Source: Tribonema minus (lineage: Eukaryota; Sar; Xanthophyceae; Tribonematales; Tribonemataceae). Taken from it: DNA of 64,000 nt. Below, piece by piece: positions 1 through 64,000 of this stretch. The stretch spans positions 186,001 through 250,000 of the forward strand of contig JAFCMP010000005.1 in the NCBI GenBank assembly GCA_017506865.1, read 5' to 3'. Made by a program: the position numbers and the translations under genes. Under the pieces are notes generated by a model, which worked only from the letters and a program-made list of their open reading frames with translations, was not told the origin of the DNA and did not search any database. The first letter of the stretch is position 1. Each line of letters opens with the position of its first letter.

Positions 1-1565
1 AAATGTTTCTGTCAACGATTGCGGCTGTCCATCACTGATGGCATGTATGACACATTGTGCTGTAACAGTTGCTTCCCGGACTTGATCTGCATCAAGTTGC
101 CCTCACATAGATGTGTATGGTGGTCCGCTGCAGCTGCCACACCATGTCTGCACCATATTCTTGCCAAGTATTATGTATTTACATCACAGCGAGTCTGCTC
201 ATGAGCGCTCAGGTTAGGAGTTGGCTGCCTTTTTGAAATTGCTGCTCATGAGGCAGCCCATGTGCCTTCTGAGCCGGCCGCCGGGCACTGGCAGGCGGTT
301 ACTTGTGGACTGTTGTATTTAGGTGGACACTTGCGTGCGTGCGTGCACATGACGTGACCTCGTACCTTGAAGTCTCTGTTTGGGCCCCAAGGATCGCCGT
401 GCCTGTTATGCAACATTGACACGAATGACGCTGGCGCTGACTATGGCCAGACATGGCGGCTATTGCCTGCTGCAAGTCGTTCCGCGCATAAGGAGTGTGC
501 ATGTGTGTATCTGCAAACATCCGTCAAGCGGGTGCTCGCCGCCACAAGCGGTAGTCTATGTAGTCCGCAGGTTATGCAGCAAAAGAAAGCGCACATGGCA
601 ACGGAGCACTTGTGGCCAGTTCTGTCACAACTGTCAGAACCATAATTTATCACATTGCTCAGCGTCATGACAGCTCTCATGAGTCATGACACGCGCTGAA
701 TTGGTAGGTCCTTGGCTGACCGCAGCCTCTGCCTATGTGACACATGTCATGGCAGCTGCTGTGCCAGTGCCGGTTGCGCCACACTGTCGCCCGCATCATT
801 GAGCCCCCAAGCGCCACACGCGATGAGCGCTGCTGCCACGCCGTCAGCAAGCATCGTCACGCGCACGTGCGCCATGGGTGCAGAGCAGGCATGCAACTGC
901 TTCTGTTGCGCGCGCGCCAACCGTGATTTGCCTGCTTCGGCATCAAATCTACTGTTGGATACGGCCGCGGTCGCGCGCGGAAGCCTATCCGCAAGGGCGC
1001 GTGCGCCGATAGTGCAACATTCCCAGCCCCACGAGCTCTTCCAGTCTGGACAGCGATCTGGCGGTGGCACCTCTTTGGTGATGGCACCGGGTGGGCCGAT
1101 TGCGCGCCGCCGCCTCCTGCTCCACAGCCGCTGCAGCCCGTGGCCGTTGAACGCCAATTCATCGGCGCTGCATGCGCTAGGGGCAACCACCGGCCGCGAC
1201 CTCAGGCTGATGCAATCCTCAAGCAGTTGAACATCGGCTGTCGCTCATTGGAAACGGGCACCGCTGCCGTGGCGCTGCGCCGAGCGATGTGGAGGGGGGG
1301 GGGAGGAGCGGGTACTGCTGCAGTGCCGTTGCACCGAACGATGCGGGGGGGGGGGGTGCGTCGCCTGCACGCGTACCGCAAAGGGCGACGCTCCCATCTA
1401 CACAGATCGCGCTCCGTCATTGGCTGCCTCGCGACAAAGGGTGTGGCCACCACGACGCGGTCAGTGCGACGGGGCTTGTTGGTGGCAACAGCAGCTGCTG
1501 GTCGCACACGATGCGTGCCATATGGCGCTGATCGGCCGGGGGGGGGGTGGAGGGGCAGGGGCATG
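1..1565. other. Gene-free left flank
   Basis: No convincing coding exon was found here. Long open frames exist on both strands but lack family resemblance and a consistent splice context. The segment 1240-1560 contains loosely repeated GC-rich units with G homopolymers, directly downstream of the stop codon of the TPR gene, and may include its 3' UTR. Confidence 0.4.
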
Positions 1566-3966
1566 TCATTGACCGCCAGGGTGGAGCACCAGCGCGGAGA
1601 CCCCCAGGATGACGGCCACGGCGACGGCCAGAAACGCGGGGTTCGCCTCCGGCGGCGGCTGGTACTCGCGCACGACGTACGCGGGCTTCTTCTCCAGCAG
1701 CTGGCCGTCCTTGTACGGCACCTTGGGGCCGCGCTTGAGCTCGCGGTAGCGCGAGGCGTCGAAGGCGTCGTCGATGCCGGCCGTGAGCCCCGCGCCGAAG
1801 GTCACTAAGTCGGCGGCCTCGAGGTCGAGCTTCGGCGCCGTGGCGATGTACAGGAGCTCCTTGGCGACGGTGCGCACGTCGCGGTCGGGGTGGGTTCTCA
1901 TGGAGCGCAGAAGAGTCACCGCGCCGTCGTTGTCGAGCACGCCCTGCAGCGCCTGCGCGAGCCACAGCTTGAACTCGCCGCCGCGGCGGCTGTCCTCGCC
2001 GACGAACGCGACGGCGCGGCGCAGCAGCTCCTGAGCCGTGTCATACTCCCCTGATTGTACACAGGATGCGCAGGGGGAGGGGGGGGGGGGGGGCGGAGGG
2101 GGGGTCGCATCAGCGCTCTGTTCAAATTTATCTCAAAAAAAAAGTACGGAAATTTGAAGAACTACAAACTTTTGAAGAAAAGTTACGGTTTGACGTTTTG
2201 ACTGTGCTACTCGCCGACGAACGCGACGGCGCGCCGCAGCAGCTCCTGAGCCGTGTCGTACTCCCCTGAATGTGCACAGCGGGGGGGGGGGGGTGCATGA
2301 GCCCTTGCTTGTCACTTCATGTGCTGTCGTCGCCGTCGAGCGCGGGGGGGGGGGAAGGGCCGGGGGGGGACACGCGGCAATGCCGCACATGAACCTGTGG
2401 TCCAGCCCTTGTCATTACACGTATTCTAGGCGCGTGTACTGCGTTCGTGCTTGGGCTGCGAGCCGCGCGACCTGCCGAGACTACATGACAGCGGTCGCGG
2501 CCAGGCCCCACGACAACCCTCTGGCCATGTAGCAGAAGGCGTATCCGCCCTTGGGGTTGGGGCTAGGGTTAGTATTAGGTCATGACTGTAGTCCTAGCGT
2601 GCTGTACTCATTCACAGAAGGCGTCACAAATATGGCACCTGTTCAGCCTGTAAAAGAGGCACGCATGCGTTAGTGAGCATGTGAGGGTGGTGACCTTGGG
2701 GTCGGGCTGGAGTTAAGGTTACCTGAGCCTAAGTGTCACAATCCGCCCATTGAGTGGACGTGTGTACCTAGTTGTAGTTTGGATAGGGTCAGCGTTACTA
2801 GGGTAATGTGCTCTTCTTGTCGGCAAGCGCGGCATTGGCGGCCGTCCTTGCGGCAGTTCATCTTGTGGTAAAATAGAGTGACATGGCGCCTTTCGGTAGC
2901 GACACTTCAGGGTGCGCATCTTGGTAAACTCAGGATGAGGGTTAGGGTTAGATCGCTGCCTACCCCAGGCCCATGCGGGCGAAGCAGGCGGTACACTATC
3001 ACCCACTTGAACTGTATGCATGCGCCTTGTGCATGGAGGGCAGCCGAATGCACGATGCACCTCTCTCTGCCCATGAAGATGATCGCCGCCTTACAAGGTG
3101 TCGCAGATGTCAACAGTCTACGCCTCTGAGTGAATTATGCTTTGGTGGCGCTGCCTCCCTCGCCACGGACCATGTAGACGAAGTCATTGGCGTATGAATG
3201 CTGCGCCATTCTCCTCTACAACGCCTCGCCTCTCTCCTCGCAGTAGAAAACCACCCCACTTGAACCTCTGATCCTGCAGTACATTGACGGTGCTGCATCC
3301 TTCGCCTTTGCCAATGTAGACACGGGCGAAAATCACCCACTTGAACCTCTGTCTGTTTTGTTTCATGAAGTGGGTTGCCATGCTTCACCTTTGCCCATGT
3401 AGATAATCGCCTCCTCGTAGAACACCTCCCCCTTCTCCCTGTCGGTGAGCGCCTCGCCCGCTGCGGCCTTGGCCTTCAGCGCCGCCGCCTTGTTGGGCGA
3501 GCCCACATTGCGGCCGGCTATGTCCGCATCCAGCCACGCTCCCCAAATCTTCACCTGGAACACAGGAATGCAAGAAGAGCAGCAGAGCCATAGATCACCA
3601 TCTATACTTGTAAGTCGCCCCGATTTCGTTTCCTTCAGTCGCGTCAAGCCATGCTCCCGATCTACACTTGGGATCACAGCCCGGCTGAGCACGCCGCAAC
3701 TGTTTCGGGTTGAAGCAGGCGACGCCTTCATTAGTTTTTCAGGAAAATCAGAAGCGCCTAAGCGTGGTTGTGGTAGCGGTCTATGTGCAGTTAAAACCAA
3801 CTCAAGCAGGCCATCTGGTGACTTTCATGCGGTCAGAGGTATGCACTGACCTGATCTCTGCCCTTGTTGGCAGGCCGATCCATGACCATGTCATCCAGTT
3901 CGTCGAACTCTTCTTCCAACGTCTTATTCGAGGCAGCGAGCCTTGCCTCGCACGCTGATCTGACGC
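1566..3966 (-). CDS. Plastid-type TPR protein with C-terminal membrane helix (3' exons, 5' end unresolved)
   Basis: Three joined exons were read on the minus strand: 3966-3851 (start uncertain), 3554-3389 and 2050-1566. Phases agree (0 at the first junction; one base carried over at the second, giving MGK-G-EYDTAQELL). The last exon encodes a TPR-like helical hairpin (EYDTAQELLRRAVAFVGED, then GGEFKLWLAQALQG, then RTHPDRDVRTVAKELLYI) and then a short linker, a hydrophobic helix (AFLAVAVAVILGVSALVL) and a stop. The order of WLA, a His-Pro repeat and ELLYI-APKL recalls plant and cyanobacterial plastid TPR proteins; that is recollection of a family pattern, not a search result. Function is unknown. 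The middle exon has an acidic, helical region ending YEEAIIYMGK. No start codon or leader was identified; upstream exons may lie up to about 5.5 kb. The intron before the last exon holds a copy of that exon's acceptor edge. Confidence 0.6.
2212..2275 (-). repeat. Acceptor-edge copy of the last TPR exon
   Basis: This stretch matches 1996-2065 with only a few differences, covering the splice acceptor and about 50 nt of exon. It lies in the intron just upstream (in gene sense) of the true exon, and G-runs and TTAGGG-like DNA flank it. It is the simplest example in the window of the exon-edge duplication seen in most introns. Confidence 0.8.
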
Positions 3967-5566
3967 CTGCCTTGGTGCATGCCACTGATGGTGTCAATGG
4001 CGGGGTCCAAAAGCTGCTCGAAAGCTGCAGTACGCAGCATAATACATACACGCCAGGCAGCCGCACTGAGAGCCCAGCCATGACCTCAGCACCACGTGTG
4101 CTCCAACCGTACAGACTTGAAGTGGGAGAGTCAACCGGCTGTAGTTGCCAGTTGGCGTGCAGGGGCTGTTTTATTTGGACAGGATCAGCAGGCGACAGCG
4201 TTACTAAGCTTCCAGCACACACCTGACGCGAAATCTATTGCCTGGGCGCCAGCAAATGCGTGTCTTGATGGCACACCTGTGGGCATCGAGCTGAGTTTGT
4301 TCTTTGCTGCTAGATGAGGTAGGATTGAGTTGAAATTGGAATTTGCTTCCTGCAAGCTTGCTTCATTACCATCATTTCATTTAGTGTAAAGCTGATTATC
4401 ATGGTCACGGTGCAAGTTTAGGGGCGATGACTGACAGCAATAAAGCGTGTGGACATGGCTCAGGCATGCCTCGACTGGCAGAAGGCGTGGCAAGAGACAT
4501 CGCATTACCGATCAGTGCATCGTGCAGAGATAGGGCGTTGTCGTGTGCATGCACTGCGCAGGGCGGCTGTAATTGAGATTGAGCCTCATGCGAGTTCTGG
4601 TGGCGCGGCTATGTGAGCGAGAATCACCCGTCTGGGTGCTGTGCGTGCACAGTTCGACAACGAAAAAACGCCAAGCTCAGCAGCTGCTTACTGTACAGCA
4701 CACCATTTGCCATGCTTAGATAAACGGCGCAATATGCACAATCAACAATGCATGCATGCAACGCAGGCTCAAGCAACATCCGCTGAAACAGAAGCAATTC
4801 AGCAAACACACAGCAGTGCGACAGCAGTGCGACAGCTGTGTCGATGGTAATCTGTATTGATGCACGGTAAACACCGCCCCTTCTTGACCTCCGGAACATG
4901 CCGAAGACGTCTCTAAAATTGCTGAGCATTGCTGAGGCACCGAGGCTTCCTCTACACATCGAAGAATGACAAAACGGAGCCACACAACGGGTCTTGTGAG
5001 AGACCGACACCGACACACTACACAGTTTTTTTGTTACAGCAAGCGCTACAGTGGCGTTACCTTCTGCGCCACTGGGCGCAAAGGGGGGCAGTGGGGATGG
5101 CTGGCTGCGGGAGTGTGACAGCGCTCAATGTCCGCCTTCAAACTTCAAACACATAGAGCCACTAGCGAACTGCGCCACAGCATCCTGCGCCACGCACCAG
5201 GCCCTGTCCGCACGGTGACTGTTCCGATCGGGAGCGGGATGTCTACATGGTTTCACCCCCCTTCACAATGGCGGTGAACCCCGCAGGTGCTTGCGCCGTG
5301 TGCGCAGCAGGCCAGGAGCGTCGCTTCAAGTTCAAAGTGACCGGCGCTGCTGCGCGCGGCGTCCAGCGCAGCGGAGGCCGCATCAGACACGGAGGCGGCG
5401 GCATCAATCAACACGTGCGCCTGAATCGATCGCGCCGCATCTACGGCAGCGCCCAGCCCGCGGGTGCAGTGGGCAGATGTGTGAAGTAGGAGCCCCCCAC
5501 TTCCCTCACGAACGGAGCATCACCGCGTCCTCTGCTGAGCAGCGCTGCGAGCGAGGCGAAGGAGCG
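3967..5566. other. Unassigned stretch between the TPR and DOCK genes
   Basis: No exon is secure. On the minus strand, about 5344-5470 is an open Ala-rich frame with a helical look (for example VDAARSIQAHVLIDAAASVS) that ends at a possible GT donor, but I found no acceptor or start for it. At 4875-4935 (-) a short frame reading NFRDVFGMFRR is flanked by AG and GT. Either could be an upstream exon of the TPR gene; neither is supported by phase. Confidence 0.3.
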
Positions 5567-8500
5567 TCACCTGCCCTCGAAGTGCGCGGCGTGCTCCGTG
5601 AGGTCCGCCCAGCCCTCGTTGCCGGAGAGGTACGGCTCCATGCCGCGCACCATCTTGACAAAGCCGCGCTCGATCTCCTCCTGCAGCGCGCGCAGCAGCA
5701 GCGACGCCTCGGGCGCCATGGAGCCTGCGGCGGCGCCGCGCGCGTTTGGCAGAGCAGACGCGCCGATTGGTCAGTCATTGCGTGTGTCAAATGCCCACAG
5801 GTAAGAGTAGTGATGGTTCCTGTTCCAGAGGTGGACATTGTGCAAAAGTGCGAAGGCCCTGTTAACTGTGCCGCGCGCTATATCAGCAACCAGAGCCGCA
5901 CTCTGTTGTTCCGCTTGCTGCAGCAGCGCCATCGGGCCCGAGGCCATGCACGCCATCCAAGCTCGCGAATGACGTCAGCAGCTACATGAGAGCCACCACG
6001 TGCATGCACAGGACAGAGCGCCTTGACGAGCAGCACTCAATTGCTTCTGCAGTAGCTCCTGCTGCCTTGGAAGTCCGCTGAACCGCAATGCAGGCACGGC
6101 GCAGACCACTCGCCATTGTCACAAGACCCCCTGCTGTTGCCAACGCCGCCGCCGCAGCCGTTGATGCCACTGCCCAACCTAATGCGCTGCGCCAGTGCCG
6201 AGTTTAGAGACATCCTGTCGACACGATCTTAACGGGAAGCATTCTTCTGCTCTCAGCCACAATATCACACAAGCACAGTATTCAGTGCCACTCGCACGTC
6301 GTCGAAGGACGCGCCGCCGCCGCTGCCGCCGCAGCTGCCGCTGCCGCCGTGCATGACGCATGGGAGCAATACCAAGAGGCCGTGACATTGCAAACTACAA
6401 ATGAGGACAACACTTGTTCAATACCGCTCACCGTCGTCGAAGGACGAACCGCCGTTGCCGCCGCCGCCGCCGCCCACACCGACGCGCTGCGCGAGCGCCG
6501 CGCTAGGCGACGTCGGCAGCGCGCCGCCGCCGCCGCCGCCGCCGCCGTCGCCCGGCGGCGGCGGCGCGAGCACGCAGCGCGCCTTGATGATGAGCTGGTA
6601 GCAGAGGTCCAGGAAGAGGACGAGCGTGCGCGTGAGCGCGGCGCGGTGCGCGTCCGCCTGCGCGGGCGTGGTGAAGGGGATCGGCGGGTGCGCGCCGCCC
6701 TCGCCGCGCTTCAGGAACGTCTCTGCGACTTCCGTCGCGCCGCCGTTCACCTGTTGCAAAGCGACGTCGCGGCATGCGGCAGAGGTGCGAACGCGGGCGG
6801 TCAGCGGTTTGCAAACTGGTGCACACTGGATGCTCAATCGCCGAAGCTGCTGCATGAAACGGTGGGTGTGGGCTTGAGGAACGTCGCCGCGACCTCCGTC
6901 GCGCCGCCGTTCACCTGCGCCGAGGCGCCGAAACACGCAGCGCAAGTCGCGAACGAGGTTTGTTGGCAATTGGGGATTGGTGCACATTGGAGACGACATC
7001 CCTGAAATAGTTGCGCGACTGGTGTGTGTGTGCTTGAGGAACGTCTCCGCAACCTCTGTCGCGCCGCCGTTCACCTGCTCAGGGGTGCCACGAAACACAC
7101 GGCAGAGGCGCGAATTAGACCTGTTGGCGGCTTGCTGATTGGTGCACGCGGTGGGGACGGAATCGCTGAGACTGTTGCACGATTTGGCGAGTGCGCGCCG
7201 CCCTCGCGCTGCGTTGGGAAAAACTGCTGCGCTGCCTGCGCCTCGCCCGCCGTGTGCTGCGGACACGCACGCCACGAGCGACGCGCGCGCAGCCTTGCAA
7301 ATGCAGCGTGCCAGCTGCTCATCCACGGGTCTGTGTGACAGCAAACGCGCTGAAGCAATCGCGTAAAATGTGGGGGATGCGCGCCTCCACCAATGGCGGT
7401 CTGATACTGTCAGTGCCATCTGAGGAGGCGTCGCATGCACCTGCGAGTTCTGGCGCTTGCTTTCGACGGTCAATGCCCGCCGCGTCCTCACGCATCACAC
7501 GCGGTACACGTGAACCGATGTTGGAGTACACAATGAGTTCATGGCGAACTCTTGACAACATTCGGGTGACAGGGTCAGGCGTACGCCTATCGCGTGCGCA
7601 GCCTACATACACACCTGCGGCAGCACGGACCCCTGCACGAGCTGCATGAGGTTCTGCGTGTTGTTGCGCTTGCGCCGGTCGATGCCCGCCGCCACCTCCT
7701 CGCGCATGACGCGTATGCGCGTCTGGATGTCGTCGATGGAGCACTCGATGGGGCTCAGGAAGCGCACCGCGCGGTGCGCGACCCTCTGTCGGCTGGTGCA
7801 GCACGGGAACGGCTCCGGCACGTGCAGCTCCGTGAGCTTCTTGCACTGCTCGCTCGTGGTGCCGTGCGCCTGATCAGGTTTAGGGTTAGCGAAGGTAGTT
7901 AGGGTTACAGTTGTAGGGCTAGGGTGAGAAATGATGGTGAGTGTTTACAAGCGTCTGCTCGCTCGTGGTGCCGGGCGCCTGCTCGTGGGTAGGGTTACGG
8001 GTTAATCGCTCGTGGTGCCGTGCGCCTGCTCGCGGTACGTGCAAGCAGTTTGGGGTTATGGTGGTAGGGGTAGGGTGAGAAACTGAAGGTGAGGGCAAGC
8101 GCGTGGTGCCGTGCGCCTGATGGGGGGGATGGATTAGGGGTGTCATGGTTGTTGGGATAGGGATTGAGCGCAAGGGTAAGCTCGTGGTGCCGTGCGCCTG
8201 CTCAGGATCAGGGTTTGAAAATGATGGTTACGGTTACAGTTACAGTTGTAAGGTGGTTGTAGGGTTAGGGTTAGGGGTCGAGGGTGAGCTTGACTGCTCG
8301 CTCGTCGTGCCGTGCGCCTGCTCGTGGGTAGGGTTAAGGGTTGATATTTAGCGTAAGGGGTGTAGGTTTAAGGTTAGGGTTAGGGTTTGAAGGTGAGGGT
8401 AAGCTCGTGGTGCCGTGCGCCTGCTCAGGGTTAGGGTTAGGGTTTGATGGTTAGGGTAAGGGCTGCGGGGTTAGGGTCGAGGGTTAGGGTTAGGGGTTGG

Positions 8501-11500
8501 TGGTTGATGGTTAGGGTTGCGGTTGTAGGGCTTGGGTTGGGGGTCGAGGGTTACGGTAAGGGTCTGCTCGCTCGTGGTGCCGTGCGCCTGCTCGGGGTGA
8601 GGGTTAGGGATTGCATGATTGGGGTAATGCTTGTGAAGTTAGGGTTGGGGGACGAGGGGTAGAGAATCGCTGCTCGTGTTTTACATTTCGGAGTGGTGCG
8701 ATGTTCATCGCCTTGCCGCTGGACGTGAAGGGCGTGCTGAAGGAGCACGCGCGCTGTTAGCGGAAGGCGCACACGCGCTAGTATGTAGTGCAGGGCATGC
8801 TGGTGCGGCTGTTGCAGCATCTCGACCTAAAAACACATACACAATGGCGCACACAGGAGTCTTGCATCCACCGTAAATCACGCTCTAGTCTGCATGACGC
8901 GTTGCGCTGCGTATTACTTGGTGAGCAAATGGTATCCTACTGACAATGTGCTCTCCAGCACCTGCCTCCAATACGCGAGCCAGTGCTTCTTTCACCTGGC
9001 TGCCGCAGGATGTGAAGGACGTACTGGAGGCAATAAAAATAAAAAAATAAAATAACGCATCCTCGCCGTCGCCGCAAGAATACTGTGGAACAGAAGTCAT
9101 CCCTTCAAGAATCGGGGGCCACTCTGGTTGAACTCCTCTGCGTTCGCACTACTGTCGCTGGTATCGAGCACCACAACTTTCAAATATCACTTTACTTCCA
9201 TACGCGGCTTGAAGCTGAAGTCTCACAAGTTTCAAAAAAACGCTAACTTGCATCAAAAGTGAAGCAGTACTTCTAATAAATATTTCATGACTCGTGTTCC
9301 AGTCGCACCGGATCTCCTGCAGGTTTTGCGCTACTGTTACTGTTACTGTTACTGTAGTGCCTCTTTTCGCCCACCTTGCCTCTGGACATTAAGAGCATGC
9401 TAAGGCAGAAGAACATGCATCCTCGCCATCGCTACAGTACGCGAGTACTGTGGGGTGAATGAGAGTCGTCCTTTCAGGAATAGTGTTTCAGTTGAGTTGC
9501 CGTCCTTGTTCAGTTGCACTACTGTCGCTTGCATCAAACGCTATGTACTTTCACCCCACCTTGCCGCTGGACGTGAAGGGCGCGCTGAAGGCAAACACGC
9601 GTACATCCTCGCTAACGCCACGAGAGTACTTTGGGGTAAATCAGTCTTTCAAGAGTCGTGTCTCAGTGGGAATCCTCGTTTGCTTGCACTAGTATCGCTT
9701 TGATCGAGCATTGTGGACTTTCATCTCACCTTGCCGCTGGACGTAAAGGGCGCGCTGAAGGCAAACGCGCGCGCCCTCGCCATCGTCAAACACCTCCACA
9801 CACGGCGCGACGCTAAGTCTTGCAAGTAACGCTACCTTGTGTCAAGACTGCAGCAACACTTCAAGAGTCATGTTCCAGTCGCATCGCGTCTGCGCTTCTA
9901 TCACTGTCACCGTAGCGCACCTTGCCGCTGGAGGTGAAGGGCGTGCTGAAGGCGAACACGCGCGCGCCCTCACACGCGGCTCGGAGCTGAGGTCTTGTAC
10001 GTATCACCAACTCATGTCAAAACTGAAGCAACGCTTTCATGACTCGTGTTCCAGTCGCATCGCATCTGCGCTTCTATTACTGTCACCGTAGCGCACCTTG
10101 CCGCTGGACGTGAAGGGCGTGCTGAAGGCGAACACGCGTGCGCCTTCCCCGTCGTCAAACACCTCCACACGCGGCTTGACGCTGGTAATCTTGACAAACG
10201 CGTTCACGCATGCGGGGTCCGCCGCCAGCGCCGCTTCGTCCGCGGAGTCCGGCAGCACCTGCGGTTTAAGACCGCGTGCATGTATGCCCATCAACGTCAA
10301 ACACCAGCAGCCAAATAGCGACAAGAGTCTGGTGCGTGAGGTGCGACGGCTTAGGATTAAGGTAAGGGTCTTGACAAACGCGTTGACGCACGCGGGGTCC
10401 GCCGCCAGCGCTGCTGCGTCCGCGGAGTCCGGCAGCACCTGCGGTGCACGCATCAAATACGCATACGCGCATACGTAGGTATCAGGTATACTCAAGCCGC
10501 AAGGCTGGCCTCATGTGCAGCAGCACCTGCGGTAGGGAAAATGGGCGTAGGCTAAGGGTAGGGTCTTGACAGAGGCGTTTCACGCAAGCGGGGTCCGCCG
10601 CCAGCCAGCGCAGTACCTGCGATAATGGGACCGCGTGCACATGTGCCCATCAATGCCAGACACCAGTCATCAGATTTCAGGAAGAATCTTGTGCGTGAGA
10701 CGCAGAGCTACGATGGCTCAGGGTTAGGGCTAGGGTAAGGGTCTTGACCAACGCGTATAAGCATGCGGCGTTGGCTGCCGGCGCCGCTTCGGTGCAGGGG
10801 TAGGAGAGGGGTATGCACGTATTTGCTCTGAATTAGGGTTAGGGTTAGGGTTTGTCAAAAGCCGGGCGCCATACACTGTCAGCTAGGTGAACTCGCAGAG
10901 CGCTCCTTGGGAAGTAAAAAAGTACTTTTTATTAATTCTCGCTCAGGGCGCGAAAAAGCCAAGATGAATGGCATTTAACTTGAAGCTTGCTGTACGGAAT
11001 CTACATGTTGTGTGACAGTCTGAACAAGTACATGTTATAACAGTCTACCACGTAAATAAGCTCGCATCTTAATGCGGTCGGGGCTCGAGACAAGCGGGTG
11101 CACGAGCGCGAGCACGCCCCTCACACATAACAAATGCGGCAGGCTCTGAGTACATGCATGTGCACGTCAAAGTCTACCTAATCACTAATAACCTGGAAAT
11201 ACATACACCTTATACATCATTTATCAGCAGATGAGCGGCAGTTTCACCTTGATTCGGTCGGGGCTCGAGACGAGCGGGTGCACGAGCGCGAGCACCCCCC
11301 TCTGGAACTCCCCGATCTGCGTCATGAGCGGCACGCGGTACACAAACTCCTGGCCGCGCAGCTCCGGCGGCAGCGCTCCCCAAAAGCCGACGCGGAAGAA
11401 GGCGCCGATGCCGCCGAGGCCCTGCGCCTCCTGCGCGGACGCCTTGCGCATGTACGCGCCGATCTCGTTGTGCGACTTCTCCATCGACTTGTAGTCGCGC

Positions 11501-14500
11501 TCCGTGCGCGCGACGGCGAGGCTCTCGCTGTACGCCTGCACCGTAGCGAAGGTACAGAGCGGAGCGGCATAATGCATGAGCATGATACAAAGCAGAGGTG
11601 TAATACTTGAAGTATGGCATCTCAGAAGTGTGATCTCGTTGTGCAACTTCTCCATCGACTCGTAGTCGCGCTCCGTGAGCGCGACGGCCAGGCTCTCGCT
11701 GTACTCCTGAAAGACATGGATCAGACCGTGTTTTGTTTCAAAAGGTGTAGCATTTGGTGCTTGCAAGTACATGTTCGTGAGAAGCAGGGGTAGTGTATAC
11801 TTGATTGGAGTGTGCTTTGATTATCTCGTTGTGCGACTTCTCCATGGGCTTGTAGTCGCGCTCCGTGCGCGCGACGGCGAGGCTCTCGCTGTGCGCCTGC
11901 GCAGGTTGTATGGAACAGTGCATGTACTCGAGAGGTGTGCAAGTGTAACATGTATTTGATTTGGAGGGTGCTTTGGGTATATGTTGCGGTGCGACTTGTC
12001 CATGGGCTTGTGGTCGCGCTCCATGCGCGCGACGGCTCTCGCTGTACGCCTGCGCGCGCGCCGGTGACGTGGAGCGGCGTAAAAAATGAGTACTACACGA
12101 GTACAAGTACATACGATACTTTGAAGATCGTAGTGCGACGCTTGCATCATCTGGAAGTCACGTTGTGTGCGCGTGTGTTGGCGGGGCTTTTGCTTTGTGC
12201 CCTCGCCGCGGCACAGGTGTAGAGATGGAGTGTCAGTCGCGAACTTCAAAGCACTTGTTCACGTACACTTCGAGTATGTTGCATCTCGCTTAGAGAGAGC
12301 AATTTGAGCGTGAGCAATTCCAATGACCAAACGATGCCGTTCAATGACCATGCAGCAAAGGTTATATATATACTTCTACATGTTGTTGGACAAATCGGGC
12401 GGGCGTCGTCACAATGTCAATTTCAGCACAGCTCATACATACCCCACACCTGCTGAGCGAGGATGGGCAGGCACGCCTCGGCGAGCTACGCCCCCGCCTG
12501 ATTGGCGTGGCCCAACAGTCAAACTGCAACTTGAACACGGTCAATACATACAGCACACCTGCTGAGCGAGGATGGGCAGGCACGCCTCGCCGAACCTTTC
12601 CCCCCGCCTTGTTGACGCATAGATGTGTCAACTTCAACTGAAACACATACATGCATACCCCCATACCTGACCTGCTGCCCCCGCCTAGTTGGCGCACAGG
12701 TGTGTCACCTCCACTTCAACAGAGTCAATACATACATACCCCCATACCTGCTGAGTGAGGATGGGCAGGCACGCCTCGCCGAACCTTTCCCCCCGCCTTG
12801 TTGACGCATAGATGTGTCAACTTCAACTCAAACACATACATGCATACCCCCATACCTGCTGCCCCCGCCTAGTTGGCGCACAGGTGTGTCAACTGCAACT
12901 TCAACGCACATGCATACCCCCATACCTGCTGAGCGAGGATGGGCAGGCACGCCTCGCCGAGCCGCGCCCCCGCCTGGTTGGCGTGCCCCAGTATGTCGCG
13001 GCGCAGGTCCTGCAGCGAGCCCCATGGCCGCAGCGGCGCGTGCGCCGCCGCCTCTGCCGCGCAGCGCCCGCGCAGCAGTTCGGGGCCGCCGCCGATGCCG
13101 CTGAGCAGTGGTGCAGGCGCGGGGGGGAGGAGGAGATGAGCGCAGCCGCCGCGTAAGTCAGTCACTTGTTTATATATATATAAGACCGGAATCGGCGCTA
13201 TAACATGTTGATGCAAGTGGCTCATCAGCTGGTCGTTAAGACTGTGGATAGAAGTGCGCCGCCGCCTCCGCCGCGCAGCGCTCGCGCAAGAGGTCGGGGC
13301 AGCCGCCGATGCCGCTGAGCGGCGGTGCAGGCGGGGGGGGTGGGGGGGGGGGGCAGCGTGATGAGTCAACCGGATTCTTGAAGAAAGAACTGGTGCCACT
13401 TGATACAGGCGGAGCAAAGCACAATGTGCTCTGCGTGTACGCAGAGGTCTCACGTTGATAGCTGCCCAATTGAGCATGCGCTGCCCGCCCTAACCCTAAC
13501 CCTAACCCTAACCCTAACCCTAACCCTGCCCGATGGCTTCGTGCTGCATGCGTACAGACCTCAGTCACGGCAGTAAAGAAGTATATCGCAATTGCACTGC
13601 TCCCTTCACATGTATAAACAATCAAGGATTGTCAATCATGGTACTACTTATGTGGCAGCGCTCTTACCCAGCGCCGCTCAGCGTGCGCCGCCCGCCGGCG
13701 ACTGAACTGCAAGCGCACTGCGCTTTTCGTGTGCGCGGCAGTCCCATGTCATGTCTTTACTGAATGTCAGCGCAACGCCTTTTGCGCGTGCGAAGCAGAC
13801 TGCGCAGACTATAGTTCAAACGTTTTCTATCTCACCCAGCGCCACTCAGCGTGCGCCGCCCGCCCGCGATAGCGCCGCGCAGCGGGCGCGGCTTGCCGAG
13901 GCGGTCCCATATGGGCAGGCAGCACTTGAAGCCCTGGTAGATGCGCATAAGGCACTGCCCTTGCTCCGCATGGTTGTTGAACATCTGGTGGTACTCGGCC
14001 AGGGTGAAGAGCCAGTCCGCGCGCTGCGGGGAATGGTGGGGGCGGGGGGGGGGGCAGTGAGTGTTTGTTCATTGCGTATTGGGCGAACGGGCGAGGGAAA
14101 GGGGGGGGGTGTTGGGCAGTGAGAGTTTGTTCATTGCGTACAAGGGAGGGGGGGGGGGGGGGGGGGGTCGCCAGTATTGAGGGCACTATAAGTCAGAAGC
14201 TTCTTGAAGCATGCTGATCGCCGCGCGTTAGCAGGGTTGGTGACAATGTTGGGTGCGCCGCGGCACCGCCGCTGCGTGGCATGACCAGAGCGCAGGTCTG
14301 TACGACTCTACCCGCATGCATCCACAAGTGACTCTCACCTGCATCGGCAGCTCCGTGCACAAACACACGTGTGCGCAGCGCAGGAAGAGCTCCTGCATGG
14401 GCTCCATGACTGTACGACTCTACCCGCTTTGGCAAGTGACTTCACCCGCATCAGGAGCTCAGTGCGCGGACAACACGTGCGCGCTGCACTGAGAAGCCGA

Positions 14501-17500
14501 TTCTACGACTCTACCCACGCATACTTAGGGTGAGTGAGTGAGTCTCACCTGCATCGGCAGCTCGGTCGCGGAGAACACGTGCGCGCAGAAAGTGACTCTA
14601 TGACTCTACTCACGCATGCATGGACGAGTGACTCTCACCTGCATCGGCAGCTCGGTCGCGGAGAACACGTGCGCGCAGCGCAGGAAGAGCTCCTGCACGG
14701 ACTCCGCGTCCATGTCGGTGGCGCCAACGCCGCACCAAAGGCGCGCGCTCTGCACGCCGTAGCTGTCGAAGCCCAGCGCGCGCGCCGTGTCAGCGCTCGC
14801 CGCCTTCACCAAGTACCTAGGGGGTGGGGGGGAGGGGGGGCGGGACGACGAGGGGGTGCAAGCACGCGAAGCAGACATGGTGATACATGGTGCAGATTGA
14901 GCTCAGAGTATTGTGGGGGCGAAGAGGGCACGAGACCGCGAAGCGCATATGGCGCAGTGTGAGCACAGAGTAGGTATACATGCATGTAGTCTATGAGAGG
15001 GTCATCGCAGCGCTCAACGCCTCCCCAAGGGGGGCCTCCAGCAGGGTGCACGAGGGGGGCGGCACGCGCGCGAGCCGGGTGGGGGGTTACGTGGGAGAGG
15101 CTTGGCGGGGGGACGCGGGGGGCGCGTGCAGCACCATACCTACATACATACCTGAGCTTGAGCAGGTAGGCGCGCTTGACCAGCAGCAGCTCGCCGACGA
15201 GGGCGCCAAGGCGCTGGACAAAGCCGGGCGGCGCCGCCGCCGCCGCCGCTGCCGCCGCGGCGCCGCGTCCGTCGCGCATCTCCGCGAGGCTGCGCTCTAG
15301 CGGCGCGAGGCAGGCGACGGCGTCCTCCACACTGCGCACCTGCACGTGTTGGGATGTGGCACGTAGGACACGTGTGTGTGTACGTCAGGGAAGAAACTGA
15401 GTCTGCAGTAAAAGTTGAGCATCACTGCGAGGCTGCGCTCGAGCGGCGCGATGCATGTGACGGCGTCCTCCACGCTACGCACCTGCGCGCGCCGGCAGGC
15501 AACACGTAGGAACACATGTGCGTACTACGTCAGGAAATAACATGGTGGCACTGTCTCATGGCTGATTGCTGCAGCAGCGGCGGCCACGGTCATCGGTGGA
15601 GGGCACTGGCGGCCGACCACGCCTTGTCACCTAGAGCTCCACGATCTTCTGTATCGTGCTGCGTACCTGCGCCGCCGACAGCCGGCACGTAGAAACGTGT
15701 GCACGTGTGAGGGAAGAAAGTGACGCCACAGTAAAGGTTGAGCGTTTTTGGGGATTGGTGTGACGCATACGTTAGCATGTGCATATGTCAGGGAAGAAAT
15801 CGACTCGCAGCAGAAGTCCAGCGTCGTGGGGACTTGGAGCGGTGGGTATGCAACCGAAGGGTCGCGTGCGTTCCGCGTGGCTGTCGCACATCAGAGCGGC
15901 AGTGAGGTTCGACTGTGCCGACATAACTTCAACACTGTTGTCATCAACTTCAACAAATGCTCATGTCCAACATCATGCAGTAAAGCACTGCTTTTGAAGT
16001 AGCAGCATTCGATGTAATTCACGTGCGCTGACCTTGGAGTCTGTGGCGCCGACGCCGTTGCCGCTGCTGCCGACGCCGTTGAGATTGATGGAGCAGGTGG
16101 GGGATGTTGGACGGCGCCGTTCCAGGTCGCCGCTTTCCAACGCTATCACATCCTGATGGGGGGTGGGGGAGGTGAAGCAGTGTGAAGGTTGTCGCTTTCC
16201 AACGCTACGACATCCTCCACAGGGGTATTCACGACAACCTCCAAGGGGGGCCGTGTGTGTGTGTGTGTTTGTGTGTGTTTGTTAGGCGGGATTTGATTTG
16301 ATCTGATATGAAGCGCTTGGCGAGGGGCAGTGGCCCCTTAGGGTTAGGGTTAGGCTTGCTTCGCGCAACCACACCTGAAGGGGCCAAGCAGGGGCAATTT
16401 GTGGCACAATCGGCATTTGCTCGTGGCGCAGACGTTTGCCGGGTGGTTGATGCTGTCCATACAGGGAGCAGGGAGTAAAGTTGAAAGGTAACGCAAGGCG
16501 CGGCGCTCACCGTCACACACAGCGGGGGTAGGTAAGTATGCATGTGCACCTCCCGCATCCCCCGCGCCGGGGTAGGGGTATGTACCTAGTGCCGTGCCGC
16601 CACCGTGCGCCGGAGGCGAAACAACAACGCGAGCGCTCGCCTTGGCGTACACCATCAGGTATGTTTGTGCAATGACGCGAACTCCCTCGCGCCTGCGACG
16701 CGCCGACGCTGGTGCGCGCGCGCCGTACATACATAGACACATGTGTAATTCGAAGTATGCGTATACATACATACATGGAGGGGTCGTGACACACACGCGC
16801 GGGCCAGAGCACGCGCTGCCGAAACCCTGGCGTTAACCCTCATTCTGATGCTAACCCTAACCTTCGACGTCACCTTGCAGATTTGACACACATCAGACGC
16901 GCAAGTTCACCTTGAAGATGGCCAGCAGCGGCGTGCGTATGGGGGAGATGGAGCCGTACGCGTGGTAGGTTAGGTGCAGCAGCAGCGCCAGGAAGTCACG
17001 CGCCGAGCAGCGGACGGCCGCCCTGGGGTTGTTGCTGCGCGCGTGCGCAGGGGGAGGGAGGGGCGTCTTGTCAGGTGCCGTCGCTGACACAAACTCTTAT
17101 AGATGCCAGGAAGCAGCGTCAGCGATCGCAGGTGTCTGATTGTGCATGTGAGAAGCGGCGCTGCGACAGCACGTGCCGGTCTGTGCTGGAAAGCGTGTCG
17201 CTACAAAATCACTGTCGCGTGCGCATCGTGCAGCGCTGCTCAGCGGCCCGCATTAGCTCTTCGCTGCACAGATAAAGGACAAACGAGCCAGTGTGTGACC
17301 GCGCCACGCGGCAGCCGGTCCTGCAGTGCGCTGCCGCAGCAGCACCAGCACTCAGCAGCGGCCCGCACCTTCTGCTGCAGGAGACGACATCCTCGCAGCG
17401 ACAGCAAAGATCGGCGACCCTACACCCTAACTTAACCCTAACTTTAATCCTAACCCTGTTTTCGCTGCAAACGGCGACTTCCTCTCAGCACCAGCAAATA

Positions 17501-20500
17501 TCGCTAACCCTACGCCCTAACCCTACCCTAACACTAACCCTAACCATACTCTCGCTGCGGATGACCACTTCAGCGCAGCAGCAGCAGCGATCGCGCGCAC
17601 ACTCACCAGTGCACGAGCGCCGCGCGCAGCCAGTCCTGCAGCGTGTCGCCGGCGGCCTCCCACCCGGGCACGGGCGCCGCCGCCGCGCCCTCCGCCGCCG
17701 CCGCCGCCGCCGCCGCGGCGCTCTGCGGCTGCCGCGCCGCCGCCAGGAAGACGCGCGCGCCGTGTCTGCCGAGGACGTCCGCGGCGCCCGCGAAGGCGCG
17801 CGCGAGGCACGGCTCCGACTGGCGCGCGAAGAGCGCGTGCAGCAGCGCGCGCAGGACGGCGCGCAGGAGGTGCTCGAGCGCACCGCCCGCGCGCGCGAGG
17901 ACGGGCGCGCCGTCGGGCGCCGTGCTGCAGTCGTCGACCAGGACGGCGAGGCTGCGCAGGACGACGCGCTGCGGAGATCAAGCGGGAAGTGCGGCGTCAG
18001 GCGTGTGTGCGCGGGCTTCGATACGCAGGGCGTGGTCAGGTCAGGGCTAGGACTGTTGCTGTAGAATTAGGGTTGGGATAAGGCTGGTGTGCTGCAGTCG
18101 TCGACCAGGACGGTGAGGCTGCGCAGGACCACGCGCTGCGGCGGCCGCGACGGCGGCGGCGGTGGCGGATCGCGCGGAGCGGCGTCAGGCGTGTCTGGGC
18201 ATGGGCTTTGGCGCGGTCGGGTAAGCGCTATGACCAGCGCTTGAGGGGTTAAGGTTATGATGAAGCTTGTGTGCTGCAGTCGTGGACCAGGACGGCGAGG
18301 CTGCGCAGGACGCCGCGCTGCGGCGGCGGCGGAGGTTCGAGCGAAGCGGCGTCAGGCATGCTCAAGTGGGGTTTCGGTGCGCGCGAGGCGAACAACGTTG
18401 GGTCGGGGGTGGAGTGCTGTAGCAGGCGAGGACTGGCGCGCCGTCGGGCGCCATGCTGCAGTCGTCGACCAACGCGGCAAGGCTGCGCAGGACGATGCGC
18501 TGCGGCGGCGGTGGCGGAGCGCGTGCGCGTTGCAGTGTGCATGTCAGGGCTGGAAGCGAGGCTGGAAGAGGAGCGGTGCGGATGGGACTTTGAGCTTTGA
18601 GCTCGTGATGCATGGTTGTATCAGGGTCACTCACTCACTGCGGCCGTTAACGACGGGAGCATTGACAGACTCACGCAAGGCCATTAAACTGAGCATACGA
18701 TAATGTGAAAAAGACGGCTACCAGACAAAGTCGCTAGATATTGGAGCCCGCCCACCTGCGCTGGCACATCCACTTGTACTTGTACATCTAGCCGATGGCA
18801 GCAGCTGCACGACACTTCATGTCGCTGGTCAACTCTGACCCCGAAGTATGCATGGCGACGAATGCATATGCACTCCATCAAGCCCGCCTACCTGCGCTTG
18901 GTGGCACATCCACATGCTGACCTCTGCCAGCAGTGCTCAGCGAGAACTGCCGGACTCAGGCACAGCCATGACAAGATCGAGTATACGATAGTGTGCAATG
19001 TCGACTACTAGACGAAGTCGCTGGATATTGGAGCCTGCCCACCTGCGCTTGGTGGCACGTCCACTAGCTGGCCTCGGCGGCAGTGCTCGGCGAGATCTGC
19101 GAGACTCAGGCACAGCCATGACAAGATCGAGAATGCGATCGTGTGCAAAGTCGACTGCCAGTCAAATTTGGTGGTTATTGAGCCTGCCCACCTGTGCTTG
19201 GTGGCACATCCACTTGCTGGCTTCAGCAGCAGTGCTCGCCGAGAACTGCTCGCCCGGCGCGAGCACCTCCGTGAGCGCCGCGCACTCTGACTCTTTCTCG
19301 CCCTCCTCCAGCGGGTACTCGAAGGTGTCGATGCACAGCTCCTGCGCGATATGAAGTAGCAGCGGTGCGCGCATGTTAGTTCCAGGAGCAGGCGCCATGC
19401 GAAGCGCGCGCTGAAGAAGCGTGTGCAACTTGAAGAAGAGGGCTGAATGTTAAACTTCAACTTATTGTTGCGCAACTGCATCGTCATCTACACCGATTAT
19501 TTGGGATTCCTTCTCACCCTAACCCAAAATCTAACCCTAGCCCCAGCCCCAGCAGAGCGCAGCGTCCGGCCCCAATCTCAAAGCACCGCGTTGTTGAACG
19601 ACCAACAGGCCGGCGCATTGAATTGTTGTGCACGAGAGCCCCGCACAAACGGTCGGTGACGCGCTGGACACAAAGTCCTAACAGTGATACCTACGGAAAA
19701 GGGGGCGCAGTACATGCACAGGCGCTCCTCACCTGCAGCCATACCCCATACTCTCAAGCCAACCCAGTATGAATATCGATCCTCAGCTAGCTATGCATGC
19801 CCGCATACCCATGCCCCTACTTGTGCACTCGACGCTCATATCAACGAGCCCCATACCCCCATACCCCTACCTACCCAGACTTATCCCCCCGGGCACTCAC
19901 CAGCAGCCCCAGCGCGCGCAGCACCGAGACGTCGTCGATAGGCGCGTCCGTCGGCGGCGCCAGCGCGAGCGCAGACGCCGACCGCGCCGCCGCGCGCGCG
20001 CCGCTTGCGCCCAGCGGCACCGCCGCCACCGCCGCCGCGGCGCCGCTGCCGCCGGCGCCGTTGAGCGCGGGCGCCGCCGCCGCCGCCACGCCGGCGCCGC
20101 CGCAGCGCTGCGGGTGCGTGCGCATGAAGCGGCGCGCGGCGGCGCGCCACAGGCCGCGCAGCAGCTGCGGTGGCGCGTCCTGCAGCGCGTGCAGGAGGCA
20201 TGCGAGCGCCTCGCGGCGCAGCGCGTGGCGCGGCGGCAGCGCGTCGAGCGCGGCCGCGCGCGCGCCGAGGAGGTGGACGAGCGGCAGGTACATGGCGGCG
20301 ACGCACTGGCGCGCGGCGTCCGTCTGGTACCTGGCGGCAGCAGTTAGGGTAAGGTGAGGGGTAGCATAGGGTTAGTGGTTTGTTGGCTCGGGGGTAGGGT
20401 TAAGGTCGGGCGCAGTTGCTCGGGGGGCGGAGATCTTCCAAAGAAGCGGCGGTGTGGGACGATAGGTGCGCGGTACATGGCGGCGACGCACTGGCATGCG

Positions 20501-23500
20501 GCGACCGTCTGGTACCTGGCTCGCACGGTATGCCAACCGACTATGCATCAACCACCGCACATCAGAGCGAAACGCGTACCTGGCGTCGTAGGCATGCTGC
20601 ATGAGCAGGCCGCGCAGCAGCGCGAGGCCCTGCGCCTTGACGGCGTCGCACGCCACACTTCACATACTTGAAGTAGACAAAATGGGATGCCGCGCAGCGG
20701 GCAAAGTGGGAATTCTGCGCGCCGCGAGCAAAGTACCTGGCGTCGTAGGCGTGTTGCGTGAGAAGGCCGCGCAGCAGCGCGAGGCCCTGCGCCTTGACGG
20801 CGTCGCAGGCGTCGTCGAACGCCGCCATGCACGCGCCCAGCGCCAGGTCCGCCAGCCAGTGCGCCTCGACGCTGCGCGGCGACGCTGCGTCTGCGCACAT
20901 GAGGGCACGCACAAGCATGGCGCATGAGCATGCTGTGGTAAATCCAAATAAAAGTACTTCACTGAAGTTTGGATGGGCCAGCCAGTGCGCCTCGACGCCG
21001 CGCGGTGACGTTTGGCTCTGCGCACACAGTTGACACACACGAGTCATATGGCGCACGAGCACGTGCGGCGGTAAATACAAGTTGAAGCATTCAATCGAAG
21101 TTCAGATGGGCCAGCCGGTGTGCGCATCAAAGCTCCGCGAGGACGCCGCGTCTGCACGCAGGGGCGGGCACGAGTAGTGGTGCATGAGCACTGTGGAGTA
21201 TGCCATCAGTTGAAGTGTTTGCTTCAAGTTTGGACGGGCAGTGCGCCTCGACGCTGCGCGGCGACGCCGCGTCTGCGCACACAGGGGTGCGCACGAGTCC
21301 GGTGCATGAGCACTGTCCAGCATGCTATAAGTTGAAGTATCTAGTTGAAGTTCAGGTGGGCCAGCCGGCGCGCCTCGACGCTGCGCGGCGACGCACGGGG
21401 GCGCACACGAGTGTGGTGCGTGAGCCGTGACGCATGCTATAAGTTGACGTACTTAATTGAAATTCGGATGGGCCAGCCAGCCAGCGCCTCGACGCTCCCC
21501 GGAGGCGCCACGCACGCACCCACGCGGCCGCATTCACGCATGCACGAGTGCGCTCTGCAGGCAGTGGCTTCAAGTACAGACTTGTCAGCAACTTGAAGTA
21601 CATACACTTGTCGATCAGGTCTTCGGCACTCCACGGAGGTGCCGCACCTGTGCTCGGGGGGCGCGCACAAGTGCGGCGAATCGCGATTCGAGCTCGACCA
21701 TTCCGCATCCTCATGCACCGTCCGCGCGCGCAGTCCACATTGCAGAGCTCAGCGACGTTGAAGCCGTCTTCGTGTACTTCAACAAAGCGCGTTGTCGCGC
21801 ATTACGTGCCACCCTCGCCCGCGGGCGCCGCCAGCGGTATGTCGAGGCTGACGGTGCGCGAGTGCGCAGCGAACGATCGCGCCGCTACCGCTTTGTCCAC
21901 AATCACATCACGGTCCAAGTTGGGCAGTTTTGCGTCCACCTACACAACCAGCCGGTAAACACCGCACAGCTCAGGGACCGTAACAACATTGTCGTTGCGT
22001 GCGTTTCAATGACAAAGTCCTCAGCTGGTGACGTGCCGTCGCTGCCCGCAAGCGCCGCCAGCAGCGCGTTGAGGCCGATGCGCATCGAGCTGGCGCTTTC
22101 TTCCTTGAGCTTCAACAACACAACGACCTCAACGGGTGACTCGCCGCCCTCCTCACCTGCGCGCGCCGCCAGCGGCGTGTTGAGGCTGACGGCGTGCGGG
22201 TGCGCGGCAAGCGCGTGTGCTTTCTACTTTATAAACTTCAACAACAAGACCTAAACTGATGACGCGCCGCCCCCCCTCACCTGCGCGCGCCGCCAGCGGC
22301 GCGTTGAGGGTGACGGCGTGCGGGTGCGCGGCGAGCGCGCGCGCGAGCCCGAGCTGCAGGCGCACGTCGCCGGCGCCGCGCAGCAGCGCCCAGTACGCGC
22401 TCACGAGGCGCGCGCACTGCTCGCGCCGCGCCACCGCCAGGAGGTCGCGCAGGAAGTGCGCGACGCATGCGCCGTGCGCCGCCGCCGCCGCCGCCGCCGC
22501 GCCGCGCGGCCCGCCGGCGCCTGCACCTCAGCGAGCGGGGGAGGGCGAGGGGCGGCAGTGTCAGGGACGCCCGTTGAACGCGGTGCAATGGTGGAGGCGG
22601 CGAAGGAAAACACTTTGATTGGCAGCACGCACGCGCCGTGCGCCGCCGCCGCCGCCGCGGCCTGCGCGCCGCGCGGCCCGGCCGCGCCTGCGCAGCGAGC
22701 AGGGGCAATCTGCGGGCAGCGGCAGCAGCGCTGCCGAAGACGGGCACTGCGCTGGGCAGCATGCGCGCGCTGCGTGTCGGCGGCCGCCCGTGCGAAGAGC
22801 GCGTAGAGCGGCGCCCTCACTGCCAACCAAGGTGCGCTGGGCGGACGCGCCGTCGCCGAGGCGCGCCGGCGCGGTGTGCGGTGGTAAGGCAAGGCTTGCG
22901 ACACCGTGTGCGATGGTGCTCTTGCGCGGGGCGCCCGCTCCGCGGATGGGCCAGACACGGCGGCTGGGTTAAAGGTGCGAGATTCTGACGAGCGCCTGGC
23001 AACCTCACGCCACATGCGTCCGCATGATTGATTTGCCTCCGCCTGCGCCGCCACATATCCTGCGATCTGCTTGGCCATATGTGAACTTCAACAGCGCCAG
23101 ACTGCCTCACATCGCGTGCATTGGAGCATTTGCCGCCGCCCGTGCCGCCGTCCCTGGCTAGCTGCTCTCACACGCACACTCAACAATGCTCAAGCTACCT
23201 CCTCGCAGTCACATGCAACTTCAACAACGCCACTACCTCACGTCACGTGCGTCGGGGCCCTTGCCTCCACCCGTGCCGCCGTCACGGGCGAGCGGTGTGC
23301 TTGGCCACATGTGAACTTCAATAACGCCAGTCCACCTCATCACAGCACTCACCTCCGCCGTGTCGCCGTCTTTGGCTGGCTCGCACGCAACAACGCCCAA
23401 GCTGCCTCCTCGCAGTTCAACATGACGTATGCATGTGAACAGGGCTCGTGCAACATGTGCCGGTTCGTCACGCTCTGAAGCCAATATTCACCAGACCAGG

Positions 23501-26500
23501 CATCTGGGCGCAGGAACGTTTGCTTGCATGACACATCACATGCAACTTCAACAGCGCTCAAGTAACTCGCGTCGCGTGCGTCACAGCGCTTACCTCTGCC
23601 CGTGCCGCCGTCGCGGGCAATCTGCTTGGCCTGCAGCGCGAGCAGCCCGCCCAGCGCGCCGCGACCAGCCATACAAACTTCAACAGTGCCACTAGCACAC
23701 TTCAATAGCGCCCAACTACCTCACGCCGCGTGCGTCGGAGCCCTTACCTCCGCCCGTGCCGCCGTCGCGCGCGATCTGCTTGGCCTGCAGCGCGAGCAGC
23801 CCGCCCAGCGCGTCGAGCGTCCAGTCGTCCAGCTCCAGCGGCGCGCAGAGGCGCTCCGCGCACGCGCGCAGGCACAGCGACTTGAGGATCATACCCAGCA
23901 GCACGCCGGCGTACCTGAGCGGTGACGCACATATGAAGTTCAAGTTGAAGATGACACGGCGTGGCTGTGGCTGTGGCTAGAGCTGAGCGCGGCGCCGCGC
24001 GTGGGCAGCGGCGACGACGAGAAGCTGTGCGGCTGCGCGCGCTTGCGCGCAGGAAGTTCGAGGTGACGTTGACGCACGCGCGCGCAGCGGCGGACGGCTG
24101 AGGCATGTGATGACGCTGGCACTACGCGGCCGCAATGGCGCGGCGCGGCGATGGATGCGATGGCAGCCTGCTCTACCGCGTCAGCGACAGCCGCAGCTGA
24201 GGCTACTGTGTTGTGTCACACCTTGTGCACAGCGCTCAGATTTTTGTGCATCGTCGCCACATTCGATACGTCAGCTGAGCCAGCCGGGCTGTCCCCCCCC
24301 CCCGCCCGTTCTCTGAACCATCCCCCTCCCCCATCAGCGCTGCCTGCTAGAAGGTGCGGCCTCAACTTCAACTGCAATTGGTACCACAGCGGCTCGTTGA
24401 ACACGGGCCGCACAAGTCGTTAGGGATTCCAGCTGCAACTGAGACATACGAAGCGCCGAACGCGCCCTACACGCCAGTTGAACTACACACTGCAAACGTG
24501 GTGATCACCACAGGTATACGCGCACTTCGCATACCTCAAAGTACATATACTGTCCTTCTACACAGCACATGCGTGTACTCACATCTGAGCCAGGGCGCGC
24601 GCCTCCGCGCCCCCCTCCCCCCGGTACCTCCCCTCCCCCGCGCCCCCCGCCCCCCCCTCCCCCCCCTCCGCGGCAGCGCCCAGAAGCAGGCTCCACTGCG
24701 CGATCACCACCTCGTACAGCCACGGGTACCAGCGCTTCTCGCCAGCGTCCGTGCGCTCCTGATACCCCCGCAGCGGCGCACACGACCACCCCCCCCGGAT
24801 GCTCGCCGCGCGCCCCTCCCCCCCGCGCGGGGATCCCACGACGCGCTGCGGCGCCGCTGCCGCCGCCGCCGCCGCCGCTGCCGCCGCCGCTTTCGTCTTG
24901 GGCGCGCGCGCCGCGTACGCGTCCTCGAGGCGCCGCGGCGACCCCGCTGTGGGGGCCGCCGTGCCGCCTGATGAGGGGTATGTAGGTATTGTGCGTGTGT
25001 GTGTGTGTGATCACCTCTGCTGCGCTGTATATGCTGCGGTTCGCGCACGGCGGCGTGCGAGGTGATGCGCGCCGTATGGGGGTGCGCCAGCAACGCGCAG
25101 CGTGTGCCCCATACAAGTGCACATACATACTATATTGGGCATACATGCACGTGAACGCTCAGCGCCGCCATCGAGGCAGCAGCGCTCAGACCCTGACATC
25201 CTGTGCAGGTATGTAGATTTGTGTGTACGTGTGTGCCAAGTATGCGATGACCTGGGATCCTGGGGCCATCGCCGTGAGTGCGTGCGCATTCAGATCCGTA
25301 CAGCGGCGCAGAAGGGCAGGCGAGTGCGCAAGTGCACCCCCGAGAAAAGATGGCATGGCAGCAGCGGCGTGCGTCCCGCATGCTCCCATCCTCAAGCGGT
25401 CACAAATCTGTCAGCGGGCCGCCAACGGTTTTGACGCTGGCAGTTCTGAAGGGTGACCAAGTGCATCAACAGGCCTGCCCGGAGCGTCTCGCCTTCCGGC
25501 ATGGCAGCGGCGGGGGCGCCCAGTCCGTGCGGCGGCGGCGCAGCAGCGAGCCGCAAGGCCAGAGGCAGCATCAAGTCCCGGCAATCTTTGACGCTGGCAA
25601 TCGCAGATGGTTCATCAAGTGCACCAGCAGGGCTCTACGTGTCTCACCTTTTGGCATCGCAGCGGCGGGGGCGCCGAGTCCGCGCGACGCCGGCGGCGAC
25701 GCGGCGCGCGCCCCCGGCAGCATCAGGTGCGGCAGCCGCGATGGCGACGGCGGCGAAGGAGGCCGCACGGTTGCCTGCGGGAAGAAAGTGACGCATCTCG
25801 TCAGCGCCGCAGCCAAGTAGTGTTCATTCGAGTGCCGAGGACAGTGAATGCGATGACAGCACGCTCAGCTTCACGCTTGGGGCAATGCAGCGTCAGGTGC
25901 GGCAGCAGCGACGGCGACGGCGGCGAAGGAGGCCGCACGGCCGCCCGCGGGGCGCAGCTGTGCGGAGCGAAGAGTGTCGTCAGGGCAGCAGCCTTGCGTG
26001 GCGTTCATTCTTAGGGTTGGGGGTTAGTTTAGGGGTAGGGGTCAGGTAGCCCTAACCTCACCCTGCCAAAGACGGAAGTACGATGACACCAAGCTGAGGC
26101 TGCACTTCGGAGCGCTGCCGTGCCATGCCCTAACCCTTGCCCTAACCCTATACAAGACTACCAGGGGCTTGTGGTGCTCACCCAGCAGTTGCCGAGGACA
26201 GAGGCAGGGTGACGGCATACTGAGCTTTGCAGTCCTGAGTACTGCCACGTTGCGCCCGCCGTGATAACGCTCCCTGCGCTCTTCCTCTGGCTGACAGACG
26301 TGCAATTCTTCAGCATTTGTTGAAAAAGCATGTTCATTCTCTGTGTGAAACTGCACATGTTGACGGACAGCCCATCGCAGCTGCGCGTGCCGACAAAACA
26401 GACTGCCAGTCCTTCCGTACACCTGCCGCGCAGCACCAACCGTGCGGAGGCTCTGCGACGTGAACCCGCATGTGTCGACCAGAGAGACCGTCGCAGCTGC

Positions 26501-29500
26501 AAGCGTCAACAAGACAGACCATCAGTCCTTCAATACAGCCTAAAGACGGGGGGCAGGGCAGCAGTGCTCAGCGGTGCGCACCTGCAGGCGCGCGAGCGCC
26601 GCGGCGACGGTCGCCGGCGCGGGTGGCGGCGGCGGCGGCAGCGCGCCGCCCGCCTCCTCCGCCGCCATCGCCGCGTCCGCGGCGTCCTCCAGCAGCATGT
26701 CGTCGACCGCGGCGCCGAGGCCCGCGACGCCGAGCACGGCCGCGCTCGCCGCGCCGGCGCCGCGCGCGCTCTCGGCGACGGCGCTCGCGAGCCGCGCGCC
26801 GCCCCACGACACGCGCGACGAGTTGTACGCGCGCGGCAGGCGCGTGAGGCCGGCGGCGCGCGGCGGCGCGGCGGCGGCGGCGGCGCGCGGCGACGCGACG
26901 GGGGAGGAGGGGAAGCTGGCGCTCGCGCGCGCCGCCTCCGCGCGCGCGGCGTCGAGGGTCTCCGCGATGAGCGCCTCGCGCGTCTCAAGGAGGCAGCGCT
27001 CCGCGGCGGCGTCGAGGAAGCGCGTGGTGTGCGCGTCCACGCAGAGCGCGCGCTGCGGCGGCGGCGCGTGGAGGGAGGTGGAAACGGTGAGGCCGCAGCT
27101 GCGGGATGGAGCACTCACTGCTCAGTGGCCGGTTCACTGTTGCAGCGCACAGCATGCCACGCGGCGCTGTGTCAGAGCGTGCGCACGCGGCGCGTTATGG
27201 GGTGTGTGTAAGGGGAGACTGCACGCTTGCGCGCGGCGGGGCGAGAGCGCGCTGCGCCTGCGATGGCCCCTGCTCATGAGGCGGGCAGAACTGTTTCAGT
27301 GGTGCTGCATTGGCCCCGCCTCCAAGTAAGCGACAGCTCAGGCGGTGCCTCCGCACGCGCTGTGGCAGCTGCGGCAGACCATGATGTGCAGTCACGATGG
27401 AGATAATCCACACACGATACACTAGTGAAATCGTGATGGCAGCGCCTGCGCGCCCTCTGCAGCGATGACACATTTCAAAGTCAACAGAATCCGATATGCT
27501 TGTTGTAGCCTATGGCAGTCAGATGCTCATTGCCGTTAGCACGCTGGACGGTTACGGCAGTTGCACTTGCCAGTACACATACCACGATACAGTCGCTTCT
27601 AGCAGCACACGACCGGCGTCAGTCTTGTGTTGCATTGATAACCTTGACGTCTACCTCTGATGATGTGGATTCAACAGGCTAGTGAGTAGCAGCTCTCTAT
27701 GGACACTCGTCGCACCTGAGCGCTGGGCATGGCGGCAGCGGACGCGCCGGCAGACCACGACGTGCAGCTCACCATGTGCATTTGGAAATCCACGCAATAG
27801 ACAAGTGAAGTCGCGATGGCAGCGTCCACGCGCACTCCGCAGCAACGCCACACTTCAAAGTTCATCAGAATGCAAAAAAAACAAACTTGTCACACCTGAG
27901 CACTGGCCATAGCGGCGGCGGAAGCGCCGGCACCGGGCACATCCTCGTCTAGCACAAACTCCACCCACGCCTGCAGCAGCCTGCTGCCGCTGCCGGCGCC
28001 GCCGTCGTCGCCGCCGCCGCCCTCCTGCGCCGCCGCCGCCACCGCCGCCTTGTGCAGCACGCGCAGCAGCGCGACCATCGCCGCGCAGCGCAGCGCCGGC
28101 GCCGCCGCCGGGTCCGCCCACGCCGCCGCCTCCGCGCCCGCCGCTGCCGCCGCCGTGCCGTGCAGCAGGCAGCGCAGCAGCGCGCGCATCGCCGGCAGCA
28201 GGTGCGCGCGCGCCGCCCACGGCGCGACCGCCGCCAGGCCGTCCGCCGCTGCCGCAAGCGCCGCCTCGTCGCCTTCCGCCGCCGGCGCCGCCGCCGCTGC
28301 CGCCAGCGCCAGCGCGCAGGGCGCCACGGAGCTCGGCAGCGGCGCCAGCGGCGGCGGCTGCTTGCGCAGGAACTCCTCGAGCGCGGGGTCCTGGCAGTGT
28401 ACGGAGCTGACGGCGCGCGTCTGGATGCGCAGCGCCATGCCGCCGGCGACTGACGCCGCCGCCGCCGCCGCCGCCGCGGCGACGGTGGGCGTGCCTGCGG
28501 TCGGTGCGGAGAGGGCACGAGGGACGGGAGATCGGGGCGGCGCTTGTTGTGAGGCGGGGCGGTGGCTGTTGCCATGCGCTGCCGCGTCTTGGGCGACGCA
28601 GATGAGTGTGAAGTGAGCGATGGGGTATCTGTGAGCACCGAGTGGTGTTGCGCGGGCAAGCAGGAGCTGCGGGCAGGGGGGCACGGTAGCAGACGGGGAA
28701 TCGCTGAGCTTTGCGAGCAGTCGCTTGCCGGTGGGAGCAGGCGGGCGGCAGCTGCAGCAGGCCTGACCCTAGCCTGAGCATAGTGCAAACCCTGCCTGGC
28801 ATGCTAACCTTAAACCTACCCGGCAGTCACAGAAGGTCATGACGCATGAAACGCAAACCCTATTTGGCCCGTACCTGGCGAAACTGACACGGTCGCGGCA
28901 AACCAAACCCTAGACAAAGCCTAACGCAAACCCTACCTGGCGATGCTGACACGGATGAGGGGGTTGCAGCAGGCCTAACCCTAAACTGAGCCCAATGCAA
29001 ACCCTACCTGGCGATGCTAAACCTAACCCTGCTTGAAGTCAACAGAATCATGTCGCATCAGACGCAAACCCTACCTGGCAATGGTGACGCGGAGGAGGGG
29101 GTCACAGCAGGCCTAAACCTCCACTGAGCCTAACCCGAACCCTACCTGGCGAAACTGACGGTCGCGGCAAACCAAACCCTAAACTGAGCCTACTGCAATC
29201 CCTACCCGGCGATGCTGACACGGAGGAGGGGGTGGCAGCAGGCCTAACCCTAACCTGAGCATAGCGCGAACCCTACCTGGCGATGCTCACCGTAACCCTA
29301 ACCCGAAGTCACGACGCATCAAACGCAAACCCTACCTGGCGACGCTGACACGGAGGAGGGGGTCGCGGGCGACGTGAAGGTGCCGCTGCCGGCGGTGGGC
29401 GTGCCGGCGTCCAGCGACTCGCCCTCCAGCCCCGCCTGCGTGACGCGCAGCGGCAGCATGTGCACGCCGTCCTCCAGCAGCGCTCCGTTCCTGGTAAGGT

Positions 29501-32500
29501 AGGCATGTAGGATTGGCATTAGTGTTAGGGTTACGCAGGTGCGATGCGCGCAGCGGCAGCATGTGCACGCCGTCCTCCAGCAGCGCTCCGTTCCTGGTAG
29601 GGTAGGTATGTAGGGTTAGCATCAGGGTTATTGAGGCGCTCCGTTCCTGGTAGGGTAGGTATGTAGGGTTAGCATCAGGGTTATTGAGACGCAATGTGAC
29701 TCGCCCTCCAGCCCCGCCTGCGTGACGCGCAGCGGCAGATGTGCAGCACGCCGTCCTCCAGCAGCGCTCCGTTTCTGGTACAATGTAGGTATGAAGGATT
29801 GAATTAGGGTTGGGGTTAGCGAGGCGCGATGCACAGCAGCGTTTGAATTAGGGTTACTGAGGCGAGACGCGCAGCGGCGGCATGTGCACGCCGTCCTCCA
29901 GCAGTGCTCCGTTCCTGGAAGGGGTAGGTATGTAGGGTTACATGAAGGTTAGCTTTATCCAGGTGCGAGACGCGGCGGCAGCATGTGCACGCCGTCCTTC
30001 CAGCAGCGCTCCGTTCCTGGTGGGGTAGGCAAGTAGGTTTAGCATTAGGGTTAGGGCTACCCATATGCGAGGTGCAGCGGCAGCATTTGAATCAGGGTCA
30101 GCTATGCGTGATGCACAATGCAGTATGTTCACGTCATCCTCCAGCAGCGCTCCGCTCCTGACGGGGCAAGTAGGATCGCATGAGGGTAAGGGTTACACGG
30201 GTGCGACCCTCGCAGCGGTGGCATGTGCACGCCCATGGTAACGTAGGCTAGCGTTAGGGCTAGGGGTGCAGCAGCGCTCCACTCTGGGCAGGCGCAGGTA
30301 CGGTCAGTGGGACGCGATGCGCATTGCTGCACTTGCATGCCATCCTCCGGCGACGCTGCGTTCCTGGTGGGCCTAGGCAGTGCTAGTGTCAGGGGCGGAG
30401 TCGGCAAGCCGCATCGAGCATGGCTGCTGCCACCCGACCGCGGCTCTCCAACTCCCGCCGTCGCCGTCAGCTGAGCAGCAGCAGCGTGGCGGCGTCCTGC
30501 AGCAGTGCTCCACGTCTGGCGATAGCAAGCATCAGCCTCAGAATCGGAGGTACTAGGGTGGGCAGGGTGCGTCAAACACGACCACCACCAGATAGCGCTA
30601 CATAGAACAGCATTAGCTTCTTCCGCCGAGTGGCGCATTCATTCCGCACCTGAGCAGCGGCAGCGCGGCGGCGCCCAGCACCTCCTCCACGGCGTCCTCC
30701 GCCTGCGCCTTCCCGAAGCGGCTCGTCTTGCGCTTGCAGTGCACGTGGTAGACGGTGAACACCAACCTGTGGCGCTCCGCGAGCCGCCCCGGCAGGCGCA
30801 CCTTGACCTCGTCGCAGCCCTGCGGCGCGAATGTGTGGTGCGAGACCGTCGACACGTACTCGCCCGCGAACGCGCCGCCGCCGCGCCGGTGCGCGTAGAC
30901 CGCAGGCAGCGCCGCGCCCCACGCGCCCTCGCCGCCGCCGCCCTCCTCGCGCAGCTCCACCGCGACGGCGAGGTTCCTGTGGCGCATGCGCTCGAGCCCC
31001 TCCACGTACACGTACAGGTGGTTGCGGTACGCGGCGTGCATGTGGCCGAGGCCGCCGCCGCCGCCGCGCTGCGCCGCCGCCGCGCCCTGCAGCGGCAGGT
31101 ACTGCACCTCGCGCACGAGGCGCTCCGCCGGGACGGCCAGCGCGTCCGCGTCCGCGAGCACGGGGTCCACGAGCACGTCGCCGCCGCCGTCGGCGCCCCA
31201 CGCGTGCGGCGGCGCGGCGGCGTCGGGGCGCGCCGCGCCCGCGAGCAGCGCCGCCGCGCCCGTCGCGCCGACCGGCTCCGCGGTGCAGTGGAAGCGGCCG
31301 TCGAGCGCGGCGAAGGCCTTGGCGCGCGGCCCGTCGGCGGCGCTCGCGTCCATCACCGCGCACATGAGCGCCTCCTCGCTCAGCGCCTCCGCCTGCTTGT
31401 ACAGCTGCACGGCGCGCTCGCCGGCGGCGACGGCGCCGCCGCCGCCGCTGCTGCCGCCGCCGGCTGCCGCGAGCGGCGCCGCGCCGAAGCCCACGGGCTG
31501 GCGGTAGCGCCAGAGGCGCGTGGCCGCCTCGAGCGCGTCCGCCTCGACCTTCTTGCCCTTGCCCTTGGCGTAGGGCATGAGGACGGTGTCGGGGTCGCCC
31601 TGTAGAACTTTGGTCACCTGCAGGGGGAAGGGGGGGAGGGTCGAGCGGCGCGTTTGCAGAGGCCTGTGATTACCCCCCCAGTCCCCACCCCGTTGTGTTT
31701 CAGGTCGGGGGCTACGCGGAGGTGGTGCGGGATGCAGCACAGGGGGCTCCTGGGGGGCCGGTGCCTTGGTGTCAGCGTTAGCGAGCTCCTCATGGGGACA
31801 AGTAGTGTGCTCTGTGTGGTGGTACCGTGGTGGCAGCGTTGTACTGCATCCTGCAGTACATTCCTCTTTTCGGTGGCTTGGCGGTGCCCTTCTCCCCTGG
31901 AGTTACTGCGTCACGTTCGTGTGCTTGTGGCTGCGCCGCAGTTCGCCGTGCAGTTCGCTATGCGCGAGGGGGAAAGGTGTCGTGCTTTGCCGCGCACGAG
32001 TGTCTGCCGTACGCGACAACAGATATCTGAAGAACCAGTTTTCAGAAGGTGGACAAGTACTGTAACGCAGGCAAGTTTTGAGCGTTGCTGCAACTGGAGG
32101 CTGCAGCAGGTGGTGTCAGTCTGGTGTGTTCGTGTTCAGTTTGTGAAGCCACTTTACTGCCGGCTCATGGTCATCAATGTGCTTGCCGGCGGATTGTGCA
32201 GTGACTCTAATCCTAACCTTAGCCCTAACCCTGATCCTAACCCTAGTCCTAAACACGATACTCAGGAGCATCAGGACTGCGTGCTTGACACGCAGACAGA
32301 CGCAAGCGCTTCTGCTCTGATACCCAAGAGAGCCTTCAGGCTTTGCTGTGATGCTTGTCAGAGCTACAATCCTCGATCTCTCCTTGAATTTTTCTGCAGC
32401 ATGCTTGCGCTTGCCGCCACCGCCACTTCAGCTCCAGCACGCCGAGCTGCACTGCCTACCAGGGGCATGTTGAAATCACGCAATGCGCGGAGTATTGTTG

Positions 32501-33407
32501 CACCGTGCCAGGGCAACAAAGCTCACTTGAACTGCTGCCTGACTGGCAGCACAAAGTTAAATCTTTTGAAGTCGTGAGGCAAACTTCAACAACCCACCTG
32601 CAGCACGAGGTACAGGCGCTCCACAGGGTGCGCCGGGTCCACAGCAAACAGAGCGCGCCGCGCGCATGCCACGGGCACCTCCGCCGTACTCCCCGCAGCT
32701 CCATTCTCCCCCGCCCTGTACAGGAGAGCGAACGCGCGCCGCTGCTGCTCGCTCGTCAGGTCGAACCTGAACGTCTCGCTGACGCGTCCGCTGTTCCTCC
32801 TGTCCAGCTCGAAGCCCTTCTTGGTGGGCTTCCCCTCTATGCGGTACATGGTCAGGCTGCAGAACAGCGGCTCCGGCTCCCCCACCCCAAACACCAGCTT
32901 GTTGCAGTCCACCTTGAGCCACGTGAAGTGGGAGGGCCTGTCTCCAAGCAGCGCGCGCAGGTCATGTGGAGGCAGCTTGCGATAGGTGCTTGGTGTGCCA
33001 GAGTAGGTTGGGCAGTACTGCTGCAGCAACCGCACCTCTGGCGTGTCACTATCAGTGCCCTCAGGCACCTCCTCCTCGTCGCCGACAGCCTCGCCATTGC
33101 CCGTGACCGCGTCAATGGGATAGCGTGGCGGCGGCAACAAAGTTCGAGCGACCCGAGGCACCAAAGCATCGGAGTACCGCCCCACGACGACGGTCCTGAA
33201 GTCTCTAGTGAACTCATCCAGAGCGGTCACTAGCTGAGGTGTGCACTCCGCTTCGGAGAGCGCTGGGATGCCTATGCTCCTAGCTCTAGGGGAGACCTCT
33301 ATCTCGAGATCATTTTCAGGGAAAGTGAAAGCAGCCAAGGAATGCAGATGGTCGCCGGCAGGCCCTTCCACTTGAGGCGGCTGCTGCTGCTTCACAGCAG
33401 CTGGCAT
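5567..33407 (-). CDS. DOCK-C/D (zizimin)-like Rho-family guanine nucleotide exchange factor, 24 exons
   Basis: Predicted role: exchange of GDP for GTP on a Rac/Cdc42-type GTPase at membranes, controlling actin. Exons (-): 33407-32598, 31617-30650, 29490-29336, 28494-27896, 27052-26582, 25774-25648, 24946-24583, 23914-23748, 22520-22281, 20890-20737, 20330-19901, 19341-19192, 17968-17607, 17022-16911, 16152-16033, 15339-15152, 14816-14639, 14023-13836, 13100-12926, 11535-11248, 10258-10097, 7869-7615, 6750-6432, 5724-5567. The sum is 7140 nt (2379 residues plus stop) and all 23 junctions agree in phase with GT-AG. Domains in order: DOCK N-terminal region (1-270), DHR-1/C2 (about 440-590), helical scaffold (about 600-1860), DHR-2 (about 1870-2370). 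Resemblance to DOCK6-11 and plant SPIKE1 is clear throughout by eye. The N-terminal match to zizimins (FPENDLEIEVSPR) favours DOCK-C/D. The start at 33407 is the first Met in the first exon; a further upstream exon is possible. Ala and Gly runs from GCC/GGC repeats lengthen it beyond SPIKE1. Confidence 0.9.
6290..7545 (-). repeat. Exon-edge copies around DOCK exons 22 and 23
   Basis: 6290-6345 resembles the donor edge of exon 23 (main copy 6425-6480). About 6865-6925 and 7025-7085 are copies of the acceptor edge of exon 23, with splice site and some 45 nt of exon (reading VNGGATEVA in the gene frame). 7440-7545 is a degraded copy of an internal and 3' part of exon 22 (codons around REEVAAGIDRR). 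Confidence 0.7.
7950..8605 (-). repeat. Seven acceptor-edge copies of DOCK exon 22 in TTAGGG-like DNA
   Basis: Short copies (about 20-35 nt) of the start of exon 22 occur near 7965, 8005, 8100, 8175, 8295, 8405 and 8570. Each retains CAG then GCGCACGGCACC in gene sense. Between them the plus strand is degenerate TTAGGG, so in gene sense each acceptor copy is preceded by CCCTAA-type pyrimidine-rich DNA containing CTAAC. Confidence 0.85.
8695..9975 (-). repeat. Donor-edge copies of DOCK exon 21 (about six)
   Basis: Copies of the exon 21 3' end with its GT donor lie near 8695-8765, 8985-9035, 9375-9420, 9555-9605, 9725-9790 and 9910-9975, downstream of the true edge at 10097 in gene sense. The core is the sense equivalent of the STPFTSSGK codons plus GTGCG/GTGAG. 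The copy closest to the exon is nearly identical and the far ones (9375, 8985) are badly eroded, suggesting serial duplication outward or repeated renewal near the exon. Confidence 0.8.
10360..10800 (-). repeat. Acceptor-edge copies of DOCK exon 21 (three)
   Basis: Near 10370-10445, 10561-10630 and 10738-10790 the exon 21 start is copied with its acceptor (codons for VLPDSAD and ADPACVNAFVK). The first is almost perfect over 70 nt; the third is reduced to fragments. TTAGGG-like DNA follows on the plus strand. Confidence 0.8.
10926..11025 (-). mobile_element. GTAC-retroposon copy 1 (100 bp, 5'-truncated, subfamily B)
   Basis: This minus-oriented copy has the common 3' end (GGGCTTTTTCGCGCCC then GAGCGAGAATTAATAAAAA) and lies in DOCK intron 20. 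It is flanked by AAGTAC at 10920-10925 and 11026-11031, a probable target-site duplication. It shares an extra AAGCTTCAAGTT-like block with the copy at 58864. Confidence 0.8.
11070..12215 (-). repeat. Exon 20 edge copies (one donor-side, four acceptor-side)
   Basis: 11070-11125 duplicates the donor-side end of exon 20 (main 11248-11300). Acceptor-side copies near 11630-11712, 11820-11905, 11985-12060 and 12125-12190 repeat the codons for YSESLAVARTERDYKSMEKS, with decreasing similarity away from the exon. The middle ones keep the AG acceptor and an open frame. Real exon 20 lies between the two groups. Confidence 0.8.
12445..12880 (-). repeat. Donor-edge copies of DOCK exon 19 (about five)
   Basis: Copies of the exon 19 3' end (codons for ARLGEACLPILAQQ plus the GTATGGGGGTATG donor) lie near 12450-12510, 12555-12610, 12660-12710, 12745-12800 and 12850-12885. 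Two of them also share about 60 nt of downstream intron, including a CAACTTCAACT-type block, so the duplicated unit spans exon end, donor and proximal intron. Confidence 0.8.
13255..13705 (-). repeat. Edge copies flanking DOCK intron 18 and a perfect telomere-like array
   Basis: 13255-13345 copies the acceptor edge of exon 19 (codons GIGG-PDLLRERCAAEAAAH). 13660-13705 copies the donor edge of exon 18. Between them, 13488-13527 is a perfect CCCTAA array on the plus strand. Confidence 0.75.
13488..13527 (+). repeat. Perfect 40-nt CCCTAA (telomere-type) array
   Basis: There are six and two-thirds uninterrupted units of CCCTAA inside DOCK intron 18, G-rich in the gene's sense strand. It is interstitial: coding exons flank it on both sides. 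Confidence 0.95.
14330..14590 (-). repeat. Donor-edge copies of DOCK exon 17 (three)
   Basis: Near 14330-14405, 14440-14490 and 14540-14590 the exon 17 end (codons for RCAHVFSATELPMQ) is repeated with the CAG-GTGAG donor and about 40 nt of intron (a GAGTCACTC / ACTCTAC block). Confidence 0.8.
15420..16215 (-). repeat. Acceptor-edge copies of DOCK exons 16 and 15
   Basis: 15420-15495 repeats the exon 16 start (codons for VRSVEDAVTCIAPLERSLA) with acceptor; 15635-15680 is a weaker relative. 16180-16215 repeats the exon 15 start (codons around DVVALESG) with acceptor. Confidence 0.7.
18090..19130 (-). repeat. Intron 12: acceptor-edge copies of exon 13 and donor-edge copies of exon 12
   Basis: Acceptor-side copies of exon 13 (codons VVLRSLAVLVDDCS) lie near 18090-18160, 18265-18345 and 18425-18515. 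Donor-side copies of exon 12 (codons for ASKWMCHQAQ and the GTGGGCAGG donor) lie near 18745-18785, 18880-18955 and 19020-19110. The two groups do not mix: each stays on its own side of the intron. Confidence 0.82.
20465..20655 (-). repeat. Intron 10 edge copies
   Basis: 20465-20525 copies the acceptor edge of exon 11 (codons YQTVAACQCVAAMY). 20577-20655 copies the donor edge of exon 10 (codons AVKAQGLALLRGLLMQHAYD). Both are close to identical to the true edges. Confidence 0.82.
20960..22215 (-). repeat. Intron 9: acceptor-edge copies of exon 10 and donor-edge copies of exon 9
   Basis: Five or six acceptor-side copies of exon 10 (SVEAHWLA codons) start near 20975, 21110, 21235, 21355 and 21470, each about 115 nt apart and sharing a TTGAAGT-containing block, so the repeat unit spans exon start, acceptor and intron. 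Donor-side copies of exon 9 lie near 21800-21870, 22040-22095 and 22145-22215. Confidence 0.82.
22620..23690 (-). repeat. Intron 8: acceptor-edge copy of exon 9 and five donor-edge copies of exon 8
   Basis: 22620-22700 resembles the Ala-rich start of exon 9. Donor-side copies of exon 8 (codons for QAKQIARDGGTGGG and the donor) lie near 23035-23080, 23110-23160, 23255-23315, 23345-23385 and 23590-23670. All but the last include an AACTTCAAC (plus-strand) block at a similar distance. Confidence 0.78.
25440..25980 (-). repeat. Three copies around DOCK exon 6
   Basis: Exon 6 (25648-25774) is flanked by a partial copy of its 3' half at about 25440-25590 and by a copy of its acceptor half at about 25880-25975. 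Only the middle copy has both splice sites and the right phase. The true exon is weakly conserved (Pro/Ala-rich), so it rests on splice signals, phase and position. Confidence 0.65.
27700..27785 (-). repeat. Donor-edge copy of DOCK exon 4
   Basis: The stretch repeats the end of exon 4 (codons around GASAAAMASAQ) with its CAG-GTG donor. A fainter relative sits near 27360-27400. Confidence 0.65.
28860..29330 (-). repeat. Donor-edge copies of DOCK exon 3 with sense TTAGGG-like DNA
   Basis: About five copies of the exon 3 end (codons TPSSVSAS and the GTAGGGTTTGCG donor) recur every 60-130 nt, separated by CCCTAA-like DNA on the plus strand, i.e. G-rich in gene sense. Here the donor hexamer GTAGGG itself resembles the telomere unit. 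Confidence 0.8.
29540..30370 (-). repeat. Acceptor-edge copies of DOCK exon 3 (about nine)
   Basis: Copies of the exon 3 start (codons NGALLEDGVHMLPLR) with acceptor lie near 29545, 29635, 29700, 29750, 29870, 29980, 30125, 30275 and 30340. Plus-strand TTAGGG-like DNA between them places CCCTAA-type tracts before each acceptor in gene sense. Some copies are cut-down head-to-tail pairs. Confidence 0.82.
30650..31617 (-). other. DOCK exon 2: DHR-1 (C2-like lipid-binding) domain
   Basis: The C-terminal half of this 968-nt exon reads RNHLYVYVEGLERMRHRNLA, then VSTVSHHTFAPQGCDEVKVR, then RHRLVFTVYHVHCKRK, and ends in LPLLR. That is the DHR-1 order: 'lYvYp.......rNi.v.vel', the pocket strand, and 'h.lfTfyHvsc..k', then the 'ylPLl.dG' strand completed by exon 3 (NGALLEDGVHMLPLRV). 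In known DOCK proteins this domain binds phosphoinositides. The middle carries Ala/Gly-rich insertions. A 288-codon open frame on the plus strand is a shadow of this GC-rich exon. Confidence 0.85.
32598..33407 (-). other. DOCK exon 1: N-terminal DOCK region
   Basis: This exon holds 270 codons, phase 0 at the donor. It contains FPENDLEIEVSPRARSIGIP and later TWLKVDCNKLVFG, EPLFCSLTMYRIEG and ETFRFDLTSEQQRRA, the order seen in zizimin N-terminal regions (a 'first-layer' beta segment followed by a short C2-like strand pattern). The exon closes on RLYLVLQ and the next opens VTKVLQGD, reproducing the 'lvikiekvLQqGd' stretch of DOCK6-8; this pins the junction. The sequence upstream of the Met stays open for a short way, so the true start is not certain. 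Confidence 0.85.
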
Positions 33408-35881
33408 GTTGTGCGCCTCAAGCCGCAGCAGTGACCATGCAGAGCCTGCGTCTCTCTCTGCCGCAGCTCACCACATTTTTTTTGTAACTGCCAGAAGTTC
33501 AAGTTCCTTGATTTGTTGAGGTTCGATGAAAAGAGTAGGGGTGTGCGTGCGTGCACAGCAGCTCGAGATACTTGTAGTGCAGAAAGGAAGTACAGCGCCC
33601 GCCGCCGCCGCCGCCGCCCCTGAATCAAGAACCTACCAAAACTATTATTTAAGGGCAGTGCTTGGGGATAAGAATTATCCCCAAGGGCAGTGTGAGGCAG
33701 CAGCCTAGATAGGCTGCCATGCGCTTGCACCATGTGCATGACCTCATAGATACCGCAAAATTCCAGGTAATGTCCGCAGGAGCGTGATCGGCTAGCCTCC
33801 AAGCTGCCATGCCGCTCGTGTCAGAGGCAGGTCTGGCCTATCGGCAAGCATCAAGACTGTGAGCGAAGAGAGAGCTCAGACACTGTGAAGCCCGCACTTG
33901 GTCAACAACAGTGTCCTGTCCTGGCAGCCTGAACACTCGGCTCCAGCGTGCCGCCTCTGTGTATGAGCAACTGTCCGCTTTGCAACCTCTCGTGCCAGGA
34001 ACCACCACGTCGCCCCAACTGTAGTAGCAGTGACTGTGTCCGGCTGTCAACATGCTGGCATAATACTCAGTCAGCGTGCCACACAGGGCCAGGCATGAGC
34101 AGTGTATCAGACCGCTGTTCACATGTTACTGAGCTAGCGAGAGAGTCGCGCCAGGCAGTCTGCAGGCGCAGGGGGTTGCATCACATGAATGTTCGGGTCC
34201 TGGCTCATTTGGCGATGGCAGGCACGCAAGCCAGCGCCCACCTGCTCCGCGATCAGCTCAGAAGGCGGCAGGCTAGTTAAGCAACCGTCAACATGGGGTT
34301 GTACCTCATTGAGCGAGCAGTCGCTCAGGTAGCATGTACACAACTGAACACCTAGCGGTGCCTGCCTGGCTGACAGCACACGAATACAATGACTGCACCC
34401 ACGATCCACGCGTGCTCAGGTGGCGGTCTCATGAACTAGTTGCACGGGCATCAGATGCACATTTTGCATATTCGAACTTTCATAGGTTTCTACCCCCCTC
34501 AAGCATGGTCATCTGTGCATTTTTCCGCCCTCTGGCAATAATCATGTAAATAAATCCAAGTGTATGAGCACTGTGCCTTCACAGACGAGGCTTGGAGAAA
34601 CCCTCTCAGTAGTAATTCCTCGCGGTAGATGAACAGCATCTGTTGCAGTTGAAGTTGCTTGACGTGCCTGCCAATGCTGGGAGGGAAACAATGCTGCGTG
34701 CAGTCGAGCATTGGCTGCAATTAGCGCTGGGTGCACGGTTAAGGTCAGGCCGCCTTGTCGTCTGAATCTTCTACTCCGGAGTACACACTCCACATGGCGT
34801 ACTCTGGCCGTGTCATGACACACATGGCAGAATCCAGGGGGGGGGGGCACATGGAGGAGGACGTAGGGGAGGACCCCGAGATGCCATTTGGCGGCGGCGG
34901 CGTTTGAGTGGTTGTCGTTGCGACACTTTCAGACTGTCATACGACATGTAGATTCCTTACAGCTAGATGCCAATCATCTGGGCTTTTTCGCGCCCTGAGC
35001 GAGAATTAAAAAAAAGTACACACTTGAAGCATGCATGCGGTTTGGAGGTTTGCGCAGTGCATCAATGTGCGCAGCATCCACGTGCGCCGCGCCTCACCAA
35101 ACTCTGCTTTCTGTGACAGTCATCGAGCAATGACAGGAGACAGAACGCAGTAGCAGCGGAGCAGCCAGCGCAGCATACACATCTGCAGAGCAGTACGCAG
35201 TCTGCATGCACGCTTGGTACAGTCAGATAAACATATTATCATTTATTGGAGGCACCCCGTGCGTGCCGAGGATACACAGGTAACTTCAAGTTGTTCAGCG
35301 TACATAGAACCGCCTCGTGTTGCAGCGCTCGCACTGGGATGTAGCGCGCACCAATGGCACCGGCGCTGACGTATCATACACACACCTACCAGTATCAAGG
35401 GCTGCCCTGTATGTTGCTGCTGCTCTGATCACTACCGCGCACGCGTCTCATCTAAGAAAAGACCGGATCTCTCCTCGGCCAGCAACACTAATGCGGCCGA
35501 CGCTACCGACACCACGTCGTACCGCTCACATCCCGCTCACAAAGTAGTGTACGCGCGCAGCCGCCGCGTCGGCTGAGCCCTGCCATGTGGCAAGCTCCCG
35601 CGCTGCCAGGTGGCACAGCGACCATCATGCACCCATGGCCAGGCGCCGCCAGCAGCTTCTCCGTACAAGTGGCAGCCCTCAGTACCGGTGCGCTCTCTCT
35701 CTCCCTGCCCCCGCGCAAACATCAAGTTGAAGTTCAGCCGCCGGCCGGCGCCGCGCGCTGCGCTCGCCGCACGGCGCGAGACGTGGGCGAGCGCCGCCCC
35801 TGACCCCAGATGCCAACAATGCCGCTGGCAGTGGCGGCAGTACAAAGAGGTGAATCGAAAGCGAGCACTGGCGCTGACACA
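33408..35881. other. Intergenic region upstream of DOCK
   Basis: I see no supported gene. It contains the retroposon copy at 34790-35014. Short open frames have no family resemblance. 33408-33900 probably includes the DOCK promoter and 5' UTR, but no motif can be named; the 35550-35880 part lies downstream of the plastid gene's stop codon. Confidence 0.4.
34790..35014 (+). mobile_element. GTAC-retroposon copy 2 (225 bp, 5'-truncated, subfamily A)
   Basis: This plus-oriented copy starts within the element's short open frame (HMAYSGRVMTHMAES...), passes a stop, and runs through the shared 3' part to an A-rich end. It is flanked by a 10-bp direct repeat, AGTACACACT, at 34780-34789 and 35015-35024. 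It is highly similar to the copy at 57140-57439 over its whole length. Confidence 0.9.
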
Positions 35882-38836
35882 CTAGGCGCTGATGCCACTG
35901 CCGGCAGCGGCGAACGCCTCGCGCATGATGCCGCCGACGTCGACGCCCACGAGCGGCAGGCCATAGAAGATGCCCTGGCCGCCGAGGACGACCAGCACGC
36001 CGATGACGGCAGCGACGATGAGGATGCCGTTGCCGGAGCTGCGGTTCGGGTCCGCGCCCTGGGAGATGAGCTCCTTGCGCAGCTGCGCATGAGTGAGACG
36101 GTGAAACCAGGTCAGTGGTGTGGGGCGCAGTGCGATTGAGTGGAGCAGCGGACCACATGTGGTGCATGTGGCACGATGGTGATGTTGATGCATATGGTGT
36201 TGTGGTGATGAGCATGCCGTTTGCCGCCCCCCCCCCCCCCCGTCCCCCCCCCAGCTGGGTTTCGGGTCCCCCCCCAGATGAGCTCCTTGTGCAGCTGCGG
36301 TTAAGCAGCGCAGTGGAACAAGATCAGGGTCGGCGGTGTGGCGCACTTGCAATCGATTGGAGCGGCGGAAGGCAGTGCTTGTTCATGCAGCATGGTGGTG
36401 AGTCGTTCAGTAAGAGACCTGCGGTTAAGCGGGCGCCCTAACTCAGGGTTAGTTCAAACCTAACCCCAAGCCAAAAGGCGCCACATGATGATGCGCATGG
36501 CAGTGCTCAGCAGTGAAGTCCACGCCCTGTGAGATGTGCTCTTGCGCAGCTGCAGTGTGAATGAGGCAGCGGAGCAAGAGCAGTCAGCACTGGTAAGGTG
36601 TATGGCACTAGGGGTAGGTATAGTCCGGCCTACTGTAGTGACGCACAGCAGTGCTCCGCAACTGCAACAATCAGCCCCGTCAGCCAGCGCGCTTTTGTTA
36701 GCGCCCTGTTCGGCGCTGCAGCCTTTTCTGCTGCAACTATCTACAACCATGCTGTCTTGGCGCTGTTCGGCGCTGCGGTCATCACGCGCCGGCGCCCCAG
36801 AAGCTGCTGCAACAGACTTCAGTCGTGCTGCATCAGCGGCAGGACGATGCGTGCTGGCGGGCATGTACATAGGCCTTGCTCGCATGCAGCACTTGCTGCA
36901 ATCACAGCGCACCACATGTTGCGTTCGCGGAGAGAGGACAGGGGGGTGCGGCTGAAAGCCTTGTGCGCGCACGGCGCTGCCTAGAACCGTCACATTGCCT
37001 GCTCGAATGTCAGCATTCAGTAACCCAACTTCAACTCGTGGCACGTCACCCGCCTCCACGAGTCGCGACAGCATCACCCACGGCCAAACTTGAATGGCAG
37101 CCAATTCAGGGCCAGGAATGCGGTGCCTCATCGCGCGTCCCAATGCGGATGCACTCCTCTCAGATGCGTCATCTGATATGTCAGGGTATTCAGGCCAGAA
37201 GTGCGATGGGCTGCTCTTATCGAGCGTCACAATGCGGACGTACTCCTCACAGATGACCCAATGACTCGACTGTGACTCAAACACTCGCCTTGGCCTTCAT
37301 GGCCTCGCTAAGCTCCTTCTCCTTGGGTCCCGCGTCCTCATCAGCCGCTTGATTGAGCATCACAGTGCGGACGCACCCTTCAGAGGTGACTCAATGACTT
37401 GGTGACTCGAGTACTTGCCTTGGCCTTCATGGCCTCGCTCAGCTCCTTCTCCTTGAAACCCGCTTCCTCCTCGGCATCCGCCTTTGCCTGCACTGGCTCC
37501 GCCTTGGGCGCGGGCTTCGGCCTGTCTCCCTCCATCGCCGCTATTTCTGCGGTGCCAGCAAGCCGCGCATGTGCAGTTGGGTGTGTGAGAACGTCAAGGC
37601 ATGCAAAGCCCCACGCAGCGCATGTGCAGTTGCGCACGTGTAGCTGAGTGTGTGACAAAGAAAGATCTTCAGTGTGCAGTTGGGTGTATGAGACAGAAGA
37701 TCGGCAACGAATGCAAAAGCCTGCAAGCGTATCGGCAAATCACTTCCTGTGTTCGGCTCCTGATCCTATCCCCCTGTGGAGGAAAGGGGTGTAGGGGCTG
37801 AGTCAAGGCGGCCGTGCCCTGTGTTCGGTTGAGCACTGCTTGATGATGCAGTTGCAGTTGTGGGCGTACCATGGGCTAGAGAGGTGGCCACGCTTTGAGG
37901 CTTTGCTGCAATGCGTTTCATGCGTGAGCGAGCTGAGCTGCACATCAGCAGCCGTTAAACGTGGAGCCAGCAGCCTTTAAATGTGATACCGCAAATACCA
38001 TCGCTGACACAGCAGCAGCTGCGACAAATGTTCTGCAGGCTTTTCAATTTTGCCTGAAGTTAGCTGCGTGTCTGCAGCAGCTGAGGCACCAACAGATACG
38101 AAGCACAGGCGCACTCGTGAATGTTATACTTGCTGAACTCACACCTTAAGCCCAAGCTGAGATGCACATTGGTGCATGTTCATCAGAGGTAATCAAGTCA
38201 TCAACTTGAAGAATGTATCTTTTCTTCTCGCAGACCCTTGCGCAGCACACGTGCATTGCCGCATCCGCTAGGTAGGCAGTCAGTCACTGATGACAATGCG
38301 AGCCTGGTGGCAACGCACAATGGCAACATGCATTTGCCAACAGGAAGAAAATTGAAGTGTGGTTGATTGCCTTCTGATTGTTGCCAGCAGCCAGCTTAGG
38401 CTATCACCACCTCCAGCCACGATTACACCAACTTGCCGAGAGCTTCTGTGAGCTGAAATGCAGAAAGGACAGAGATTGCCTGGCAGCTGTAGTAGTGAAT
38501 GTCGCTTACCTTCGCGAAGCTTCGCGGCCTGGTCAGAGAGTCGTTGTGCCTCAGCAGCGCCTTTATCCGTGGACATGGCCAGCTTCGAGTGGCGCGTCCG
38601 CCTTCACGACACACGCAAGGACAGCAAGAAGGACAGGATGAGCCCTCGTGCTCGGTGGCTAGAGGCAAAACAACACTCAGTGTTTGTTCCACGTGGTGTT
38701 GCATGTTGACTTACATGCGATGCACCCTCTTGATCTGGTTCGACTGCAGCGTCCGCGGCGCGAAGGCCAGCGTCTGCGCCAGGCAGGACACCAGGGCCAC
38801 CAGCAGCAGCAGCGCGGCTCTGTATCGCAGCATCAT
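35882..38836 (-). CDS. Plastid-targeted single-span membrane protein, 180 aa, four exons
   Basis: Exons (-): 38836-38715, 38601-38510, 37546-37419, 36082-35882; 543 nt, all phases agreeing. The leader is bipartite: a basic start, a hydrophobic core (AALLLLVALVSCLAQTLAFA), then PRTLQSNQIKRVHR and a likely transit-peptide end near SKLAMS. The Ala-Phe-Ala-Pro junction is typical of red secondary plastids. The mature part is a charged coiled coil (AEAQRLSDQAAKLREEIAAM, then acidic and Lys-rich helices) followed by LRKELISQGADPNRSSGNG and one membrane helix (ILIVAAVIGVLVVLGGQGIF). I do not recognise the family. Exon 2 has a short AAG acceptor. The intron after exon 3 begins GCAAGT instead of GT. 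The promoter is probably shared with the gene at 38945. Confidence 0.78.
36280..37335 (-). repeat. Exon-edge copies in intron 3 of the plastid membrane-protein gene
   Basis: 36280-36310 and 36535-36575 resemble the acceptor edge of exon 4 (codons LRKELIS). About 37190-37335 repeats intron sequence plus the donor edge of exon 3 (codons KEKELSEAMKAK), and this copy keeps a GC-type donor (GCGAGT). A third, eroded unit starts near 37130. Confidence 0.75.
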
Positions 38837-38944
38837 CGGCTTGCAGTGTGTAAGTGATACTGTTTTACACAGTCAGTTGACCCCCCCCCCCCTCCCCTGC
38901 CCCTCTGATCATTTGGATATTTAGTCAGCGAATCCCACGCAAGC
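38837..38944. promoter_or_regulatory. Candidate bidirectional promoter between two plastid-protein genes
   Basis: Only 108 bp separate the two divergent start codons. The segment contains a pyrimidine run on the plus strand near 38880-38902, directly upstream of the plus gene, and an A/T-rich patch (GGATATTTAG). No TATA box at a clear position is evident. Both 5' UTRs must fit here unless 5' non-coding exons exist. Confidence 0.55.
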
Positions 38945-41900
38945 ATGCACCGCTTCCTCGTGTCTGCCCTGACGGCAGCGGCGCTGCTGCTGCAGGCCTC
39001 CGCGTTTGCGGTCGTGGCCCCCAGCGGCCGATCGCTCGCTGTCAGAACTCCCTATGTATCCAGCAGCAGCGGCAGAGCTGTGGCGGCAAAGCCGATGTGC
39101 ATGATGGCGAAGGACGCAGATACAGTCGCAATACCACCTGATTTCAGGCTTCCTGCAGCTCTGGTGGCGATTGGCGGCGCTCTGGCGGTGTCAGGGAACC
39201 GTGCTGGCCTGCCTGTGCTGGGAATTGGTGCGCTGCTAGGACTTCAGGCGACAAGGTCAGTTCTGCAAGATCATGCAACATCATCAACTCTAGTCTGCAG
39301 GTTAGCAGCCCTGGTGACAAGTCGCTCTTTGACAGTGCAGAAAGCTCTGCAAAACGCCGCCTACGGCCTTTTCCAAGCCTTGGTGCAGTGACGAGCAGGC
39401 TCGGTGCGTGTGCCCAGCGGTGTTGACAACTTGTTAGCATCGCATATGTCGACTGTGCTGCTGTCGGTGCAATGCTGATACTGCCAGACTGCTATGCTCA
39501 CACTGTCAGATCATCCAACACAATGGTGATGCCGATCTGGCAGCTGCTTCAAACACGTCTGAAGCAATGTTCAAAGTGTCAAAATGCACGGTGTCAAACG
39601 CCCAGCAAATAGCTACTATATCTTGTGCAAGACCAGTTTGCACGGGCACGAGCTGTGGATCAATCGTGTAGCTCTCTGCACGGCAGCACATAACATAAAC
39701 GCGTAATGCATTTACATGGCGCTGGGCCGCAATGCCAGGCATCACGTTGCCTCACACTCCACCAAGCCATCAAGCAATCAACGCGGCAATCGAAGCGGTG
39801 GCTGCTGCACACCACTATCAAGTCGCAGGGCGCAGCAAGCGGCGAGCACTGCCCCCTTGCGCAGTGCCCACCCCCCTTATAAACACCCCACAACGTCTCA
39901 ACATGGCTCTCTAGCTTCTATGGCGACGAGCTGCATTGGGGGGTATGGGGGAGCTGTGTGCAAATTCCCAGCCACCCCCACCTTCCTCAACAGAAACCCC
40001 ATCGCTGTCTACACACGGGTCTCAGCAGAAAGCCTCAAACTCCCCCCCCAGCGCACCCGCGGGTATCCCACAGTCGCAGCGCCACTTGGACTTGCCACTA
40101 TTAGCCACAGCTTGTGCCGTCCGCGCTTGTGCCTGAAGGCATCTCACGGCGGCATGAGTATGGCGCACAGCCTCACTCTGGATTCCAGAGCTCATCTATT
40201 AGCAAAGTAGGCAGCAACACACCCATGAGCTGCGTTCATTATCATGAACGACTTACTGGTTCATGGCACTTGTTCTTCAGTCCGCCATTCTGATGTGTGC
40301 GCATTTCTCGGCAGTATGCGCTCGCTGCGCCCCATTCCACAGTACAGCCCCCCCCCCCCCCCCCCCTTCTTATGTCCAATCATCGCCTTACGTCATCAAA
40401 TGAAAATAAATCACGTGTTGTTTTCGCATGCGCTGATGCATTCACCTGCCCGATTTTGAACACCGCAGAGTGCGCTTCGAGTTTGACGCGGAGTCCATGG
40501 AGGTCAAGATAGACGCCGGCAAAGGCGACCTGGCAGACTCTGGGGAGAACTTCGCGGTGGGCGGCCAGGTAAGGGGGTTGAAGGGGGGGGGGGGGGGGGG
40601 GGGCTGAGTGTCTGTTGGGGTGTGTGTAAGAGTTCATGTGCGCAGGTACCTGTACCAAACAGACAAGGAGACACTGTATAATCGTGTCATCTGAGAACTG
40701 AGCGGTCGGCGGCCAGGTGAGCTCTGGGGGGGGGGGGCGCTGGGGTTTGGGGGGGGGGGGGGGGGGTTGCACGGGGGATAGGTCCACTGCGTGCGCACAG
40801 GTACCTGTTCCGAAAAGAGGGGGAGACACCTCATGGCTTTGTCATTTAGAATGCTTGCGCAATGTCCTATGGTTCGACAGGACAACGACGCCTTGCAACC
40901 AGCGTTATCTTGAGCACCGGGGGGCTGTTCTTAGAGTTCTGCGCCCTCAGCAAGAATCAAACGTTGTCAAGATGCCAGGGCATCGACACCCATCTGGTAC
41001 GCTTGCGTCGTCCCCAGTTCAGGTTTAAGCTTCGATACGGGTCTCTATCGGGGGGCAGTCCGTCCCGGGCACCAAATCAAGCACAGGCTATGCGCGCCAG
41101 GGCAAGGAATTGGGCCTAAGTGGGGTTCGGGATGACACAAACGTAATCATGATTAGGGTTAGGTTGGCGTCTGCGGACTTGTGCGGTCTCCCGCCACGCT
41201 GTCTGGCCACCCCGTCGGTCGCTGCTGCAGAACCGGAAACTGATTAGGGTCAAGGTTGGGGTCCGGACTTGCGCGACCGCCAGGCGAACGACACCGTGGA
41301 CCAACTGAGAGTCAGACATGGGCTGCGTCAGCTGACTTGCGCGTTCCTCCTTCAGCGCATTCCTGCTTCACGCTGTCTGATAACTGCGTTGATCGCTGCT
41401 GCAGAACCTCTGGGCGTACGACACGCAGACCAACTTGAAGTTACGGTTTAGTGAAAAACGAATCAAAAGATCGTTGAGCTCTAGGTGACAAGGGATGGTT
41501 AGCCGCGAGTGCCTTCCACCAATAACCGTGGTCGCGGCTGCTGCAGTCATTGGCCACGAGTCAAACAGTGCCATCGTGTCCACCAGTCAAAAAGACTTCT
41601 GTGTGCAAGCTTTTAGCGTTTGAGGCATGGGTGTTCAGTATGGACAGGTCTCATGTGTTCGGTAGGCCAGCTCCAGCCGGCAGCCCAACACAGAGGTTAA
41701 GCAGCTAGTGACAGCGCTCTTGAATGCGCGTAGTGCAGAAGGTGATGATTTAGTGCGTTCCTCCTTCGCATTGTCTGACCACTGCCGCGTTGATCGCTGC
41801 CGCAGAACCGCTGGGCGTATGACACGTGGACCAACTGGGAGGTGTACCCCAGCGAGGCGCTGCCCGTCCTCATGTACTTCAAGGAGACGCAGACCAGCCC

Positions 41901-42937
41901 GGATGGACAGATCGTGAGTGTCACAGTTCAAGTCGACAACACAATTGAAGTTGCCAAAAGAGTTGAAGTTACCAGCAGAGTTGAAGTTGCCAACACAGCT
42001 GATTTGCCAATACAGTCGAAGTTGCCAGCACAGTTGGAGTATTGCATGAGCGCCGGTACAGTTAAAGTTGCGTGCATGAGCGTTCTTCTTGAGCATCTCC
42101 GCTCATGCGCCGCGCGAACATGGCACACAGAATCGCCACATCAGCGGCCGCACAAGTGCAGTTCCAACACCGGCTAATGGGTGCACGTTTCGCACGCATG
42201 CAGGGCGGCATACGCAGCGCTCTATGATTGCGGTTGTGCGGCGTGTGCAGATGCTTTCCTTTGGGTCAGACTTCGTGATATCGTGGAGCGCTGCTGCCTC
42301 ATAATGCTGAGACGCGCGCGCACGTGCCAGCTTTGCAGTATCGCTGCGCGCCTGTGGGGCACTTGCCGCTGCCATGCGCGCGACGGCTGCAAGCGATGGT
42401 ACTTGAACTTGTCGCAGCGCTGCAACCCTCTACTTCAGTGTTAGGGGGGGAGGTCAGGTCGAGGCATGCAATGCGCGGAACTCGCAGAAGCTCGTCGAGT
42501 ATGTACATGTACTCTTTCGGAGTGTAGCGTCGCACCTCTCGTATGCTTGAATTGAGCGAAGGGCTGACATCCGCGTTGTCGCAGTACGCAGAGCTCACAC
42601 GAGCCACATGGGGTCGGGGCCTGTCACGGTCAGTGCACGTGAAGCAGTCGCGCACGCAACTGTTGAAGGTGCAGGGGTCACCGGCTCTCGTATCTTTCAG
42701 CACGTTGTGTCACACAGTGCAATCGCAATTATTGTGCTCAGACCCATTTCCTTGTGGTATCTTGAGACATGTAGCAGCCGCCACTCGCTCGTGTCTGATA
42801 TATGCAATGGCTCACCAAGCCTGCACCTCCGTTGCTGCCCTGCTGTTTTTCTGAACGCGCAGCACTTCTTTCCCTTCATCATGAACCCTGGGCAGCTGCT
42901 GAAGGAGGTGCGGGCGCGCGTGCCCATTGACAAGTAA
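38945..42937 (+). CDS. DUF3119 family plastid protein, four exons
   Basis: Exons (+): 38945-39255, 40469-40568, 41806-41913, 42863-42937; 594 nt, 197 residues, all junctions in phase. The leader has a hydrophobic core (LVSALTAAALLLQASAFAVV) ending in an ASAFA motif and a Ser/Arg-rich transit segment. The mature part has IPPDFRLPAALVAIGG, a hydrophobic hairpin and then VRFEFDAESMEVKI, GENFAVGGQNRWAYDTWTNW, LPVLMYFKETQTSPDGQIHF and FFPFIMNPGQLLKEVRARV. The 'VGG-NRWAYD' and 'YFKETQ...GQIHFFP' strings are the DUF3119 signature of cyanobacteria and plastids as I remember it. The family's function is unknown to me. Exon 2 ends in GT donor after GGQ; exon 3 retains ATC before GTGAGT. Confidence 0.85.
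40680..41440 (+). repeat. Exon-edge copies in intron 2 of the DUF3119 gene
   Basis: 40680-40715 repeats the donor edge of exon 2 (GTCGGCGGCCAG-GTGAG). Near 41205-41245, 41270-41305 and 41365-41440 the exon 3 acceptor edge is copied (CTGCTGCAG then AACC-TCTGGGCGTACGACACG). Long G-runs at 40590-40605 and 40730-40770 lie beside the donor copies. Confidence 0.8.
41926..42080 (+). repeat. 18-nt-type minisatellite in DUF3119 intron 3
   Basis: Just after the exon 3 donor, about seven imperfect units of the form GTTGAAGTTGCCANCACA occur head to tail, in gene-sense orientation. The GTTGAAGT core is the motif that recurs beside donor copies in other genes of the window. Confidence 0.8.
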
Positions 42938-44209
42938 ACCCTTGCACATAGACATATAGCATAGTCAGGAGGATGCCACAACGGCCTGTGACTTCCTTGT
43001 TGGTAGCTCAGAGCACACACATATACAGGAATTGACACGAGAACACATGAGTTACTCAATGAGACGATATTATGATCAGTTTGAATGTTGGATATCTGTG
43101 TCGTGCTTTTTGCTGCTGCTGCTGCTGCTGCTGATTGTACGCGCACTGCTATGCCTGGAAGCAGGTGCTGTGGTCAGTGTCACTATTGCAGAGCATGCTG
43201 CTCATGAGTCCGTTCATTGCAATAATGAGTTCATCCGCTGCAAGCCAAAGTAGGTAATGAAGGCCATGTCAACGGGATTGTAGCTCATGTCCACAGGCGC
43301 GACATGGCGAATTTGTGTGAACACAAGGTGTGGCGCCTGCCATAACCACAGCACCCGCAGCTGCATGGTATGCAAATGCTGAGGCTTGCACACGGCAAGG
43401 CCTTAGTGCATCGCACATGTGCCACGTGTGCAGTGTGTCATTGCAGTTGAGATGGCCGCTTAGACCCCCCCAGTATCCCCACAAGTGCAGAAATTTGGGA
43501 CTCGACGAGGGACGCGTGTGTCTGCGCGATGCAAGCATGCCTGATGAGCAAACTGACTTTTGACAGTGCCACGATGCTGCCTGGCCATTGTGGGGTGGCT
43601 GCTGCTTGACATACGCAGGCTATGCAACCCTCTTTGCTGGTGCAAGCATACAGAGTATCATGCACACCTGTGCAGCTTCAGATGAGCGACACTGCAGTGC
43701 TGACTCTGTCAATAGCACTCTCAAAATGGTAAAGTGCTTTGACATCAAGTTAATGACATGGTTGCAGTGCAGGCAGTGAGTGGCATTTTGCAAGTGGTCG
43801 CAGCATAACGGCGGCACCATCATGTCAAAAGCATGAGGACCGCGGCCGCCATACATCCATACGTACAAGCGGCTCCGGTTGGCAGCAGACATCAAAGACA
43901 TTGTGATGTGCAAAGACATTGTGATGTGCATGATTATGTACATGTTTGTACTCATGTGCTGCACAAGTACGCACGCAGGCGCACAGAGGTGCTGTGCTTT
44001 GCTCGGCCGCCCAAACGCGCGTGCTGTTGTTGTAACTGCACGAACCGCACTCATGCGCCATCTCAGGGGCCCATGTTACGCCACCTGCTTTCACTACACG
44101 CAAAACTGCGTGCCAGCACTTGTGACCTCGAGCTCTGCCATGCAGTACTGCTTCAGACTGCAAGGCAGGCCGGCTTACACGCGCCAGTGCTCAGAGTTCA
44201 CGGCCATCA
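42938..44209. other. Intergenic region
   Basis: No supported gene. A short CTG run lies near 43110-43133. The segment lies between two converging 3' ends (DUF3119 gene and DUF4604-like gene). Confidence 0.4.
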
Positions 44210-44283
44210 CTATTCATCATCATCGAAGGACAGCAGTCCCTTGTTCTGCACGGCAGCGATGCTTTTTTTGACGCGCTTCTTGC

Positions 44284-44314
<31 letters not shown>

Positions 44315-45810
44315 CGCGCCGCCACTGCCGCCGCCCTTGGGCTTGTTGAAGACGATACTGCCATCGTCCTTCACATACTTTGGTGGCGGAGCGTTGGCAT
44401 CATCATCACCAGCAGCAGCGGCGGCAGCTTCGTCCCCTGCTGCCGCATCTCGTTTCCGTTTCGCCACCGCGGACCCCGCGCCGCCTGCTGTTACAACGTC
44501 CTCCGCCGCGTCCTCCAGGCTCCGGCTCAGCGACTCAATCTTCCGCTGCAGCTCCGCCTTGTCGGCGGGCGTTTGCACGATTTTGATGTCCGTTAGGTTG
44601 TGTTTGGCCTTGTATGCCTCCATCGCGGCGACTTCCTCCTCGCTGTAGCCCTCGAACGCCGCCTCCTGCTTGTCCTGCTTTGCCGCTGCTGCTGCTGCTG
44701 CTGCCGCTGGTGCTGCGCTGTCTGCGTGGTGTGCGCCTGCGGCAGGGGTGCGCATGCACATGTTGACTTCTACTTGTTGCGTGTACGCGTGTGCTTCACG
44801 TAGTCGTGCGCGGCGAACAGAGGCAGTCCTGACATAAGGCCGGAAGCGCAACACAGCAATAGCTCGACGCATCTTGTCACAACTGAGCGACAAAGTCAGT
44901 CTTCAGCACCACATGCTGTGTCGCACTTGGTACTGGGCTGGACACAGCTGCAGACCGAATGCTATTCAAATTACCGGCAAAATCTCAGAAACAACGCCTA
45001 CATTTCCTCGCCGAACATGGCCCACCACGGCAAGCTTCACGGCCTGAATGCGCTTCAATGAGTGGCTGCATGATTGTGGCATCGTTCCACAGCAGTTATT
45101 TGTCCAAGATGCAGTCATGCCAAACCCGCCATGCGGGTCAGACACTGGGCGTAAGCCACTGGTCAGAAAGCTCAGATAGAGAGCCGCGCTCACGCGACGA
45201 CTGAACACACAGCTCCATCGTGCATGAGGTCCAATGTTGTGCAGAGCAGCGCTGTCGATGACATCGTCCACCATGATGCACACACACACATGCATCCCAT
45301 TCTGCATCTTGCTGGTGCACTGGAACCCATGTTGCACTGCGTATACGCTGTCAAATGCAGCACGGCCACTGCTTGTGAGGACAGATGTGACGCAATTGCT
45401 GCTTACAAAAGGCCGTGTGTGCGCAAGGGGATGAAGAACTTGTGTGTTGCAGCATGAGTACCACTCGATGCCCTATTCGCACACCTGGGGTGAAGGAAGG
45501 ACACAAGAGACGCAACCATCGCTCTGATCTGACCATCACTGCCCTTGCCTGCAAGCAGCAGCACCGTCGGAACACGATTTGTACTATCTGGAGACGGGCA
45601 TCAGAAAACATGGAAAGCTACTGTACTACTCAATGAAACATTAAGCCCTTGCTTGCCTGCAGCGTCGCCTCCGCCTCCGTCATCCTCGCCTCGTTCGCGC
45701 GCTCGCCTGGCCTCGTCTGTGAGCAGGTGGCTGTATTGTTGCAGAAATTTGGGTATCACTCTGGTGAACTGTGGCTTTGAGCCCTTGCCTCCCTTGCCCT
45801 GCCTAACCAT
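44210..45810 (-). CDS. DUF4604 / KIAA1143-like protein, two exons
   Basis: Exons (-): 45810-45657 and 44736-44210; 681 nt, 226 residues. The N-terminus (PQFTRVIPKFLQQYSHLL) resembles the 'vsYv.P..PaFLarfk' start of the family. The C-terminal half has DDGSIVFNKPK, then KKRVKKSIAAVQNKGLLSFD and DDDE, matching the 'dGriiyrkP ... k...LLSFdedE' end of human KIAA1143. Between them is a region with EEEVAAMEAYKAKHNLTDIK (compare 'EEv..ik.e') and many Ala, Asp and Lys. Family function is unknown; the charge pattern suggests a nuclear protein. The single intron begins GCAAGC rather than GT, and the phase (one base carried over) fits. The neighbouring plus strand is open for 271 codons, a shadow of the GCC-rich exon. 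Confidence 0.72.
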
Positions 45811-46951
45811 GCCGAGCTGCACAGCGCGGCACTGTCGCAAGTTGTTGTCAGTTGATTGTAGGTCCGCCAGATACAGCGACGTTCCTTCAGCAGCCTTGAT
45901 CAGGGGGTTGACGAGGCGGCCTGTTCCACGAGCTAAGGCGCGATGAGAGAGAGAAACCTGAACCTGCAGTTGAAGTTTTGCCTGGCGTGTCACTTCCTGC
46001 TGCTGCTAACGGCTCGTTCCTGGTACGGAGACTTTGACGCTGTCCGCACTTGTCCCCCGCACCAGCGATCTGGCCCAAGAACACCAGCCTGACGTCTGGC
46101 TGGCCTCCTCTGCGGACTCAAGTGGCGCAATATGCCTCGCCCCTTGGCTGCTGGTGCTTTCACAGTGGGGATCTGGCCAATGTTGCGGAATGCCCTTCTT
46201 CGCGGTGTGACAAAGCGGCGCAGACGGCGCACTGCAATGTGAATTTCATGACGCTGATCTGCCTTGTGAAGGGCAAGCCTTGTTGGCGCTGTATGCGATC
46301 AGGCTATACACACAGCCACGCAGCTGCTGTGGTTGCAGGTTATTTGTATCGCACCAACCAGGCCAGATCTAGATGCAGGCACATAATGCGCCCCAATATC
46401 ATAACCACGCATGAACAAGTCATGCTGAGCTCTGCAGTTGCATGCAGTACATTCTTTAGACCGTAGATGGCAATTCAGATGTGCATGGGACATGAACAAG
46501 CAGTGGAAGCGAACAACAAGCATTGGCAGCAGCACAGAACTGGAATGGCACATCTCGCAATCCAAGACAACAACATGGCGGAGGCGGCAGCAGTGGCGAC
46601 CGATCAAACGTGTTCACAGAACACGATGCACGTTTATTTGTGCACCATCGTATGAAGTGTTGTGTCCAGGACATCATTGCCCACTTCAGACATGTCACGC
46701 TTGGATGTACTTAAGGATATGCACCACGCAGACGGTGCCTGCGGTTCAACGCGGCCGCGGCCGTGGACGAGGAACTGTATACGCCAGTAGGAAGATCGCA
46801 CAACATAAACCAATCTGTGAAGTGCAGCGTGCCCAAGTCTTGGCAGGCAGGGGCAAGGGCCAGTGCGCCACGTGAGTTTTGCGAGGCCACAGTCCATCAA
46901 ACTTCAACACACTTTTCACAAGCACACATATGCCACCTCTGCTGCACGCAG
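45811..46951. other. Unassigned region upstream of the DUF4604-like gene
   Basis: A minus-strand frame at 45990-46232 is Arg-rich (RRLRRFVTPRRRAFRNIGQI) and a plus frame over 46070-46210 is hydrophobic, but neither has clear splice sites or family resemblance. Upstream exons of the plus-strand gene at 46952 may lie here. Confidence 0.3.
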
Positions 46952-47570
46952 TCAGGGTCATCCCTGGTGCCACCAGCAGCACTCTGGTGGTCCTGGAGCG
47001 ATTTGCGAACCCAAACCCGACTTACAGACGCCGCGACTCGGACAGGATTCAGCAAGAGTGTTCGCCGCTGCGCGCACTGTATCGCACTTCCCCCAGCAGC
47101 CCGTGAGACTTTTGAGGATGTGCGCACTGTGACGCCCCATACTTGAACTTGAATACTTGAACTTGAACATTAGCTTGAAGTGCAGATAAACCTCGCGCGT
47201 CAGCTGTTGGAGCGCATGCTGTGCGCGCGCAGCAGCGGTGACGCGACCTTTGTCAGGTACGAGTGGCTGCGAGGGCTGCCCGCAGGCGAAGATGGCCGCG
47301 TCGGGGCGCCGTCCTCCTGTGGTCACAGAAGCACGTTATTTCATCATGAGTACGCAGCAGTGGTCCAGCATCAAAGCGCTGAAGTCCGTAGCTGGAAAAA
47401 AACGCCAAGCAGCGCTGAAGTGTATCGCTGAAAAAGAAACGCCTGGCAACCGCGGCTCCTGCTGCAGGTGTGCAGAGAAACGTGATGATGCTGCTCACCA
47501 AACACATGGCGTTTGTGACTTTGACGGATTCTTCCCTCTTGTGGCAGCCCTGAGGAGGATGGCCACATGA
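46952..47570 (+). CDS. Unidentified gene, three tentative exons
   Basis: Candidate exons (+): 46952-47102, 47186-47256, 47468-47570. Each has AG before and, for the first two, GT after. Codon third positions are GC-rich in the frame VIPGATSSTLVVLERFANPN of the first and NLARQLLERMLCARSSGDAT of the second. The third would end CDFDGFFPLVAALRRMAT and stop. The first junction does not agree in phase with those frames, so a boundary is wrong or an exon is missing. The 5' end is not found. I do not recognise the protein. Confidence 0.35.
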
Positions 47571-47857
47571 CTCACTAGGGTTAGGGTTAGCCTACAACAG
47601 ACGGTCTCTTGCTTTGAGCAATTGTGGGGCACCAAGTTGCATCCTGCCATGCATGTGCATGCGACAACAAGTCGTTTCGTCCAATGGCGACTGGCGTCAC
47701 GTGCTTTTGGGGGTAGCTCACCACGCGAGCCATGGTTGAACATAATTGCGCAGAGGAACGAGGGTAAGATTAAGGACTTGGACATGGGGTGAGGTAGCGT
47801 GTGGGCCAAAGGTTTGCGACTACCAGGGCTCAAGCAATTCAGCCCGTGAGCGAACTA

Positions 47858-47900
47858 ACCTAACCCTAACCCTAATCGTAATCCTAACCCTAACCCTAAA
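47858..47900 (+). repeat. Imperfect CCCTAA telomere-like array
   Basis: About seven units of CCCTAA with two variant units (CCCTAATCGTAAT, CCTAAACC) in the short gap between the convergent unidentified plus gene and the 7TM-RGS gene. Confidence 0.85.
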
Positions 47901-48081
47901 CCAGCAGGCTGCACCCGCTGGTTCATTACATTGGTACTCAATCGTCAAGGGCAACTTGCAGTAGCTGTTTTAGAGGACAGCACAGGAAACGATCTTGTAC
48001 CTACTTCATGGAGAAACAGAAGGTATTTACCAAAAGGATAATGCACATTCTTACGAAAAGAAGACCCAGACCCAGACTCAC

Positions 48082-51000
48082 CAGCCGCCCCTGCAGCTTG
48101 GCCTCTTCATCCAGCTGCTGCTGCACCAGGCACGCCTCGCGGAAGCACTCCGTGCTCTGAAAGCTGTGGCAGCGATCAGCACCGGAAGACCCCAGGGGGC
48201 GGAGGGGGGGGGGACAATCAGAACATTGCACGTGCTGTGTACTAGCGCATCTGATGATGTGTCTCTCGTTCCCCAAATGCCAAGTTGCTCGGGTTGCCAA
48301 GTGAGTAAACCAGTGCTTTAATTCGCTGCGCCGCGGCTGCGGGTATGCTATGATAGTGTCTGCCTAAATGCACGGCAGGCATGGTAGCAGTGGGAGCTGT
48401 GCCCATGCACCATAGGCATTGCCGCCGCAACAAGACCGTGGGGGTTACTTTTGCAGCGTGTGACACGCGCCGCCAGTGACCCTGGTGCGCAGTCATCCTC
48501 TCACATGCTGACGATGCAATGAGCATTCATTCAGCGCCCCAAACCTTCCTACTTGATCGACCCCCTACAAGCAATTGCACTCAAAACTCTAGCTTAAGTT
48601 CGTGGACCCCCACGAGCAATTGCAATCGCTGCAGGGTTCGCTCCCCTGGGGAAGTGTGACAGTGAATGTGCACTGACCCTGGCATGTCTAGCTATTTTTC
48701 ATCGCTACGATGCTAATCCGCTCATGGATCACGTTCAATGATGCTTCACAAGGCTCTAGCGCAACTGCGGGCCCAGGCACTGCGCCTGCGCCTCTGCGGC
48801 AAAAACGTCTCTTAGGCACACAGACGCACGACATGCATCGACAACGTCACCTGGATGCACGAAATACCCCCCCCCCCCCTCCCCCCCGCATGGCCCCTTT
48901 GGCCGCTGCCACCACATTCTCGGAGTAGACTGCAGCCCACCCCCCCAAGACCAAGACTGCTGTGACAACGCTCAGGCGCTGCTACACTACGCAGTCAACA
49001 CCAGCAAAAAGCTTCGCGCACTCACATCAGGAAGAGCTCCTGGCCACGCCTTTCGAACCAAGTCCGCAGTGACAACTTGAATCTTCAGGCACTGGTACAC
49101 ATTGCACCCAGCTCGCGCAAGGGGCCGTGCGCACTCACCTTAACAAACGGTCCCCTGAAAACACACTCGCTGTGACGATGCTCGCAGCCACTGCTCACAA
49201 TGCACTCATCTACATGGCTGATAGACTCACCTGAGCTCAACTGTGACAACGCTCAAGCACTCGCGCGCACGACGAGTTGTGCGCACAAGTCGGAAGCAGC
49301 TTTGAGCATTCACCTCAGTAGGGTGCTGGCCATGCCTCTGAAACCAAGTTTGCTGTGACAACGCTCAGCCACTTGTACACAGCGCACTCAACTGGAGCTG
49401 CGCGCACTCACATCAGCAAGAAGTACCTCCAAAACACCCGCTGTAACGATGCTCGCAGCGACTGCTCAAAATGCACTCATCCACATAGCTGATGGACTCA
49501 TCTGCGCATGAGGTTCCCCGAGAAGACACGCGCTGTGACGATGCTCGCAGCCACTGCTCACGATGCACCCATCTACATAGCTGATACACTCACCTCAGCA
49601 TGAGGTTCTGGTCCAGCATCTTGGCCACCTCGGCGGCCTGGCCCTTGAAGATGGCGCGCCGTGCATCGTCGCTCAGCACGGCGAACGCGCTCGGCTGCCG
49701 CACCTTGAGGACCTGCTCTCGCGGAGCGGCGCCGGCGCGGTTGGCGCGTCACATCATTGAACTTCAAGTCACAGTGTACTTTATATACTTCTGCTTGAAG
49801 GCCGCACCTTGAGGACCTGCTCTCTCGCAGAAGCGGTGCGCGCGGCACCGGCGTTGCAATTGGTACGTCATTTCGCAACCTGGTACTTCAAGTTCGGCAG
49901 TAATTGAAGCCTGATTGCATGGCATGTATTGCCGTTCAGCAACACTGCACAGCGTGCTGCGTACTTGTATGTGATTGTGGGGGAGTGACTGCAGCCCCAT
50001 GACGACCTTCCAAACCCTCGTGCTGATTCTCAGCGCGAGCGCGAAGTACCCAGCGCTCAACGAGCTACAGCATCGAGACTTCAGAGGAACCCCTGATCCA
50101 GGTACTGGTGTGGCATCCGTGACGCGTTTCTCCCGCCAGTTTAACCAGATAGCCTGGGCCGGTCCAACAAGCTGCTTCCAGGGCACAAGCTATTCTTTTA
50201 AGATTTGTGTAAGTTGTATCGCTGGCGTTAAACAGCACCGCGCCAGCATGCAGCCACGCTCCACCATGCGCAGTAGATGATGATGTCAGGTGCGGGCGGT
50301 GTCGGCGACCAAACCGGCAGTGCTCAGCAGGCTACTTCAGTATTGCGGTTGCTTCTGCAATGTACATGCACACACGCACGCACGCACGCGCGCCAGCGGC
50401 TTGAAGCTGGACTTGACATCGCAGTCAGTCCCCCAGCTTCAACTTGCGAGAGCGGGCGTGAGCCTCTGGCATTTTGCGAAGGATGAACAGCGGCGTAATG
50501 CGCAGCGCCGGTGGTGGCTGCGCAGCGTAATGGCTCATTGAGCACTGACTTCATCTATCATTGACATTGCGCCACGGCCTGGTGCATAAATGTGCCTTGC
50601 CAGATGGCTCTGCGAAATCAGGGTGAGCCGTGCACACGCGCCTGGTGAGATCCATACAACTTGAAGTGGATGACTTCAACGATGCAGCAGCGCCTCCCAA
50701 AACGCAGCGGAGCCATTGAACACTGATTGCAGAGGTGTGCTATCAAACCCTTAAATGCGAGTTAAAAATACTTGAAAATAGCTGTAGTGTACCTGATTGC
50801 GCAGCACGCTGCTGATGTTGATCTCAAATCGCGCACCGGGGCAGACAAAGTCCACCACAATTTTGTCGAAGGCTTCAAACTGCAGCACAGAGAAGGTAGG
50901 GGCAAGGCCAGCGCACATTCGCTCAGGTCAAGTTGACTGTCTCCATCTTCACTCATGGATAACTGCATAGATGACGCTCATTGCAGCCAAACGCGTGGGC

Positions 51001-54000
51001 AACGCCCCCCTTGTGGCATTGTGGCAGAGTTGAAGTTGTTGTTGAAGTGTGTGTGAGAATGCTGACCCTTTCTGTACCCCTAACCCTGACCCTAACCCGA
51101 ACCCGAACCCTGACCCTAACCCTAATTTCTACCCATTGGCGGCCTGTTGCCACCGCTTGCGAATGTGCGAATGCAGAACGACCTCATTGGTGGGTACAGC
51201 ACATCAATCAAAATCAGAATTCACGCCTCCATGCTCACGCCATGTAGCTAGCAGGAATTCAGAAGTACACGAGGGAGCAACAGGAGAGGCATGCACCCCC
51301 TCGTCTGGTGACTCGGTGTAACTGGCAGTTGGAACCTTCAAGTCAGCAGTCTCTCCTGACATCGCCTCTCTCCTGCTTCCCGGTGTCTTTGTAGGCGTCC
51401 GACGTGTACTGGACGACGCGCGCAAGGAATGCCAGGCTCTCGTAACACAGTGCGCACTGTGTGTGCTGCGCGCATACATGCCCGTTACAAATTCTGATTG
51501 TCAATGCCTGCCCTAATTCCAACCTTCAAGTTGCACATCACTGGCTCCGTCACCTGCTTCCCTGTGTCTTCGTAGGCATCCGACGCGTACTGGACAACGC
51601 GCGCAAGGAACGCCAGGCTCTCGTAGCACAGCGCACACTGCACGTGCTGCGCGCATGCATGACCTTCACAACTTCTCATCTTCTGACACTTGCTCCTCTG
51701 CCGACCTTGCATATAATCGTACTTGACTGTGTCACCTGCTTCCCGTGTCTTCGTAGGCGTCCGATGCGTACTGAACAACGCGCGCAGTAGATGCCAGGCT
51801 CTCGTAGCACAGCGCGCGCTGCACGTGCTCCGCAAATGCATGACCTGCACAACTTCTGATTGTCCAACGCTTGCCCTAACTCCAACCTTCAAGTGCACAT
51901 GAGTTAAACTGTCACCTGCTTCCCCGTGTCTTCGTAGGCATCCGACGCGTACTGCACGACGCGCGCCAGGAACGCCAGGCTCTCGTAGCACAGCGCGCGC
52001 TGCACGTGCTGCGCGTACGCCGCCGCCAGCGCAGGGCACTCCAGCACCTGCATAGTCGTGGACCAGCGCTGGCGGAATGTGCCCCAGCGGCTCAGCTCCT
52101 TGTGCCCTGCGCGCCGGCGCGCCAGGGGGCAGCAGCACACAAACAAGCTGAACTTCAAGTTTGAAGTACGTGCGCCAACAAAGCGAGTTTTGCTTATTCG
52201 TGTCGCAGCGTCTCAGAGTGCGGTGACCTAGGGTTAGGGTAAGGGTTAGGGTTAGGGTCAGGAACTCGCTGTGTGCGTGCGAGTTTCATGTATGTGCACA
52301 AACGTACAGCTTCAGCTTCACAGCAGCAGGCTGTTGTTGTGCCGTTGTGGCCAGTATCCCCAGCGCTGCAGCAGCCGCGTGTTGGTGTTGTCCGTGTGCT
52401 GTGAAAACGCGCGCGGCGCGCGCTTGCCTCGATTCCCCAGCTCGGTGGTGCGTCGGCTGCTCAACAGCAATGCTTGTCGTATGATGACATTGCGGACCCG
52501 CGCAGTACTTCATATGCCCGCATAGCACATCATATACCTCATACATCACGTGCATAGGCGTGCATCGTACTGTATATACGGCCCAATGGCTAGATGCGGT
52601 TGTCACGACAGACAACCCTCGCAGTCCGCCCGAGCACCACGATTAGGGTTGCCAAAACCGTACCTTTTGTACAAATATACTCCGTAAATCGTACCGTAAT
52701 TTGACCGTAAACTCCTGCCTATTGAGTTTTTGGAGAACTTCGATACCATTTTTGCGTCTGGCACAGTAAGCCCGAAGATAAACCTCAGGGCACCCGAAGC
52801 TGTGGTCAAGATCAGCATGGTTTACGCTACAAATACCGTTGACCGTATTTTTTCAATAATACCGTTTTGGCACCCCTAACCACGATACATGGCAGAGCAC
52901 GATATCGACACATTGCAGATGCTGCAGGAACAACTCACATACCACCAGCGCCGCCGCTTTTCTCGCTTGCCCTACGCTGTCGTTCTTAGCGCCGCCGTCT
53001 TGCCACTTCAAGTACGCAGCTAATAAGCACGGTGCAGAAGGACTTGTCGCTCATCAATGCGCACTGAGACACCGCTTCACACAAAAACATGTAGATGTAG
53101 CAAGCTTGGCATCAATTATTTGAGCTTTTTGGTGCCATAAGCAAGAACTGATATTTTTATGAAAGCACACACGCCAACAAGAACATTGTTTAGAGAACTT
53201 ACCGTTAGCGCCGCCGCCCTTCTCACTGGGCACGATGCTGTACTTCTTGATGCAGCCATTGAGCCACTTCAAGCACACACAAAGCTAACAAGCACATTGT
53301 AGAAAGGACTGACCTGTAGCGACGTGTTCCGACGCTGTGCTTCTTGGTGCCACCGCTCAAGTACGAAAAGTGAACACCAATGCGCATGGCAACAACTTGT
53401 CACACAAAACACGCAGACCCTGGTAGCAAAGTTGTCATCAATCGGCCAAGCTTTTTTACGCCCAAGCAAGAATCAAGGTACAGAAGCACATAGCAAAACC
53501 ACTTACCGCTAGCGCCGCCGCCCTTCTCGCTCGGCACGACGCTGTACTTCTTGACGCTGCCATTGAGCCAGGACCGGCGCTGTGCGCCCTGGGGGGTGAG
53601 CCTAAGAATCAATTGCAACTAGGTAAACCAAGCTAGAGCATTACACAGACGGATACCGCTAGCGCCGCCGCCCTTCTCGCTAGGCACGACGCTGTACTTC
53701 TTGACGCCACCGTTGAGCCAGGACCGGCGCTGCGCGCCCTTGGGCGTGAGCCCCGAGCGGCTGCCCCAGTAGCGCCGCGAGAACACGAATACCTCCAGCT
53801 GCATGCGGACAGGGGTACGTGGCGTACACAGCGGCATTGTCATTATTGAGCTGACTGCCGAGCGGTAGGGAGCCAAAGCACAAACACCTCCAACTGCACG
53901 GGGAGACGTACGTGGCGCACACAATGGCAATGCCATCAATGAGCTGATGAGAGCACTGTGATATTGCGAATACATGGGGACATATTGCGGCCAAATATAC

Positions 54001-57000
54001 GTTTCCGTGCAACCCTGCTGGTCGAGCTGACGGCCGAGCGGGTGCCCCAGTAGCGCCGCGAGAACACGAATACCTTCAGCCACATGCAGACAGGGGTACG
54101 TGGCGTACACAATAGCGGTGTCATTATTGAGCTGGCGTACACAATGGCAATGTCATTAGAGAGCTGACTGCTGAGCTGCCACAGTAGCGCCACGAGAACA
54201 CTAACACCTCCAGCTGCTGCATGCAAACAGGAACGCGGCGTACAATGGCAATACCATGTTTTGTTCAGGTTCGCTCAAGACGTATACCTGGTTGCCAAGT
54301 ACGCCCCAAAAATACGCCGTATTTGTGTGGCCAAATACGTTTTCGTGCAACCTTGTTGAGGCGCCATGGACTCATGCGCACGGGTCAGTGGCGTTTACAA
54401 CGGCAATGTCATTTTTGAGCCGACTGCCGAGCGGCTGCCACACTAGCGCCGCGAGAACACAAACACCTCCAGCTACATGCAGACAGGGGTACATGGCGTA
54501 CAATGGCATTGTCATTATTGAGCTACTTGAGCACTGTGTGACTTAGCGACAAGACGTGCGTGGTCACATTGTAATAAGCTTTTTATTGGTCGCGTGGAGC
54601 TCTCACACCTTGAACAAAGCCCCAGTAGCGAGTGCATGGCGTGCCAGCTGCATTAGTGCCAGCCTCATGGTGAGGGACAGGGTTAAGGCAACTTCAAGTA
54701 GTGATGACGCACAGCGTGCGCGAGTCTTTCTGTGCCTTCATGCAGAGCGCTAGCACCGGTGAATGCGTTTGGACAGTAAAGAAGGCAGGGCGTAATGGCT
54801 GGTACTGACTCTGGCCGTAATTTGAGGGCCAACCTTAACTAACCCCTTTGACCATAGGGGGGTCATGGCGCAGTAACTGCTTCGGGCAAGGGGGGGAGAT
54901 GCTGCACGCAGATTGAATGACATGGCCATCAGCTGGCCCCTGGCAGCTTCTTGTTAGCTGCCTTTGACCCTAATTCTGCTTTTACCCTCATCGTGACCAT
55001 AAATGAAGGAATGCCGTACTAAAAGGCAATAGTCTTTTAAGAGTTTGGGTGCAAGGTAAGAATTACGGGTTGTCAAGTACACTGTACAATTGAATAGAGG
55101 GCTGCAGCCACCAAGAAACAGCGCATGCAAGGGATTTGACCATCCGGGTGTTTTGCGCCCTGACCACGGCCTCCACAACAGTTACACAAGAGTTGCAACA
55201 GTCACATGGCGCGTGCTACTTGATTCGGCGATGGGCGTAGGGGTTAAATGAGGGTCAGGGCGAGGTTTAGTGGAGAACATCATCAGCGCACTTACAATCA
55301 TGTAGAGGTCCGCGGCCACCAGGAAAGAGTGTATGCGCGGATCGATCTCCACGATGCCATACTCCGACAGCGTCACGAGCGCCAGGTAGGGCCCTACGAA
55401 CCTGTTGGCGCGAGCAATGCAAGAGCAGCGTAAAGCGGTTTTAGAAACAGCGCCACTATTTTTTTTTTTTAGTCTGAAGCAGGTGCGATCCCAATTCCTG
55501 GCAGTGACTGAGTGGAACTGAAGTAACGTACTTTGTCGTGCATGACTCGGTATCGCTGAAAGACGCCTTTGTTCTTTTACGAGGTCTCACCGAAGTGAGC
55601 GTTGGGGTTGGGGTGAGATTTTGGGCTAGGGTTAGGGCTAGGTTTAGGCATTAAGGCAGGTTGTATATGCCCTGTCTGTGAGGTTCAGCGCTCATTGTGG
55701 CACTACCACATGTCACCGGGAAGGCCACGGAGTTGAGCACGACGTGTGATGCATGCAGTGCTTGAGCACACCACTACAACCTGCTGGAGGGCAATAGGGC
55801 TGGTAAGCACTCACTGGTAGAAGGAGATGCAGCACCTTAAGATCCCCGAGATATGCAGATACTATACCCTGTAGGTGAGGCCACAGAGCACATTGCGATG
55901 ATCCACTACGTGTGCGGCGGCGCCGCCACTCGCAACAGCAGGCTACAAAGCACCACAAATGTACGCACTCAGAGGCTCGCATTCAGTGCGTCGGCAATTC
56001 GGTGCAATACCAACGTACATTGCCTACATTGCATTTTCTTCGTCTCATGCATGCGATGACCGCGGTGTCAGTGCCTGTCAACACGGCATACATTCCACGC
56101 AATCAACGCATTTGTGGCTCCATTCTGAGGCCGTTGCATGCGATGACCGCGGTTTCAGCGCTCATCATCACGGCACACGATCCATGTATATCGTGGCTTC
56201 AAGTCAGTTACTACTGTAGTAGTACTCACACGTAGAAGGCCACGAAGCACCGCGAGATCTCTGCGCCCACGCCAAGCGCGTCGCTAATCTGGTTCAGCTT
56301 GCGTATGACAATGCCAATGCCGGCGGTGGCGCCCACAAGCACACCCGCCCAGAGCCACCTGGGGTGCACGGGAGAGTGCACGCGGTGGACTCACAGTGAA
56401 CTGCTGATGTACCACTCGTGGACTCACGGTGAGCTGCTGCTGTACTTGTCACACTGAGCTGCGTCCACATTGAGGAATAGATGCATTGACACCACAAGAC
56501 GAACTTGCTAACATCATAAGATGAACTTGTCAAGCATAATCAGAGTTCGTGCGAGTGTTGAAGGTTCTGCCATCAACCGACAAATCAGGCATGCTTTCAG
56601 CCGCCGGCGCAGGCGGAGCACATGATGAGAAGTCGGCGCCCTCAGACTGTGCCCGATTCTGGCCCTGTATCTATTGATGTGCCGCATGGCGTCGTCGCAC
56701 TGCATCAACAGCGCACTTCAACCTCAAACACCTGAAGCGCTCACAGCAGCGCTCACCACGGCCTCAGGCTGACGCAGCATCTGTCGGTGCGCCGCATGGG
56801 GTCGGTGCGCTGCATTGACAACGTACTTCAACCTCAAGCACTTGAAGCGCTCACAGCAGCGCTCACCGCGGTCTCAGGCTGACGCAGTATCTGTCGGTGT
56901 GCCGCATGGCCTCTGTTCGCGGCATCGACAACGTACTCAAACTTAACCTTCAACTCCTTCAAGTACATGAAAATGACTTTTTCTGCAGCAGCGCTCACCA

Positions 57001-60000
57001 CGGCCGCAGGCTGATGCAGTATCTGTCGGTGCGGCGCATGGCGTCGGTGCGCTGCAGCACGATGGCGCCGATGCACATGACCAGCGTGTTGCCGACGCTC
57101 AGCCCGATCTGAATGGCCGGCGACAGCAGGAACATGTACTTTTTATTAATTCTCGCTCAGGGCGCGAAAAAGCCCAGATGATTGGCATCTAGCTGTAAGG
57201 AATCTACATGTCGTATGACAGTCTGAAAGTGTCGCAACGACAACCACTCAAACGCCGCCGCCGCCAAATGGCATCTCGGGGTCCTCCCCTACGTCCTCCT
57301 CCATGTGCCCCCCCCCCCTGGATTCTGCCATGTGTGTCATGACACGGCCAGAGTACGCCATGTGGAGCGCTGCCGACAGTGCCGAGCGTAAGCGCGCCAG
57401 GGCGATGCCCTTGAGAGCTTTAGGGCGCGCTCCTCCGGGCATGTACTTGCTGCGGTACTCCTCGGAGGTGACGATGACGACGCGGACTGCAGGGGGGCGG
57501 GGGCGGGTGGAGGAAGAGGGGGAGGGGGGGGGGGGGGGGGGGGAGGTGGAGTGAGCATGGAGTTGGGTGCTCAAGAAGTTCATATGTGCAGTGGAGGTGT
57601 CAAGAGTGGCTGACTGTGTGTGAGGGGTGATGTAGCTGGCACGACTCTCCGCATACCGGCTGCAAGATGCCTCGTGCAAGTACGTCCAAGACACCCCCCC
57701 CCCCCCTTCCCTGGTGTAGATTCACAGGCATTGCTATGCCGTCGGCCATTGAGCTGAGGAGTGAGATGGTGCAGTTTTGACTTGAAGTTGAGAGAAAAAA
57801 CAGGACCCAACTCACCAGCTTTCAGCAGCATAGGCACCAGCTCCATGCAAGGGACGATGTGCGTCGCCCACCTGCAGCAGCGGCAGCAGCAGCAGCAGCA
57901 GTGGCAGCAGCAGCAGCAGTAGCAGCAGCGGCAGCAGCAGCAGCAGCGCAGCGGCAGGGGGGGAGCGCTGAGCATCAAGTTGAGCAGCTCTGCAACTGTA
58001 GACGGTTGAGCACTGTCTGCAGTGCTGAGCGTGCTGAGTCCGCTGAGCACTGGCTGCGCTGAGCGCTAAGATTGCTGAGCACTGAGTAACACAGCGCTCA
58101 GCGATTGCATGCCGCTGAGCACCGCATATGCTGAGCGTTCAAAAAGAATGCTGAGTGACTGAAGGCGTGAGAGACAGTGTGGCAATCTCACGCAAACCGC
58201 CACATACTTCCACGGCACGTGTTTCGGTTGATCCTTGGCATGCAATGGCATGCCCTTTGAAACGCCTTGTCGGGCGGCACGGAACCACAAGACTCTGTCT
58301 CCCGCTTTGATGGCGTCATGCCATGCACACGGGACGGGCCTGCTGCTGCAGCTTGAGTTCAACTGCAACTCTGCACTCAAAGCCACCAAAATGTTGACAG
58401 TAATGAATAGCACAGCATACAATGTGCCGCTCTTGCAGTCCGAAGCGCCGTTTTTTGCTACATACCGGTGGGCAACTGGTGACTGAGCGCCGAGGTGCTG
58501 CTGCATGCAGCACATGCAAGCGCTGACACCCACAGCAGGCCATCCGTGATAAGAAACAGCCCTTGGACAACAGTACCCAGGGTGTTTTCGATACTCACAA
58601 GATGATGGAGCACGGGAAGTGCAGCCCCGCCAGGCGGAAGCACTCCTGAACGGCGTAGGCGTTGATGAGCAGCAGCACCATGGACCCCTGGCAGCGGCAG
58701 TTACGGACAGGGGTCAGTTGTATTTGCGGTGATGCTCCGCACAGCGAGACGGTATGTAGCAGACAGTCCTCTTGCAAGCATGCGTGAAAACCAACGAGCC
58801 CTCAGGCTGGCGCCAATCCTACCGCTGTGCGGCGCATGAGGGGGTTTACTGAGTAGTGCATATAGGGGGGGGGCACACGGAGGAGGACGTAGGGGAGGGT
58901 CCCGAGATGCCATTCGGCGGCGGCGGTGTTTGAGTGGTTGTCGTTGAGACACTTTCAGACTGTCACACGATGTGTAGATTCCATACAGCAAGCTTCAAGT
59001 AAGATGCCATTCATCCTGGGCTTTTTCGCGCCCTGAGCGAAAAGTAACAAGAAGTACATTGTGTCGTTACGACACTTTCAGACTGTCATACGACATGTAG
59101 ATTCCGTACAGCTAGATGCCAATCATCTGGGCTTTTTCGCGCCCTGAGCGAGAATCAACAAAAAGTACATATCCGCAGTGCTGACAGGAGTTTATTTGGT
59201 TGTCAGTCTAGGCGTTTCACCAAGGCACCTAGCACTTTTTAGACCAAGAAGAGTTGCGCCACCCATTTACTTCTGCAGAGGAAGTTGATACAGCAAAGAA
59301 GATATTTTAGAATCACCTTCCTTCATGAACTGCAGCCATTCGCCTGTGTACAGCTGCGCTTGTTTACGGCCAGTCATGTCAGGGTGCCTGCCTGCGCGGC
59401 TGGCTGAGCTAGGGTTAGCTCAGCTTCACCTCTAACCAAATTCTGACCCTAAACTAATGCAGCCCACCGTTTGCACGTGATATCTCATCCAGTCATATGA
59501 GTGCTGAGAGTGTCGGAAAATGTGCATGGACGTCTGCGCAAGCGACAGCAGTGCTCAGCACCGGCGGTCATCCACCACCACTGGCGTGTGCAGCGGCTAT
59601 GGTGTCAGGCATGCTGGCACTACACGGCTCGCACAGCTTCGCACACTTTTTTTGAAGCGCGTAAATGCGTTGGATGTCGTGTCTTGACGTCTTGCATGAG
59701 AGCACGAGCACTCACTGGTAACCATCGTGTGGCAGCCTGAGGGAGACGGTTGCCATGACGCATGCACACTGGCTAGGGTAGGGGTATACATAAGGCAAAC
59801 TCTGCACAGGATGCTCAGTAGCATCAACTGCCACTCAATGGCTCAGGGCACACTGCCCATCCCAGGAAGACATGGCATTCAGGATGCATGCATTGCACAC
59901 ATCTATGCACTGACGTCACCAACCCATAGTCAACATCACAATGCAGTCGAGTGACCAATTCAGACTCTTTAGCGCTGGCTAATCCCCGAGTAGCGCCATT

Positions 60001-60387
60001 ATAACTGGTGCATGCGCAACAGGAGCCGGCTGATGTTGCACTCAAACCCCACTATCAAACTCGAATCTCGACATTTTACCTGAGACATGCCCAGCAGCGG
60101 CGATCTAGCTCCGACTAGCAGCTCCCGACGCCGACGCCACATGCTGTGGAATCGCATGAAATGGCGACACGAAGGACTTAGCGAACAACACCGGATAATC
60201 AGCGATACCATGTACTTCGAAGTACGTCAATCGCGGGATCGACGCCACAACTTGACCAGAAGAGCGGAATGCGACGCATCTATGGTGCATCTCAAGGCCC
60301 GCCATCTCACCTTTGCATCAAGAACACGATGCCGGCATCGACTGCGAGCACGCACACCACAAACGCCGACAGCCCAGCAACGTTCAT
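48082..60387 (-). CDS. 7TM-RGS receptor-like protein, 12 exons
   Basis: Exons (-): 60387-60311, 60143-60080, 58687-58599, 57871-57816, 57486-57440 plus 57139-56999 (one ancestral exon split by an insertion), 56358-56230, 55401-55296, 53798-53657, 52106-51916, 50879-50793, 49712-49594, 48154-48082. All junctions fit in phase; total about 438 residues, close to the 459 of Arabidopsis RGS1. Seven hydrophobic spans are followed by a complete RGS domain. In plants such proteins accelerate GTP hydrolysis on G-alpha at the plasma membrane. The start is the first Met before TM1. The 3' end is not settled: the last listed exon may read through its donor to a stop at 48001, or splice to an unseen exon. 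The acceptor of exon 12 (AGAG) is the weakest. Confidence 0.82.
49020..49870 (-). repeat. Edge and intron copies around RGS-gene exon 11
   Basis: Downstream of the exon 11 donor, units of roughly 65-70 nt repeat a CACTCATCTACATAGCTGAT-type block with a donor-like CACCT (near 49135, 49200, 49310, 49430, 49500, 49565). On the acceptor side 49800-49860 copies the exon 11 start (codons VLKV and acceptor). Confidence 0.75.
51080..51125 (+). repeat. Degenerate CCCTAA telomere-like array
   Basis: Seven or eight CCCTAA units with CCCTGA and CCCGAA variants on the plus strand, inside intron 9 of the 7TM-RGS gene. Confidence 0.85.
51365..51845 (-). repeat. Three long donor-edge copies of RGS exon 9
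   Basis: Copies at about 51365-51470, 51548-51660 and 51733-51845 each repeat about 100 nt of the end of exon 9 with its donor. The first two keep the exon's frame open (CALCYESLAFLARVVQY then SDAYEDTGKQ or SDAYKDTGKQ). The third lacks one G near its end relative to the exon. Confidence 0.88.
52225..52260 (+). repeat. TTAGGG telomere-like array
   Basis: Five to six near-perfect TTAGGG units on the plus strand, 120-155 bp before the exon 9 acceptor, so CCCTAA in the gene's sense strand. Confidence 0.85.
53200..54490 (-). repeat. Donor- and acceptor-edge copies of RGS-gene exon 8
   Basis: Donor-side copies near 53200-53285 and 53505-53595 repeat the codons WLNGSVKKYSVVPSEKGGGA. Acceptor-side copies of the exon start (codons LEVFVFSRRYWG) lie near 53875-53905, 54030-54085, 54175-54215 and 54430-54480, with GTACGTGGCGTACAC-type intron repeated between them. 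Confidence 0.85.
55795..56900 (-). repeat. Edge copies of RGS-gene exons 6 and 5
   Basis: 55795-55870 is a degraded copy of the exon 6 donor edge. 56660-56705, 56740-56815 and 56850-56930 repeat the exon 5 donor edge (codons DAMRRTDRYC... and CGTG-GTGAGCGCTG), each with a TTGAAG-containing tail. Confidence 0.75.
57140..57439 (-). mobile_element. GTAC-retroposon copy 3 (300 bp, longest), inserted in a coding exon
   Basis: This minus-oriented copy lies between two copies of AAGTACATG (minus strand) at 57440-57448 and 57133-57141 (boundaries overlap the element's A-rich end by up to 2 nt). It carries an open frame ending HMEEDVGEDPEMPFGGGGV and a stop, then the shared 3' part. Removing one target copy and the element restores a continuous host frame (EEYRSKY then MFLLSPAIQ), so it is a younger insertion into exon 5 of the 7TM-RGS gene. 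The encoded segment (ALKGIALARLRSALSAALHM) is not one I recognise; it may be the 3' end of another host mRNA. Confidence 0.88.
57872..57955 (+). repeat. CAG/CTG microsatellite next to a splice acceptor
   Basis: An imperfect CAG-rich run (CTG in gene sense) directly upstream of the exon 4 acceptor of the 7TM-RGS gene, occupying the place of the pyrimidine tract and supplying many CTGCAG-like sites. Confidence 0.85.
58864..59052 (+). mobile_element. GTAC-retroposon copy 4 (about 190 bp, subfamily B)
   Basis: A plus-oriented copy beginning in the G-run before the MEEDV codons and ending at GTAACAAGAAGTACAT. It shares the extra AAGCTTCAAGTA block with the copy at 10926. Its 5' target copy is not clean (AGTGCATA is the nearest candidate), as expected for an older insertion. 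Confidence 0.8.
59061..59162 (+). mobile_element. GTAC-retroposon copy 5 (102 bp, subfamily A), inserted at the end of copy 4
   Basis: A plus-oriented copy starting TGTCGTTACGACACTTTCAG and ending AATCAACAAA. AAGTACAT flanks it at 59053-59060 and 59163-59170. The 5' target copy is the very 3' junction of copy 4, so copy 5 landed in the target duplication of copy 4. Confidence 0.85.
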
Positions 60388-61163
60388 AACCAGCCGTGCA
60401 CCGGCGTGCCGTGCTCCCAGCTCAAGCGCCAGCCCCTCTCGCCCGTCAGTGCGTTACGGCTCGCAGCACTGCCTGTTTCTTGTTTGGCGCCGCCAATTCT
60501 TGGTTGGCGGCGTCACAATCATAGTCCGCGGTCGTCGGCATTTGTTTTCACCTGGAGGCGCAGCCCGTTTCATGCGTTTCACCATGAAACCGGTTCACAC
60601 CTCTCCCTGAACAAACAGCTGTGTATGACCACTACATAGGCCTGCTGAGCTGAGCTTTACACATATCACACTGTCCTGGATCGCGGGCCCCCTCTCCATA
60701 GGTTTAGGGAGATTTTTTGGAAAACACACGAAAATGAGTGAGAGTGTGATGGTGTCTTGTACCACAGACAAGTGAGTCATGGACCGCACCAATGGTTGCC
60801 ACTGTCAGCAAGCAGGGATTTGGCTCGCGCTGGATGTGCGCAAGGTGTTTGGCACGATCAAGAATGCATTAAACAACGAGGCAACATGGAGCACAGAGGA
60901 ACACACAGGGGCACTCCTCCCCTGTTCCAACTCGCGCACTCAAAAAAGGCATGTGCATTACTCAGCAGCACATCGTGGGGGGGGGGGAGCGTACTCATGT
61001 ACAAAAAATCAACAGAAGGGGGGGGAGAGTAGGTAGGGGCAGGATCAGAGGGAAAGCACATCCAACCCTACATACAGGGGGGCAAGTCGCAGCTCCGGAA
61101 ACCCAGTCTTCGTTCCCGCTTTCACCGCGCAGGCGGCGCTACTACTGTAGTACCAGCACACTC
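60388..61163. other. Intergenic region between the 7TM-RGS and AMPK beta genes
   Basis: No supported gene. It must hold the promoter of the 7TM-RGS gene and the 3' UTR of the AMPK beta gene. G-runs occur near 60978 and 61018. Confidence 0.4.
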
Positions 61164-62066
61164 TCACGCGAAGTTGGAACATGAGTAGTACACCGTGGTG
61201 ACGCACTTCTGCTTGTAGCGCTGCGTCATGCCGAGGACCATCATCCCGTCCTTGATCGCCGTGCAGTACAGGTGGTTCAGCGCGACGTGCTGCGGCGGCG
61301 GCAGCGCCGTGGGGTCGTTCGACGGGGGGTTCTTGTTGAGGATGATGTGGCGCAGGTGGGGGGGGAGCGGGGGGGGCTCCTTGGTGTACTCGTCGAGGTC
61401 AGGCGTGAACTGGTTGTACAGCTCGTCGCCGTCGGCTTTGCCCCTGTCGGGAGGAGGGTGCAGTGGCATCAGCAGCAGCGGCGCTCAGCAAATCCCGTTG
61501 TGCGCACATTATACATTTTGATTGTGCTTGAAAATGCAGCCCCAAGGTGGGCTTGGCGTGCGGGATCATGTGCACTGCTGAGTATTATGTGACCCAGCAT
61601 CACCTGAAAGACAAAATCTACCACTTACATGTCAACTTCAACTTCAACTGTGACAGCGCTCACCTGGCCTGCTCGAGCTCGTCCTCGCCCTTGTATGCGA
61701 CGAAGTCGTTGACGCCGATGAAGTTATTGACGCGGCCCTCGACGTTCATTCAATATAGTCACCATTGTCATATTTAACTTCAACTGTGGCAGCGCTCACC
61801 TGGCCTGCTCAAGCTCGTCCTCGCCAGTGTACGCGACAAAATCGCTGACGTCAATGAAGTTGTTGACGCGGCCCTCGATGTCAGCGACAGTAGGCTGGTC
61901 GGGTGCGAACCGCCACTCGTCGTCCACAATGAACTTGAAGGCGTGCTTGCCCTTCTTGAGGTCGTGGATGTAGGTGAAGTCGTTGCCGCTGCGGTGCATC
62001 GGTATCTGCTTCTCCCAGTTGTTGAACGTGCCCGTTATGTACACCTGGCGACCCCCGTGCTCCCAC
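61164..62066 (-). CDS. AMPK/SnRK1 beta subunit, C-terminal two exons (5' part not found)
   Basis: Exons (-): 62066-61800 and 61443-61164. The first starts with one base completing a codon, then WEHGGRQVYITGTFNNWEK, the carbohydrate-binding module (CBM48/AMPK1_CBM), with FTYIHDLKKGKHAFKFIVDD and PDQPTVADIEGRVNNFIDV, carrying the usual aromatic and Lys glycogen-contact positions. The second holds the ASC/AMPKBI domain: YNQFTPDLDEYTKEPPPLPP, HLRHIILNKNPP, HVALNHLYCTAIKDGMMVLG, RYKQKCVTTVYYS, then a stop at 61164. In other eukaryotes this subunit tethers the kinase alpha and gamma subunits. The N-terminal exon(s) before 62066 were not recognised and may lie up to or beyond 64000. Confidence 0.9.
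61664..61770 (-). repeat. Donor-edge copy of the AMPK beta CBM exon
   Basis: About 107 nt matching the end of the first exon, its donor and some 20 nt of intron at close to 90% by eye. It still reads EGRVNNFIGVNDFVAYKGED in the exon frame, with conservative differences from the exon. Confidence 0.9.
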
Positions 62067-64000
62067 CTGCGCAGTCACGTGAAAAATCATGGGAAAACAG
62101 TCAATGACGTGATGTGGTCGAAACACGATGGTTCACGGCATGTGCGAGCGCATTTGAAGTCAATGATGTAAGTTTGATGCCGGTTCACGGAATATGCGTG
62201 CTGGAACAGCTCAGCCCCATATGTACCTTCCATTTGAAGTACAGGCTACTTCAGGCCAGCATCACGCCAGCAGTCATGACCAATCTGCTCCTCCAATCGC
62301 ATGGCATGCATCCAGAAGCAACAATCATACTTCGAAGTACTTGGTACGAGTGCGTACGCGCGTATACACGGGACGTTCGCGCCCATTCCTGCCGGATACA
62401 CAGAACTCTGTTGCGTGTTGAACATGAACTTATTCATCGTTCGTCATGCACCAAAGACGTCCTTCATGCGCGCAATCCAAACACAAGCGCCAGCGGTGCA
62501 GCGGGAGCCTCGAGGTACGGCCGCCGCATAGAGCGCCGGCCGCGATATGTACGACTCAAACGCTAAAAAGCCTGCACACAGAAGTCTTTTGACTACTGTG
62601 GATATGGTGGCACTGCTTAACTCGTGGCCAATTGCCGCAGCAGCGGCGACCACGGAAGGCATTGGCGGCTCACCACACCTCGTCGCCTGGAGCTCTCTAA
62701 TCCTTAGATGCATTGCCATGACTGCCACCCCCCACTACACACAACAGCGAAGCGTCGCCAGATGGCGGCTTGGACGGAACGGAAACTGCCCGTTTGCGGT
62801 GTAATCATGCCCCACAATCAACACGCCCCTAACCCTAACCCTAACCCTAACCCTAACCCTAACCCTGCGCACGCAAGCAGGGCGACACCGGGTGGCGGCT
62901 TTCGCCGTGCGGTTCACGTGGACCGTGCGTATGCGACATGGACGCATGCCGTGAGCCCCCTGACGCGCGCAAGTTCGGGTGAAAGGACGCCCCTGTGCGC
63001 CCCAGGCGGAGCGCCACGCGGTGATGGTCTCAAAAAGCGCGATACGGGAACTGCCTGCACGGTGTACGCGGGCCCCGTGAGCTCCTGAGGCCCAAACTCT
63101 AACCCTGACCCTAACCGCTACTGCATGAGGAGAGGTCGCCTATGGATCAGTGTCGTGCACGCGACTGGCGCGGCACCGCTGCTTACGGTTAGGGTTAGGA
63201 TTGGGGTTAGTTCAGGCTTAGCTCATAAAGCGCTCTCTGCTCCTCGTAGCGCCGTGGCTAAGAGCTAGGGGTTAGGGCTAGGTGTCAAGCGTTGCCGCAT
63301 TTGGTGTCACCACCATCTGGCATCCACAGCGGCAAGGACAATACTGTCAAGCTCAACAAAAAGCAAACTTGGAGTTGATGGCCATTGCTCGTACGGTTGC
63401 AGCACGCGCGTGACCAGGTTCTGTGAGCGGCGCGGTGACCAATTTCAAGACTGCAGTTCCAGCGGGGCAAGTACTAGTAGACATTTAGTAGTAGCAGGGG
63501 AGCGCTTCCTCCGCACTTCAAGTACGCTTCTCAGCGCTTGAAGTGCGGTCGACTTGAGGTTGTGAGATCCTGGCAACGAGGCCCCCAAACATGACCAGCA
63601 GGCCATTGAGACCTGGCATCCAGTCTGGAGCGTCTCAACCCTAACTCCACCCCTAACCCTAATCCTCGGCAAAGCTGGTCTTAGCAGTCGTCGTCTTGAA
63701 GTTCCGGCCCTGTGCGACCGTCGCGCGCCGCGCATGCTCACTACTAGCCACACTTGAGCTTTTCTGCATTTGCAGCAGATTACACTCTGTCTGGCGCAAA
63801 GCCTGTTGCGTGCTCGTGGAGCCTTCCCAACACCGCTGCCGCCTCAATCGGCGCTACACAACCTCAACTTTGCACAACTTGCACGTGTGCAGCATCCAGT
63901 GGCACTGGGCAACGACGCTGCTGTGGCGTCACAGCTCGCCGTCACAACATCAGCAGCAAGCACCAGTCTGGCCAGTGTGAACGGCTTCTGTTCGCAAGTC
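62067..64000. other. Unassigned right flank
   Basis: No exon of the AMPK beta gene's 5' part could be confirmed. TTAGGG/CCCTAA tracts are frequent (62827-62866 perfect; others near 63190, 63270, 63640). Short open frames are unconvincing. Confidence 0.35.
62827..62866 (+). repeat. Perfect 40-nt CCCTAA (telomere-type) array
   Basis: Six and two-thirds uninterrupted CCCTAA units, the same length and phase as the array at 13488-13527. It lies upstream of the recognised AMPK beta exons. Confidence 0.95.

Follow-up and report, generated by a model that had tools for sequence, protein, structure and literature searches.

Why do the introns of one stretch of the Tribonema minus genome hold so many copies of their own exon edges, and do these copies point to a particular way in which introns lengthen? 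Intron lengthening is usually attributed to transposons and unbiased insertions. We addressed this question in a 64-kb window, the whole stretch of DNA that was analysed, using a home-made, repeat-blind gene finder. A looser setting of this finder, whose final round yielded about 400 exons on each strand, over-predicted and was rejected in favour of stronger penalties. The resulting gene models, which are predictions without RNA evidence and in which at least two borders are wrong by 4-6 nt, contain 36 introns, that is, 72 splice junctions. Most arrays are hosted by a DOCK-family gene that was re-derived on the minus strand from 33407 to about 5569 (5569..33407, minus strand), with 23 exons and 22 introns in the model. 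The original prediction counted 23 introns in this gene, and an extra one is possible, as the finder also proposed a donor at 5571. In the DOCK product, DHR-2 lobes B and C scored above the Pfam cut-off and lobe A below it. Pfam also found a DUF3119 domain in the gene bearing the 41351..41836 array, and AMPK1_CBM and AMPKBI in an AMPK-beta gene. Borders were flagged as doubtful in four of the 36 introns (RGS.i2, RGS.i3, AMPK.i1 and AMPK.i2), all of which were retained in the counts; for copy counting the RGS.i2 acceptor was shifted by 6 nt and the AMPK.i2 donor was left unshifted. The exon at 49594-49712 was used twice, as the last exon of a 7TM-RGS gene and the first of a PIP30-like gene. Dispersed repeats are present in the window. 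An Rfam scan at the gathering threshold and a tRNA scan of the window were both empty, and a scan of viral contigs found no relative of the DOCK gene.

Our analysis confirmed that the copying of exon edges into introns is real in this window. At least one intronic junction copy was identified at 38 of the 72 splice junctions, in 26 of the 36 introns and in 17 of the 22 DOCK introns, a proportion similar to the 18 or more of 23 first reported for this gene; the other 10 of the 36 introns had no junction copy at the threshold used. The pattern had also been described outside DOCK, and there we recovered it in the TPR gene (1/1 introns), a plastid membrane-protein gene (1/3), the DUF3119 gene (1/2), the 7TM-RGS gene (4/4) and the AMPK-beta gene (1/2), as well as in one of the two introns of the PIP30-like gene. 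When 120-nt exon flanks alone were used as queries (E <= 1e-3), 37 of 72 matched their own intron, with 89 hits, and in the reverse-strand control two did so. Eighteen windows from exon interiors gave no hits to their own introns and 24 to other introns. The view that introns are built from these copies was overstated, however, as about 26% of the non-terminal intron bases are recognisably edge-derived and about 74% are not. The remaining intron sequence has a weak excess of similarity to its own edges (mean rank 0.60 of 1, P = 0.016, n = 60). Introns with more copies tend to be longer (Spearman 0.52, P = 0.001), but longer introns also offer more room.

The same exon-only search bears on mobile introner elements, or pieces of reverse-transcribed pre-mRNA, as the source of the copies. 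The window does contain dispersed repeats, and introners have been reported in several algae and dinoflagellates, where they likewise alter many introns with repeated sequence (PMC9481584, PMC7789003, PMC11453091); those of Amoebophrya are described there as having direct repeats of 3-5 nt at their borders. Introners as reported in these papers recur between loci and create introns, whereas the arrays here consist of the edge of the intron's own exon and adjoin it. Flanks compared with non-cognate introns matched in only 45 of 2520 pairs (81 hits), which reveals no shared family, and among the 25 matches listed, nine are between neighbouring introns and 10 are to the GC-rich introns 8 and 22. 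We therefore consider insertion of mobile or reverse-transcribed pieces very improbable.

In the DOCK gene, where all of the following features lie on the minus strand, the acceptor-edge array of intron 21 (6708..7182, junction 6750) holds two copies, and that of intron 20 (7840..8651, junction 7869) six or seven, with telomere-like CCCTAA spacers. The donor edge of intron 20 (junction 10096) is repeated at 9370..10183, with a further copy at about 8708-8754. Intron 19 carries an acceptor-edge array at 10189..10791 (junction 10258) and a donor-edge copy at 11065..11302 (junction 11247), and intron 18 an acceptor-edge array of three copies at 11461..12055 (junction 11535) and a donor-edge array at 12431..12990 (junction 12925) that includes an internal duplication. 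Acceptor-edge and donor-edge copies of intron 17 are located at 13040..13340 and 13662..13869, a donor-edge array of three copies spaced by 90-107 nt in intron 16 at 14298..14705, and an acceptor-edge copy in intron 14 at 15276..15540. Intron 12 has three copies on either side, spaced by 167-182 nt at the acceptor (17895..18517) and by 136-151 nt at the donor (18657..19249). An acceptor-edge copy was found in intron 10 at 20287..20520, together with a donor-side exon copy (20576..20810) whose alignment ends 65 nt before the junction; the latter was counted as not covering the junction, although its offset implies a junction-spanning unit. The acceptor-edge array of intron 9 (20844..21512) has four copies spaced by 121-134 nt and is accompanied by a donor-edge array (21809..22344), and intron 8 has a GC-rich, low-complexity acceptor-edge copy (22463..22705) and a donor-edge array (23062..23815). 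The remaining DOCK features are a donor-edge copy in intron 6 (25430..25695), an acceptor-edge copy in intron 5 (25717..25951), an array at the donor of intron 4 (27372..27932), a donor-edge array with TTAGGG-like spacers in intron 3 (28753..29366) and an acceptor-edge array of five to seven copies with CCCTAA-like spacers in intron 2 (29416..30233, junction 29490). The donor copy of intron 22, which is one of the 17 DOCK introns counted, is weak and lies in GGC-rich sequence.

Outside DOCK, the features are also on the minus strand, apart from the acceptor-edge array in intron 1 of the DUF3119 gene (41351..41836, plus strand). They comprise an acceptor-edge copy in intron 1 of the TPR gene (1995..2293, junction 2050, 87% over 90 nt), acceptor-edge and donor-edge copies in intron 3 of the plastid membrane-protein gene (36037..36401 and 37219..37475), and a donor-edge array of the twice-used exon that includes only 15 nt of it (48924..49608). 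The 7TM-RGS gene has a donor-edge array of three copies, each including about 100 nt of exon, at a spacing of 180-182 nt (51366..52015), two further donor-edge arrays (53197..53752 and 56669..57056) and an acceptor-edge array (53753..54538) whose true acceptor is likely 6 nt from the first model border. A donor-edge copy was found in the AMPK-beta gene (61630..61881), where the true donor likely lies 4 nt from the model border.

Across the window there are 37 direct-repeat arrays with an offset of at most 700 nt, each composed of head-to-tail units of similar length. The unit offset has a median of 152 nt (IQR 128-178), and the stereotyped unit of about 150 nt joins about 47 nt of exon, across the splice site, to about 95 nt of intron. 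The exon part had been put at usually 30-105 nt; we measured 16-100 nt with a median of 46.5. The exon share of the unit is non-uniform (KS P = 2e-7), and the exon part is alike for donors and acceptors (P = 0.91). Inspection by eye revealed no motif common to the breakpoints. Intronic minisatellites are also made of head-to-tail units with an array-specific period, and are probably expanded by unequal exchange or slippage. What sets the present arrays apart from them is that nearly all are anchored at a junction and that many copies look directly derived from the exon edge.

This anchoring is strong. Of 35 intron-associated arrays, 33 cover a junction against 9.5 expected at random (P = 1.5e-18), and when only the best pair of each array was considered, 11 of the 12 that are at least 90% identical cover one (2.1 expected, P = 1.6e-8). 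The arrays still hugged junctions when exons and their copies were masked: at E <= 1e-6, nine of the 13 intron-only arrays lay within 60 nt of a junction (2.3 expected, P = 2e-5), as did 16 of the 21 obtained at E <= 1e-3 (3.5 expected, P = 5e-10). Surviving arrays are of the order of 50-100 times denser at junctions than in the intron interior of this window. Hardly any tandem duplications lie wholly within introns, a point that the original prediction did not raise and that seems to us the most surprising. The bias of duplication toward borders suggests that something about splicing marks exon-intron borders.

A bias of this kind might also be left by untargeted tandem duplication followed by survivorship, if duplications in exons are purged and old ones are visible only beside a conserved exon. 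Such a process would need no new mechanism: exonic insertions would indeed be purged, and the copies are better conserved on their exon side than on their intron side, which would make junction copies detectable for longer, perhaps twice as long. Yet survivorship predicts that wholly intronic duplications outnumber those at junctions, the opposite of the 33 of 35 observed, and the bias remains both when detection is limited to intron sequence and in the best pairs that are at least 90% identical. The ends of coding sequences are likewise conserved on one side only, and nine queries from them found no copies; 0 of the 7 ends counted compares with 38 of 72 junctions (P = 0.012), in what is a small sample of predicted ends. 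We regard survivorship as unlikely.

The copies were said to retain the real splice site, and in large part they do: 82 of 95 extend to within 12 nt of the junction, and the donor copies read GT in 25 of 36 cases and the acceptor copies AG in 23 of 32 (25/34 and 23/29 once copies with a non-GT/AG reference border are removed). These dinucleotides are not conserved above their neighbours, as an exon-side identity of about 0.87 per base predicts, by hand arithmetic, a retention of about 0.75. Among DOCK copies reaching within 12 nt of the junction, to which this test was restricted, mismatch frequencies at the three codon positions were 0.079, 0.056 and 0.115, the third being about twice the second. 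An exon that can change only at silent sites, compared with a copy that can change at any site, would give this pattern, and as far as tested, the copies decay neutrally. Selection on the copies as spare or decoy splice sites, recursive-splicing sites or splicing enhancers near borders is a different proposition. It could draw on the third-position excess, which could also mean constraint on the copies, on the seven of 22 DOCK acceptors that are followed by GT (AG|GT), as for recursive sites, and on a simple splice matrix in which 30 of 65 copies either outscore the real site or come within 0.5 bit of it. For that score, three of 68 copies (RGS.i2) were omitted for a wrong border, and the slack of 4 nt in either direction favours the copies. 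Since GT/AG retention is no higher than per-base identity predicts and the mismatch pattern fits silent drift of the exon with free drift of the copy, we find selection on the copies improbable.

How the copies are related to one another is informative about how the arrays arose. Of 87 copy pairs, 65 share no derived base (21 of these involve the very short acceptor copies of intron 20), and adjacent copies are no more similar than non-adjacent ones (0.881 vs 0.891, P = 0.56). Shared derived bases nevertheless number 41 against 10.1 expected under independence, a four-fold excess, and the donor side of DOCK intron 18 contains a clear internal duplication in a neighbour pair. Spacing is array-specific (ANOVA P = 1.4e-4, Kruskal P = 0.0019), in a test that excluded the nine of 75 spacings exceeding 250 nt and then the three of 21 arrays for which a single spacing was left. 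Many copies thus appear to descend independently from the exon edge and some clearly derive from other copies; the array-specific spacing, the shared-base excess and the intron 18 duplication together point to existing copies as a further source of array growth. The unit content, the enrichment at junctions and the relation of the copies to the exon support the original prediction of repeated tandem duplication across splice junctions. Its corollary, that introns grow from their borders inward, is compatible with our results, but a strict age order was not established. The copy nearest the exon tends to be the best preserved, as had been proposed, but this is a trend only (51 vs 29 pairs, P = 0.018, and 14 vs 5 when the nearest copy was set against the farthest, P = 0.087); within arrays, identity correlates negatively with distance from the exon in 12 cases out of 15 (P = 0.076). 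So weak an age gradient counts against strictly inward growth.

The rule that donor copies stay on the donor side and acceptor copies on the acceptor side held throughout, with no donor copy downstream of an acceptor copy in 87 comparisons. It is an automatic outcome of tandem duplication and hence no extra evidence for it, but the sides bear on Rogers-type intron birth, in which an exon segment containing AGGT is duplicated and the piece between becomes an intron (PMC3443670, PMC4974935). In both cases duplicated gene sequence with splice signals is absorbed by splicing, exon sequence is tandemly duplicated, and some exons here start with GT after AG. In the model as those papers describe it, however, a new intron arises from exonic AGGT, while here existing introns lengthen by a unit that spans an existing junction and so already includes intron. 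Intron birth of this type further predicts that the 5' end of the intron repeats the downstream exon and its 3' end the upstream exon. We found the opposite, with 41 of 43 donor copies in the 5' half and 37 of 39 acceptor copies in the 3' half, at dozens of junctions in one window, which leaves Rogers-type birth with very little probability. A potato RdRp gene is reported to have undergone a tandem duplication that likewise includes intron-exon structure and splice signals, but at a single locus where intron and exon sequence was created rather than arrays of edge copies; the same paper mentions a second, 83-bp duplication inside an intron (PMC4974935).

Long tandem arrays are error-prone in assembly, and the copies could in principle be an artefact of assembly or haplotype merging. 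In the 15 arrays with at least three copies, however, identity to the exon ranges from 77.5 to 100%; such divergence, the codon-position pattern and a placement at junctions that are invisible to an assembler make an artefact extremely improbable. Assembly error is thus disfavoured, as are introners and Rogers-type creation.

Returning to duplication that acts at junctions, we think it probable, with considerable room for doubt, that the exon-intron borders here are hot spots of tandem duplication under the following scheme as a whole. The border would be recognised as a splice junction, possibly because the polymerase pauses there or because an R-loop ends where exon RNA covered by protein gives way to the bare RNA of the intron. 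The first duplicate could arise at the border through staggered breaks or template switching. By the gene model, the outer copy remains the real splice site and the inner copy becomes intron and decays. Unequal exchange between the exon edge and its copies would then add units of equal length, while selection keeps the edge clean. As the trigger we favour splicing- or transcription-coupled breakage at exon borders, followed by unequal exchange. That a mutational process coupled to splicing or exon recognition repeatedly duplicates border DNA, so that introns of this lineage lengthen by neutral edge copies, is a more tentative idea, which we consider possible but would rather doubt. Splicing may survive the decoys because, under exon definition, the two sites nearest to each other across an exon would be paired, and in every case these are the outermost. 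A preference for proximity across the exon has been reported from human data and minigenes, with acceptors in the human data showing only a weakened upstream preference under exon definition (PMC9225289), and the decoy argument is accordingly weaker for acceptors.

Among the literature matches listed, which comprise titles and abstract openings and include few subscription journals, we recognised no description of exon-edge duplication as a systematic way in which introns grow. If duplication does act at junctions, it would link RNA splicing to DNA mutation, and each copy, decaying beside a constrained exon, would be a datable fossil of the event. It would also mean that the splicing machinery must choose among many similar sites.

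Two intron-only arrays near junctions, the telomere-like one of intron 13 and the donor-side one of intron 5 (near the junction only at the looser threshold), have no junction copy in the main count. Telomere-like hexamers are polar within introns, with TTAGGG in the 5' half in 29 of 37 cases and CCCTAA in the 3' half in 31 of 41; a few arrays dominate this polarity, which was not used as evidence.

All junctions come from a repeat-blind gene finder, with scoring based on codons and splice signals, which gave 36 introns and 72 junctions, all within the 64-kb window. The DOCK gene was modelled as 23 exons on the minus strand, from 33407 to about 5569, and its neighbours were TPR, plastid membrane protein, DUF3119, 7TM-RGS, PIP30-like and AMPK-beta models. 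Pfam matches were above the cut-off for DHR-2 lobes B and C, DUF3119, AMPK1_CBM and AMPKBI, and below it for DHR-2 lobe A and TPR. The plastid membrane protein model had no Pfam match, and the fused 7TM-RGS/PIP30-like model gave a sub-threshold DUF4604 match only; the labels of these three are presumptive, assigned by reading the translations. The plastid membrane-protein model also has a GC donor at 37418 (AAG/GCAAGT), of which the intronic copy reads GCGAGT. At 38726-38833, in one gene model, a signal peptide precedes an AFAP motif (..LAFAPRTLQ..), which is typical of proteins targeted to red secondary plastids; on our reading, this AFAP-like presequence in a single model may point to a secondary red plastid.

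Our analysis showed that intronic copies of exon edges are real and specific. As exon-only queries, 37 of 72 exon flanks of 120 nt matched their own intron (89 matches), compared with 45 of 2520 non-cognate flank/intron pairs (81 matches), and in a control only two flanks matched the reverse strand of their own intron. Windows from exon interiors (n = 18) had no matches to their own introns and 24 to others. Among the 25 non-cognate pairs listed, nine were between neighbouring introns and 10 fell onto the GC-rich introns 8 and 22; our guess is that the rest reflect low complexity. When the query included intron sequence, at least one copy was found at 38 of 72 junctions, in 26 of the 36 introns and in 17 of the 22 DOCK introns; 82 of 95 copies come within 12 nt of their junction. 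The original prediction that introns contain such copies is borne out, but its claim that almost every intron is built from them is too strong. Longer introns carry more copies (Spearman 0.52, P = 0.001).

The specificity for splice junctions proved stronger than first proposed. Among the 37 direct-repeat arrays with an offset of at most 700 nt, 33 include an annotated junction. The exceptions are a telomere-like array at 17374-17594, 12 nt from the DOCK intron 13 donor; an exon copy at 20576-20810 whose unit must span the DOCK intron 10 donor; a GCC-rich repeat at 27992-28255 that encodes alanine-rich sequence in DOCK and, alone among the 37, lies entirely in an exon; and a dispersed repeat at 58939-59170, where there is no gene model. 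When the 35 intron-associated arrays were slid randomly within their own intron plus 120 nt, 9.5 were expected to cover a junction against 33 observed (P = 1.5e-18), and when arrays were represented by their best pair at 90% identity or more, 11 of 12 lay on a junction against 2.1 expected. The junction zone, 10.8 kb in all, contains 33 arrays and the 33.7 kb of intron interior one (or two), so that by hand arithmetic the density of surviving arrays within the window differs on the order of 50-100-fold.

Detection bias could contribute to this concentration: the reference for a junction copy is a conserved exon, whereas that for an intronic copy is itself drifting, and the former should therefore remain detectable for longer. 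As a control, exons and every exon copy found were masked, and arrays were sought again from intron sequence alone. Arrays within 60 nt of a junction still numbered 9 of 13 at E<=1e-6 (2.3 expected, P = 2e-5) and 16 of 21 at E<=1e-3 (3.5 expected, P = 5e-10), which argues against the bias, while the near-junction masked array at DOCK intron 13 and, at the loose threshold, a donor-side array in DOCK intron 5 lack any junction copy and weaken this result. Of those more than 60 nt away, all 4 at E<=1e-6 and 4 of 5 at E<=1e-3 fall within known junction-covering arrays; the exception, 56048-56184, lies outside all of them. The ends of coding sequences, likewise conserved on one side only, served as a second control. 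None of nine CDS-only queries (two being alternative AMPK stops and one an uncertain ATG) had copies within 1 kb. This may also count against the bias, with copies at 0 of 7 counted ends versus 38 of 72 junctions (P = 0.012; like-for-like exon-only figure 37 of 72) in a small sample of predicted ends.

For the first copy the median offset is 152 nt (IQR 128-178), with a median exon part of 47 nt and an intron remainder of about 94 nt. Units covering junctions at random should have an exon share uniform between 0 and 1, and the observed shares depart from this (KS P = 2e-7; for the 27 units whose intron homology is clear, P = 2e-5). The short exon part could also stem from selection against long exon-like decoys, so this alone does not prove targeting. 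The exon part is equal in donor and acceptor units (P = 0.91), and inspection by eye revealed no obvious shared breakpoint motif.

Many copies are best interpreted as having arisen independently from the exon edge. No derived base is common to 65 of 87 pairs of copies, although 21 of these pairs are DOCK intron 20 acceptor copies of only 18-24 nt and carry little weight, and adjacent copies are no more similar than distant ones (0.881 versus 0.891, P = 0.56). Common derived bases nevertheless number 41 against 10.1 expected under independence, so either some copies arose from copies, most clearly on the donor side of DOCK intron 18, or the exon has mutated in the meantime. Spacing differs by array (ANOVA P = 1.4e-4), suggesting that exchange between exon edge and copy adds units of equal length after the first duplicate. 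The expectation that the copy nearest the exon is best preserved holds as a trend and not as a strict order.

Per-position preservation of copies is mostly 0.75-0.95 on the exon side and 0.55-0.8 on the intron side. GT is kept by 25 of 36 donor copies and AG by 23 of 32 acceptor copies (25 of 34 and 23 of 29 after dropping two and three copies with non-GT or non-AG reference borders, where the donor is GC or the modelled border is misplaced by 4 or 6 nt), about as expected from base-by-base decay. Mismatches between DOCK copies and exons at codon positions 1, 2 and 3 number 73/925, 51/913 and 106/918 (P = 2e-5); third-position mismatches at about twice the second are expected when drift is unrestricted in the copy but confined to silent changes in the exon, and constraint on copies could add to this excess. 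Neither pattern thus requires selection for the copies. With a simple matrix whose slack favours copies, 30 of 65 score about equal to the real site, which leaves the cell with a choice between similar sites. In human data and minigenes, the closest sites across an exon are preferred (PMC9225289), and at acceptors the usual upstream preference is weakened; carried over to this organism, such exon definition would choose the outermost, correct sites. Seven of the 22 DOCK introns (1, 7, 10, 14, 15, 19 and 21) are followed by an exon starting with GT (AG/GT), the form of a recursive splice site.

Tandem duplication of exonic AGGT segments has been described, in the excerpts available, as a source of new introns (PMC3443670, PMC4974935), but that model predicts copies at the opposite ends from those seen here, and mobile introners recur among loci (PMC7789003, PMC9481584, PMC11453091, likewise in excerpt). 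The portions available of a review of intron evolution (PMC3488318) and of a study of introns gained in Symbiodinium (PMC4201569) contain no comparable pattern, and among the listed matches to open-licence papers none was recognisable, by title or opening of the abstract, as describing systematic exon-edge duplication as a way for introns to grow. The units in the window span junctions, are tandem, repeated and stereotyped, and decay without sign of selection. Their trigger must exist at splice junctions and be absent inside introns and, as far as tested, at CDS ends. The most plausible candidates would be an R-loop edge, where bare intron RNA meets exon RNA covered by protein, or a polymerase that pauses at the border. 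Either might lead to staggered breaks or template switches, repaired with duplication of about 150 nt, a nucleosome-sized length that may be a hint, after which exchange between exon edge and copy would add the further units.

Other repeats are also present. Introns are rich in telomere-like hexamers (37 TTAGGG and 41 CCCTAA in 39 kb), for example at 13488-13527, 17504-17549 and 8427-8518, and also at 62827-62866; annotated exons contain none. In gene sense, TTAGGG lies mostly in the 5' half of introns and CCCTAA mostly in the 3' half, with a few arrays dominating; CCCTAAC presumably resembles a branch site. A more diverged dispersed family of about 120-150 bp (72-80% identity) occurs at 15540-15657, 41458-41624 and 62555-62695. 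Another dispersed repeat, about 233 bp long and A-rich at one end, lies at 34788-35020, 57135-57367, 58865-59170 and 10919-11024; two copies are 99.6% identical and one adjoins a predicted 7TM-RGS exon, and the repeat may be a SINE-like or introner-like element that was active recently.
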